Origin: Lineus longissimus
Lineage: Eukaryota > Nemertea > Pilidiophora > Heteronemertea > Lineidae
Length of the DNA stretch: 64,000 nucleotides
Direction: 5' to 3'
Assembly (NCBI RefSeq): GCF_910592395.1
Contig: NC_088321.1
Location: 124,001-188,000, forward strand
This document shows positions 1 to 64,000 of this stretch, piece after piece. Both the position numbers and the translations under genes were made by a program. Each line of letters opens with the position of its first letter. Within the stretch, counting starts at the first letter, position 1. The notes beneath the pieces are model-generated. The model saw only the letters and a program-made list of their open reading frames with translations, made no database searches and was not told where the DNA came from.

Positions 1-62
1 GCATGCGTGTCAAGAAAAATGACATCACAGAGCTATTTTCAATTCCAGTGTCTTGTCATATT

Positions 63-227
63 CCCTCTTCTTGATTCTAGTACGCCAAGGTGATCCACTT
101 TAACCCTCTTCTTGATTCTAGTACGCCAAGGTGATCCACTTTAACCCTCTTCTTGATTCTAGTACGCCAAGGTGATCCACTTTAACCCTCTTCTTTATTC
201 TAGTACGCCAAGGTGATCCACTTTAAC
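63..227 (+). repeat. 41-bp minisatellite x4 containing a 3' splice site
   Basis: Each 41-bp unit holds the pyrimidine-rich tract, the CTAG acceptor and the first 24 nt of the TDRKH exon (TACGCCAAGGTGATCC...). Acceptor AGs end at 80, 121, 162 and 203. Only the last joins uninterrupted coding sequence; entry at the first gives an in-frame TGA within the next unit. Confidence 0.95.
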
Positions 228-3200
228 GAAGGTGATATTGTCGCTGCCCCCTTCCCATATGACAGCTCCTGGTACCGCGCCCGTATCACTAAGACACCTG
301 AGGGTGACGACATAGACTTGTTCTATGTGGACTATGGTGATACTGGCACCGTTCACAAGGAGAAAATACGACAAATAAGGTGAGTCTGTGACGAGCTGAT
401 TTACTCAAACAAATGTGGTATGATCATAAAATTTGGGTGAACAGCTCTCTAACAGTGATCGTATTGATCAATAGGTAACCGACTATGCCACCGAATGATA
501 ACGTAGGGCTACAATAGCGGTCGATCTGAGAATATAAGACAAGTGAGCTTCTCGGATAATTGGGCATGTCAGTAAATGTTGATGCTTTGACCTAATTATT
601 CTCTTTCCAGGAGTGATTTTCTTAGTCTTCCTTTCCAAGCAGTCGAGGTTTGCCTCGACAATGTGACCTCTCGAGACGAGCAATGGTCAGAGGAATCGTT
701 AGACTTATTTGAAGAGATCACTGCACCGGGAAAATGGAAAACGTTAATGGCACGCACAAAAAGTTTTAAAGGGACGAAAAACGGTTCTATACCATGTGTG
801 GAGTTAGTCGACACTAATGGTTCTGAGGTAAGATTATAGGTGGCGTTCTCTCATTGATTGACAGAAACCTGAATCAATGTTGTGGTTCTGAGGTAAGACT
901 ATAGGTGGTGTTCTCTCATTGATTGAAAGAAACCTGAATCAGTGTTTGTTTACTATCTGTTTCACTTTTCAATTGCTTCCTTATTTGTTGATATCAAGAT
1001 GTAAACACAGCACGCGGACAGATTCTCGATTTGCTCTCTCTGATGAGCTGGGACAAATCAGATACATCCAGTCTAGTTTAAAAATGTGACACAGGTGGAG
1101 CTGCTGATTACAATGTCACCATTTTCATATTTGATTGTTTCAGGACGTATACATAGCACAGAAACTTGTTGATTTGGGATTTGGCGTCTTTGATGAACCA
1201 GCCAAGAGTGCTGATACGTCCACTGTAGTTGAGAATGGTGACACAGGGGGAGCCACTGAAGAGGTAGAAACGAGCACGGTAGATTTCAGTACCGCTGAAA
1301 GTGAGTGCTTGCCACGCCTGCTTTTCTTGTAGTTAGAGGACAGTGATTGGTCAGAGTCTGGCCGGACATCATTACACTGCGTTTTGAGAAAACAAATCTG
1401 AATTTGCCACAAAGAAAATGATGATGGGTAGCCTCAGAATGTGCTTGAGAGCTTTCCAACTCATGTCAGCTGATTGTTTTCATATTCTAAAAATTGATGG
1501 AAGCATTTCTTGTCCCAAGCTTGGCAATGGAGATGTACCATGATAACATCGTCCTGGATCCAGGACAGGATCCAGGACGATGCTAACTTATCAAACCATG
1601 TCAGAGTTGATGTCAGGCTCTGAACAGTTACTGTAACCATGTCAGAGTTGATGTCAGGCTCTGAACAGTTACTGTAACCATGTCAGAGTTGATGTCAGGC
1701 TCTGAACAGTTACTGTAACGTGAAGGTGGGCCTCGAGTTATTTACATCGCTGATGATTCATTCTGCTATCATCGCGTTCACCCTGTCTTGGCCCACCATG
1801 TGTTGTCTGTCTGCTGGCTAACTGTCCTTGTCTTGTCAGACTAACCAGCTTAGCTTGATTACTTGGGCTTCATTCATTCCCTTGCTTTAATAAAGCTTCA
1901 TTCTAAGTGTCCTGTTTTCATTTCATCATTCTTGTTTATGTTGATATCTTGGCATTCGAATGTTCCTTTAAGCTTTATTTTGGTGATGATCAGTGGGGGA
2001 ATTGTATCTGGTTGTCATGGACTTTAGACCCAGCGGATCAGCTCTATGTCCATGGTGAATACCTTTCCTGAGATTGGGGACTTTCTATATTTGGCAAGAT
2101 GTTGGTTTTGGGTGGTTGTGGGTCTTCTCCAGTATGGATTAAAGACAGTACACTTGGTGATATGTTGTGTGGCTTGGATATGGTAAAGTAAGGTCCCTTC
2201 AGAGAAAAGAGAAGAAATTGTTCATTGCTGGTTATTGAACCTCAGAAACTTTGGTGACTAATTCAATGTCTCAAGGTCAATTCTTCATCACAGTGATGTT
2301 TCTGCTTCTACAATGAGAAAGAAAGCAACACCCTGTATTACCTCTCTACGGACCGTGTCTGCCTTATCTAATAAGCTCTGTCAGATGAGCATGAATCCAT
2401 AACAAAACCTTCTTCAATGAGCTGATGACTCAGAAATGGGAGGTCAGCACCTCTGTTGACGAAGTCTTTACGAGATGTTATTGTGTTGATGTTAAGCCAC
2501 CACACGCTGCATTCCTTCCAGGAATGTTGATGTTTCTTTGCACCTAAAGTTTAAATCTTTGATTGAATGCCAAGCCATTGTTGTATGTTTTCTGTAGTAA
2601 CCTCTCCATTACTTGCAGGTCACCGTCATGCATTCCGTGTAAGTTTGAGATTTAGATTCGGTTGGGTGCCTAACCTTGATTTTGTCCCGGGATGCCTGCA
2701 GAAAAGTGTTGTATGGTGCATGACATGGGAGAGGGTGTTGGGCTGCCTTACCGATGCTACATGGATGTTTTTGTCATAAGAGATGACGGCATCAGTAACA
2801 AAGTGTTGTTCACGATGCATTTTTCTGCTGGTATAATTCAGATAGTCCCACAAACCCATTCCATTTGACTGGAGAAGTGAATGCTTCTAAATATCTGCAT
2901 ACAGACCTACTCTACCTTGGTGATCATTCCCCATGAACAACTCTACCTTATCCCCCATTGAAGAATCACCAACAAGCACATGTACATAATAACGTCTCGA
3001 CATAATCAACGTGAGCACAGAGTGCATGTCCTCAACCACTGACTCATCAACTGGACTGGTTGTTCTATGTGGTCACATGACCCCTCTGCACCTGATGAGG
3101 GGATTGCTTCGTATCAATGTGCTCATCTGACCTCGGTGCCTGTCACCCTTGAGGTCATGGGTTCAACTCTCAGTCAGTACACCTTCTCATAGGATAAAGA

Positions 3201-3439
3201 GGATGCCTCTCTCTGACAGCACAGGCTTCAACATTACATTACAAATTAATAGAGAGGTCTGCCCTGGGGACACTTGACCTATTGTCAGCTCACTCATGTT
3301 CTCTCATTGTATACTGAAGGCAAACAGTGACCACATGTAAACTTTCTCTTCTTTCTATTTTAAGGATGAGGGGCGGTATAAAGATCGATTGATCGTACAG
3401 CAGGTCATGGATTTCGGACGCCTTGAGATTGACACGTGA
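204..3439 (+). CDS. TDRKH: Tudor and KH domain protein (TDRKH-like), 3' part
   Basis: Partial gene; the 5' exons (KH domains expected) lie left of the window. Exons seen: 204-379, 611-827, 1144-1300, a possible 20-nt microexon 2619-2638, and 3365-3439 ending in TGA. Junctions 379/611 (split Arg codon) and 827/1144 (phase 0) are clean. The first exon encodes a Tudor fold with GDIVAAPF, SWYRARI and FYVDYGDTG, containing the aromatic-cage residues that bind methylated arginine. The second begins SDFLSLPFQAVEVCLDN, the usual extended-Tudor continuation, and the third carries YIAQKLVDLGFGVF. In known animals TDRKH binds PIWI proteins on mitochondria or in germ granules during piRNA maturation. Family assignment rests on the Tudor sequence; another Tudor-family member is the main alternative. 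Exon 1144 can reach the last exon directly only through weaker phase-0 donors after 1263 or 1278. Its strong donor after 1300 needs the microexon. Three minisatellites touch exon edges of this gene. Confidence 0.85.
818..947 (+). repeat. 65-bp tandem duplication containing a 5' splice site
   Basis: Two copies starting at 818 and 883. Each has the exon end TGGTTCTGAG followed by the donor GTAAGA and about 50 nt of intron. The copies differ at several bases. The first donor, after 827, is the one in frame with the TDRKH exon. Confidence 0.93.
1547..1582. repeat. Perfect 15-bp inverted repeat
   Basis: The arm CATCGTCCTGGATCC at 1547-1561 is followed after 6 nt by its exact reverse complement at 1568-1582, giving a short hairpin in the large TDRKH intron. 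No function is evident. Confidence 0.85.
1595..1717. repeat. 41-bp minisatellite x3 (intronic)
   Basis: Three nearly identical units starting ACCATGTCAGAGTTGATG at 1595, 1636 and 1677, within the long TDRKH intron. They do not touch an exon. Confidence 0.92.
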
Positions 3440-3695
3440 CCATGGATATCTTCATGTTTAGCGGACGTTTGGAAACCAACACGTGACCATGGATATCTTC
3501 ATGTTTAGCGGACGTTTGGAAACCAACACGTGACCATGGATAGCCTGATGTTTAGCGGACGTTTGGAAACCAACACGTGACCATGGATAGCCTGATGTTT
3601 AGCGGACGTTTGGAAACCAACACGTGACCATGGATAGCCTGATGTTCAGCGGACGTTTGGAAACCAACACGTGACCATGGATAGCCTGATGTTTC
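3434..3695 (+). repeat. 47-bp minisatellite across the TDRKH stop codon
   Basis: Units start at 3434, 3481, 3528, 3575, 3622 and 3669 (last partial), each beginning ACGTGACCATGG. The first unit holds the last codon ACG and the TGA stop; the rest lie in the presumed 3' UTR. Units vary between GATATCTTC and GATAGCCTG. Confidence 0.93.
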
Positions 3696-3995
3696 TCAGA
3701 ACAGAGAGTGATTCATTCAGGAATGAGTTACATTTATAAAACGAGGCCAACTGCCGCATGTTGCCAGGGTGGAATGAGACATTGTGTGAGTGTGCAGTGG
3801 GATCAGAGGCAATTGAGCGAGACCAAATAAGTCTTGTTTCATAAAGAATGTTTGTATCCAAGCATCAACTCATTTGGGGCCGGCCATTTCACTGTGTGAT
3901 TCCAGTAGGCCTGTTTGCTATTAAAGGTGAGGGAAGCTATGCTCACTGCAGTACAGATCTTTTTGTTAAATATGTAGATATGTCATTTGATATCA

Positions 3996-4001
3996 AATAA
4001 A
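3996..4001 (+). terminator. Poly(A) signal AATAAA for TDRKH-like gene
   Basis: A canonical AATAAA about 560 bp after the stop, preceded by AT-rich sequence and followed by a T-rich stretch. It is the first hexamer on this strand that fits the 3' end. Inferred from sequence only. Confidence 0.5.
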
Positions 4002-4157
4002 GCGCATTGTTTTTACATTCGAGTTAATATTTTTCATTTCATTTTGGATCATTGGACATTTGAAAGCCAACTCAACTCAATTTTTTTCAGAATTTTGAAC
4101 TTGTAAATCTGTTCAACAATTTTGGCGGGAAAAACCTAATCATGTATTTTGTCCCCG

Positions 4158-4222
4158 GATTTTCAACTTCACTAACGCGACCATTTAACCTCGGTCCCAT
4201 GAGTGGTCATGTTACTGTATAA
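4158..4222. mobile_element. Tigger/pogo-like element end, family 2
   Basis: The segment with ACGCGACCATTTAACC and CCCATGAGTGGTCATGTT recurs at 9848-9940. Read on the other strand the copies start like CAGTGGAACACGACCACTC, the style of Tigger-type terminal repeats next to TA. Only short remnants remain. Confidence 0.5.
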
Positions 4223-4530
4223 AACTAAACTTGGATAAAAGAAAGGAAAATCTGGTCCCCTGATGTTCAATATCATGAATGTTTACCCCCAGCAAGTGAA
4301 TACAGTTCTTTCTCTCTGGCCACTACAGAGAACGGGAACACTCCTGGCCCTTGTGGAAAATTTGAACATTAATTCCACAGATTATGAAATTTCAATGCAT
4401 TTCATTGTGATGTGCTTTAGAAGAACAATTCACTATAACCATGTGTTCACTGTTTAAGTTCTCCCTTGACCACAGCATACAACAACTCAAATATAAATAA
4501 ATCCAATATAAATAGATTTACATGTAGGTG

Positions 4531-4622
4531 CATTACATCTCGAGTACACTGTACATTACATCTCGAGTACACTGTACATTACATCTCGAGTACACTGTAC
4601 ATTACATCTCGAGTACACTGCA
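4531..4622. repeat. 23-bp minisatellite x4
   Basis: Four units of CATTACATCTCGAGTACACT(GTA), each with an XhoI-like CTCGAG palindrome, between the convergent TDRKH and SPPL2 genes. Confidence 0.93.
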
Positions 4623-5186
4623 CATCAACTTATCATCATACCACAAGAAACATATTCGCTTAGTGATTCCGCCGTGGGAAAACACAGAAGCACATAATGA
4701 CTATTGAGGAAGAAAAGGGCAGACCTTCCTCGCGTCCCGATATAGAAAATGCCTCATCCCAAATCCCAACAGACGACCTTGGCCCTATTGGCCGCTGTCT
4801 TCTGCCCATCCTGAATAAAAATATAAAAATATGGCTGTCGATCTCATCACAGCTATTTTCTGGTTTACTCCAGAATCCTGAAAAATACCGACCTCTCGCT
4901 ATAGAAAAGGTCTGTATAACGTTTCCATGACTTCAGGTGACCCATTATTGAACAGGCCTAAGAATACCCACCTGAAACCATGGAAACTGCATTAAAGCTC
5001 AATGTTGCTTACACCCTTCAAACAAAATGAGCATGACCCAAGTAAGTAGTTTACATGGAGACTGGGAAAGACCATTTTAGATTTCAGGTAATTCCATCTC
5101 ACTGTCACCCTTTCAAACAAGATGAGTATGACCCAAGTGAGTGACTTTGAGAGAGACTGGGCAAGTCCATTTTAAATTCAGGTAGT

Positions 5187-8100
5187 TTATGTACTGTCAC
5201 TCAACAATCTGACATTTTCTGGTTCCCCATCGCTGCTTGGACTAGGCCGTCGGTTGTTCATAGATGCTGTGATTCCATTGGTTGTCACGACTACTATCGG
5301 TACATCGTTATTTATTGTATTGTCAGCTGTGTCCAAGTCTTTATCCTTAGATTTTCTGATGACCTGGAAACAAAAGAACAATTTCAAAATATGTTGATCA
5401 CCAATTTTGAAACACCTGGATTTAGAATGAACTGCGCTCTACAGTGTAACTGTACCATGCACCAGTGGAGCCTTGTTTTGAATTCAGCTGTTATGTGAGG
5501 CGACTATAACGCTTTGTAGATTTGGCTGGTCCAATACACGCTATGGTCTCTGTAGGTTATAAGCACTCACCGCTTCACCTTTCCATATCAATCTGAATTC
5601 TCTCCGATATATGCTGATGCTGAACACTGTGATTAAGGTGAAGGGGACGAGGTAGAGAAGGGCAGGTTGGCCAATCTCCATAAATATGAGCGCACAGAAC
5701 GTCACCAGGAGCCCGAGACCATATGCTGAAAACATAACCATTGATACAACATGAGCTGTGAGTGAAGTGTGCAGGCAGACTCTTGAGTCTCTGTCTATCA
5801 TGAAGACATACATTAATACGCTTACATTGTACACCATGTCCTGCTACCTGCATACAATAGGCCTTACATTGTACACCATGTCCTGCTACCTGCATACAAT
5901 AGGCCTTACATTGTACACCATGTCCTGCTATCTGCATACAATAGGCCTTACATTGTACACCATGTCCTGCTACCTGCATACAATAGGTCTTACATTGTAC
6001 ACCATGTCCTGCTATCTGCATACAATAGGTCTTACATTGTACACCATGTCCTGCTACCTGCATACAATAGGTCTTACATTGTACACCATGTCCTGCTATC
6101 TGCATACAATAGGTCTTACATTGTACACCATGTCCTGCTACCTGCATACAATAGGTCTTACATTGTACACCATGTCCTGCTATCTGCATACAATAGGCCT
6201 CAGATACCTGACAAATCAGATCCAAAACAAAAGAACAACGCACACTCGAACACTTCTATAGGCCTAAGCTGACTTCAGACAATGCCAAAAGCTACTGTGA
6301 GCCTTTGTTCAAGTTGAAAGATGGTTAGAGAAGTTGCCTGGGTCGGGGTTGAATATTGGAGGCACCATTCCTTGCTGAGTTTGTCCCAATTAATAACATT
6401 ATTCACTGGACAGACTTACCAACGGGAGACAGACTTACCAACAAGAGTCGCCATGAAGTAAATGCGACATCTGCTCTGCACTCTGAGATCAAAGCCATGG
6501 ATGTAGGAGATGAGGAGACCTGGAATAAAGAGATTAGATTATACCATGGTTCATTCATGGGGCTGCATGGTCAAGTCATTTACGGCATCCACGACTTACC
6601 AGGTACGAGGACATCTCCAAATCCCAGCAGAGAGTAAGGAATATGGCAAAGAGCAATATCGGTCTTGATGAAGCGCGGTACCTTCAACACCATGGGGAGC
6701 TGTTCTCCCGTCGTGCTGCCCTGGCCGGTTGCCACCTGAACCATGATACTCTGCTTGCCCTGAAGGTACAACACATCAAGGGAGTATTAGAGATTGTTGA
6801 TATGGAAGAGCCAGTGGCCACCTGAACCATGATACTCTGCTTGCCCTGAAGGTACAACACATCAAGGGAGTATTAGAGATTGTTGATATGGAGGAGCACC
6901 CAAGCACCTCAGAAACTTAGGCTTGTATGTAAAATGGCACTATTACCAACTAACATGACTCATCAGGCCTTCGTTTGAGGTCACAGACGCTGAGTGTTAA
7001 CCTTTTACAACATTAGGACAGAAGTCCTTTGTCAAGAAGTACATATCAAATCCCGCAGCTTCTCATGTGACCTACCTTGGTGATCAGAGGCGTGATGAAG
7101 ACGAAGAAGATATCATAAACGAACAGCAACAAGAGGAGGATGGTACACGCCTGAAAAGAAACAAACACAGTTTGAACGTTTCCACCAAGCTTCTTGTTCA
7201 ATCTTATCGTGTGCCACATTCAAGAACTGACTCTTCTCCTGCATGAGGAAAATGGGAGTATGATTGAATTCATCAGCCGTCTGCTTTCATGGTTGCCCTG
7301 GTTTTCAACAGAGACCTGGTTGAAACTAGACACAAACATGCTGAGATATATCCACAGCAATGTACACAGCAATGTACACAGCAATGTACACAGCAATGTA
7401 CACAGCAATGTACACAGCAATGTACACATTGTTGTATTATCTACCAGGCAACCAAGATGGCAGACGGCTGGTGGCTTTGATCAATTGGGTACCTCTCTTT
7501 ATAGGAGTTCTATTGGCAGTAATGTTTGCTTCTAAGATGTTTAAACCTATTTTGCTACGAACCTTCAGGTTGGGAAGTCGGATTGTCTTCATCATGTGGA
7601 CACAGAATACTATCCCAAGGAAATCCTGCAGCACCCAGGCATATCTGAAAGGTCAAAGGTTGGAGATCATCACCATAGCAACACAAAAATATCTTCCAAG
7701 AAAGCAAAGCACACATAACCAACAAAAACAGTGTAAAAGTAGTGCCACCTACTGCCACCTACTACTGCCACTGAGCTATATAGGCAGGGTATATGAAAAA
7801 GCTGGATCATTGGAAGGCTGGATTACCTGGATTGTGCCTCATGATCACCACCACCTTGATGGATTGCAAATGCCCAAATCACAGGGATAGGCCTACACTA
7901 CAGTACACCATGCAGTGCTAGCTAGAGCAGCACGAGGCTGAGTATTGCAACTAAACGATAGGCCTACTGGTAGGCCTACACTACAGTTCACCATGCAGTG
8001 TCAGCTACTGCAGCTGAGGATGCGCATACGATGTTAATACATAGGCCTACATCGTACTCCTTTGACATGTTTGAATGCCTCTGCTCAGTACAAGTGCAAG

Positions 8101-11100
8101 GGATAAGGCACCAATCTCTATACACATGGATATCATCCATTCCAGGCAGTGGTGATTCACGAGTTACAATCCAGTGATTCCAGCAGTCCAGCTTTTTCAC
8201 ATACCCTAGGTGGCACCTCACTTATGCCTCATGTACTCACCCGGCCTTCCTCTCGATCGCCCACCAGATCACTTATACCTCATGTACTCACCCGGCCTTC
8301 CTCTCGATTGCCCACCACCTCACTTATGCCTCATGTACTCACCCGGCCTTCCTCTCGATCGCCCACCAGATCACTTATGCCTCATGTACTCACCCGGCCT
8401 TCCTCTCGATCGCCCACCAGATCACTTATGCCTCATGTACTCACCCGGCCTTCCTCTCGATCGCCCACCAGATCACTTATGCCTCATGTACTCACCCGGC
8501 CTTCCTCTCGATCGCCCACCACCTCACTTATGCCTCATGTACTCACCCGGCCTTCCTCTCGATCGCCCACCACCTCACTTATGCCTCATGTACTCACCCG
8601 GCCTTCCTCTCGATCGCCCACCACCTCACTTATACCTCATGTACTCACCCGGCCTTCCTCTCGATCGCCCACCAGATCACTTATACCTCATGTACTCACC
8701 CGGCCTTCCTCTCGATCGCCCACCAGATCACTTATACCTCATGTACTCACCCGGCCTTCCTCTCGATCGCCCACCAGATCACAACAGCAGAACAGCAGAA
8801 GAACAGCACAATGTTCCTGATCTCAGGACGAGATGAGAGAATTGGGATCTTGTTAGGAGGCAACCTGAAAAATACAATTGACCTCTCTAATCAGGACACC
8901 TCTCTATTAAAGACAGCACTTGTCAATCTCGAGGGTGTCCTTAATAGAGAGGTTCTACTGTTCAATAACTCCTGAACATTTTCAACTGACTTTCTGAGTC
9001 AATTTATAGGAAATGACTAGGTTATCTTGCTCACCAACGGTTTCAGGCAGCCATGCCCAAGATGAAGGGAGGGGTTGGTGTAGGTGATTGGTGTAGGGAT
9101 ACTCACTGTTTTGTACAGATAGGAATCTTGGCCACCACGGGCTTCAAGCAGTTGAGGGAGGGGTTGGTGTAGGCGATTGGTGTAGGGATACTCACTGTTT
9201 TGTACAGATAGGAATCTTGGCCACCACGGGCTTCAAGCAGTTGAGGGAGGGGTTGGTGTAGGTGATTGGTGTAGGGATACTCACTGTTTTGTACAGATAG
9301 GAATCTTGGCCACCACGGGCTTCAAGCAGTTGAGGGAGGGGTTGGTGTAGGCGATTGGTGTAGGGATATTCACTGTTTTTTACAGATAGGAATCTTGGCC
9401 ACCACAGGCTTCAAGCAGTTGAGGGAGGGGTTGGTGTAGGTGATTGGTGTAGGGATACTCACTGTTTTGTACAGATAGGAATCTTGGCCACCACAGGCTT
9501 CAAGCAGTTGAGGGAGGGGTTGGTGTAGGTGATTGGTGTAGGGATACTCACTGTTTTGTACAGATAGGAATCTTGGCCACCACGGGCTTCAAGCAGTTGA
9601 GGGAGGGGTTGGTGTAGGTGATTGGTGTAGGGATACTCACTGTTTTGTACAGATAGGAATCTTGGCCACCACGGGCTTCAAGCAGTTGAGGGAGGGGTTG
9701 GTGTAGGTGATTGGTGTAGGGATACTCACTGTTTTGTACAGATAGGAATCTTGGCCACCACGGGCTTCAAGCAGCCATGGAGAGCAATGCAAGAGGCCAG
9801 ACAGAAGAGCCCAATCACTGCGTACACTGAAACAACAAAGTGATGATATCCATTTTGATTTTCAACGTCACTAATGCGACCACCCTGGTAACGCGACCAT
9901 TCAACCTCGGTCCCATGAGTGGTCGTGTTCCACTGTATCTCTCGATGACCATGTTCTGTAGAACCATTTATAAACCTATTGACATGACCATTCATCGGCA
10001 AGGTCTCAAATAAGCACTTTTGGACGGCACCTTCAGTAAACCTATTACAAGTTTCTTACCCAAATAATCATAAAAGAAATAAAGTGCCAACAGCATGCCG
10101 ATAATCAAGATGACAAAGAATATGACAGCCAGTGGACTGACATCCAGTGTTTCCACTTCCTCAGAGGTGTCCGGTCCCTCTTCTTCATCTCGGCGCGGCA
10201 TACCAGCCGTCAACTTGTTCTTTAGATATCTGGAAGGTTGAACATGAGAGTGGTGACTGACGAGAACACACATTGACAGTTCAGCTTCAGCACAATATCT
10301 TAAAGATGAAATCAGAATATGTTTACGCATTCAGGCAGTCAGCTCAAACCGCTATCGTCAGGTTGCAATGACATCAAAAATATCATAATACTTCAAACTT
10401 TAAGGTCAAGGTCAAACTCCAGGTCTATGGGGAGGAGAATTCTGTGGCTAAAGTCATGTAAGAAATATCATTACAAGGTTTTTCTAATGATAAATGATTT
10501 TCATCATCAACCCAAACTTTTCCGAGTTCACAAACCCTAACATACTGTTGATGTTTGTTGACTCCCGCCCAATATGCTCCGATGAAGATTGTAAACACCG
10601 CCATTATCCAGATGAGAATCAGGTTATAATCAACACGACTGGCTGTTGCTTGGAATAACTGCAGGTTCAAGTCTGGCCCAAGTGACTGAAAAAATACAGA
10701 GTTTACATGTACATGTAGCTTATGCTGTAAAAAATACAGAGACTTTACATGTACATGTAGCTTATGCTGTAAAAAATACAGAGACTTTACATGTACATGT
10801 AGCTTATGCTGTAAAAAAATACAGAGTTTACATGTACATGTAGCTTATGCTGTAAAAAATACACCGAGTTTACATGTACATGTAGCTTATGCTGTAAAAA
10901 ATACAGAGACTTTACATGTACATGTAGCTAATGCTGTAAAAAATACAGAGACTTTACATGTACATGTAGCTTATGCTGTAAAAAAATACAGAGTTTACAT
11001 GTACATGTAGCTTATGCTGTAAAAAATACAGAGTTTACATGTACATGTAGCTTATGCTGTAAAAAAATACAGAGTTTACATGTACATGTAGCTTATGCCG

Positions 11101-14100
11101 TATACCAATGATGATGAGAACATTTTAATGTGACCCTACATGCCCTAGGCAAGTCGCTTTACTTCAATTCCTCTGACCTTAACCCTGTACAAGTATCTGC
11201 CTTCCTGCCTAAGACATAGTAAGACAACACAAACTGGCGCCCAACCATGGTGGCATGCAACGAATGCCCACAAGAACACGCCGTGGAAAGTCTTGTACAA
11301 AAGTTGAGGCTTAATTTCAACCCCCTGAACGACCCTGGGGAAGAATGGGCATTATGAGCAAGGAATATTACCTTTAATTGGTCGTAATCTTCCTTAGTTA
11401 TCATTGCAACAGTCATGTTGATGTTCGCGTAATCAGAGAGATTTGTCGCTCCAGGAGGAAATACCTAAAATGGGGAGATATTAAACACGTTTATCCAAAG
11501 CCAAATGGTCACCTGCTCTGTTGAAACTCTGGGGTTCAGATAGAGAGCGACACACAGACAGTGACACACAAGCTGATTGTGTATACAATGACCAGATACA
11601 GAGCTACACACAGACAGTGACACACAAGCTGATTGTGTATACAATGACCAGATACAGAGCTACACACAGACAGTGACACACACGCTGATTGTGTACACAA
11701 TGACCAGATACAGAGCTACACACAGACAGTGACACACAAGCTGATTGTGTATACAATGACCAGATACAGAGCTACACACAGACAGTGACACACAAGCTGA
11801 TTGTGTATACAATGACCAGATACAGAGCTACACACAGACAGTGACACACAAGCTAATTGTGTATACAATGACCAGATACAGAGCTACACACAGACAGTGA
11901 CACACAAGCTGATTGTGTATACAATGACCAGATACAGAGCTACACACAGACAGTGACACACAAGCTGATTGTGTATACAATGACCAGATACAGAGCTACA
12001 CACAGACAGTGACACACAAGCTGATTGTGTATACAATGACCAGATACAGAGCTACACACAGACAGTGACACACAAGCTGATTGTGTATACAATGACCAGA
12101 TACAGAGCTACACACAGACAGTGACACACAAGCTGATTGTGTATACAATGACCAGATACAGAGCTACACACAGACAGTGACACACAAGCTAATTGTGTAT
12201 ACAACGACCAGATACAGAGCTACACACAGACAGTGACACACAAGCTAATTGTGTATACAACGACCAGATACAGAGCTACACACAGACAGTGACACACAAG
12301 CTAATTGTGTATACAACGACCAGATACAGAGCTACACACAGACAGTGACACACAAGCTAATTGTGTATACAATGACCAGATACAGAGCTACACACAGACA
12401 GTGACACACAAGCTGATTGTGTATACAATGACCAGATACAGAGCTACACACAGACAGTGACACACAAGCTGATTGTGTATACAATGACCTTTAAAATGAT
12501 GTTGGACACAGGAATGACATTCGATGACATATTCATTCCAGATGGGCAACTAGTAACACTTTAAATTTGAATTATTTCCAGAAGACCTTGTCCAAAGGTA
12601 ACCAACTTAGTGTGAAAACCACAGTCATACAAACTTCTCTTCTTTTTCACTCAACTCTAACAACCTCTAACATGAAACAGCTAAGAAAGGGACAACTTGG
12701 GTGTGGGATTTTCTTAGCAGAGTCATTATCCTCCTGACCAGGTGAATACCACGCCCAAGTTGGTCCTTTAAGAAACCAACCAGGAAGTTCATCACCAAGA
12801 CAATTCTCGCGTGTCTTTTTCTTACCGTTCCATTCATGTTGATGACAATCATCGCCGTCGCATTGTCATTGTAAACATTGTATGCTTTGTCAGAGAATGA
12901 ACAATTGCCTCGCTTCACAACGACCACTTTGTCCTCGAGCTGCACAGATATCGAGGATGCCTCACAGCCAAAACTTGACATGAGGTCGGCCATTTTGTGG
13001 ACAGGCTGAAAAGTAAGCACAGTATTGATTAAGTACCATGGGGGGAGGCACTGCGGACACCTCTCTATCAAGGACACTAGTTTCGGTCCTAATTGGCGGT
13101 ACCCTTTGAATTTGACCTCTCTAATCAGGACATTTCTCTATTAAGGACAGCACTTGTCAGTCCTGAGGGTGTCCGTAATAGAGCGGTTCTAATGTACTTT
13201 ATTTTCTAAATTCCTGGTATATTTCAAAGAATTTTCTGGCATACAAGGTTGAGAGGAGCATGCCTGGTCTGTCAGTCTTTGGACGGGTCTGGGTCTTGCT
13301 CTGTCGTGTCTCAACCAGAGCATCCAGAGACGGAGGACACTTACTGCTTCTTCCTGATTGGTTGGTAGGTCCTGAAAGCTTGGGTTGTACGCCAAACAGA
13401 ACTTGTGGCCAGCCGAGTCATTATACTTCACGCTTGCCAACAATATCCCATAGTCACACGAGACCTGGAAGAAAATTGGATTTGAAAGAAATCATGGAAT
13501 GGAATGGAAACACCTGTCAACGCTGAGGTTCGAGTTCCCTTTGGTGATGAAATAAACACAGGAGTGTGAAGTTTAAGTCAAAACCCACATCGAAGAAATG
13601 CAGAAGGTACTTTTTTCTTCTCCTGTGAGCAAAAATTTGTACGAGCATTTATTGGATGTCGGTAATTTGACCTAACCTTCACGCTCCTGTGGAGATACGG
13701 GAGGGCTACTCATCTTTGACAGCATAGTCTAGCTCCAGGACAGGAATCGAGATAGGAATCAAGGGCTGGGTAACAGTAACACCTGCTGCGAATCCCAAGA
13801 GTAAGAATCACGGGCATCGTAACGGACCGTCCACGACATCAGGGAAAAGACTTTTACCTTTGCAGTAATCGCGGAAGTGAGTACTTGGTCTTAGATTTGA
13901 ACCGAGTTTACTTTGATTTCACCTGACCTGAGTTGTTATTCCTTTTACATGCAGTGTTCATGCACTTTGCAGAAAGCTTGCTGCAGTGCCAGTGACAGTG
14001 TGCAAGTGTCACGTGAGTACTTAACTTTAAACTTAGTCGCACTTTAGGCCCAAGTAACTAGTAGGCCTACATGAAGTAAAATTCGGATAAAATTCTTACC

Positions 14101-14156
14101 ATAGAGATAAATGAAACACACACAAACAACGACAAACTATTCGAGAATCTCTTCAT
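5187..14156 (-). CDS. SPPL2: Signal peptide peptidase-like 2 (intramembrane aspartyl protease)
   Basis: Complete, 14 exons in minus-strand order: 14156-14100, 13464-13345, 13005-12826, 11464-11372, 10685-10546, 10229-10060, 9826-9730, 8864-8751, 7644-7563, 7150-7076, 6759-6600, 6519-6439, 5725-5571, 5363-5187. The sum is 1701 nt (566 aa) and every junction keeps frame. The N-terminus MKRFSNSLSLFVCVSF is a signal peptide. Residues ~60-150 hold a protease-associated domain (KVVVVKRGNCSFSDKA). The nine-helix GxGD protease core follows, with catalytic Asp364 in VYDIFFVF, catalytic Asp425 in LLGFGDVLVPG and the PAL motif in GQPALLYLVP at 477-479. The family cleaves type II membrane-protein stubs in endosomes and lysosomes. 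SPPL2a and SPPL2b are vertebrate duplicates, so I do not choose between them. Exon 9 uses a weak donor (GTTCGT). Several exon edges sit inside minisatellites. Confidence 0.95.
5821..6200. repeat. 42-bp minisatellite x9 in SPPL2 intron 12
   Basis: Units CTTACATTGTACACCATGTC... start at 5821, 5863 and on. Two unit variants, with CTACCTG or CTATCTG, alternate through most of the array, suggesting expansion of an 84-bp dimer. Because 42 is a multiple of 3, long spurious reading frames appear on both strands. Confidence 0.95.
6411..6448 (-). repeat. 19-bp duplication of a 5' splice site
   Basis: On the minus strand SPPL2 exon 12 ends GTTG|GTAAGTCTGTC, and 19 nt later the same GTTG|GTAAGTCTGTC occurs again. 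Use of the second donor would add 19 nt and shift the frame; the first gives the conserved join to exon 13 (AYGLGLLVTF). Confidence 0.92.
6731..6902 (-). repeat. 86-bp tandem duplication containing a 3' splice site
   Basis: Copies start at 6731 and 6817. Each carries, on the minus strand, the acceptor CTTCAG|GGCAAGCAGAG and the first nt of SPPL2 exon 11. The copy nearer the coding body (exon start 6759) continues into the exon; the other is a decoy. Confidence 0.93.
7355..7429. repeat. 12-bp minisatellite x6 in SPPL2 intron 9
   Basis: Six copies of CAATGTACACAG. Frames through it give repeated VHSN, TAMY or CTLL peptides on both strands, which are artefacts. Confidence 0.95.
8208..8782 (-). 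repeat. 51-bp minisatellite x11 containing SPPL2 exon 8 donor
   Basis: Each unit, read on the minus strand, has about 30 nt of the end of exon 8 (GATCGAGAGGAAGGCCGG) and the strong donor GTGAGTAC. The used donor follows position 8751. Reading past it in frame gives GGG TGA at once, so downstream copies cannot be used productively. Unit variants differ at CAGATC/CACCTC and TATGCC/TATACC. Confidence 0.95.
8879..8963. mobile_element. Short Tigger/pogo-like MITE copy, family 1
   Basis: Inverted ends ACCTCTCTAATCAGGACACC and GGTGTCCTTAATAGAGAGGT flank a short centre, ending in TTCTACTG. It lies just upstream of the SPPL2 exon 8 acceptor. The same ends occur at 13053, 42023 and 50322. Confidence 0.65.
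9062..9775 (-). repeat. 89-bp minisatellite x8 containing SPPL2 exon 7 donor
   Basis: Each unit holds, on the minus strand, the last ~45 nt of exon 7 (AAGCCCGTGGTGGCCAAG ... ACAAAACA) and the donor GTGAGTATCC, then intron. The used donor follows 9730; read-through gives CAG TGA, a stop. One unit has GATATTCAC, a weakened donor copy. Confidence 0.95.
9848..9940. mobile_element. Tigger/pogo-like element end, family 2
   Basis: Second copy of the element seen near 4158, again with CCCATGAGTGGTCGTGTT running into CCACTGTA. It lies in SPPL2 intron 6. Internal sequence is lost. Confidence 0.5.
10686..11096 (-). repeat. 38-40-bp minisatellite x10 abutting SPPL2 exon 5 acceptor
   Basis: Units of TTTACATGTACATGTAGC plus TTATGCTGTAAAAAATACAGAG. 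On the minus strand each contains CTGTATTTTTTACAG, which looks like a 3' splice site, and the array runs straight into the true acceptor (TGTATTTTTTCAG before 10685). It is rich in palindromic ACATGTACATGT. Confidence 0.93.
11539..12489. repeat. 56-bp minisatellite x17 in SPPL2 intron 3
   Basis: Units GATACAGAGCTACACACAGA... with few variants (CTGATT/CTAATT, CAATGACC/CAACGACC), consistent with recent spread of unit variants. It does not overlap an exon. Confidence 0.96.
13053..13196. mobile_element. Tigger/pogo-like MITE copy, family 1
   Basis: Left end CTGCGGACACCTCTCTATC, right end GGTGTCCGTAATAGAGCGGT then TCTAATGTA. It sits in SPPL2 intron 2. The internal ACCTCTCTAATCAGGACA block is shared with the copy at 8879. 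Confidence 0.65.
13692..13905. repeat. Dispersed ~210-bp repeat, copy 1
   Basis: From GGAGATACGGGAGGGCTACT to GAGTACTTGGTCTTAG, found again at 24715-24915 with scattered substitutions and small indels. It lies in SPPL2 intron 1. No terminal repeats or tRNA boxes are obvious. Confidence 0.85.
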
Positions 14157-15421
14157 TGTAAATAAGTCACAAAATATATTCATTTGATGAGCGTATTATG
14201 CCAAGAAAACGATGAATTTATGATGTTTTTCAACTTCCTTCTTCCTTTATGATTTCGTGATTCTTTATCTATCGACTGACTGAAGTACCATTAGCGAATT
14301 GGTCTCGATTCGAGAAATCACCCAAAGATGCGAGTGTGATTGCAGGTCACGTGATGCGAAGAAAACATTATCACAAATAATATGACAAACAAAGATCTAT
14401 AAATTGGTTTTCCTAATGTACCTCAGTATCATGTTTTTTCATTTTCATCTCAAGAAAGATTAATATATAGTTATTCAGATTTTATGAATAGATCCCTCTT
14501 ATACTAATAAATATTCTAATGCAAATGATTTTTATATATATTTGTCAAAACTACTTTATATTAACCAAAATACTAGCAGACCAGAATATGTGTCATCTTT
14601 TAAAGTAGGTGATGATGACGTAGCACTGTTTTTCTGATTAGCATACATTGAGACACATTTCCTGGTTGCACTAAATAATGAACTCCTAATTAGCTGATCA
14701 TCTGGCACCAGAGGATCAGGAAGACTTTTTGATGACCGAGGTGAAAACATAGGTTAGTGGAGGTGAAACTGCTGTTAAGGTGTTATGTTATTGTAACTGC
14801 ATATTGTTTATGATGAATCTGACCATGGCATGTAGAGTAACAGTCGTTATGGAATGTTAGGTAGTGTCAGTGTGTCAGAGTATGTACACTGTGTGTACTG
14901 TAATACACAAAATGCATCAATACACACTGTGTACATCCATACTGTAAACACTCCTCTACCCCATCAACAGTGCGTGGAAGTGCACATGCATCAGCCGAGC
15001 GATCCCCGCCTCTGATGCATGAATGCTGATCTGAGCCTGTGTCAATCATCGACCATAGTCATAGACGAAGTGAAATTATATTGCTGTGGTCAACTCCTGC
15101 TCCAGTTACCCGACAAAGAATGTATCAAGCTGTTGAGTGTTGTCATTTTGGGCTACCGTACAACGTGTATGATATTGTGTTTCCTTGACGATGCATGATG
15201 TCGATGTGTTTGATTGAAGGAGAGAGGTCTATTTCTTCAGGTGGTCCATAGGGCCCGGGAGCGTGAAGTGAAAAAGATCCTGGAAGGTGCCCACGTTTAT
15301 TTACGCTTGACATTGTGACGTCACTTCTCACGGGTTTGTAGCACAGCATTTCATCATAACGTTGTGATGTGATTTTCAGTAAATTGTGCTAAATGTATTA
15401 CTTTTTTTCTTGCACTGCAGC
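14157..15421. promoter_or_regulatory. Head-to-head intergenic region of SPPL2 and BLOC1S6
   Basis: About 1.27 kb between the two start codons. An acceptor-like CTTGCACTGCAG just before the BLOC1S6 ATG suggests that gene has a non-coding first exon further left (perhaps 15050-15350). The middle (14400-14600) is AT-rich. No TATA box could be assigned. A reading frame that extends the BLOC1S6 N-terminus upstream would run through the acceptor and is not credible. Confidence 0.5.
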
Positions 15422-18400
15422 ATGGAGATCGACTTGGCAGATGATCCACCGAGCCCTGGTGTGTTCGAGGAGACAAGTCACACTGTGGCGGAGATGGTGG
15501 ATGTTCCATCGGAAACTGATGTGGTGGATGCTGGTGTAAATAAGACAGAAGAAGATGAAACTGAGAAGGCAGATGGTGAAAGAGTAAAGGAATCAGTAAA
15601 GGAGAATGATAGAACCATCAATGAGAGTAGTTTAGATAACTTTAAGACAGGTCAGTAAATTGACATCATCTATCAACTCTTTGAAGACATGATTGTTGTC
15701 AATAGCCAAGATCTAGCTGATAACTTGGAAGAAGGTCCATTGGATTTGTAGGTGGTCAGCAGTTGACTTTGCATGGTACATAGATCAAAGCCAAAGGTAG
15801 TCAAAGAGTTTAAAAAGTTAAATTTGATGCCAAACAGGTTATGAAAGCTGCCAATTATATTAAGGATAACAATGCCGCTTTGCAGTGATCGGGGAAATTG
15901 ACTTGAATAGACCGAGGTGGATTTAGTGGCGACAGTATCAGAACTCTTCAAATGAGTTTAAAGTGAATTAAAATTGCATAGATTGAATTTGCAGATGTGG
16001 AGATTGCTGACATTGACCCAGAAGTTGTGAAGAAACTAACCAAGGGCTTCCTGAATGCATTCTTACCCGAGGGAGAAAAGGCCAAGGTCACCTTGGACGA
16101 ATTGTTGTGAGTATTCTTTGTCTTTGATGTTGTAACCTGAACGTCTCTGTTGATCCTTGCCGTTAACAACAGAAGAGTGATGACTCGGGTACCACCTTGT
16201 TTCATCCACCAAGTAGACTGTTCCTTGCCGTTAACAACAGAAGAGTGATGACTCGTGTACCACCTTGTTTCATCCACCAAGTAGACTGTTCCTTGCCGTT
16301 AACAACAGAAGAGTGATGACTCGTGTACCACCTTGTTTCATCCACCAAGTAGACTGTTCCTTGCCGTTAACAACAGAAGAGTGATGACTCGGGTACCACC
16401 TTGTTTCATCCACCAAGTAGACTGTTCCTTGCCGTTAACAACAGAACAGTGATGACTCGGGTACCACCTTGTTTCATCCACCAAGTAGACTGTTCCTTGC
16501 CGTTAACAACAGAAGAGTGATGACTCGGGTACCACCTTGTTTCATCCACCAAGTAGACTGTTCCTTGCCGTTAACAACAGAACAGTGATGACTCGGGTAC
16601 CACCTTGTTTCATCCACCAAGTAGACTGTTCCTTGCCGTTAACAACAGAACAGTGATGACTCGGGTACCACCTTGTTTCATCCACCAAGTAGACTGTTCC
16701 TTGCCGTTAACAACAGAAGAGTGATGACTCGTGTACCACCTTGTTTCATCCACCAAGTAGACTGTTCCTTGCCGTTAACAACAGAAGAGTGATGACTCGG
16801 GTACCACCTTGTTTCATCCACCAAGTAGACTGTTCCTTGCCGTTAACAACAGAAGAGTGATGACTCGTGTACCACCTTGTTTCATCCACCAAGTAGACTG
16901 TTCCTTGCCGTTAACAACAGAAGAGTGATGACTCGGGTACCACCTTGTTTCATCCACCAAGTAGACTGTTCCTTGCCGTTAACAACAGAAGAGTGATGAC
17001 TCGGGTACCACCTTGTTTCATCCACCAAGTAGACTGTTCCTTGCCGTTAACAACAGAACAGTGATGACTCGGGTACCACCTTGTTTCATCCACCAAGTAG
17101 ACTGTTCCTTGCCGTTAACAACAGAAGAGTGATGACTCGTGTACCACCTTGTTTCATCCACCAAGTAGACTGTTCCTTGCCGTTAACAACAGAAGAGTGA
17201 TGACTCGTGTACCACCTTGTTTCATCCACCAAGTAGACTGTTCCTTGCCGTTAACAACAGAAGAGTGATGACTCGGGTACCACCTTGTTTCATCCACCAA
17301 GTAGACTGTTCCTTGCCGTTAACAACAGAACAGTGATGACTCGGGTACCACCTTGTTTCATCCACCAAGTAGACTGTTCCTTGCCGTTAACAACAGAACA
17401 GTGATGACTCGGGTACCACCTTGTTTCATCCACCAAGTAGACTGTTCCTTGCCGTTAACACCAGAAGAGTGATGACTTGGGTACCACCTTGTTTCATCCA
17501 CCAAGTAGACTGTTCCTTGCCGTTAACAACAGAAGAGTGATGACTCGTGTACCACCTTGTTTCATCCACCAAGTAGACTGAACGCTGCGCAATCTTGCCA
17601 ATCAAGAGTGTTGTCTTTGTCTTACTTGTTGGCCCGGAGTTAAGCCTGCTCTGCCAACCACAATCCTCACCTCCCACTCTCTTTCAGACAAAACCAAAAG
17701 GTGCTTATTGAGACAGTCCAACATGAAAGGTCAAAGTTCACTGAGTGCACTGCCTTCACGGACCTCACAGAGATGGTAGGTTGAAACTTTAGTCTGTTTT
17801 CTGGTGAGCAAAATAAGCCTCAAGCAGAATTTGGCGAGAATATGCTGGTGTGGCAAGAAAGTGCTGTCTCTATGAGAGGTCTTGGTGTGCTTTGGCAGTG
17901 CCTGAGAGTAGATGACATGGAATTGGTTGATAATCTGACAAGTGGACACTAGAGGCACACAGGTGCTGTCTCTATGAGAGGTCTTGGTGTGCTTTGGCAG
18001 TGCCTGAGAGTAGATGACATGGAATTGGTTGATAATCTGGCAAGTGGACACTAGAGGCACACAGGTGCTGTCCGTGAACAACGCTACAACAATATGCAGT
18101 AAGACTTTGTTTTCAGTTATTGACTTGGCCGGAAACCTGTTACCAGAGGACTGGAGGTTATAATCATTGCTGACCAATCTTACAGCTGACGCTGACGCTG
18201 TAGCAACTCCTTCTTTAAGTCATTGTTCTCTTCTTCAGATGAACCAAGCCAGACAGTATTACAACAAACTGGTGACCGTCAAAAAAGACATGGCTGCTCT
18301 TCACGAGAAGTCAGTTAAATTAAAGGTAAATCCATTTTTTGGACAGGTTCGAGTCCAGCCTGTATATGGATTGTTCCCAAAAGCTTTGTTACCAAGCGGT

Positions 18401-18814
18401 GATTCAGAGTTCATAAGTTGGACAGAGCCTTTCATTCACCATCCTTGCTATACCACCTTTGACGTTTGTTATTGTAGTGTGTTTTGAGCCTGGTTGCTGA
18501 AAAGGCTTTTAGGTCAGCAGTAACCTGCTTTACCGGGAGGTGTTAACACGACCGACTATTGCATTCAGATTCTAGTCCAGCAGTAACCATCTTTACCGGG
18601 AGGTGTTAACACGACCGACTATTGCATTCAAATTCTAGTCAGAGATGTTTTTTCTTTCCAGAAACGAGCGCTGCGCCTTCAGCAGGGTAAACAGAAGGAG
18701 ATGTTACAGAGAGAACAGAAACATGAGAAAGAACTTGAAAAGGAGCGAGCGTTGATGGCTCGTCCCATCAAGAGGTCGAGCAGTCAACCACAGGAACGTG
18801 GAGGACTTGTATAG
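15422..18814 (+). CDS. BLOC1S6: Pallidin, BLOC-1 complex subunit 6
   Basis: Five coding exons: 15422-15650, 15995-16106, 17688-17775, 18239-18325, 18662-18814; 669 nt, 222 aa, all junctions in frame. The start is MEIDLADDPPSPGVFEE. An acidic, low-complexity N-terminus of about 75 residues precedes the conserved pallidin helix-rich body. Diagnostic stretches are LDELLQNQKVLIETV, ARQYYNKLVTVKKDMAAL, KSVKLKKRALRLQQ and a charged coiled coil ending ARPIKR. BLOC-1 is a cytosolic complex that makes lysosome-related organelles and sorts endosomal cargo; pallidin also binds syntaxins. The human protein is 172 aa and ends close to the RPAKR point; here about 12 more residues (SSSQPQERGGLV) are encoded by the first unit of a minisatellite that also supplies the TAG stop. 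Intron 2 holds a 1.4-kb minisatellite. Confidence 0.93.
16142..17580. repeat. 68-bp minisatellite x21 in BLOC1S6 intron 2
   Basis: Units CTGTTCCTTGCCGTTAACAA... with two bi-allelic sites, GAAGAG/GAACAG and CTCGGGTA/CTCGTGTA, mixed along the array. It lies between exons 15995 and 17688 without overlapping either. Confidence 0.96.
17861..18075. repeat. 102-bp tandem duplication in BLOC1S6 intron 3
   Basis: Two copies beginning GTGCTGTCTCTATGAGAG at 17861 and 17963, followed by the start of a third at 18064. Confidence 0.92.
18515..18640. repeat. 63-bp tandem duplication in BLOC1S6 intron 4
   Basis: Copies of CAGCAGTAACC...GCATTCAGATTCTAGTC start at 18515 and 18578, just before the acceptor of the last exon at 18662. 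Confidence 0.9.
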
Positions 18815-19040
18815 ATGTTCTCTTCCTTATGGTGTCAACCACAGGAACGTGGAGGACTTGTATAGACGTTCTCTTCCTTATGGTGTCAACCACAGGAACG
18901 TGGAGGACTTGTATAGACGTTCTCTTCCCTATGGTGTCAACCACAGGAACGTGGAGCACTTGTATAGACGTTCTCTTCCCTATGGTGTCAACCACAGGAA
19001 CGTGGAGCACTTGTATAGACGTTCCCTATGGTGTCCACTG
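18785..19040 (+). repeat. 51-bp minisatellite x5 across the BLOC1S6 stop codon
   Basis: Units begin CAACCACAGGAACGTGGA at 18785, 18836, 18887 and on. The first unit encodes the last residues QPQERGGLV and TAG; later units are in the 3' UTR. GGAGGACTTG changes to GGAGCACTTG in the last units. Confidence 0.94.
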
Positions 19041-19328
19041 TAGGGCCGCAATTGGTGTTGGGGGGGCCGCAATTGGTATGGGGGGGGCAAAGTAACTGTA
19101 CTGGATGCTTTCTGCCATAAATTGGGGACCAACCATGATTAGAATCAACACATTCAAGGGTACATAGGTCAAAAAGTTCTCTCATTTCAGGCCTGAGAAG
19201 AAGCCAGAATGGTTAGCTCATGTCAGTGGCTTTTTGATTGTAGTATAATTCTCAAAGATTAGGACGAGAGTTAAATTGTAAATAGCGTTTAGGAAACAAG
19301 TTGATTTTTATATAATATATTAATATGA

Positions 19329-19334
19329 AATAAA
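19329..19334 (+). terminator. Poly(A) signal AATAAA for BLOC1S6
   Basis: AATAAA about 515 bp after the stop within a very AT-rich stretch (TTATATAATATATTAATATG), followed by a T-rich run. It is the best candidate 3' end for BLOC1S6. Confidence 0.6.
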
Positions 19335-19479
19335 CAAAAATTGTGCAAAGATTATCTTGTTTTGTTATCGTTCTTAGATTTGGACAATAATCAGTCATCA
19401 TGTTGACCTGGTGTTCCTGTGGCACTTGGCAGTCCCCACAATGAAGTCCTTGATGGACATTCAGCTGGTTGTAAACCTG

Positions 19480-19495
19480 GGGGGGGGGGGGGGGC
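19480..19495. repeat. Poly-G homopolymer
   Basis: A run of about 16 G in CTGGGG...GGGCTCC. Similar runs occur near 57457 and 63930. Such runs can form G-quadruplexes and are prone to length error in assembly. Confidence 0.9.
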
Positions 19496-19777
19496 TCCAT
19501 GCAAGCACCGTTTGTGGTCCAGATTAGGACAACCACTAGACCACTGTGTGTGCCCTCCCCGTAATGTGCCCATCCAGTAAGATAGTATGTGATGTCATAA
19601 TGACACACATGTCATGATAGACCTTTAGAACGGAGTCGCAACGGCACCTGAACGGGCAGAAATGCCACGCTTTGATCGCCGCGCCATCTTGGCTAAAATG
19701 AGAGAACTGAAATTTGTTGAAAAATTGTTCAGTTGCATGCTTATTCCTAGAGATGGCGCGACAATCGGACAGTAAAG

Positions 19778-19876
19778 AACTACGCCATCGCCATCTTCAG
19801 GGCAAGGTAGAAACTGAAAATTGCGTTTTGTCTTTTCAGTTTCTATCTTGCCCTGAAGATGGCGATGGCGTAGTGC
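19778..19876. repeat. Long hairpin 1 of the block (first copy)
   Basis: Left arm AACTACGCCATCGCCATCTT...GTAGAAACTGAAAA (19778-19820) and right arm TTTTCAGTTTCTATCTTGCC...GGCGTAG (from 19833), stem about 43 bp with a 12-nt loop. Equivalent hairpins recur near 20940, 22110 and 23247. Transcripts would fold into long double-stranded RNA. Confidence 0.92.
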
Positions 19877-20057
19877 TTTCATGAAGTCAATGAGACTCCG
19901 AAAACCAGCTCAAAGAGATCTGAAATGATAAAGATTTAGTCCGAATCAGCACAAAGTGTGGTTGATTTTGACCTGGTTTAGTTAACACCTTCAGCGCCGA
20001 ACCAAAACGAGGTCTGTAAAGTCTTTGGTCTGTAGAATAGACCCTGCCCTCCTGATG

Positions 20058-20172
20058 ATGGCCATCGCCATCTTCAGGACAATGTAGGAACTGAAAAGAC
20101 CAAACAATATTTTCACGCTATTTTCAGTTCCTACATTGCCCTGAAGATGGCGATGGCGTAGTTCTTTCATGA
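20058..20172. repeat. Long hairpin 2 of the block (first copy)
   Basis: Left arm GGCCATCGCCATCTTCAGGA...GGAACTGAAAA, right arm TTTTCAGTTCCTACATTGCC...GATGGCGATGG, with a loop of about 25 nt. Its arms are a diverged duplicate of hairpin 1 (shared CATCGCCATCTTCAGG). It recurs in all four full units. Confidence 0.9.
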
Positions 20173-20246
20173 AGTGCTTTCCTCCTTTATTTCTCACTTA
20201 TGTTATCTTTTGGTACTCTTGTACCTTTTATTAAGGTCTGAGTAAT

Positions 20247-20284
20247 AAAATTCATTCATTCATTCATTCATCATTCATTCATTC
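20247..20284. repeat. (ATTC)n microsatellite tail
   Basis: ATTC repeats directly after AATAAAATTC. Lengths vary among units: short in the third and fourth, long (about 12 repeats) in the second at 21413-21461. The AATAAA-then-simple-repeat end looks like a retroposon tail. Confidence 0.88.
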
Positions 20285-23200
20285 AAAAAGCACCCAACTA
20301 TTGTAAAATAATCAGGGACCGTTACGGTTTCCAATGGCAAAAACACTTCCCTAACGATATAACGGGGGACAATTTGACTGGGGTGCAATCTGAGAACTGT
20401 CGGGGGAGGTGGGGGTGGGGAGTTGTCCAGATATCGACTCAGACGTAGGCATTCAAGTCGATGGTTGTGACGCATCGTAACTGGTTTCAAAAAGTGATTG
20501 AGGACATTTCTTTCACACAATGCATGTCATCAAGTTGATCATCACGATGGCGAATTTTGGGAAGACGAAATCAGCCCCTGTAGTGTCAAGACTGTAACCG
20601 TCGCCCAAAAACCAATTTCCACGCGAAGTATCGAATCGATTCTTGAGTCCGTCCCCAGTAGCCCCTCTAAAGTTAGAATGGCAAAGTTACTGACCCCGTG
20701 ATAATCTAGTCCAGGTAGAGGAGATACCACTCGTCATGTAACAAAATTGATTCAGTAAAACTTAAAATGTCCTGGTATGGTAGACCTTTAGAACGGAGAC
20801 GCAACGGCACCTGAACGGGCAGATATGCCACGGTTCGATCGCCGCGCCATCTTGGCAAAAATGAGAGAACTGAAATTTGTTGAAAAATTGTTCAGTTGCA
20901 TGCTAATTCCTAGAGATGGCGCGACAATCGGACAGTAAAGAACTACGCCATCGCCATCTTCAGGGCAAGGTAGAAACTGAAAATTGCGTTTTGTCTTTTC
21001 AGTTTCTACCTTGCCCTGAAGATGGCGATGGCGTAGTTCTTTCATGAAGTCAATGAGACTCCGAAAACCAGCTCAAAGAGATCTGAAATGATAAAGATTT
21101 ACTCCGAATCAGCACAAAGTGTGGTTGATTTTGACCTGGTTTAGTTAACACCTTCAGCGCCGAACCAAAACGAGGTCTGTAAAGTCTTTGGTCTGTAGAA
21201 TAGACCCTGCCCTCCTGATGATGGCCATCGCCATCTTCAGGACAATGTAGGAACTGAAAAGACCAAACAATATTTTCACGCTATTTTCAGTTCCTACATT
21301 GCCCTGAAGATGGCGATGGCGTAGTTCTCTCATGAAGTGCTTTCCACCTTTATTTCTCACTTATGTTATCTTTTGGTACTCTTGTACCTTTTATTAAGGT
21401 CTGATTCATAAAATTCATTCATTCATTCATTCATTCATTCATTCATTCATTCATTCATTCAAAAAGCACCCAACTATTGTAAAATAATCAAGGACCGTTA
21501 CGGTTTCCAATGGCAAAAACATTTCCCTAAAGATATTACGGGGGACAATTTGACTGGGGTGCAATCTGAGAACTGTCGGGGGAGGTGGGGGGTGGGGAGT
21601 TGTCCAGATATCGACTCAGACATAGGCATTCAAGTCGATGGTTGTGACGCCCATAACTGGTTTCAAAAAGTGATTGAGGACATTTCTTTCACACAATGCA
21701 TGTCATCAAGTTGATCATCACGATGGCGAATCTTGGGAAGACGAAATCAGCCCCTGTAGTGTCAAGACTGTAACCGTCGCCCAAAAACCAATTTCCACGC
21801 AAAGTATCGAATCGATTCTTGAGTCCGTCCCCAGTAGCCCCTCTAAAGTTAGAATGGCAAAGTTACTGACCCCGTGATAATCTAGTCCAGGTAGAGGAGA
21901 TACCACTCGTCATGTAACAAAATTGATTCAGTAAAACTTAAAATGTCCTGGTATGGTAGACCTTTAGAACGGAGACGCAACGGCACCTGAACGGGCAGAT
22001 ATGCCACGGTTCGATCGCCGCGCCATCTTGGCAAAAATGAGAGAACTGAAATTTGTTGAAAAATTGTTCAGTTGCATGCTTATTCCTAGAGATGGCGCGA
22101 CAATAGGAGAGTAAAAGAACTACGCCATCGCCATCTTCAGGTCAAGGTAGAAACTGAAAATTGCGTTTTGTCTTTTCAGTGTCTACCTTGCCCTGAAGAT
22201 GGCGATGGCGTAGTTCTTTCATGAAGTCAATGAGACTCCGAAAACCAGCTCAAAGAGATCTGAAATGATAAAGATTTAGTCCGAATCAGCACAAAGTGTG
22301 GTTGATTTTGACCTGGTTTAGTTAACACCTTCAGCGCCGAACCAAAACGAGGTCTGTAAAGTCTTTGGTCTGTAGAATAGACCCTGGCCATCGCCATCTT
22401 CAGGACAATGTAGGAACTGAAAAGACCAAACAATATTTTCACGGTATTTTCAGTTCCTACATTGCCCTGAAGATGGCGATGGCGTAGTTCTTTCATGAAG
22501 TGCTTTCCTCCTTTATTTCTCACTTATGTTATCTTTTGGTACTCTTGTACCTTTCATCAAGGTCTGAGTAATAAAATTCATTCATTCATTCAAAAAGCAC
22601 CCAACTATTGTAAAATAATCAGGGACCGTTACGGTTTCCAATGGCAAAAACACTTCCCTAACGATATAACGGGGGACAATTTGACTGGGGTGCAATCTGA
22701 GAACTGTCGGGGGAGGTGGGGGTGGGGAGTTGGCCAGATATCGACTCAGACATAGGCATTCAAGTCGATGGTTGTGACGCATCGTAACTGGTTTCAAAAA
22801 GTGATTGAGGACATTTCTTTCACACAATGCATGTCATCAAGTTGATCATCACGATGGCGAATCTTGGGAAGACGAAATCAGCCCCTGTAGTGTCAAGACT
22901 GTAACCGGAGCCCAAAAACCAATTTCCACGCGAAGTATCGAATCGATTCTTGAGTCCGTCCCCAGTAGCCCCTCTAAAGTTAGAATGGCAAAGTTACTGA
23001 CCCCGTGATAATCTAGTCCAGGTAGAGGAGATACCACTCGTCATGTAACAAAATTGATTCAGTAAAACTTAAAATGTCCTGGTATGGTAGACCTTTAGAA
23101 CGGAGACGCAACGGCACCTGAACGGGCAGATATGCCACGGTTCGATCGCCGCGCCATCTTGGCTAAAATTAGAAGAACTGAAATTTGTTGAAAAATTGTT

Positions 23201-24714
23201 CAGTTGCATGCTTATTCCTAGAGATGGCGCGACAATAGGAGAGTAAAAGAACTACGCCATCGCCATCTTCAGGGCAAGGTAGAAACTGAAAATTGCGTTT
23301 TGTCTTTTCAGTGTCTACCTTGCCCTGAAGATGGCGATGGCGTAGTTCTTTCATGAAGTCAATGAGACTCCGAAAACCAGCTCAAAGAGATCTGAAATGA
23401 TAAAGATTTAGTCCGAATCAGCACAAAGTGTGGTTGATTTTGACCTGGTTTAGTTAACACCTTCAGCGCCGAACCAAAACGAGGTCTGTAAAGTCTTTGG
23501 TCTGTAGAATAGAGCCTGCCCTCCTGATGATGGCCATCGCCATCTTCAGGACAATGTAGGAACTGAAAAGACCAAACAATATTTTCACGGTATTTTCAGT
23601 TCCTACATTGCCCTGAAGATGGCGATGGCGTAGTTCTTTCATGAAGTGCTTTCCTCCTTTATTTCTCACTTATGTTATCTTTTGGTACTCTTGTACCTTT
23701 TATCAAGGTCTGAGTAATAAAATTCATTCATTCATTCAAAAAGCACCCAACTATTGTAAAATAATCAGGGACCGTTACGGTTTCCAATGGCAAAAACATT
23801 TCCCTAACGATATAACGGGGGACAATTTGACTGGGGTGCAATCTGAGAACTGTCGGGGGAAGTGGGGGGTGGGGAGTTGTCCAGATATCGACTCAGACGT
23901 AGGCATTCAAGTCGATGGTTGTGACGCCCATAACTGGTTTCAAAAAGTGATTGAGGACATTTCTTTCACAATGCGTGTCATCAAGTTGATCATCACGATG
24001 GCGAATCTTGGGAAGACGAAATCAGCCCCTGTAGTGTCAAGACTGTAACCGTCGCCCAAAAACCAATTTCCACGCAAAGTATCGAATCGATTCTTGAGTC
24101 CGTCCCCAGTAGCCCCTCTAAAGTTAGAATGGCAAAGTTACTGACCCCGTGATAATCTAGTCCAGGTAGAGGAGATACCACTCGTCATGTAACAAAATTG
24201 ATTCAGTAAAACTCAAAATGTCCTGGTATGATAGACCTTTAGAACGGAGACGCAACGGCACCTGAACGGGCAGAAATGCCATGGTTCGATCGCCGCGCCA
24301 TCTTTGCAAAATTAGAAGAACTGAAATTTGTTGAAAAATTGTTCAGTTCCGTGCTTATTCCTAGAGATGGCGCGACAATCGGAACAAGTAAAAATCTTAC
24401 TGTGAAGTAATCAGGGGCCGTTACGGTTTCCGATGGCACCTGGTCCTCATGGTGAGAGGTTGTGTCGTTGTCCAAGGTGTCCAGGTCAGTCTAAAGCATA
24501 GTCCAAAAGCCATCGTTATGGAATGGAGGGGACCAGTACTGCAACCGCTGTTTGTAAGCCCGGCGCTATAAACACTCTGCCGAGACTGGAACCCACTCGG
24601 ACATATTATATTCAAGTCGATGGTTGTGACGCATCGTAACTGGTTTCAAAAAGAGATTGAGGACATTTCCTTACACCAAGCATGTCATCAAGTTGATCAT
24701 CACGATGGAGTAAC

Positions 24715-24915
24715 CGTGGAGATACGGGAGGGTTACTTGACAGCATAGTCTAGCTCCAGGACAGGAGTCGAGATCAAGGGCCGGGTAACAGTAACACCTG
24801 CTGCGAATCCTAAGGGTAAGAATCACGGGCACCGTAACGGACAGTCCACGACATCAGACTTTTACCTTTGCAGTAATGGCCGAAGTCAGCTAGTACTTGG
24901 TCTTGGATTTGCATC
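24715..24915. repeat. Dispersed ~210-bp repeat, copy 2
   Basis: Matches 13692-13905 (GGAGATACGGGAGGG ... GTACTTGGTCTTGGATTTG) with several substitutions and two small deletions. It directly follows the truncated fifth block unit. Confidence 0.85.
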
Positions 24916-25841
24916 CCTGGCCCTTTGTAATGGAAGATTTGGTACATTAGGATACATTTTGATTGGATGCTTTTGGAATGCTGCCCAATCCTTCCACACC
25001 TCGAGGACCCCGTTGACCCTTAGGCTAGGTGCAAAGCATATTGATTTTGTCTCTTTCCACAAACAAGTTGTGACAAAAATAAGGCACTGAACTACTCGTC
25101 ATGTCAAGGCACTGAACTACTCGTCATATCAAGGCACTGAACTACTCGTCATATCAAGGCACACACATCTACACTAGAGACATCAAGATGGTCCAGAAAT
25201 ATGGGCTTTGGGGTAGTTTGGTGTGACCGGGGAGGACTTGGTGTGGATTAGCAAAGTTGTGTGATATTGATAGGATGAAATTTGAATAATCAATAAGTTA
25301 AAATCTTGTATCTTTTTTGACATGATTTTATTACAAAACTTACGAAAAAACTGTAATCTCAGGCAAGAGTTGTTGGGACTTTGAAAGTGAAATGGAACAT
25401 TTGATTTCATTGAAGTTGTGATGTTCAGAAGTAGCAACAACTCCTGACTGATTTACAGTAGCCCTTACACACAATTCATTAACTTGACTCGGGATGCAGT
25501 CCTGAAAACTCACAAGTGATGACAATCAAGGTGCCCAAACTGGACTTATATTAAGAAGTGGAGCTGCCATCCATAGTGTGACAGTTCCTGGGCAGTTTTA
25601 CAGTATTGTACTCTAATGGTCCACCAGTCATCCAGTTCCAACTGCACAACAATATTATTGTTACCAACCTTTTATTTACCCAGCACATCACAAAATTCAT
25701 CTCATTTTCACATCAAAATGACCAATGAAATTAGGTAGAAATGCATAAATCATAATTTCAGTTCTGAATTTTGCCTTTGCTAGGCGTGTTTGTACAAAAT
25801 GGTCACCGATGTCCGAGAGAGCAGGCGTGCTAAGCTCATTC
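24916..25841. other. Intergenic, LSM7 downstream side
   Basis: No gene recognised. It contains a 25-bp repeat x3 (AAGGCACTGAACTACTCGTC from 25081 to 25160) and the probable LSM7 3' UTR. Short frames on both strands have no family features. Confidence 0.7.
25671..25676 (-). terminator. Poly(A) signal for LSM7 (AATAAA on minus strand)
   Basis: TTTATT on the plus strand, about 170 bp beyond the LSM7 stop codon at 25842, at the expected spacing for a short 3' UTR. Confidence 0.55.
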
Positions 25842-27356
25842 TCATCCTTCCTGACTCACAAAAGGATTTGCAATCATTTCCATCCCCTCCGATGGACATA
25901 TTAAAACAACAGACGTCCCTCGACACACAACAAGTCCAAGTGGTCGTGTATCTTCCGTCAGTTTGAATGGATCATCTGGATCTGCAAAATGAGACGATCG
26001 GTTTGTTGAGCTTGTAATACTTGGCATTTAGTTTGGGTTGGTTTCGTCCCAACTATTAGTTCCCCTTTGATCTGCACAGCGCCACATCAACTCTGGCCTG
26101 GTTATTAGGCAAACATTGTTTGCACACTTTCCCAGGGCATGCTAGGCTTCGTCATGTTTTTCAATTTCCTATGTTTTGTAACTACCCGGTACAAGCACAT
26201 GCCTAGCACTAGTGGATAGCACCCCAATCAGGTTTTGAGGGTGGGTTTTTCAGTGCAGTAAGCAAGAAGGGAATACACCTTATGTAATGTTTTAAAAAAC
26301 GTTACCTCGTAAATATTCTGTGGTGTTGTCGAGTACAAGGTTGAGGAGGGGATCATAACCTTTTAGAATGCCAGCAGCTGGAATGAGGAAAACACATCTG
26401 TTACATTTGAATATATTAGAAGATTAATTAGCACTAGATATACATTTTAAGATCTTACCTTCGCGTCCGCCACTGAATTTGACCCGAATTGCTCGATCGA
26501 GATACTTGGACAAATCTAAGATGGTTTCTTTCTTCTTCTTCTCCTTATCACCTTGACCCTGATCACGCTCACCTCGTTGTTGCTGATGCTGAAATGTAAA
26601 GAAAGTAAACGTTCTCACAAGCAAAACCATCTAAAAAAGTCAGACTCATTTCGAATCCAGGTAGGTACCGGTAGGCCTATATCAATCCTCATATCTCTAG
26701 AAGACCATAGTAAAAGCCTAATGATCAGTTGAATTGGGATTGTTAACAATAACTTGTTCCCCAGTTTACTAAAATAACAATCCCCGCTGATCAGGCCATG
26801 TCACTTGTCAGTGCCCAAAAAAGGCATGACATTTGAGTGATGGATTAAGTACCATACTTTAGTTCATTTTTACGCCAGTCTCAGCACATTTCACATGGGT
26901 AGTCTGATAGCAGACATTTAGGCCTGCCCGAGCCCGAGTGAGCCTAACCCAAACCTAACCAACCAGGCAGCATAGCCCCAACCCTTAACACTAACACTCA
27001 GATCTGAACACCAACACTACCCTGCCACTAATCCTAACCCCCTTATCCTCAGTCTATTACCTAAAATTGCCATACAATACATATTGTTACAGTTCTGTAA
27101 GAATAGCCACTTCGTTAGGGAAATATGTTTGGCACATCCTGTACATTTCAAAAACGAGGACGGGATGATTTCCATATTTCTTTTATCAAAACCTGCCCAT
27201 ACATAGCATATAGTACAATAATCAATACATCACATCAGACACAATAAACAAAACTTCTATTCTGTCAAGTCTTAACGTAAAATATAATTGGATGATTAGG
27301 ATTTTTGAGGGCGAAGGAAACGAATTTTAACACAAGTTTCTTACAACTTGCGCCAT
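25842..27356 (-). CDS. LSM7: U6 snRNA-associated Sm-like protein LSm7
   Basis: Four exons: 27356-27345, 26588-26459, 26377-26306, 25981-25842; 354 nt, 117 aa, all junctions in frame. The first exon is only 12 nt (MAQV) and was chosen because ATG GCG CAA GTT is followed by a consensus GTAAGA donor, and its phase matches exon 2. A Gln/Arg-rich insert (HQQQRGERDQGQG) precedes DKEKKKKETILDLSKYLDRA, so the protein is about 14 residues longer than human LSm7. The Sm1 motif (IRVKFSGGRE...LNLVLD) and the Sm2 motif (LGLVVCRGTSVVLI) are both present. LSm7 is one of seven ring subunits of LSm1-7 (cytoplasmic mRNA decay) and LSm2-8 (U6 snRNA in the spliceosome). It is head-to-head with MCCC2, 868 bp apart. 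Confidence 0.95.
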
Positions 27357-28223
27357 TTTGAAATGTTGTCGTTGTCAGTGAAATGTAGTTACGTTCCGTT
27401 TAAGCCGATATTGAATGCAAGGAACATAGTCACAACCTGTCTCGTTGATATTCCATCAACGAGATCGAGTTAGTTAGTTAGTTCGTTAGTTAGATCGATT
27501 TAGTCATCCTGGGCACTCCATCGAGTTTCCCTTCTTGGATCCGAACATTGAACACCCAGGGTATGGTAGACCTTTAGAACGGAGTCGCAACGGCACCACT
27601 GATCGGGCAGAAATGCCACGGTTCGATCGCCGCGCCACCTTTGCAAAAATGAAAGAACTGAAATTTATTGAAAAATTGTTCAGTTCTACCTTATTCCTAG
27701 AGATGGCGCGACAATCGGAACAAAGTAAAAAGCGCCCAACTGCTGTAAAGTAATCAAGCCTCAAGAGCCGTTACGGCTTCCGATGGCACCTGGTACTCAT
27801 GGTGAAAAGTTGTGTCGTTGTCCAAGGTGTCCAGGTCAGTCTAAGAATGGCCCACAAACCATCGTTAAGGGAATGGAGGGACCAGTACTGCAACAGCTGG
27901 TTATAAGCCCGGCGCTCGAACACTCTGCCGAGCCTGGTACCCATTTCCTCCTGGGATGAGAGAAGCAAGTAAGGAGGATACGATATGTACGGTGCTGGTG
28001 ATGCCAACGCTGTTTCGTGCCTCCCTATTCGGCGGTCATGCCCACTTTTTGCCTCAATAGAGAGAAAATATTCCATCAAACATGGAGGTAGAAAGCAATT
28101 AAGTGTGTTATAATATCATGTCTTTGGAAACGGAGAGAAGTCACATCGTTAAAACGGAAGCGTTGGAAAGATCGTCTTTCAGTATATTTTGCGCATCGAC
28201 CACAACAATAAGTTTTCTAAAAT
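27357..28223. promoter_or_regulatory. Head-to-head intergenic region of LSM7 and MCCC2
   Basis: Start codons are 868 bp apart. Most of the gap (27566-27960) is a solitary diverged copy of the 19.6-24.7-kb block unit, so the real promoters must lie in the short flanks, about 200 bp on the LSM7 side (with a GTTAGTTAGTTAG microsatellite near 27467) and about 260 bp on the MCCC2 side. No TATA box is assignable. Confidence 0.5.
27566..27960. mobile_element. Solo copy of the block element without its insert
   Basis: Starts TAGACCTTTAGAACGGAGTC like the block units and runs through GAGATGGCGCGACAATCGG, then goes directly to AAAAAGCGCCCAACTGCTG, skipping the ~510 bp of hairpins and ATTC tail. Its downstream part (GTGTCGTTGTCCAAGGTGTC...AAGCCCGGCGCT) matches the fifth block copy near 24450-24560, not the four full units. 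Confidence 0.8.
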
Positions 28224-32924
<4,701 letters not shown>

Positions 32925-33394
32925 AATGGCAGTCGAGGAACAGATCGACCGAAGTGTGTGCTTGGTAAATTCATTTTGGACTGATATTCCCAGGCGCGGT
33001 TTTCATACGGGAGCGCTGTAACTGACATCCTCCCAACAGTGTTTTGCTGTAACCGATCACCGCAAGGACCAAGTTTGGCATCTTAACGCAGCAGATACTG
33101 TAATAGTACAATGTGACAGACACATGTGGACTACGTCTCAGTGCTTCTCTGAACTCTGCCACGTGAACTGTGACCTAGTCTCTGCACAGACTCAGAGCCG
33201 CTCCACAACTGACCAAGTGTGACTCTCTGGAAAGTGAGACCAGAAAAACAAATGTGTGTGGCAAATTAATTTGGTACCTATATTCTTGGATAAGGTTTTA
33301 GTATTGAAGAGTACAAGAGCACTTGTAATTGATTACTATAAACAAAGTCCTATTGAATTGTGTGTAAATACTGGTGAGTGAATGGCGTGAAACA

Positions 33395-33400
33395 AATAAA
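33395..33400 (+). terminator. Poly(A) signal AATAAA for MCCC2
   Basis: AATAAA about 470 bp after the MCCC2 stop, in AAACAAATAAACAAATGG. Fits a moderate 3' UTR. Confidence 0.6.
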
Positions 33401-33690
33401 CAAATGGTCAATTTCTTCCGGTCTTTTCTCGATTATTGCTATTCAAAATAGCTTTTTGTTGTCATCAGTTGTTAATTTGATCCACGGCGTCAGACCTTCA
33501 CAGAAGGTGACAAGGGATAAACAATACTGGGTCATCTACTAAGTAACATAAATGTCAAGTTGCACTCCACTCAAACTTGGCATTAGGTGCCTCCCATTCA
33601 TGGAATGGACTTAACAGCCATCAGAGAATATACTGCAAAAGGAGTGTGTAAATAACTTGAGAAGAAAAGAGCGGTAGTAAGACCCACCTG

Positions 33691-33696
33691 TTTATT
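33691..33696 (-). terminator. Poly(A) signal for TBC gene (AATAAA on minus strand)
   Basis: TTTATT on the plus strand, about 535 bp beyond the TBC gene's stop. It is the clearest hexamer on that side. Confidence 0.45.
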
Positions 33697-34230
33697 GGAA
33701 GAACAATGGTTTATACAGAAAGGGGCTCAAATGAGCAAGTTATGCGTTTTTTCCGACACATTGATAAAAGGCATTGGTACACCGAACACATGCCTGAATA
33801 GGCTTTGGTACGCCCTACACCTGCATGAATAGCCAAAATGATATGTAGATTTGGCTCTAATCTTTCACAATTGTCAAACACATTCTTGGTCCGTCCAACC
33901 AAGCTATAAACTTGCCACCCCCTTCCCCCCTCTAGCCTGTGTCAGGAGATATCCTGACTAAAAACCGAGCTGATTCATTAAGTAAAACTTCATCTTCTGC
34001 GTTCAACCTGCCAATGACTTCAGTCCTGTGGCGGAGATCGGAGATGACACAGCTTGCCGTTCCGAGGTCATGCTGTGTTCACCAAAGTTTTCCCAGCATT
34101 GATATCGGCAGATCAGAGTTTCTGTTGTACTAAACTTGGCACTGATGTTATTCCACCACCTCCATGTTTATGGCAGTCAAGCAATCATTGTCCTAGATGA
34201 GCACAGATTGACCACCTCGCACCAGCTCCT

Positions 34231-37200
34231 TCACGGTAAAAACGACAGCAGAGTTTTAGTTTTCTTTTTCTTCACTAAAGGCGTGTTAATGACTTGGAAA
34301 CAGTCGGTCACACTCTTACGGCAGTATTTGAAGAAGAGACGTTCAGCTTGGTTCAGCACAAGATCAAGGTCCATATTTTTTGACAAACTGAAAATACAAA
34401 AATAAACAATTTGAAGTGTTTGTGATGTCACTACCATCCTTTGAACCAAATCCATGACCGTTTTCTAGCATTTTCATTTATCTTCCAAACACGTTTGCCG
34501 CATTGCCATTGGCCAGATGTTCTAAACATTACTCCTGGTGAGCTTAGGCCTTCTGTACCTACCTACTGAGCTTGGGCCTTGTCTCTTCTGTACCTACCTA
34601 CTGAGCTTAGGCCTTGTCTCTTCTGACTGAGCTTAGGCCTGTCTCTTCTGTACCTACCTACTGAGCTTAGGCCTTGTCTCTTCTGTACCTACCTACTGAG
34701 CTTAGGCCTTGTCTCTTCTGTACCTACCTACTGAGCTTAGGTCTGTCTCTTCTGTACCTACCTACAGAGCTTAGGCCTTGTCTCTTCTGTACCTACCTAC
34801 TGAGCTTAGGCCTTGTCTTTTCTGTACCTACCTACTGAGCTTAGGCCTGTCTCTTCTGTACCTACCTACTGAGCTTAGGCCTTGTCTCTTCTGTACCTAC
34901 CTACTGTGCTTAGGCCTTGTCTCTTCTCTACCTACCTACTGAGCTTAGGCCTTGTCTCTTCTCTACCTACCTACTGAGCTTAGGCCTGTCTCTTCTCTAC
35001 CTACCTACTAATGCACTGGAAGACTGTCGACGGATCATCACACTGAAACAGTCGGTTGCGATGATCCATTAATATCGCCACACACATAAACAATTCAAAC
35101 GTAAACTCTGCTCGTGATGTGACAGCTACTGGTCTTGTCTTCCCTCCTGAAAGAAAACACACCATCATCAAATCATTCAGCAGGCATTGTATATCAGAAT
35201 AAACAGATCAGCTGTGGACTGAGGAGATCGCCAAAGGGGTCTCTACAATTCTTGAGGTTCTTGGCGTAGCCGATGGTCAACACACAAACTGCAACTGACC
35301 ATTTGGCCCCCTTACTTGCCAATAGTCCTCGTTTGATATTCTCTGATACGGCAAGCCAAATATCTTTTGTTAAAAGATGATGAGAGGATGCCGACAGGAG
35401 AAAGGTGAATGATGAAACAAACATCTCACCCTGTGTTTCGTAATCTTTGCGTATTTCCTTTAACCGAACCTGCTCGGCCGCCATCGATGATAGCTCTAGA
35501 TGATGACTGCTCAGGATTTCAAAACATCGGAGTGAATTGTCAAAATCAAACTCCCGCTTGAACCCAAGTAACAGCCACCTGGAAACAAATAATATATCAT
35601 TTAGATGGCATCTCACCAACTCTTCCAGACAGGAAAAGTTGCCGCAGGCTGAAATAGAAGCCAGGACTAAGTTTCAAAGCCTTGCTATGATAAGCCGAGG
35701 GAACCTACTGCACTCACTACTCATCAACATCAAAGTCCACTATTCACCAGAATGAGATCCACCAGTAGCATAGGACCAGATCATGTTGACACGACAGAGT
35801 CAACAGCATTCGTCAACAGAACAGGACTGCCAAGATCACATGTGCAGACATACTTACTTGTGGCTGAACATCAGATCGCCGACTTCACACTGCTCGTCAA
35901 GATATCTGAACAGCTCAGGGTCAAGTTCTATTAACAATTGTCGCATTAAGTCTGAAGCAAGAAGAGACAGAAAGCTGAAGAGATCTGAGCAGAATGTAAA
36001 GGTCCTTGTAGACCCCGAGTAGACTCGGTTCAATTGACACTAGCTTACGATGGACTTCTCCCCTGGCCTAAGTCAGAGTCATGAGACTAATCCCCGACTG
36101 CCACTTAAAAATACTTAAGATCAGGTGCAGCTAAAAATAAAAGCTGTTGAAGGAGTTGAACCCTCGACCTCTTCATTGTCAAGGATGCGACGGTGTTTTG
36201 TGTAAGGCACTGTACATTTTGAGTATTCAGCCAAGTGCAGGCATAGCTCAAGGATCCTGTGGTAGGTCCTGGACAACTTACAGATTGATTATCATTGCTT
36301 GACTGACTCTTGACGACCTTATCATACCCAAGTGGATAGAAGAAGTAGAAATCACCTACCAACTTTTTCTATCATTCCTTCCTCCAAAAACTCCAGCTGA
36401 ATCTTCGCCATGTATTCATTAAAGCACCAGTAGGCCTCCACCTCGGACCCGAACACAACAAGGAAACGACACACTATGTCGTTCATGCCCTGTGTGTAAC
36501 CAATATCAGGGTGGAATGCTGCGTACGTAATCAGCATATCTCGTAATGAATTCAGGGTGTGACTTCCACCTTCCCTGAATCAGAGAAAATATAAGTTATT
36601 TCTCTTTCCTTTGTTGAGAAAGTTTGAAAAGATGTCAAATATTTGGGCGGGAAGTACAGGAACTGTGTGATGGCCTTTACCTGATAGTTTCGTAGTCCCT
36701 ATCCGTCCTCGGTACATCTCTATCGATGACCCGAACATATTCTAGCAGTTCTTTCATTGGTGTCAATGGTTGGCGCTCAGCGAATATCTTTGCTTGTATA
36801 TCAAAGTAGTCTCTCTGTTGAGCATCGACAGGACTAGAAGAACATTGTTGTGGAGGAGGGCTGGCTAGATCTAATGGCAGGTTACTGATATAGGAGGCTG
36901 TGATACCAACTTCCTCCGGGTCGACTGAAAAACCAACAGAGATTTTTAGATTGTTGCCAGAATTCACGGCAATAGTTCCATTGCTGGGCGTCAACTGGAA
37001 TGGATGAAGGTGGTGTTGGGGCAGGGCTGAAGATCGAAATGCAGTGTCCTTTTGAATTTAGATAGGTTTTCACTGAAGTTAGTCTCGTATCAACAATAGC
37101 CAGTTGTTATCTTTTCACTTTATCCTGAAATATCTTGATACCTTGAATCAAAACTCAGATAAGCAGCTCAATCACCACGGCAACCAGAGCATTCCTGACC

Positions 37201-38215
37201 AGTAGGGAACCATCATTAGAATTGAGCCTACCTGAGTTTGCACCGAGCACCAGTTTCTTCTTCCATTTATCTTTCAATGTTTCGTATCTGATTTCATAAT
37301 CCTGGAGCAAGACGTCCCTCTCCCGCTGTGTCGTCATGCAGGGATAGAGTCCAAACACAAACTGCCACACTTGTCTTCGGATTGACGGGTCAACTCCACC
37401 TGCAAGAGACGAACCCGGGAAGTGAAGAAGTTCAATGAAAAGGCAAATATCCACTGAATCTTTTCTACAATGGGTCATTCTGATTTGCTTAACAAAAGAA
37501 TTAAAACGACTCTACAGCAAATAATAGATTTGAGCCACACACACATTGGGGCACAGAATTTTTTCTTCTAACATCCCCGAGTGGAAGATGCATTCACCTT
37601 TAAATACAGCCTGCCTCAATCCATGCTCCTCTATCAAGCGGCCTTCCTTGTCGAGGAATTGTTGAAATGATTCAAGACTCAGCGGAGCAGTCCTTGAGGG
37701 TGTGAAGTCTGTTGCTTCTGATGTCACATATTCATTCCTTGGTGGGAATTCTACTTGCTCGAATGAATCGATGTCTACAAAACTGAAAATGAGAAAAAAG
37801 GGCCGTTACTCGATAGACACATTCTCTGTCGAAACCGTCTGTTTAGGGCCTACAACAGTTTTTTAAGAACCGAAACCACAACTACAACAAATCATTGGAA
37901 AGAGGAGATTCAAAATGACAATGATATATCTAAATCCGATGAAATTGCTCAACCATTTCGGAAAAAAATAAAAAGAGTGAGATTTTATTTTTTTGGGACA
38001 CCCTGTGAAGTGTTACTTTTGGAATGACACCATACACATCAACGACTAATGCCAGTAAACGACAGCTTGACAATCAACTTTTGCCAGATATTCTAATCAA
38101 ACGGTATTCATTCTATCATTATATGCATGAATAGAAGAAATAAAAAACGTCAGATCGTTTTATTTTGCTTATTTTTGAGCGTAATTTTCACTGTTTACCT
38201 TTCTAGCTTAGCCAT
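34231..38215 (-). CDS. TBC-domain Rab GTPase-activating protein
   Basis: Nine exons: 38215-38199, 37782-37598, 37399-37232, 36924-36681, 36574-36360, 35951-35858, 35578-35430, 35146-35005, 34387-34231; 1371 nt, 456 aa, all phases agree. The first exon is 17 nt (MAKLE + split Ser). A TBC domain fills most of the protein: GGVDPSIRRQVWQFVFGLYP, the arginine finger in IDRDVPRTDR (I190-x-x-D193-x-x-R196), the glutamine finger in GYTQGMND (Gln233), YWCFNEYM, KWLLLGFKREFDF, FELFMCVAILMDHR and NMDLDLVLNQAERLF. Both catalytic fingers are intact, so it should be active on a Rab; the substrate cannot be read. The domain resembles the TBC1D15/16/17/25 (Gyp7-like) group; I cannot name the ortholog. The exon ending at 35005 abuts a minisatellite built from its donor. 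Confidence 0.93.
34540..35008 (-). repeat. 34-35-bp minisatellite x13 containing TBC exon 8 donor
   Basis: Units TGAGCTTAGGCCTTGTCTCTTCTGTACCTACCTAC. On the minus strand each holds CAGTAG|GTAGGTAC; the true donor is ATTAGTAG|GTAGGTAG at 35005/35004. An upstream alternative (ATTA|GTAGGT) gives the wrong phase. Confidence 0.94.
36105..36215 (-). mobile_element. Possible tRNA-derived SINE fragment
   Basis: On the minus strand a B-box-like GAGGGTTCAACTCC is followed by CTTTTATTTTTAGC. The A box is not convincing. It lies in a TBC intron and may be related to the SINE-like copies near 52200 and 61890. Confidence 0.3.
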
Positions 38216-38536
38216 TATTTATTTCCGGGTACGCCGCAGTTAAAAAATTATTACTAATACCTTAATTACCACCGACAAAATATAATATTTATATGCATTA
38301 TCTATAAAGAAATTATATATCTTAAATTGATGGATAAAAGTTGAATATTATATTTTATTTCTGAAGAAGAAAAATATATTTCCCAATTATCAACCAATCA
38401 GCAACACCCAGATACTGTTTGTTCCCGGAAATTCAAAGAGATAAACATGGAAGTGAAATCCGAATAGTTTCACAATTTTTCCCGAATAATCGCCTTCTAA
38501 ACCCTTGATAGCAAGTTTGTTAAAGTGTTTGTGATA
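38216..38536. promoter_or_regulatory. Compact bidirectional promoter region, TBC / EGF-TM genes
   Basis: Only 321 bp separate the start codons of two divergent genes, so both core promoters and 5' UTRs must share it. The centre (38260-38390) is strongly AT-rich (TATAATATTTATATGC, AATTATATATCTTAAATTG). Plus-strand TATA-like words are present, but none can be chosen without transcript data. Confidence 0.6.
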
Positions 38537-41500
38537 ATGAAGTTGGACACAGTATTTGTCCTTATCGCATTGGTGCTTGTTTGCACTGGTAGGTTGCTTC
38601 TTTGTAGTTTATTTTTGGCAAAATCTCGGAAAGAAAATGTCGAAATCCAAGAAAAACCAGCTGATTTCGGTTTCACCATTTCACTATTTTCAGATCGAAT
38701 TTGCGTCATTGCCTGGAAACATTCGTGGTTGTGGTCATGACATCTGTCTCATGTGAGAATGAATGTAACATGAGTCTTACTTGAATCTATGCGGATGTCA
38801 TCTGGTCATTGTCTCCTGAAGATTTACCTTCTTAGTCATGACAATGACATCATCGGACCCCCGGCCCTGGCCCTGATAGTGATAGGCCCAGATGATAGGC
38901 CTACATGTTTTAGGCCTGAACAACTGCATACATGCCCAGGCAATACAGACATGTACATGGGTTTTTAACATAATCACCCGCTTTGAAAATTGTATGCTAT
39001 TTTTAGCTGTTGACCTACATTGCAATTGTATGTGGGTGACCATTGTCACGGACCACTGGTTTCTGTCTAACTCAAAAGGGAACAAAGAGCACTGTTCATA
39101 TTCTCTGAAAACATCTGACGAATAATTTACTATGACTTGTTAATCGTAACCCCTAAAATGTCACTCAAAGAAGATGCGTCACATATGTCACATGAGCTTA
39201 CCTGATTTATCATGTTCATCATGCTGTCTTTTCAGTTCTCTCCACGTGCCATGGATCCCCGACGGCTGAGTGTCTCAAGCTAGAGCAGATGGCGAGACAG
39301 GCGTCCCAGCGCCAAATCCCTGGGTTCAAGATGTATTGCCAAAAGAACAAGGCTTGTACAGGAATAGATTGCAACGGAAACATCAATATGGTGAGAGTAA
39401 AACATGGCAATGCATCTGGAGTGTTACTAAGCCAAAAACTTGATGACTGTCAGGTTATACCTGTTCTATGACTGCCAAGCTATACCTGTTCTGGGACTTT
39501 GAATCAGCAGACTAGAAGCTGGAACAAAATGTCAAGTTTTTGTATCTGGTTCCACCTGCGCAGGAATGATTACCATGGAGATGGACGAGTACGAATTCTG
39601 GTGTGCACTTGTGTTTAATAAAAACAGCAAAGATGCTTTATGAGAGCAAAAACTGCAAGATAATTCACTCAAACAATTCAGATTCCTGATATGTCTTCTC
39701 TTCTTTCTTCTTTCCTCAGCCAACATACAAAATCCAGACAGAGTTCTGTTTCGGCTTCGAGATCCAGAACTGCATGAAACCGACCAAAGTGGACTTCTAC
39801 ACGTACCTACCGTCACTCAACAAATCATTTGAGGAGCGCCTCGGTAACAGTGAACGACGGAAAATACCAGGTGCATCCATCGACATTGGTATTGGTACTA
39901 TTGACCCGTTTGCCAACATTACACTGATAGACAAACCAAACAATAAGATACTATTTGGGGTAAGAGTCTATTTTGCTGACAACAGCTTCATTTTCTGTGA
40001 TGCCTGTTTAGCTTAGAATCCTTCATGTCATGCGACTTCTTTAGTGATCTATAGTACCACCATCTCGGTATTGTCTCTGAAAGCCACGCAACAGGCCTCG
40101 CTCACATGGAGTACACTCAAGCTCAGACTAACAGAATGCTTTCATTGATGGCATGGAAACGCTCCTTTAGGTTTATAGTCTGATATCAACAATGTTATCA
40201 TCCGAGTTTACACTTTACACCTGTCTGTCCTTTCAGGTCGGTCTAGCCCTCCGTGTGACATACTTGTTTGACCGACAAGGTCACTGGCCGCGGAACCTAC
40301 AGTACACGTTAATCCCCCCCACAGAGATCCCTGTTGCGCCGTGTAAGACACCGTCAACCACCATGGCGCCACCTCTTGACAATAAATGCATCACACGTGG
40401 ACCACAGACGACAACTTGGCCAGGTCGGTCACCCGTAATACTGTAAACCACCAATCATTATGCTTGTTTATCTTTGCAATTTGCAAAATTTCTAAAAAAA
40501 TATTTCACTGTCAGTATTATTATTTTGTGAAAAAAATGTTTTTTTATGCTGCCCTTTTATGCTGCCGTGACGATGGTCTTCAGCCATACATGCAGATGGA
40601 CAGAAGATGTGTTAATCGTTGAAACCTATATGTCATAGATCCTATGCTGGAAATGTTTGCCTGTTCTGAAGTTTGGATTGTCTCTATTTGGCGAAACAGG
40701 TATCAAAACAACCTCGCGCCCATCAAGGCCACCGCTCTCACCAGAACCGTTCAGTTCACCTCTGCCAGCCAAACCTACAGTTCGGCCGAGTAAGGGCACT
40801 AAACCCACAAGTAGGCCGTCTGTCGGTAAGACTTTCGACCATTTAGTGCAACATGTAACATAGAACAGGCACATTTTTAGTCATCCATTGGATATAGATT
40901 TGATATCCAGATGCAGATCTGGTTCAAGGGATCCATTGGATGGTAGAATAATTTGCCTGTGATGCTTTAGCTAATCATAAACAAATAACACCATATATTC
41001 ACAGGATTTCATTTTTTTCGTTTTCCCAAATGCCATGATTCATGAAAATGAAAATTGCAAATATTTGTTTTTTTATTGGAAAACCGAATGAAATTGTGTC
41101 GTCCATCAAAAGCAGAATTTTGAAAATAGTTTTTTTAAGGAATTTTCGCGTGTTTGAAAAATAGTTATGCATGAAAGTGTTTGCATTTACAGTATTTGCA
41201 TAGCATATTAGAAGTATCTGACCACCATTAGCACAGGAAGTCTTGGCTCTGATGTAGACAGTAACAATACCTGTATTTGTAGGCTTTTCCATAACCGCCA
41301 AATCATCCCACCTCGCGCTATCAACTGTCTTCTGTTTTATCCAAGCGGAAAAAAAAAAATTTCACAATTTTCAAATTTTTCGATTTTTGCAAAACTACTT
41401 TATACGGAAATTGGTGGAAATAAATATGCTGTGCGATTTACAATATCTGATATAAAGCAACCCTGAAAATCCATCCCATTTTTCACAGAAACCACGCCAT

Positions 41501-43174
41501 GATCTCACAGAAACCACGCCATATTCTCACAGAAACCATGCCATGATCTCACAGTTTTCTCCCCTGCTTCTTACTCAGCTAATAATATTTCTTTTTCAGC
41601 ACCCATCCCAGTTACGACACCCAAACATACCGGTCCAAGGCCACAGCCATCACGTAAGTTGACCAACCTGTTGTTACTCAACACCAGAACATATTGTTAT
41701 GTTTGGAAACCATTACATCATCATTCCTCAACAAATGTTCAGCAGAAGAAACTCATATTTTCATTTCATCATTTTCAGCGACGTTCGGTAAAAAATGCGA
41801 CCCATATAACTTACAGTCTTGTGGCGCAAATGAAAAATGTCCCGTAGACAGCAAGGACCCTAGATGCCAGTGTGCCAGCCTGAAGACTTATGACAAATGG
41901 TCTGGACATTGTGTTGGTGCGAGTCCAGTGCCACACCCTACCAAGCATTCCGTCCTCCCTACGAAGGCCGCCATGAAGAAGAGTATAACCGTTACAGACG
42001 ACAGTAGCAACCACAGTAAGTACAGTAGAACCTCCCTCTGCGGACACCTCTGCCAGGCGGACACCTCTACATAACGGACACGTCCGGCCAGTCCCGATTT
42101 TTTCTAAGTCATTTCCAATAACAAAAACCTCTGTACGGCGGACACCTCTCTATTCCGAATTGCGGACAGGGCGATAGCCAATTTTTGGTCCAATTCCCTC
42201 CCAATTACGGACAGTAGGCAAAAACAATGGCTTCCCGCTTGCGCTTGGAGAGTCAAGTAGGCCCGACAGGTGTGATATTCGCGCAATTAATCAACGTAAT
42301 TACCCCATGGCATTGTGTTTTTGTATCCTAATTAAGCCGCGGCATTGGCATTGTGTTTTTGTATCCTAATTAAGCCGTGGCATTTGTTTACTCATCTTTT
42401 CAACTAATCACATAGGCCTTTTGTGTCTACGGACACTCATAAATCCACGCGGTTTTGTCAGTGTTGCGGCGAATATGCGTTAGTAGAGAAATTAGAAAAA
42501 AATAATTATTTATCAAAGGTGGCTGATGGACAGAAATTATGGTGTTTTTTGACACATTATCACATGTCGAGGAGATTTTGCAATAAAAGGGGCACCTTTT
42601 ACTAGAGAGATTATTCACGCTCTGAGTTCCAAAGTAGCTCACGTCATTCAACGCAACATCACAAGCAAATACCGATCAGCCAACAGGTTTAAAGTTTCTA
42701 CGCTAGATGTCGACACAGAGAAAACCAAGACCTGCAAGGCGGGAACTTCAAATCCACCTATCGGACGATTTGGCATAACCTCTCTATTGCGGACACCTCT
42801 CTATTGCGGACACCTGGGCCCAGTCCCATGGGTGTCCGCAATAGAGAGGTTGTACTGTACTCGACAAATCATTACAGCGGTTTTAGTGTCACTGATTTTG
42901 CAAATAACCTCATGCGTGTAAATCACAAATATTTTGTTTGACAGAACGGAATGATCGGAATCCCAGTAATAATCGCCATATCCTGAAATAATATTTTGAC
43001 TGTTCGTATTTTTCAATTTCAGAAACTATAGTGATCGCAGCGTGTTCGACTGCTGGCTTCCTGCTGGTGGCTGCCATTGCCATCACCACAATCATCATAA
43101 TCAGGAAGAAGCGAGCACGTTACGCTGACCACGACATCCTGTTACAGAATGACGACTCGGAGGTGAACATCTAG
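38537..43174 (+). CDS. Unrecognised type I membrane protein with EGF-like module
   Basis: Eight exons: 38537-38588, 39236-39390, 39720-39959, 40237-40423, 40700-40825, 41600-41653, 41779-42015, 43023-43174; 1203 nt, 400 aa, all junctions in frame. Residues 1-17 are a signal peptide (MKLDTVFVLIALVLVCT). Residues ~20-195 form a cysteine-containing ectodomain (GFKMYCQKNKACTGIDC, FCFGFEIQNC) with N-glycosylation sites NKS and NIT. Residues ~195-270 are a Pro/Thr/Ser-rich stalk spread over three exons. Residues ~275-315 have six cysteines in EGF-like spacing (C-x8-C-x5-C-x8-C-x-C-x12-C). A hydrophobic helix (~352-377) is followed by RKKR and a 20-residue acidic tail. I do not recognise the ectodomain family. 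It is probably a cell-surface receptor or adhesion protein; that is inference from architecture only. Confidence 0.87.
41482..41560. repeat. 26-bp repeat x3 near EGF-TM exon 6
   Basis: Three copies of CTCACAGAAACCACGCCAT with small changes, 40 bp before the exon 6 acceptor. Each holds CTCACAG, which resembles a weak 3' splice site. Confidence 0.8.
42023..42857. mobile_element. 835-bp Tigger/pogo-like element with TA target duplication
   Basis: The left end CAGTAGAACCTCCCTCTGCG and the right end CGCAATAGAGAGGTTGTACTG are inverted repeats, and each is flanked by TA (42021-42022, 42858-42859), the target-site duplication of pogo/Tc1-type transposons. Subterminal CGGACACCTCTCTATT motifs recur inside both ends. 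No transposase can be read, so it is non-autonomous or degraded. It sits in intron 7 of the EGF-TM gene immediately after the splice donor. Confidence 0.8.
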
Positions 43175-45735
43175 ACAAAGGTCAAGGTCGTTCTTGATAC
43201 CGTACTGGGACACTTCGGCATCATTATTTTTTGGCAAAACTGCAGGTCGCTTTGTTTCGGCAATATTGCTTACTTGACATATCCTAGTTTATCGTATGAG
43301 GCTGGTTGGTTTAGTCTTGCACAACGTCGGTTATACGAGTTTAGCCTGTGCAAGATTGAAACCATACTTTCAACATTTTGCGTTAGAGGCCTTCTGCCAT
43401 TGTTTTATGTGCATAGCAAATGAAAGTGACTTACAGGTTTTTCAATTCCTTGCCATGGTTGTGATATTTTCATCACGAAGGTACACAGCTGAGATATTTA
43501 CCCAGAGTTCATTTGAATCTCAGCCATTGTTGTGATGTATTTTCTTGATTGATATTGGTCAGCAAGGTTTTCTGAACGGATGTAAATTTGACAACAAATC
43601 GGGTGCAAAAATTAACCACAAACATGTTGCCCCAGAATGTTTGAGATCTTCTGCATCTCAACACACAGAAGATTTCTGTGGGCAGGCTTTTTCTGGGACA
43701 CACTGTAAAGTAGTTAGCTACTTTAGATCTTTGTGTAAATAGTAATAAGAGAGTGTACATTATGTATCATACATGCAGTCCAAAGGTTCTTTTATAACAA
43801 ACCAAGTTTGAAATTTGAAAACCACTGATTTTCGAACTTTGCCTGTGATAACAAAACCTCTGGAGAAAACCAATCTTATGAACCTCTTTGGGTCCATGTA
43901 TATCATGTTTTAATATCACTTTAAGACTATAACTTGTGATGCACCACTATGCTGTAACTAGGAGTTGGGTCAGAACACCCGAAAAAAATAATTTTGCCAA
44001 TATGCGGAGCATGATGTTGATATTATCTGCCCACGGTGTCTGTGTCATTTTTTTCATCAATTCTCACATTTTTAATAAAAATTCCAACATTTTCCGTCCA
44101 TCCTTGTAGTGTGTATATAAAAAACATTAATTTGGTCTGCATCCTAGAAAATCTGTTGCCAGCTTGCTGAGAATTGGGCGGGCGTTCCATCCTGCTGAGA
44201 TGGTCGTTCCTGAGAAAGCAGAAAGTGTGTCAGTAATGTTGGAAAAACTGTTTTGTTGGAATCTTCCAACTAAATAACATAGTGTTCTTTTGGTAATAAG
44301 GATCTGACTACAACGTTAATGGCATATGATGTCCAGGTGTTTGAGTTCGCTAACGGACACATGTTATTTTAGTCAATTAATCAATGAGTGCACATGTTGA
44401 GTGTTTTTCTTGTGATGCACCCTGTTTCCCAGGCCTCTTCCAGGTACCACTGATAGAGTGGAACGACTGATGTCAGTAACAACAATGACCCCATAAGTCA
44501 GCCATTTTGTTTGCCCACAGCCTCCACAAGGGGGCACTGACTAAGAAAGAGGTGAATTGAAGCCTGTTTCTTGTACTTCCTCTCAGTGATTTGAGCGGGG
44601 CTCTTACAGCTTATGCAAATAGCAATTTCCACTTTGAATTAATGTGTTCAGATATGATAGTATAAGGTTTGTTTATGTTTGCTAGGTAAGATAGTTGTTT
44701 GTTTTTTAGTTTGAAGAGTTCGTGTTAAGAGGTATCCTTGCTATTATTTCCAAAGAGGTGACACTTCCATGGGCAACTTTGGAAATGTATTTCAGTTCAA
44801 AAGCTTTTCGAATTCAATGTTTGCTTCTAGCAGCACATACCTCACCCCTTGGCTGCCTTTAGGTCTAGTGGAGATACTGTAAACACCTTTATCTTTGTGA
44901 CCCTAAATGTTCATGAAAACATCCATTTCTGATTTTGCTTCCATTTGTTCCGTGAATGGGTGAATTCCCCAAAAAATAAAACCATTAGTTAAACATTTTC
45001 TTGCCTCTCAAGTTCTCCACTGTACAACTTCTCACAAACAAACAAGGCTTGCGAAAAAAGGGGTTTACAGTTAGCGTAGCTTTAGCAAAATTGATTGCTG
45101 TATTTCATACTAACTATACATGTACATGCTTTTACTTGTGCCATTCCATGTTTGGAGTTCATGAGGTGTCCACCAGGTGTCCAACACGAAGGTGCATTTC
45201 CACGGTGACCACACTCTGATATATCAGGTGATTGAGTGTGCAGCGGTTACAATGCAGGTTCCCACTCTCCAGTAATACAAAAAGGAATTGCATCCACCAT
45301 AGCTTCTATAGGGTGTCACGAAAGATAACTTTTTACATTGGGCCTAAAACGAGAGTTTGGAAGAATCTTCCCGGTTGTGTTCCCGAGATGAAAACGAGGA
45401 AAAAGGAAATCGTTGACATAAATAAAGTATTTTAGGATAAACTTGTTACTGGTTGCTCAGTGATGATAACGGAGCGCATCGGATTTTTGGATTGATAAAA
45501 AAATGTGGTTTTCAAATGTATTTTCAAACATTTTGGCTGTGTGATAGGGGAGCATGAATCAAGCCATTACTCATCAGCAGTGTTGTCTGATTGTTGAAAC
45601 AGCTGTCGGTAATTCCAAACAATGTATATAGATGCTTTATAAAATAAAGGTAACTCCACTATTTATTATATATTTTCACAAAAATTGTATGTTTTTTGTT
45701 TGATTCTGCTGGGTTGTGACTTTCTTAACGCTCAC
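43175..45735. other. 3' UTR and intergenic DNA, no gene seen
   Basis: AT-rich sequence with only short, unrecognisable reading frames. It probably includes a long 3' UTR of the EGF-TM gene. A promoter-like AGATAGTTGTTTG region and scattered AATAAA words occur, but no exon can be supported. Confidence 0.65.
44074..44079 (+). terminator. Candidate poly(A) signal for EGF-TM gene
   Basis: AATAAA about 900 bp after the stop codon. Other AATAAA words lie further on (near 44977 and 45647), so the 3' UTR length is uncertain. Confidence 0.35.
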
Positions 45736-45752
45736 CATCTCACCGGCAGTAT

Positions 45753-46163
45753 GGTTGTGACTGTCTCAACTCTCGCCGTCTTGGTAAGACAGTGGAGCTG
45801 CCAGGTTCGGGGTGGTTGTGACTGTCTCAACTCTCTCTCCGTATTGGTAAGACAGTGGAGCTGCCAGGTTCGGGATGGTTGTGACTGTCTCAACTCTCTC
45901 TCCGTATTGGTAAGACAGTGGAGCTGCCAGGTTCGGGATGGTTGTGACTGTCTCAACTCTCTCACCGTGTTGGTAAGACAGTGGAGCTGCCAGGTTCGGG
46001 ATGGTTGTGACTGTCTCAACTCTCTCACCGTGTTGGTAAGACAGTGGAGCTGCCAGGTTCGGGATGGTTGTGACTGTCTCAACTCTCTCACCGTGTTGGT
46101 AAGACAGTGGAGCTGCCAGGCTCGGGGTGGTTGTGACTGTCTCAACTCTCTCCGTGTACTGTT
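45753..46163. repeat. 63-bp minisatellite x6-7, family M
   Basis: Units GGTTGTGACTGTCTCAACTC...CCGTGTTGGTAAGACAGTGG. The 63-bp period keeps several frames open on both strands (137-162 aa), which are artefacts. Related arrays lie at 47155 and 48044. Confidence 0.95.
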
Positions 46164-47154
46164 GACAAGATGATGATGGAGTTGGATGCTGTGTCACTCA
46201 ATACAGCATTTCTTGACAGACAGTATAGTAGAGACCACCAGCCCAGATGGGGTTAATATCGCCATAGAAGTTAAAAACTCTCCCAAAAGATGAAAATTCC
46301 TACAAAAAAATATTCCCACTGTCTCAGCCAAACGGGCTGCGAGGGTTAATAAACAACCTTGTACCCAGGATCAAAAATGAAAATTGCAGGTGTAATGGTC
46401 TCACCAGCCAGTGGTGATCAGGTCGGCCAAAAAACTAGTTCTTCAATCTCGAGTGATTACCATTGATACAGATGGGCCTACTCTATCTCTATTGCTACTT
46501 GTTCAAATGTAAATGTCCGATGTTTTTTGCGAAGGGGTAGCGCTGACGATTATTCGAGGAAAATACCAGTTTCTTCTGTGTTCTTACGCGGTGAGCAGGC
46601 CCCGTTAGCTATTTATAGCTCAACAGGATGCTGACATCGACTGGTTCCTGTGAGATTGCACATGTTCTCAAGGTAAAATTTCGAGGGCAAAAAACTCAAA
46701 CAAAAGCCGCAACGATAGCCTGTTTTTATATAAAAGATTGAAACAGTCGTCAGTTGGCTTTCTCAAGGTGAGGAGTAGATGTGTATGAAAATTTGTTTTC
46801 ACCATCCTTGTTAATCTTGAAGTTACCATACAGGGTATCTCATGCATTGTGCTGCACCAGTCTATGCATGACTGTATGTCTAGATGACGTTGAAACTTGG
46901 TCAGGTGTATTCTACAAGTGACAAGCTATTCAGAAATGTATAGGTTTGTGTGAGAGTAAGATACTGCCCAGTCTACAGCCGCTGGAACAGGAGTATGCAT
47001 GAAATGACGTCACGTCATTTTTGGAGACAGGTAGGCCTGGCCTCCTCACCGGCTAGTGAGACCAATGTATCAAGAACTTTTTAACTTTTTCCTAGGAACA
47101 AGGTTTCAATTAACCCTCTCATCCCGTTTGGCTCTGACCGATGGGACTGTCTCA

Positions 47155-47290
47155 TATGTCTCACCGTGTTGACAAGATGGTGGAGCTGCAAGGCCCGATG
47201 CGGGGTGGTTGTGACTGCCGGTTATCTGTCTCACCGTGTTGGCAAGACGGTGGAGCTGTGAGGCCCGATTTGGGGTGGTTGTGACTGTGT
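47155..47290. repeat. Two-copy array of family M
   Basis: Two units with CTCACCGTGTTGGCAAGACG and GGTGGAGCTGTGAGGCCCGA, intermediate in sequence between the arrays on either side. Confidence 0.88.
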
Positions 47291-48043
47291 CGTGTCTACT
47301 TTACGTTCAGTTATGTCACAACCGGTCCTCCTGGAATTTGTCCTGGAGGAGACAACTTTATGTAACAACAACAACAACAGACGAACTTTTATCGGAAAAC
47401 CAAGGGGTTTTCAGCATAATTTGATGCTCCTGAATGAAAGGCATGCATAAGTTAATTAGCGGGTTGAGGAGCAAAGTGATGTAAGTCATTTTGGCGGTAT
47501 TTTTATATGTATTTATGCCTCGGATGAGGTGTTCTTGCCTGCCAATGGGGCAGCGGTTACAAGTAAAATGGTGGTCGTCTGCATTGTTTTCCCGGGTTTT
47601 TAGTCACGTGGTTCGTGCGCACTGATCTCTCACCTATTCTGTCTTTATTATCAAGATTCATCCGTTAGTACATTGATTAACATAACGTAAACCATAGATG
47701 TTGTAATTGGAGCCAGTTCCTCATGTTTTATGCTCAAGTAAGGGCACAATCCCTGTCCAATTCCTATCCTGTATTGCATGTGCACAGTACAGTGTACATT
47801 GTTATAGCGCGTAGTGTTTCTCGCAGGTGGCAGCACCGTATGGTGTCTTCAAGACGTCCTGTCTTCAGGTTGTGACTTGATGAGATTTGTCTTTAGTTGT
47901 AGTTTACAGATGTTTGATACTGTCATGTTATTTGTCATTACAGTTTCACCTCAGGCAATAGAGGTAAATACAAGGGTTTACGAATCTGAGCGTTATCTTC
48001 CTTATAATCCTGCGAGACCCGCAATGACGTCGTGAGCAGACGT

Positions 48044-49000
48044 TACAGTGACTACCTCAACTGTCTCACCGTGTTGGCAAGATGATGGAGCTGTGAGGCC
48101 CGATTCGGGGTAGTTGTGACTACCTCAACTGTCTCGCCGTGTTGACAAGATGGTGGAGCTGTGAGGCCCGATTCGTGGTAGTTGTGACTACCTCAACTGT
48201 CTCACCGTGTTGGCAAGATGATGGAGCTGTGAGGCCCGATTCGGGGTGATTGTGACTACCTCAACTGTCTCACCGTGTTGACAAGATGGTGGAGCTGTGA
48301 GGCCCGATTCGGGGTGGTTGTGACTACCTCAACTGTCTCACCGTGTTGACAAGATGGTGGAGCTGTGAGGCCCGATTCAGGGTAGTTGTGACTACCTCAA
48401 CTGTCTCACCGTGTTGACAAGATGGTGGAGCTGTGAGGCCCGATTCGGGGTGGTTGTGACTACCTCAACTGTCTCACCGTGTTGACAAGATGGTGGAGCT
48501 GTGAGGCCCGATTCGTGGTAGTTGTGACTACCTCAACTGTCTCACCGTGTTGACAAGATGATGGAGCTGTGAGGCCCGATTCGGGGTGGTTGTGACTACC
48601 TCAACTGTCTCACTGTGTTGGCAAGATGGTGGAGCTGTGAGCCCCGATTCGGGGTGATTGTGACTACCTCAACTGTCTCACCGTGTTGGCAAGACGGTGG
48701 AGCTGTGAGGCCCGATTCGGGGTGGTTGTGACTACCTCAACTGTCTCACCGTGTTGGCAAGACGGTGGAGCTGCGAGGCCCGATTCGGGGTGGTTGTGAC
48801 TACCTCAACTGTCTCACCGTGTTGGTAAGACGGTGGAGCTGTGAGGCCCAATTCGTGGTGGTTGTGACTACCTCAACTGTCTCACCGTGTTGGCAAGACG
48901 GTGGAGCTGCGAGGCCCGATTTGGGGTAGTTGTGATTACCTCAACTGTCTCACCGTGTTGGCAAGACGGTGGAGCTGCGAGGCCCGATTTGGGGTAGTTC
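48044..49000. repeat. 68-bp minisatellite x14, family M
   Basis: Units GACTACCTCAACTGTCTCAC...GAGCTGTGAGGCCCGATTCG. Variation is clustered at GTTGGCAAGACG/GTTGACAAGATG and GGGGTGG/GTGGTAG. Confidence 0.95.
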
Positions 49001-50321
49001 TCACCGTGTTTTCGCGGACACTGAACTGGCATGTCCACGGATAGTGGGGACACGGATTCGCCAAGGTGAAATGGTACACGATCAGCTTTTACGGCGGTCA
49101 CATTCCCCCAAACTAATCCGGTCAATAACGACACCATTCAATCGTGCCGTCACACCCTCGGCAACTGGTTACCAGACCTCGTTACAAGCAGAAACTCGGG
49201 TCACTCCCTGATTGGTCAATGCCATGGTGCGAGGCCACGTGATGTGACGTCAGTCTGAGGCCATTCCATTCTCCAAGCGTCGTCAATTGTGATCATCGTT
49301 GTCAAGCCTGACTCGACCTACTGTCTCTGCCACAGTTGGCTCGCCAGTCACCTCTCAACTGATCGGCGGCGCCTGAATGATAACGGACTCGTTGCTAATT
49401 CACTACACTACCTCCCTCTTGAGTCGTACAATCTCCCCACTGTATCATTTGTCTCTTACTCCTATTAGTAACATTGGAAAAAAAACATCATGAATCTCTT
49501 TCAATGCTTTTGGGATCATTTACTCACAGTCTTCATGAATGAATCATTAACGTAAAACTAACACCACCGAAATGTTATGTACACGTATATGTATGCACAC
49601 ACCACTGAGACCAATTGGCAGCGAGATGTGCCAGCGGTTATTTCTGGGGTGGTGCTCACCTTTACTTTGTGCTCGTCGATAGGTCCGCTTCCAAAGAACC
49701 AGGCGACTCGAATGTACGCAATGTAAGGTACCAGCTCACATTTGAGGAGACACAGACCAACTTTTCCTGAACTTTATGATTATGTCCCCTGAAGAACGAG
49801 TTTAAAATCACTGGAAAAGAAATTCAGCTTGTGAAAATGTACAGAGGAATTTTGCGGCCAACGAAATGGCAGTTTACAGTATTCGAATATGACAGACGTA
49901 TCAATATTCACCCCGGAGTATTCCCGGCGGTGAATATTATAACGAATGAGACTGGTGGATTCGCTGGTGAGCTCGGTTTACATTTGGGACGTGGTGTCAA
50001 GCTCATTTTGGATGAAATCGATCTGGCTCGCGGGATGCATGCTACTTGGTTAGGGTATCTTGAAATGGATGGCCAAGATCACGGGCATGCTGTGACAGGA
50101 GCTTGAAGACAATATCTGTGCGATAGTTTTAGTTCCATATGAAGGCAAACAAAATATGCTGGCAAATAGAAGGAAAAATACGAGGTTCGCAAGCAAAACG
50201 TTCCATCATAGAATCATTGTTGGGCACATGGTAGGCCAAAAGGATCTCTGATGATTATCATAGACCACGTTTAACATCCAGATCCCATCATAAATTGGCC
50301 ACTTCAAAGGGAGGTTAAACC

Positions 50322-50405
50322 ACAGTAGAACCTCTCTATTAAGGCCACCATTGGGACTCGCAGACTCTGACCTTCATAGGGAGGTATCCTGATTACAGAG
50401 GTCCA
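50322..50405. mobile_element. Single Tigger/pogo-like end, family 1
   Basis: CAGTAGAACCTCTCTATTAAGG plus about 60 bp (GGGAGGTATCCTGATTACAG). The same end as the element at 42023, but no matching right end is visible nearby. Confidence 0.55.
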
Positions 50406-52170
50406 AGGCTCAATAAATAAGAAACATAACCCATCGTATTCTCGCCTTGATATTATCCAGAGCTATCGACCACCATCTAACATTTCTCTCACGAAGCAGA
50501 CTGTTCACGCTCAAGCGCACTTTCCGAGATTTCCATAAATTTCCGGAACATTTAACAGGCAGGTCAGCGATCGAACCGACTTGGCTGTATTAGCGTAGTA
50601 TCACAGAAATGAGGTACTCGGCTTATGCAAACTCAAGTAAGGCTGGGCTTACATGGAGTTCACGCTGTTACTTGTTACACAGAATACAGAAACAGTCTGT
50701 ACTTGTACGATGCTGTTCCAAAGAGGACAGGCGACATAAAGCAGCGATAACAATATAATATAGAGTTCACGTTTATATATGTATCCAGTCGCTTTTCAAG
50801 TGACACACCCATGACTTCCTGATATCCCACCGACCCTACGCCCGTGACGTCGATTGTCATTGGACCGTATGGTCTTGACTCATTTCACGCCATGCACGCA
50901 CTCACCTAATTGGTTGATTGCATTGGGGCGAGGGATTTGGGATAATTTGAATTGATTTTGGGCGGTGAGATACTTGATCGATATGGTTAGTGGTTGGGTG
51001 ATCAATTTGGGGGATACAGACGTGGAGAGCCTGACGTCCCCAAGTTCAGAGCAAGTGGCCACATGGAAGATCAGTGTTATAGGCCAGGTTAGATGGCTAG
51101 AATTGCCAATGGTATTTCCTAATGTTCGATCAATTAAATGGACAACCGCTGCCTAATCGCCGAAGAGCCATTTGATACGCAAGTCAGGATCTAATGAACC
51201 AAAAACTGATGGAGTGGGAGCCGTTCTGTCACGTGACGTAACCAAAATGGCTGCACTTCCGCCACAGTGAGCATTATAATTGCATTCTGGAGATGAAGTT
51301 GCCATGGTTACCTATGCTTCCGTTGCTACGGCTGGCTAAGTCTGGACAAGACTGTTGGATTCCTGCGGTGAGGTTTGGCCACGCGGAGTGAGATGACGAA
51401 AATCACCAGGACGATGCCGCGGCACTCTAATATGTCAATGAAATCGGATGAGAGAATTAGATTTCTTCTGCGGCACTTGTCGGATCCTGGTTGGTTAAGA
51501 TGACAGACGGAGGATAACGCAATAAGTCCGTCACGTCCGGTAGCCTGCTTTTAAGCAAACCTATGATCAGATGATGATGATGATAATGATGATGATGACT
51601 ATATCTCGAGATCTCGCTGGGATGCGCGTGGTTTTACCAGACTGATACAATACCAAAGGGAACTGTCATAGCCAATCAAACATGAAATATACAAAGAATA
51701 CATCACCAAACCAATTGCAAATCCAATCAAAAGATACATCTAGATTCAGAACAAACAAATGCTCTTATTCCACACAATTCGCCGGCTAGTTGCCTTATTT
51801 GCGAAACAAATTGGGATGATTGATGTCCATGATAGCGCGACATAACGCTGTTTATATCTATCTTCTGACGGCGGTGAGGAAGCGAAGATGTGGGATGAGA
51901 TGGAGGAATGGTATTTTTAGAAGGGTTTATCAATACTCTGAGATTCATTTGGTTCTCCTTCGAATCGTCTTTGTAAACGAGGTTTCAGACAGTCTACACT
52001 GTGTGTTGTAATGATCCATGATCTCTTCAAACTCCCTGGTGTCTTCTGATATGACAGAAAACAATAGGGTTCGACACATTTTCCAGGGAGCCTTTCCTAC
52101 TTCTACACTGGGATGAGTGTACATGAATGATTAAAAAATGAAAAACAAAAAAAGACAAAAGAGGAAAACT

Positions 52171-52243
52171 ACCGCCATCGGGAGTCGAACCAGTGACCAC
52201 CTGACCGAACGTCAAGCCCTCTGATCGCTGAGCCATCAAGACT
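52171..52243 (-). mobile_element. tRNA-derived SINE head
   Basis: Minus strand: A box TGGCTCAGCGATCAGAGGG and B box GGTTCGACTCCC with correct spacing, followed by a T-rich tail (CTTTTGTCTTTTTTTG). An anticodon-arm-like stem CTTGA/TCAGG folds with a 7-nt loop, but position 33 is G rather than U and the acceptor stem does not pair. It is therefore a SINE head or tRNA pseudogene, not a functional tRNA. Confidence 0.65.
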
Positions 52244-55200
52244 TTCATGTTTGGCCGGTGATTTTCTTTGCTTTAGAACGCAGTGCGCAGACGGCACGAG
52301 GGAATGTTATCCCTCGGACACCATTCCAGTCGTCGCCATATTGAAATATCAATCAATCCGTGTGTGACTAGGTCGCACAGGTGTCAGGGTGATTTGCCGA
52401 AATAGTTCCAAAGTATCTTATATCTTGATATCTGTACCGATTTTTCTCATTCTGTCGTATTTAAATAGCTTTGGGATATTTTTGATAATGTTTAAAGCTG
52501 ATTTTAACGTTTGAATGGCGTTTAAAAAAGGTTTTTAAAGCCAAGGTCAATGGGGTCATGGAAATAGTTTTTGGCGCCAATGATGTCAGCAATCGCCGAA
52601 CCGAGGAGCACCACTATCGGTGCTGAGACAAACCAGACTGCTGGGCGAGAAATTTCTATTTGGCGGGAATCATTCGCAAGATGTGGTCATTACAAAGAGA
52701 GTGAAGTTAACCCAAATTGAGAACAGCATTTGTCTGTCCCAAGGTTGTCCTCAATTATTGAGAGAAAACATCCCAAAATGTTATGGTTAAATGAATTACA
52801 GGCCCTTACTGTAAACTCACTCAGGAGCTGTCCGACCTTCAAATGGCAGCAACTGCTGGATCTGTCATATTCTTAGTCCCCGACAGTAAACTGGCACGAT
52901 CAGTGTGTACTTCAGTTTGTAAATGTCGGGTTCTGGTTCCTTGGTTTGGCTTTGTAAGGACACTCGATGGTTAAGTGGCAGTGTTACATACATAGTCAGG
53001 GACCTGAGGTTAACCACGGAGGAACCAGGTTTAAAGCGAAGCGATTCCAATCCCCGGGTAAATGTTTATGTTTCCAGTGTGTCTCATTCAAATGGCATAT
53101 TGTTTTCTGAAGTGACAACTAATCCCATCTCGTGACCTCAGAGCGGCGACTTTAGAGGAAGCTCTTAGCGATAGCGGAGAAATATTGACAATAAGCAACT
53201 CCGCGGACATCCAAGCAGCGGGGTATCTCTCAGGACAGCCATAACTCAACCACATAAACACTGCAAACGATGTTGGATGGTCGCGGCACCAGCTAAGGCC
53301 GGTCATCAACCGATAGCTTTCATATCGAGAAATCGTTTTCTTCTCTGCTAGTTTTCTTGATCTAGTCTTGTATAAATTGTCTGTTGGGTTCTATTTGTTC
53401 TCGCTGATGAAATATATAGTGTGCTTTGCCGGTCGGTATGTTGGACATTTCTCCACCGGGAAAACCCTACGGACTCCGCAAGGGCAAGCGATCTAAATGT
53501 AATACGTGGTGATTCAACCATGGAACAAGAATCTATAATTGTAGATTCGATGTAAAGCGTAGTTGGTGATAATTGTCATAGATTTTACAATGAGCCATCA
53601 TAGTTTCCTTGACGGAAGCCTTTGCCAGTGTAACAAGAAATCTTATCTGCAAACTGCACAGCCATAAAACCACACTACTTCTTCCCCACCCAGGAGCTAC
53701 ACGACAACACTATTTGGTTGCTCCGTTTTTATGCGTTTGCTTGTAATCAATGTTCGCGCCAGAAAGTAATCGAAGCCAACGAAGCGGCGGTAAATAACGC
53801 CGGGTATTCTCGACAAGTCAATACATTGATTTTGTGTCTTTTTCAGTCTCAACCCGAGAATAGCAGCGTGTTGCAGGAATATTTCATTTGCGATGAAATT
53901 TACGAGAGCTCTTGGTGGAATTTCCGTTTCGTCGCTCACGGTAAATGAAGCATATCGTTGATCAAAAAGGCCTAACTCCTTCTCTTTTTTTCTGCTTGTG
54001 GGTTCGCCTGTTGCCGGCGTCACGAGGTCAAGGCGCTTCCGGTCTGTCCAAATGTCAGTCACTGAACGGGCGAACCCGAAGCCTCAATGCTGTGACATTC
54101 CTCGTCAATGTTTCGTGAAAGGACGAGACACGACACGATTGAGGCATGCATTTCGAGTCTAACGCATCTCAGTCAACAAATCCCCGATACATATCATAAA
54201 ACTACTGTTGCTAACTGATTGACTTGCCTCAGACTAGAAACGAAGCTGTCCGCCGGACAAAAACGCACACCGAAAGATCAATGCGCGCAAGAAGAAAACA
54301 TCGAGAAAATGACTGTTCTCCGATGACTTGCCTAATGAACCACCAATTCGCAAAATACCCACATATTTTGTAGCCGCTGATAGAATGACTTGCTGAACGA
54401 AGCTGTTAGAGCGAACCCGTTGGGAGCCATTTAATTATACGGTGAGCTTGAAAGGCGATGGCGGCTGCCTATTACAGCGAAGTGAATGGGATTTACAGTT
54501 AGTTAATTTGAAATGTGAAATGCCGTTTCATTTAGACATTTCATTTTGTAAAGTGGTGTTTTATTTATTTCTTGAAATCGACGCTGCTTGCCTTCAATTT
54601 GTAACTGAACGACCCGGTGATTCTCAATTCTGTCTCACAGCTTCTGTTCGTTACAACTACAAATCTCTCATCGAGTTGATCAAGACACTTCGCCGTAACA
54701 ACGCTGAGACTATCAAGGATGTCATGATGGAATGCGTCATAGGATTTTTGACGGGCCATCAAGGAATTTACTACTATAATAGAATTGGTGAACTATTCTT
54801 AATGTCCAGAATTCTGAAGACTGTTACTCTAATGGGTCTGTACCTCGCTGCTAACGTCTATTTCGATAGTGAACACCGTCATAGGATATAACGATAGATC
54901 ACCAAAGGTTCAACAACAGACCTATCAATGATGCCGGCAACCCTGGCCTGAGCAAGAGTTGAAAAACCTGCCTTTAGACAGTTTGCCACCAGTTTAACTT
55001 GTAAAACAGGCGAGGGAGAACGACCACTTGACAATCGGAGAGAGTGTCGCGTGTCTATTGATTGCTAGAACCGCCGGGATAAAGGCGTGTGCATTCGGGG
55101 CTTTCTCTTGGAGCCGAGTTATACAGTATCTTCCTTGAGGTAATGAAGCGGAGAGTATTACCAGTTGAAGTCCCGCCAAGTTACTTGTGGAGAGAGGCAG

Positions 55201-55449
55201 GTTGAAGCCACTGCAGGCAGAGTTCCCACTTGAGAACCCGAGACAGTGTAGTTGTACCATTGATCGCCGAGCAGCCGAAGAAAGAGGCTGTAATCATGTC
55301 CAGATCTTTCTATACAATTGGATTCGTCGAGGTCCAACATAAGGTAAATGTCTTTCAATGCTAAGGTCTCACCACGCCATTCCACTAGAAGGCGTTTTCT
55401 GCAAATCACAGGAGGAATACAACTTCTGATCTACATTTCTAATTCTGTT

Positions 55450-55860
55450 TACATTTGGATCATCAGTTGTCCTGGGAAATTGCAAACTGTAATGTGTAAC
55501 TGGATTAGCGCTGGAGGATTATGGTAAGCTGTGAACTGGAATTGAATTTCTGTTTGTGACTTGTTGTAATCTTTCATCTGTAATTGGATTGGTGTCTGTG
55601 ATGTGGTTGTAATCTGTGGTCTGTAACTTGATTTGTGCTGGTTACGTGTTAATCTGTTATTTGTAATGCAGTTTTGCGCTTGTGATTCGTCGCTTGTCAC
55701 GTGTTGTAATTTGTGATCTGTGATTGAATATCTGCTCGTGACGTGCTGTAAACTGTAACTGTATTGGTATTTATGATTAGTAGTAATCTGTGATATGTAA
55801 CTGAATTCGTGCTTGTGATTCGTTGTAATCTTTAATCTGTAACTGGATCAATACTTGAGA
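55450..55860. repeat. Decayed ~40-60-bp tandem repeat
   Basis: Many partial copies of GTGATTCGTTGTAATCTGTG and CTGTAACTGGATTGGTG in irregular order. It looks like an old minisatellite whose units have diverged. Confidence 0.7.
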
Positions 55861-56981
55861 TTAATACGGATCATCACCTGTGGATATCATAGATTGTTGC
55901 TGCCAAGAACCCAGGGGTGAGATCCGTCATTCTAGATATGAGACTTGCCTACACCGCCCCGCTGATACTCAGCCGGCGAATTCGACACCACACATTGATC
56001 CGACGACAGGATTGCATTCCTTCCGACATTGCCGTGACTGAAGTTCCTTGGAGTACATGTGTCATTTCTGAGATTAGTGCTCCAATACCCAAGGGCTAGA
56101 TTGGTCTTCTCAATGAGAGGTTGGTGCTACTGCAGGAAAGGAAGGACGTTGATTCTCCCGATGTCGACAGTATTTGAGTATCGTGTTAATCCAAAATCGT
56201 CATTCCATCACAACACTGCGCTGACAAGAACCCAAGGGTGATATTTCTCAGAATATGAGCGATGTAAATACAAGTCATTAGAAATGGAATGCTTTACTTT
56301 ATAGCTAATTGCATTGGCTGTTCACTATTCACTTCAATTTTAGGAATATTATTTTGGCAATGTTGATGCTCCACTCTGCCAAGGTGATTGTTGCTTGAAA
56401 TGTATTGCAATCAGTGCCTTATAATTGCACTGGCGATGGCGGAGATGGTACATTCGTAGAGGAAGAATTCATATTCAAAGCGATCTTTCCATCAAGACTT
56501 GAGAAACTTTGCCGACGAGCCGTTGTCGATGTAGTACATGAAGACGCTAGCTGAACTTCCTACTAATCTTACACTGATTGAAAAGGACGGATTTATTTAC
56601 TGCAAATCTGGCTATACATCTCGGTCTTAGGAACTTTATTATGGCCATGTCGGAGTTCTCCCAACAACCCTAGAGCGAAATCGGTCATTCTTGTGAGTTG
56701 CTAAACCTGTGTTGCTAACAATTCAGGCGGGGATTGCTATCACACCACACACTGACTGATAAGACAAGTGGGCTATTTCGAATTCTGCTGCTGTTGTGAC
56801 GGCTAGTACTGTCAAAGCTACAGGATCATTGTGCTATTGGTGAGTATGCTAACTTCATGCGGTGTTTCGCTCGCAAAATAACAAATGTATCACTAAGAAA
56901 GGGAAGAAAGAAGTCATTCGCAAAGGTTAGAACCTGCTTTTGAACCGTCCCTACTTTCACAGCCGTCGCTGGCGGGGGTAA

Positions 56982-57445
56982 CTAGCAAAAGAAGGAAGCC
57001 TACAGATCCAGCCAAATGGGAAGCAGTCATACAGAGAAATAACAACACTCCTGAAGCAGAAATGCAGAAATGACTGGAAGAAAATCCAGGGAAACCACCA
57101 CCCCCAATCAGATCAGCTGTGGCTACTTGACCGAAAAGACGCTACTACCATCTACCGTCTAAGAACAGGCCACTGTGGCCTGCGTGGGCATCTTAAACGT
57201 ATAGGAGTAAGAGACACAGCAGAATGCCAATGCCAGACAGCAGTGCAAACACCAACGCACATCCTACAGGACTGTCCCCTGTACCAGGATTTACGAAATA
57301 GATTCTGGCCAAAGGACCCGAAGGTCGAAGAAAAGCTGTGGGGAACACAGCCGGACCTTCGGGCGACAAGCCGCTTCATCTCCGCCACAGGACTGAGGTT
57401 ATAGTACTTAGGCAGGTTGAACGCTGAAGAAGAAGAAGAAGCTGG
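56982..57445 (+). mobile_element. 3' end of a LINE (RNase H / C-terminal ORF2 region)
   Basis: An open frame running to TAG at 57402-57404 encodes IYRLRTGHCGLRGHLKRIG, a CQCQTAVQTPTHILQDCPLY zinc-knuckle-like segment, and SRFISATGLRL at the end. This is the typical C-terminus of ORF2 of some animal non-LTR retrotransposons. It is followed by (GAA)n at 57427-57440, consistent with a retrotransposon tail. The 5' part is missing, typical of truncation at insertion. The uninterrupted frame suggests a fairly recent insertion. Confidence 0.8.
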
Positions 57446-57456
57446 CGGGGGTGGGT

Positions 57457-57474
57457 GGGGGGGGGGGGGGGGGG
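57457..57474. repeat. Poly-G run
   Basis: About 18 G directly downstream of the LINE tail. Also potential G-quadruplex DNA. Confidence 0.88.
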
Positions 57475-59487
57475 CTAAAGATCGGGATATTCTGGAGGAA
57501 GTGGCCGCCTGTTCTCTTTCTAAAATGACATCCAACACCCTGAACTGTTAATGGTAGCGCGGAGCAGACAGAGTAATCTCGTGTTGAAGGAGAAAGTCGG
57601 CCGAAAATGAGATTGGTGTGAAACAGACAGTTGTTGAAATGGTCCGTGTTTGAAACATCATAATACAATGTACTGAAATGGCATGGTGATTTTGTTCAAT
57701 CTCTATGAACGGACAAGAGTCTTCACGTATTCAGTGGATTGTGCTATGAACCAAATTACAGATGGAAATTGTACATATTTAATTCAGTAGGACTGTCATG
57801 AGGATGCGTCCGTTTTCCTAATTCACTTGATCGTCCCCAGTGACACGATCAAGCTTGTATCTTTGGTTTGGCCGCGTGTTTGGGAACGAAAGGACATTCT
57901 AGGCAATTTCATTAGGACTAGTTATATCGGATGAGCAGCTTTACCTTCAAAACATCAAAGTGATCATTCGACGGTAGAGACGGTCATGGCGGAGGTTATT
58001 GGGACTTCCACGCAGTGCCTCCTGTATGGCACTCAATTGTGAAGGGGTTGGCTGGCGTGGATACCTTAATTGTGATGCCGAAAGAGCTGACAGCCGATAT
58101 GCTTATATTCAAAGGAGCTAAACGTCAATTTTTCAGCATACTTCTGAACATTTTTCTCAATACGGCGGCTTACATGGTTGGTAATTTGAAAATGACACAC
58201 GAAAATCGTCGAGAATCATTTAATATTTAAAGGAGGTGATTTGCAAGCTATAAGGTTCATTGCCAGAGTCATTACCTTTACAGTCTACATGCAAATTAAG
58301 CTGATTTAAACCATGTTCGTGGCAATGACCTTTTTGCCACGCTATTTTAACGCGCTGATCACCGGAAGTGACGTCATACTATGGTAGGGGACATAAATCA
58401 GAAATATTCGGCGGATAACATACCTGCCGTATAAATCTCCCGCAAAATTACCTCCCACAAATATCTTCCGTAACATCTCGCCGTCAAATTCCGTCTCAGC
58501 AATTAGAAGCAGAGGACGGTGTGTTTTCTCCATTTTTACGCCTGAACTCGCTGCAATCTTAGCCTTCGACAATGGTGGCAATTTGTCTTTTTTGCTCTAG
58601 CGATTAATTAATCAAGAGTGCCGCCATTAAATCAAAGATATCATCGAACAGGACTGCTTCAAAGAGGGGCTTTAGGAGATGATGAGGGGATGATGCTCGT
58701 TGGAGTGTTGGCGGCGTGTTTCAGGCATTCGACACAGGATTCACCTACCATTCCGGGCGTCATCGGTATCCTCAAAGGTCAACGCCGTTCGTTATGAATT
58801 TGAAATTTGTAATTTGAAATATTTCAATTGTGTAAATATGAACTAAAGATAAATTTCAGCATTGCCGTTGTGTTGACCGTTTGAAAAGGTGTGACTTACG
58901 GAGTTTCTTAAAGGTGAGCAAACTCTCTCCTCTTCTAACGAGAGGCGGAAGTTTGTTCCTGAGATCTGCAGCTGGTTTATTGAAAGACTGGTCACAAATA
59001 CCTAATGAGGACAATCTCTCTAATTGTTGCAACTTGTTCATTTCAGACTATCAACCTCAAACCTCAACGAGGAGGATGGCGAAGAGAGTGGCAGAGGCAG
59101 AGTAGACGCGTGTTGATATCGAGCACCAGTGTTCGGCTAGAACGTTCGAGGCGCCACCACGCGTGAGATTTGGACATTGATTTATCTTCTCGTGATTCCT
59201 TTGTCGGCCACGTTTCCCCATCTCACGGGGTTTTCGCTTAAGGCAGCAAGCCAGTAAGCCAGTTGTTGGACTGTCCAACTGACTATTCATTCCTCGCTTT
59301 GAGGAATTATGGTGTCGCATCCGGAATATATGATTAGGAATAGAGTTGAGAAGAGGAATTATTGTCACGAATAATGTGGTTTCAAAAGTTGAAGACAGAT
59401 CTAGCGACCCCAGCTTTGTTGGAGTAAACCTCGCTAAAAGGGGGCACTTCTAGCAGTTACCGTTTTCGTGATCGTTCAAAAGTGGAG

Positions 59488-59494
59488 TATAAAT
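59488..59494 (+). promoter_or_regulatory. TATA box of the intronless GPCR
   Basis: TATAAAT lies 47 bp before the first ATG at 59535. A start site about 30 bp downstream would leave a 5' UTR of about 15-20 nt. It is the only gene here for which a core promoter can be proposed directly. Confidence 0.55.
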
Positions 59495-59534
59495 CGCATC
59501 GTCTTTGAGAACTTGTGTTCACCTTTCCCAAGAA

Positions 59535-60671
59535 ATGGCGCTGGTGTGCAACGAGTCAATCAGAGCTGCCTATTTTGAAATTCAGTCGCCAATGAGAAAC
59601 CGAGTTGTGGATTCATTCCAATTAGGAATTGTGGTATGTTCGCTCGGGTTCGTGGAGTTATTAGGAATGGCCTTGAACTTTATGGTCTTGGTTGTTCTGT
59701 GCCAGGACAGGAAGAATAGGGGATGTGCTTTGTTATTGCTACAAATCATGACCGCTATTGATAATTTCTACCTTGCGTGTAACTTCGCTGGAACATGGCT
59801 GCCGGCTTTTTTGCAATACGTGACCTATGGTGCACAGGAGTGCCCTCTATCGGATTACACCCAATTTAGAGTTACATCGGATGTTTACTTCAAGACTGTT
59901 TTGAATATTGGGCGAGACACTGTGAATTGGATGATGTTAATAGTTGCTGAATATTCGTCATTTCCGCTGTGTTGCCCCAGTTACGGTTCGAAACGACTGT
60001 ATAATATGCCATTTGCATGTGTCGATATGTCCGTTACCATGGCAGTCGTTTTAGCATTAAACATATTCAAATTTGTCTGCGGGCCTGCTCCGTTTCCATG
60101 GAGTCCCGAACAATGTACCTTCAAAGTAAAAGGTATGTATCTATCAGTTGTTAAGGCAACCATTCTCGTCCCCGAGTTGTGTGTTCTAATTATGTATGTG
60201 TTTCTCGTCATACAAATGTACATCAGTAAAGGGACAACAACGGATCCCAGGGGCACCCATGTTCTCGTACAAATAAAAAGAGCATTCGCGATTATGACTC
60301 TATATTTAGTTTGCGAAGTGCCGAACTTTGTTTATCATATCCTTCGTTGGGACATGATAACGATACATGGCGGACTACAAACACAGTATGTCATATCCTA
60401 CGTTGCACTTTTAATGAAACACGTGAACAGTTCATGCAAGTTCTTCGTCTACTGCAACGTGGGGAAGGAGTTCAAGATGATCTTGAGGCGACTGATCTGT
60501 GAGGACTATGATGATGATTCAGTAGACTGCCAAGAGATGTCGCCTGTGTTGCTATGCGACGAGGACAACAGAGAACACGACAGTTATGATGATCATACGC
60601 AGACCAAGTGCTTGTTGAATGATGAAGAGGAAACGCGCTGTGCGGTTGCGCATCAGGTCACTGTCGTTTGA
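59535..60671 (+). CDS. Intronless rhodopsin-class GPCR, peptide-receptor-like
   Basis: A single uninterrupted frame of 378 aa from ATG 59535; the frame stays open upstream to 59505 but has no earlier ATG. There are seven hydrophobic segments (about residues 28-56, 63-93, 115-140, 158-182, 200-232, 250-275, 285-312). N-glycosylation site NES is at residue 6. Cysteines before TM3 (AQEC) and in loop 2 (PEQC) could form the usual disulphide. TM6/7 read LYLVCEVPNFVYHILRW and NSSCKFFVYCNVGKEFK, the layout of invertebrate FMRFamide/neuropeptide receptors, with helix 8 after it. TM3 ends in AEYSSFPLCCP where a DRY-type motif is expected, and TM7 has SSCKFFVY instead of NPxxY. The C-tail is acidic and Cys-containing. 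Ligand unknown. A TATA box precedes it and a poly(A) signal follows. Confidence 0.88.
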   Translation: MALVCNESIRAAYFEIQSPMRNRVVDSFQLGIVVCSLGFVELLGMALNFMVLVVLCQDRKNRGCALLLLQIMTAIDNFYLACNFAGTWLPAFLQYVTYGAQECPLSDYTQFRVTSDVYFKTVLNIGRDTVNWMMLIVAEYSSFPLCCPSYGSKRLYNMPFACVDMSVTMAVVLALNIFKFVCGPAPFPWSPEQCTFKVKGMYLSVVKATILVPELCVLIMYVFLVIQMYISKGTTTDPRGTHVLVQIKRAFAIMTLYLVCEVPNFVYHILRWDMITIHGGLQTQYVISYVALLMKHVNSSCKFFVYCNVGKEFKMILRRLICEDYDDDSVDCQEMSPVLLCDEDNREHDSYDDHTQTKCLLNDEEETRCAVAHQVTVV

Positions 60672-60984
60672 TGGCGTTGCCAAGGATTGTGGTCAAATCT
60701 CGTTGCCATGGTTATTGTAGCTAGGAGTGGTCAGGTCTTGTTGCCATAGTTATTGTATCTAGGGTAACTAGTTAGACCACGCTGCATGGTTATTTGGTAC
60801 GGGGTGCGGTTAGATCTTGTTGCCATGGTTAAATCCGTTATGTAACTTAAAATTCAGTCCTGGAGACATTTCTTTTTACCAGCTTCGAACAATAAGTAAA
60901 ATGTGACCAAACATTCTCTCAATGTAGGTCACCAGGTATCATAAATTTGAAGAGCATGTGGTCAGTTATCAAGTCAATGAGGGC

Positions 60985-61493
60985 TTTAGACCGAAGCCTC
61001 TTCAGTGGAGCTGGGTCAGCTATGTAAGTGAGGGCTTTAGACCGAAGCCTCTTCAGTGAAGCTGGGTCAGCCATGTAAGTGAGGGCTTTAGACCGAAGCC
61101 TCTTCAGTGAAGCTGGGTCAGCTATGTAAGTGAGGGCTTTAGACCGAAGCCTCTTCAGTGGAGCTGGGTCAGCTATGTAAGTGAGGGCTTTAGACCGAAG
61201 CCTCTTCAGTGAAGCTGGGTCAGCTATGTAAGTGAGGGCTTTAGACCGAAGCCTCTTCAGTGAAGCTGGGTCAGCTATGTAAGTGAGGGCTTTAGACCGA
61301 AGCCTCTTCAGTGAAGCTGGGTCAGCTATGTAAGTGAGGGCTTTAGACCGAAGCCTCTTCAGTGAAGCTGGGTCAGCTATGTAAGTGAGGGCTTTAGACC
61401 GAAGCCTCTTCAGTGAAGCTGGGTCAGCTATGTAAGTGAGGGCTTTAGACCGAAGCCTCTTCAGTGAAGCTGGGTCAGCTATGTAAGTGATGT
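60985..61493. repeat. 51-bp minisatellite x10 in GPCR 3' UTR
   Basis: Units GGGCTTTAGACCGAAGCCTC...GCTATGTAAGTGA, nearly identical, with GTGGAG/GTGAAG variants. It lies between the GPCR stop and its poly(A) signal. Each unit has TATGTAAGTGAG, a donor-like word. Confidence 0.95.
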
Positions 61494-61510
61494 AACTTGA
61501 ACTATTTTAC

Positions 61511-61516
61511 AATAAA
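61511..61516 (+). terminator. Poly(A) signal AATAAA for GPCR
   Basis: AATAAA right after the 51-bp array, followed within 30 nt by a T/G-rich segment (TTGTTGTCTTTTTC). Confidence 0.65.
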
Positions 61517-61855
61517 CATGTTATTTAGAGTTTACATTCATTGTTGTCTTTTTCTCGTCTAATTTTCAGGGAACATCGGACATTATATATGTAAAATAAA
61601 TCGGAATCCATCATTTCATGATTTCATAAGCGATACAACGCGTGATGCAGGTATGCTTGCAAAAACAAACTGATTGGGGCCAACTTCCCGATTTCGTCAA
61701 TCAGCCCATAGTAGGACTAGATTTTATTTGAAAACACCAACTGCACTTGAAACATGATAGACACCCAGCGACTGGTTTCACCTGACTGCAAAAACAGGTT
61801 TATCGACGAGACGGGCTACAGAGACGCTCTCGTGAAAAGAAAAAATGAAAAATAT

Positions 61856-61925
61856 TCCTCTAGCGGGTTCGAACTCGAGACCCTTGATACTTGATCTTTA
61901 CCGTCTTACCCACTATGCCACGAAC
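61856..61925 (-). mobile_element. tRNA-derived SINE head or tRNA pseudogene
   Basis: Minus strand: A box TGGCATAGTGGGTAAGACGG and B box GAGTTCGAACCCGC, then AATATTTTTCATTTTTTC. The T-rich tail resembles that of the copy near 52200. No proper acceptor stem is seen. Confidence 0.6.
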
Positions 61926-62555
61926 GCGTTGTAAACTGCGAACAACTGGCGACTTGACAATCCTCGAAGGCATTCTCAGTTCTGAATAAACCATACAGAT
62001 GGCGGTGTTGTCGCTTTCAAAATGCGCTTGAGTGCCGACGAACTCAGCGGACAACCAAGCGGACAACCAACCTCGAATTAACCTCGTCTTCATACTGCGT
62101 ATATCATGTTACACCCACTTAATGTCACAAGAACAGTCAGATTCATCCTTAACGAAATTAGTCCACTCCAATAAGTACGATAATGGGTCTCCCTTACCTT
62201 AATGAAGCAGGCGTCAAAAGTTGATAGATCCCATTCTCTTAAAGGCCGCGTTCGTTGATGGCCATGGTTTTCACGAGCCAGCTGCTAGAAAATAGAAATA
62301 AACATCGTCATGATGCAGTTATGAATCCGATGATACGTCTCTGCAGATGAGGCAGGCCACAAAAGTTGATGCAGATGACCACCGCAAACGGGCGATTTTG
62401 TCGCATGGAATTATGTCTATGGTGGAGCATGAGCCCTCAAGGATTCGCCATTCGACAGGCTAGTGAGATAAAACCTGACATGTATGCGGTTTTTATTTTC
62501 ATACCAACAATGTACACAGCAGCATTATTGAAATGTGTATTCAGGGACGTATCAC

Positions 62556-62985
62556 GGCATATCGACCCCCATGAAGCTGTTTCGTGGGGTTCGATGATAT
62601 CAGATTTGCCCTGATCACCCGCGGACATGATTGTAGAACCACGGGAATTCAGGAGCGAGAAAGCTTTGTTTACAGACGATAGAGTGTGTATTAAGTTAGA
62701 GCTTTGTTAGAGTTAGGCTTTGTTTACAGACGATAGAGTGTGTATTGAACTAGAGCTTTGTTTGATTTAGGCTTTGTTTACAGACGATAGAGTGTGTATT
62801 GACCTAGAGCTTTGTTAGAGTTAGGCTTTGTTTACAGACGATAGAGTGTGTATTGAACTAGAGCTTTGTTAGAGTTAGGCTTTGTTTACAGACGATAGAG
62901 TGTGTATTGAACTAGAGCTTTGTTAGAGTTAGGCTTTGTTTACAGACGATAGAGTGTGTATTGACCTAGAGCTGGGTTCTTCACT
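62556..62985. repeat. Hairpin segment plus 54-bp minisatellite x6
   Basis: A hairpin-forming segment (ATCGACCCCCATGAAGC against TTCGTGGGGTTCGAT) is followed by units GCTTTGTTTACAGACGATAG from 62663 every 54 bp. The whole arrangement is paralogous to 63240-63645. Confidence 0.9.
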
Positions 62986-63239
62986 TGCTAGGCGAGGCAA
63001 AATAACGCATGTAAAAGTCATGTTCAAAGTTCAATTTCCGACGAAGGCTCTTTACCTTTAAATCCTAAACTGATCTCATTCAATTAAAGTGACACACTAG
63101 TGAAATGTGCCATGCGAGTACCGAGGGAGGAATTAGCGCCAAATGGAGTTGAATAGTCTGTATTGCATTTGACAGTTTTAAATGGTCCAATTGAGAAAGT
63201 TTAAACTACATTATATAGTCATTACGGCCCTTGTCGGTT

Positions 63240-63645
63240 TGGCATCGACCCCTATGGAAGCTGGTTCATGGGGGTCGATGATATCAAGATTTGACATGAT
63301 AACCCTTTGAGAAGACTGAGGAACAACGAATTTAGGTCGAGGTGCGAGCGGGCTTTGTTTAAAGACAATAGACCGTGTATTGGGCTAGACCTGAAGTCAT
63401 TTAGGTCGAGGTGCGAGCGGGCTTTGTTTAAAGACAATAGACTGTGTATTGGGCTAGACCTGAAGTCATTTAGGCCGAGGTGCGAGCGGGCTTTGTTTAA
63501 AGACAATAGACCGTGTATTGGGCTAGACCTGAAGTCATTTAGGTCGAGGTGCGAGCGGGCTTTGTTTAAAGACAATAGACCGTGTATTGGGCTAGACCTG
63601 AAGTCATTTAGGCCGAGGTGCGAGCGGGCTTTGTTTAAAGACAGA
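63240..63645. repeat. Hairpin segment plus 69-bp minisatellite x4-5
   Basis: A segment matching that at 62556 (ATCGACCCCTATGGAAGC, GGGGGTCGATGATATCA) is followed by units GCTTTGTTTAAAGACAATAG every 69 bp from 63352. Frames through it on both strands (141-145 aa) are artefacts of a period divisible by 3. Confidence 0.9.
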
Positions 63646-64000
63646 GCGTTATGGATATGTCCGACGACAGGAAGCATCCAATATTCATTGTCATCCTCCC
63701 CAGCGTCTCATCTGGCTAGGTACGAACTGATCATCATCGATTAATATATTTTTAATATGATTCACTTGTAACAAACTATGCCAGTGGGACGTCGAAAGCA
63801 TGGAAATGACATGGCCCTTCGATGAGATTCTCAAATTTGCATTCGTGGCTGTTTTCTCTCATATACAAATGACTTGTGGTGTTTCACAGAGCATGGTAGC
63901 TGAACCCACTGCAAGAGGGATTTCAAGCGGGGGGGGGGGGGTTGTGTATGCCTAAGAATAAACCTTGAGTGTTTGTTTAGGTAAATAAGCCATTCCAAAT
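63646..64000. other. Right edge, nothing coding seen
   Basis: Unique-looking sequence with a short poly-G run near 63930. No exon, RNA gene or element could be supported. Confidence 0.6.

Follow-up and report, generated by a model that had tools for sequence, protein, structure and literature searches.

We analyzed a 64-kb window of the genome of the nemertean Lineus longissimus, a protostome (NC_088321.1), in which tandem arrays lie at the exon edges or stop codons of four genes: TDRKH, SPPL2 (signal peptide peptidase-like 2B), BLOC1S6 (pallidin), and a TBC1D16-like gene (Table 1). The spliced SPPL2 model of 566 aa is contained unchanged in the same-species RefSeq SPPL2B, which has 9 additional N-terminal aa; the 456-aa TBC1D16-like model is identical to its same-species RefSeq protein (P0121), and the 214-aa TDRKH model, which starts at the first exon inside the window and runs to the stop, forms the unchanged C terminus of the RefSeq protein (P0229). 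A TDRKH model lacking the 20-nt microexon was rejected, as it ended in a read-through stop and the RefSeq protein shows the microexon. The names BLOC1S6, LSM7, and MCCC2 were read from Pfam matches and are not database names. The edge total in the gene models is 116, leaving out UTR introns and possible genes at 43.2–59.5 kb.

Table 1 Genes, tandem arrays, and other repeats at exon edges and stop codons in the window
Feature	Position	Strand	Basis or detail
TDRKH gene, 3' part	204..3439	+	exons 204-379, 611-827, 1144-1300, 2619-2638, 3365-3439
41-bp x 4 across acceptor of TDRKH exon 204-379, 24 exonic nt	63..227	+	TRF, RefSeq
65-bp x 2 across donor of TDRKH exon 611-827, 10 exonic nt	818..946	+	TRF
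47-bp x 5.6 across TDRKH stop codon (3437-3439)	3432..3694	+	TRF; stop confirmed by RefSeq
SPPL2 gene	5187..14156	-	14 coding exons
95-bp x 1.8 diverged duplication at SPPL2 stop	5012..5184	-	TRF; absent from the original prediction
15-bp exact repeat, 19-bp shift, containing SPPL2 exon 12 donor	6409..6442	-	no TRF row
86-bp x 2 across SPPL2 exon 11 acceptor, 36 exonic nt	6724..6897	-	TRF
51-bp x 11 across SPPL2 exon 8 donor, 32 exonic nt	8218..8782	-	TRF
Diverged partial copy of SPPL2 exon 7	9018..9055	-	local alignment score 21; coordinates derived from alignment
89-bp x 8 across SPPL2 exon 7 donor, 45 exonic nt	9066..9774	-	TRF
42-bp x 10 array with its end 3 nt short of SPPL2 exon 5 acceptor, acceptor outside	10689..11102	-	TRF
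BLOC1S6 coding exons	15422..18814	+	ORF and Pfam Snapin_Pallidin match
51-bp x 4.7 array holding final 32 nt of BLOC1S6 CDS including stop	18783..19024	+	TRF, ORF, Snapin_Pallidin
TBC1D16-like gene	34231..38215	-	9 coding exons
35-bp x 13.5 across TBC1D16-like exon 8 donor	34550..35009	-	TRF; RefSeq protein identical

Tandem Repeats Finder (TRF) called 36 arrays in the window with a score of at least 50 and a unit of at least 10 bp, and a splice site or stop codon lay inside 8 of them. Since stop codons are not exon edges, we also give the splice-only count, which is 6 of 36 plus the 15-bp repeat outside the TRF set. The edge position was fixed by a same-species RefSeq protein in seven of the eight arrays (SPPL2B, TBC1D16-like, and TDRKH), while the BLOC1S6 stop was placed by its ORF and the Pfam match. 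All nine arrays or duplications named in the original prediction were found at or near their places, eight of them as TRF calls with the edge inside; the ninth, given as 19 bp x 2 at the SPPL2 exon 12 donor, proved to be the 15-bp exact repeat, which TRF does not call even at a score of 30, and a tenth array does adjoin the SPPL2 exon 5 acceptor. The SPPL2 stop duplication falls outside the eight because its TRF row ends 2 nt before the stop codon; its alignment extends to 5200 and takes in 11 coding nt besides the stop codon (5187-5189). Of the TDRKH CDS, the stop array covers just the final 8 nt, of which the stop codon is part, and the exonic part of the TBC1D16-like exon 8 array is just 5 nt.

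To determine which copy is used, we relied on reading frames and RefSeq proteins rather than on RNA. Every other copy tested at the six splice arrays called by TRF led to a premature stop, and the RefSeq proteins are those that use of the edge-proximal copy gives, in support of the prediction that this copy still works. At the TDRKH acceptor, for example, the frame stays open only with the AG of the last copy, and with any of the three other copies, the spliced product stops at residue 17. Because the nonproximal copies give early stops, the extra copies would act as intron or 3'UTR. The splice strings themselves are equal in all copies at three arrays (TDRKH donor, SPPL2 exon 11, and SPPL2 exon 8, where the donor 9-mers are identical in 11 of 11 copies); at SPPL2 exon 7, the donor 9-mers are identical in seven of eight copies, and at the TDRKH acceptor, the copies are one to three letters apart. 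The strings of the TBC1D16-like array are not comparable because stepping by a fixed 35 bp gradually loses register.

This arrangement has a precedent in the amphioxus "mirage" minisatellites, which have been reported in Adh3, the globins BflGb6 and BflGb9, PGBD5, and troponin C, with a unit that straddles the exon-intron boundary at donors and acceptors alike, unit lengths of 10-72 bp in Adh3 and about 160 bp in the globins, and data that suggest undisturbed regular splicing (PMC3087553, PMC3902484). Somatic and allelic length instability has been reported for them as well. The worm arrays share two features with the amphioxus arrays as these reports describe them: their units straddle exon-intron boundaries at donors and acceptors (the splice-only set above), and the normal protein can be encoded by using one copy. 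They differ in belonging to another phylum (Nemertea), in occurring several times per 64-kb window, in being found also at stop codons, and in reaching 13 copies. Among the matches listed, arrays under the name mirage are described for amphioxus only; here, a mirage-type arrangement is seen in a protostome.

Amphioxus mirages have already been put forward as a source of new introns (PMC3087553, PMC3902484), so that the idea of linking exon-edge arrays with intron gain is not new (PMC3087553). In human genes within segmental duplications, variable minisatellites have likewise been described, some at exon-intron boundaries, where they can make new introns in recent paralogues, and half in coding exons (PMC2812944); the worm arrays resemble them in lying partly at such boundaries and, against that account, leave the protein intact. 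Tandemly duplicated segments bearing splice signals are also reported for potato RdRp (PMC4974935) and Cryptococcus (PMC2395259), as in the worm, yet the present worm models contain no new intron. These models give no sign of the suggested intron gain: at the SPPL2, TBC1D16-like, and TDRKH splice edges, the extra copies sit within a single intron of the RefSeq-matching model, and therefore no array marks a new intron now. Intron gain of the Rogers type, in which duplication of AGGT-bearing exon sequence supplies both splice sites, does not describe the arrays in their present form, whose extra copies lie in one intron or 3'UTR and whose units are not enriched in AGGT.

We then compared the number of straddling arrays with chance. 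For the main null, each array was collapsed to one unit and a tolerance rule was applied, in several versions; uniform placement over the whole window was dropped as the main null, as arrays cluster near genes and placements in coding sequence are not tolerated. By random tolerated placement, 3.0 of 36 straddling arrays were expected in the whole window versus 8 seen (P=0.008) and 4.3 of 27 in gene space versus 8 (P=0.048), because the target is the number of edges multiplied by the unit length. At 3- and 5-nt margins, the expected numbers were 2.7-3.3 (whole window) and 4.3-4.7 (gene space), and a rotation control gave a mean of 2.77, with 0.96% of rotations reaching at least 8. When the diverged SPPL2 stop array was included, the counts were 9 versus 3.0 (P=0.002) and 9 versus 4.3 (P=0.016) in the whole window and gene space, respectively, and with the two short repeats and the SPPL2 stop at a 3-nt margin, 10 versus 3.4 (P=0.001) and 10 versus 4.8 (P=0.013). 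With an edge list lacking the TDRKH microexon, splice sites alone gave 6 versus 2.7 (P=0.05) and stop codons alone 2 versus 0.26 (P=0.03); the weakest version, with this list, a 1-nt margin, and gene space, gave 8 versus 5.1 (P=0.12). The original prediction that random placement looks unlikely was thus overstated, since about three to five of the eight are expected by chance, although the excess is nominally significant in most versions. Exon edges are indeed small, but with unit length included, they are no negligible target, which is a lesson for counting. Up to about half of the edge cases may be due to chance placement, and the 2-3-fold excess of straddling arrays is possibly a real preference.

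Wholly coding duplications are missing: none of the 36 arrays lies entirely within coding sequence versus 4.0 expected (P=0.014), as the prediction of better tolerance at edges implied, and we infer selection against coding duplications from this absence. We hypothesize, with moderate confidence, that the edge arrays are mirage-type minisatellites produced by random short duplication and filtered by selection. Tandem duplications of short units, about 10-100 bp long, would arise in this genome region from local, mostly unrelated sequences, often with few bp of homology at the joint; slippage or unequal exchange would later add whole units to some of them, and selection would remove those inside coding sequence. 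A duplication across a splice site or stop would survive because the complete protein can still be made from the copy joined to the rest of the exon, with the remaining copies turned into intron or 3'UTR. In this way, introns and 3'UTRs would become longer, and series of splice sites, mostly identical but unable to yield the protein, would be left behind. Tolerance better than that of exons could not by itself lift edges above introns, which should be likewise free, and because the excess is nominally significant in most versions, chance plus tolerance may not be the whole story.

A mutational process that targets exon edges, in which transcription, R-loops, chromatin, or co-transcriptional splicing leads to breaks or template switches that seed duplications, would explain this excess; SPPL2 exon 7 bears signs of more than one duplication, and the same arrangement is reported in amphioxus genes (PMC3087553, PMC3902484). 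We nevertheless consider such targeting unlikely. The P values of these post hoc tests span 0.001 to 0.12 over the other margins and array sets tried, and 0.013 to 0.12 in gene space alone. Of five versions, only one placed intronic arrays nearer to edges than expected at random (median 72 versus 101 bp, P=0.042; P=0.14-0.37 in the other four), and MCCC2, with 12 coding exons, and LSM7 carry no array of unit at least 10 bp at a score of at least 50. Duplication around AGGT words, which had been proposed, found no backing: AGGT on either strand occurs in 5 of 8 edge units versus 10 of 28 others (Fisher P=0.24). Moreover, edge arrays did not differ significantly from other arrays in period (median 51 versus 42, P=0.22), percent match (97 versus 97, P=0.73), or copies (5.15 versus 2.75, P=0.33). 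It is doubtful that exon edges are tandem-duplication hotspots in some animal genomes, seen independently in cephalochordates and nemerteans, with a process linked to transcription or splicing extending introns and 3'UTRs at their borders.

The equal percent match also bears on the idea that edge arrays are kept longer rather than made more often, remaining detectable because a constrained copy serves as a template that re-homogenizes or re-seeds the array. Each edge array does have one copy under coding constraint, and SPPL2 exon 7 combines a uniform array with a diverged partial copy just past its far end, which is probably older than the array. However, edge arrays are no more uniform than others, and the SPPL2 stop array has diverged (82% match, TRF); we therefore regard this idea as quite improbable. 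A general reservoir of old degenerate edge copies was not found (mean z of 0.07 over 114 edges, list without the TDRKH microexon), with 5 of the 114 edges having z above 3.

At five splice edges, the copies carry identical or nearly identical splice sites, as might be expected if the arrays were selected, with serial decoy splice sites or extended 3'UTRs regulating splicing or expression. This is very improbable, given that distal copies lead to early stops and that units of at least 30 bp show none common to different genes: among these 27 arrays, the only two clearly related groups both lie outside gene space, and the next best pair scores 17 (median 8). Tandem arrays are also a classic source of misassembly, and the copy numbers of the longest ones may be inexact. 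Assembly error is nonetheless disfavored as the origin of the arrays and, in our judgment, hardly credible, since HiFi reads are much longer than the 709 bp of the longest edge array and array copies differ by scattered variants. The published assembly of the species is reported to rest on 79-fold PacBio long reads (HiFi) and hifiasm (PMC8593623).

The presence of several mirage-type arrays in one nemertean window suggests that such arrays may be present anywhere that short duplications are common. Edge arrays offer natural experiments on spliceosomal choice of one site among as many as a dozen near-identical ones, and on the lengthening of introns. In edge and non-edge arrays alike, the array length differed from an exact multiple of the unit by between -5 and +8 bp in 24 of 29 rows (28 of the 36 TRF arrays, with the TBC1D16-like array as a sub-stretch, and the 19-bp repeat), a range that is wide for the shortest units. 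Finally, outside TRF rows with a score of at least 30, the window contains only four exact direct repeats of at least 12 bp at shifts of 10-150 once low-complexity words are removed; the SPPL2 exon 12 repeat is the longest of them, and five Markov sequences averaged 0.4.

Tandem Repeats Finder (TRF) at a score of 50 returned 39 nonoverlapping rows in the window, and 36 arrays with units of 10 bp or longer remained when three 3-4-bp microsatellites were left out. In eight of the 36, a splice site or stop codon (an edge) lies inside the array, 5 nt or more from each end. The nine edge arrays of the original prediction are real, eight being called by TRF while that at the SPPL2 exon 12 donor is a 15-bp exact repeat. 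Just past the SPPL2 exon 7 array lies a further partial copy of the exon, a sign that duplication has recurred at this edge. At this score, MCCC2 and LSM7 had no array with units of 10 bp or longer.

Edge arrays and other features of the window
Feature	Position	Description
TDRKH (+): acceptor, donor, stop		TRF arrays, edge inside
SPPL2 (-): exon 11 acceptor, exon 8 donor, exon 7 donor		TRF arrays, edge inside
BLOC1S6 (+): stop		TRF array, edge inside
TBC1D16-like (-): exon 8 donor		TRF array, edge inside
SPPL2 exon 12 donor		Within exact repeat, 19-bp shift; below TRF threshold
SPPL2 stop		Diverged duplication (~93 bp) running through stop; absent from original prediction
SPPL2 exon 5		42-bp array 3 nt from acceptor; adjoins edge only
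SPPL2 exon 7 copy	9018-9055	Diverged, outside present array; donor-like GTGAGC (by eye)
TDRKH microexon	2619-2638	20 nt
MCCC2 donor	30295-30296	GC (GCAAGT), exon ending 30294
Larger repeat	19614-24527	~1.13-1.18-kb unit, about four head-to-tail copies
Related arrays	45751-48999	Three (63, 70, 68 bp) sharing one unit family, separated by other DNA
Related arrays	62663-63643	Second related pair

Three of the gene models agree with RefSeq proteins of the nemertean Lineus longissimus, the source of the window. The protein translated from the spliced SPPL2 model (566 aa) recurs without change as the C-terminal part of SPPL2B (575 aa), and the TBC protein (456 aa) is identical to TBC1D16-like. The TDRKH model yields 214 aa that match the C terminus of the 502-aa protein exactly, given the microexon that the RefSeq protein revealed. 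BLOC1S6, LSM7, and MCCC2 are named from Pfam matches (Snapin_Pallidin, LSM, and Carboxyl_trans, respectively), and Pfam gave no match for one more spliced gene and one single-exon ORF, for which "LAMP-like" and "receptor" are our labels only. The MCCC2 intron with the GC donor is probably of the GC-AG type. The published assembly of this species was built with hifiasm from 79-fold long reads (HiFi), as described in PMC8593623.

To see which copy works, the six TRF-called splice arrays were spliced in silico at each copy in turn, moving by one unit length at a time. In all six, every copy except the exon-attached one led to a premature stop, even at SPPL2 exon 8, where the 51-bp unit keeps the frame; for the TBC array, where a fixed step drifts out of register, the frame test is exact for the first steps only and the splice strings are not comparable. 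The two copies have identical splice strings both at the TDRKH donor and at the exon 11 acceptor of SPPL2. The strings also agree in 11/11 copies at the SPPL2 exon 8 donor and in 7/8 at exon 7, and they vary by one to three letters among copies at the TDRKH acceptor. Judged from these strings, site choice can hardly rest on site strength where they are comparable. The annotated proteins agree with a choice by exon proximity, which we infer for the RNA as well.

Random placement had been thought unlikely because edges are a tiny part of this DNA. The proper target, however, includes unit length: it counts the positions at which a unit, given its length, would span an edge. In our null model, arrays were collapsed to one unit each (55.6 kb), placements damaging coding sequence were barred, and 116 edges were present, seven of them start codons and unusable. 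With a 5-nt margin, eight straddling arrays were seen versus 3.0 expected of 36 in the whole window (P = 0.008), and eight versus 4.3 in gene space, i.e., within 500 bp of genes, which holds 27 of the arrays (P = 0.048). The gene-space P value was 0.079, 0.055, and 0.089 at margins of 3, 8, and 10 nt, and 0.12 at 1 nt with an older edge list. With the SPPL2 stop included, nine were seen (P = 0.002 for the window and 0.016 for gene space); with this stop and two short repeats at a 3-nt margin, 10 were seen versus 3.4 (P = 0.001) and 4.8 (P = 0.013), respectively. Splice sites alone gave six versus 2.7 (P = 0.05, older edge list). These P values are optimistic since the same data suggested the test, and the enrichment at exon edges is suggestive rather than established. 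No array lay wholly within coding sequence versus 4.0 expected (P = 0.014), which we read as selection against coding damage removing such arrays. Four of five versions of a distance test placed intronic arrays no nearer to edges than random (P = 0.14-0.37; median 85 versus 101 bp, P = 0.18, in the main version), and the fifth placed them nearer (72 versus 101 bp, P = 0.042).

Edge arrays did not differ significantly from the others in unit length, percent match, or copy number. In 24 of 29 rows (28 of the 36 TRF arrays, TBC as a sub-stretch, plus the 19-bp repeat), array length departed from an integer number of units by -5 to +8 bp, a measure with little meaning for the shortest units. The excess over whole units was 3-8 bp in 10 of the 29, whereas by our own estimate about 5% of random joints would reach 3 bp; short homology at the duplication joint is therefore likely. 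Seeding at AGGT words, as originally proposed, was not borne out: the word is present in 15 of the 36 units (11.8 expected), and in 5/8 edge units versus 10/28 others (P = 0.24). In the 27 arrays whose units reach 30 bp, clearly related units are confined to two groups, neither of them in gene space; as the three arrays of one family are separated by other DNA, minisatellite units seem to spread locally.

Arrays of this kind are already known as mirages, minisatellites of amphioxus whose unit spans an exon-intron boundary. They were named in Adh3 and later described in globin genes; the data there suggest undisturbed splicing, Adh3 mirage length varies somatically and between haplotypes, and mirages may create introns (PMC3087553). 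PGBD5 and troponin C are further amphioxus examples (PMC3902484). Related phenomena are boundary repeats in human segmental duplications (PMC2812944) and the gain of introns through tandem duplication (PMC4974935, PMC2395259). In a literature search covering only a minority of subscription papers, none of the matches listed for Nemertea and such repeats contained the word nemertea, and those listed for Lophotrochozoa showed, by title and start of abstract, no such arrays outside amphioxus. An extension of mirages to a protostome at such density is worth reporting.

The larger repeat was compared in five 300-nt families. In two, all four copies match the reference at 90-100%; for the other three the figure is 61-99% without gaps. 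The repeat search gave no inverted pairs of at least 150 bp. Inverted stretches inside the repeat, and a shorter relative around 27570-27900, were noted by eye only.
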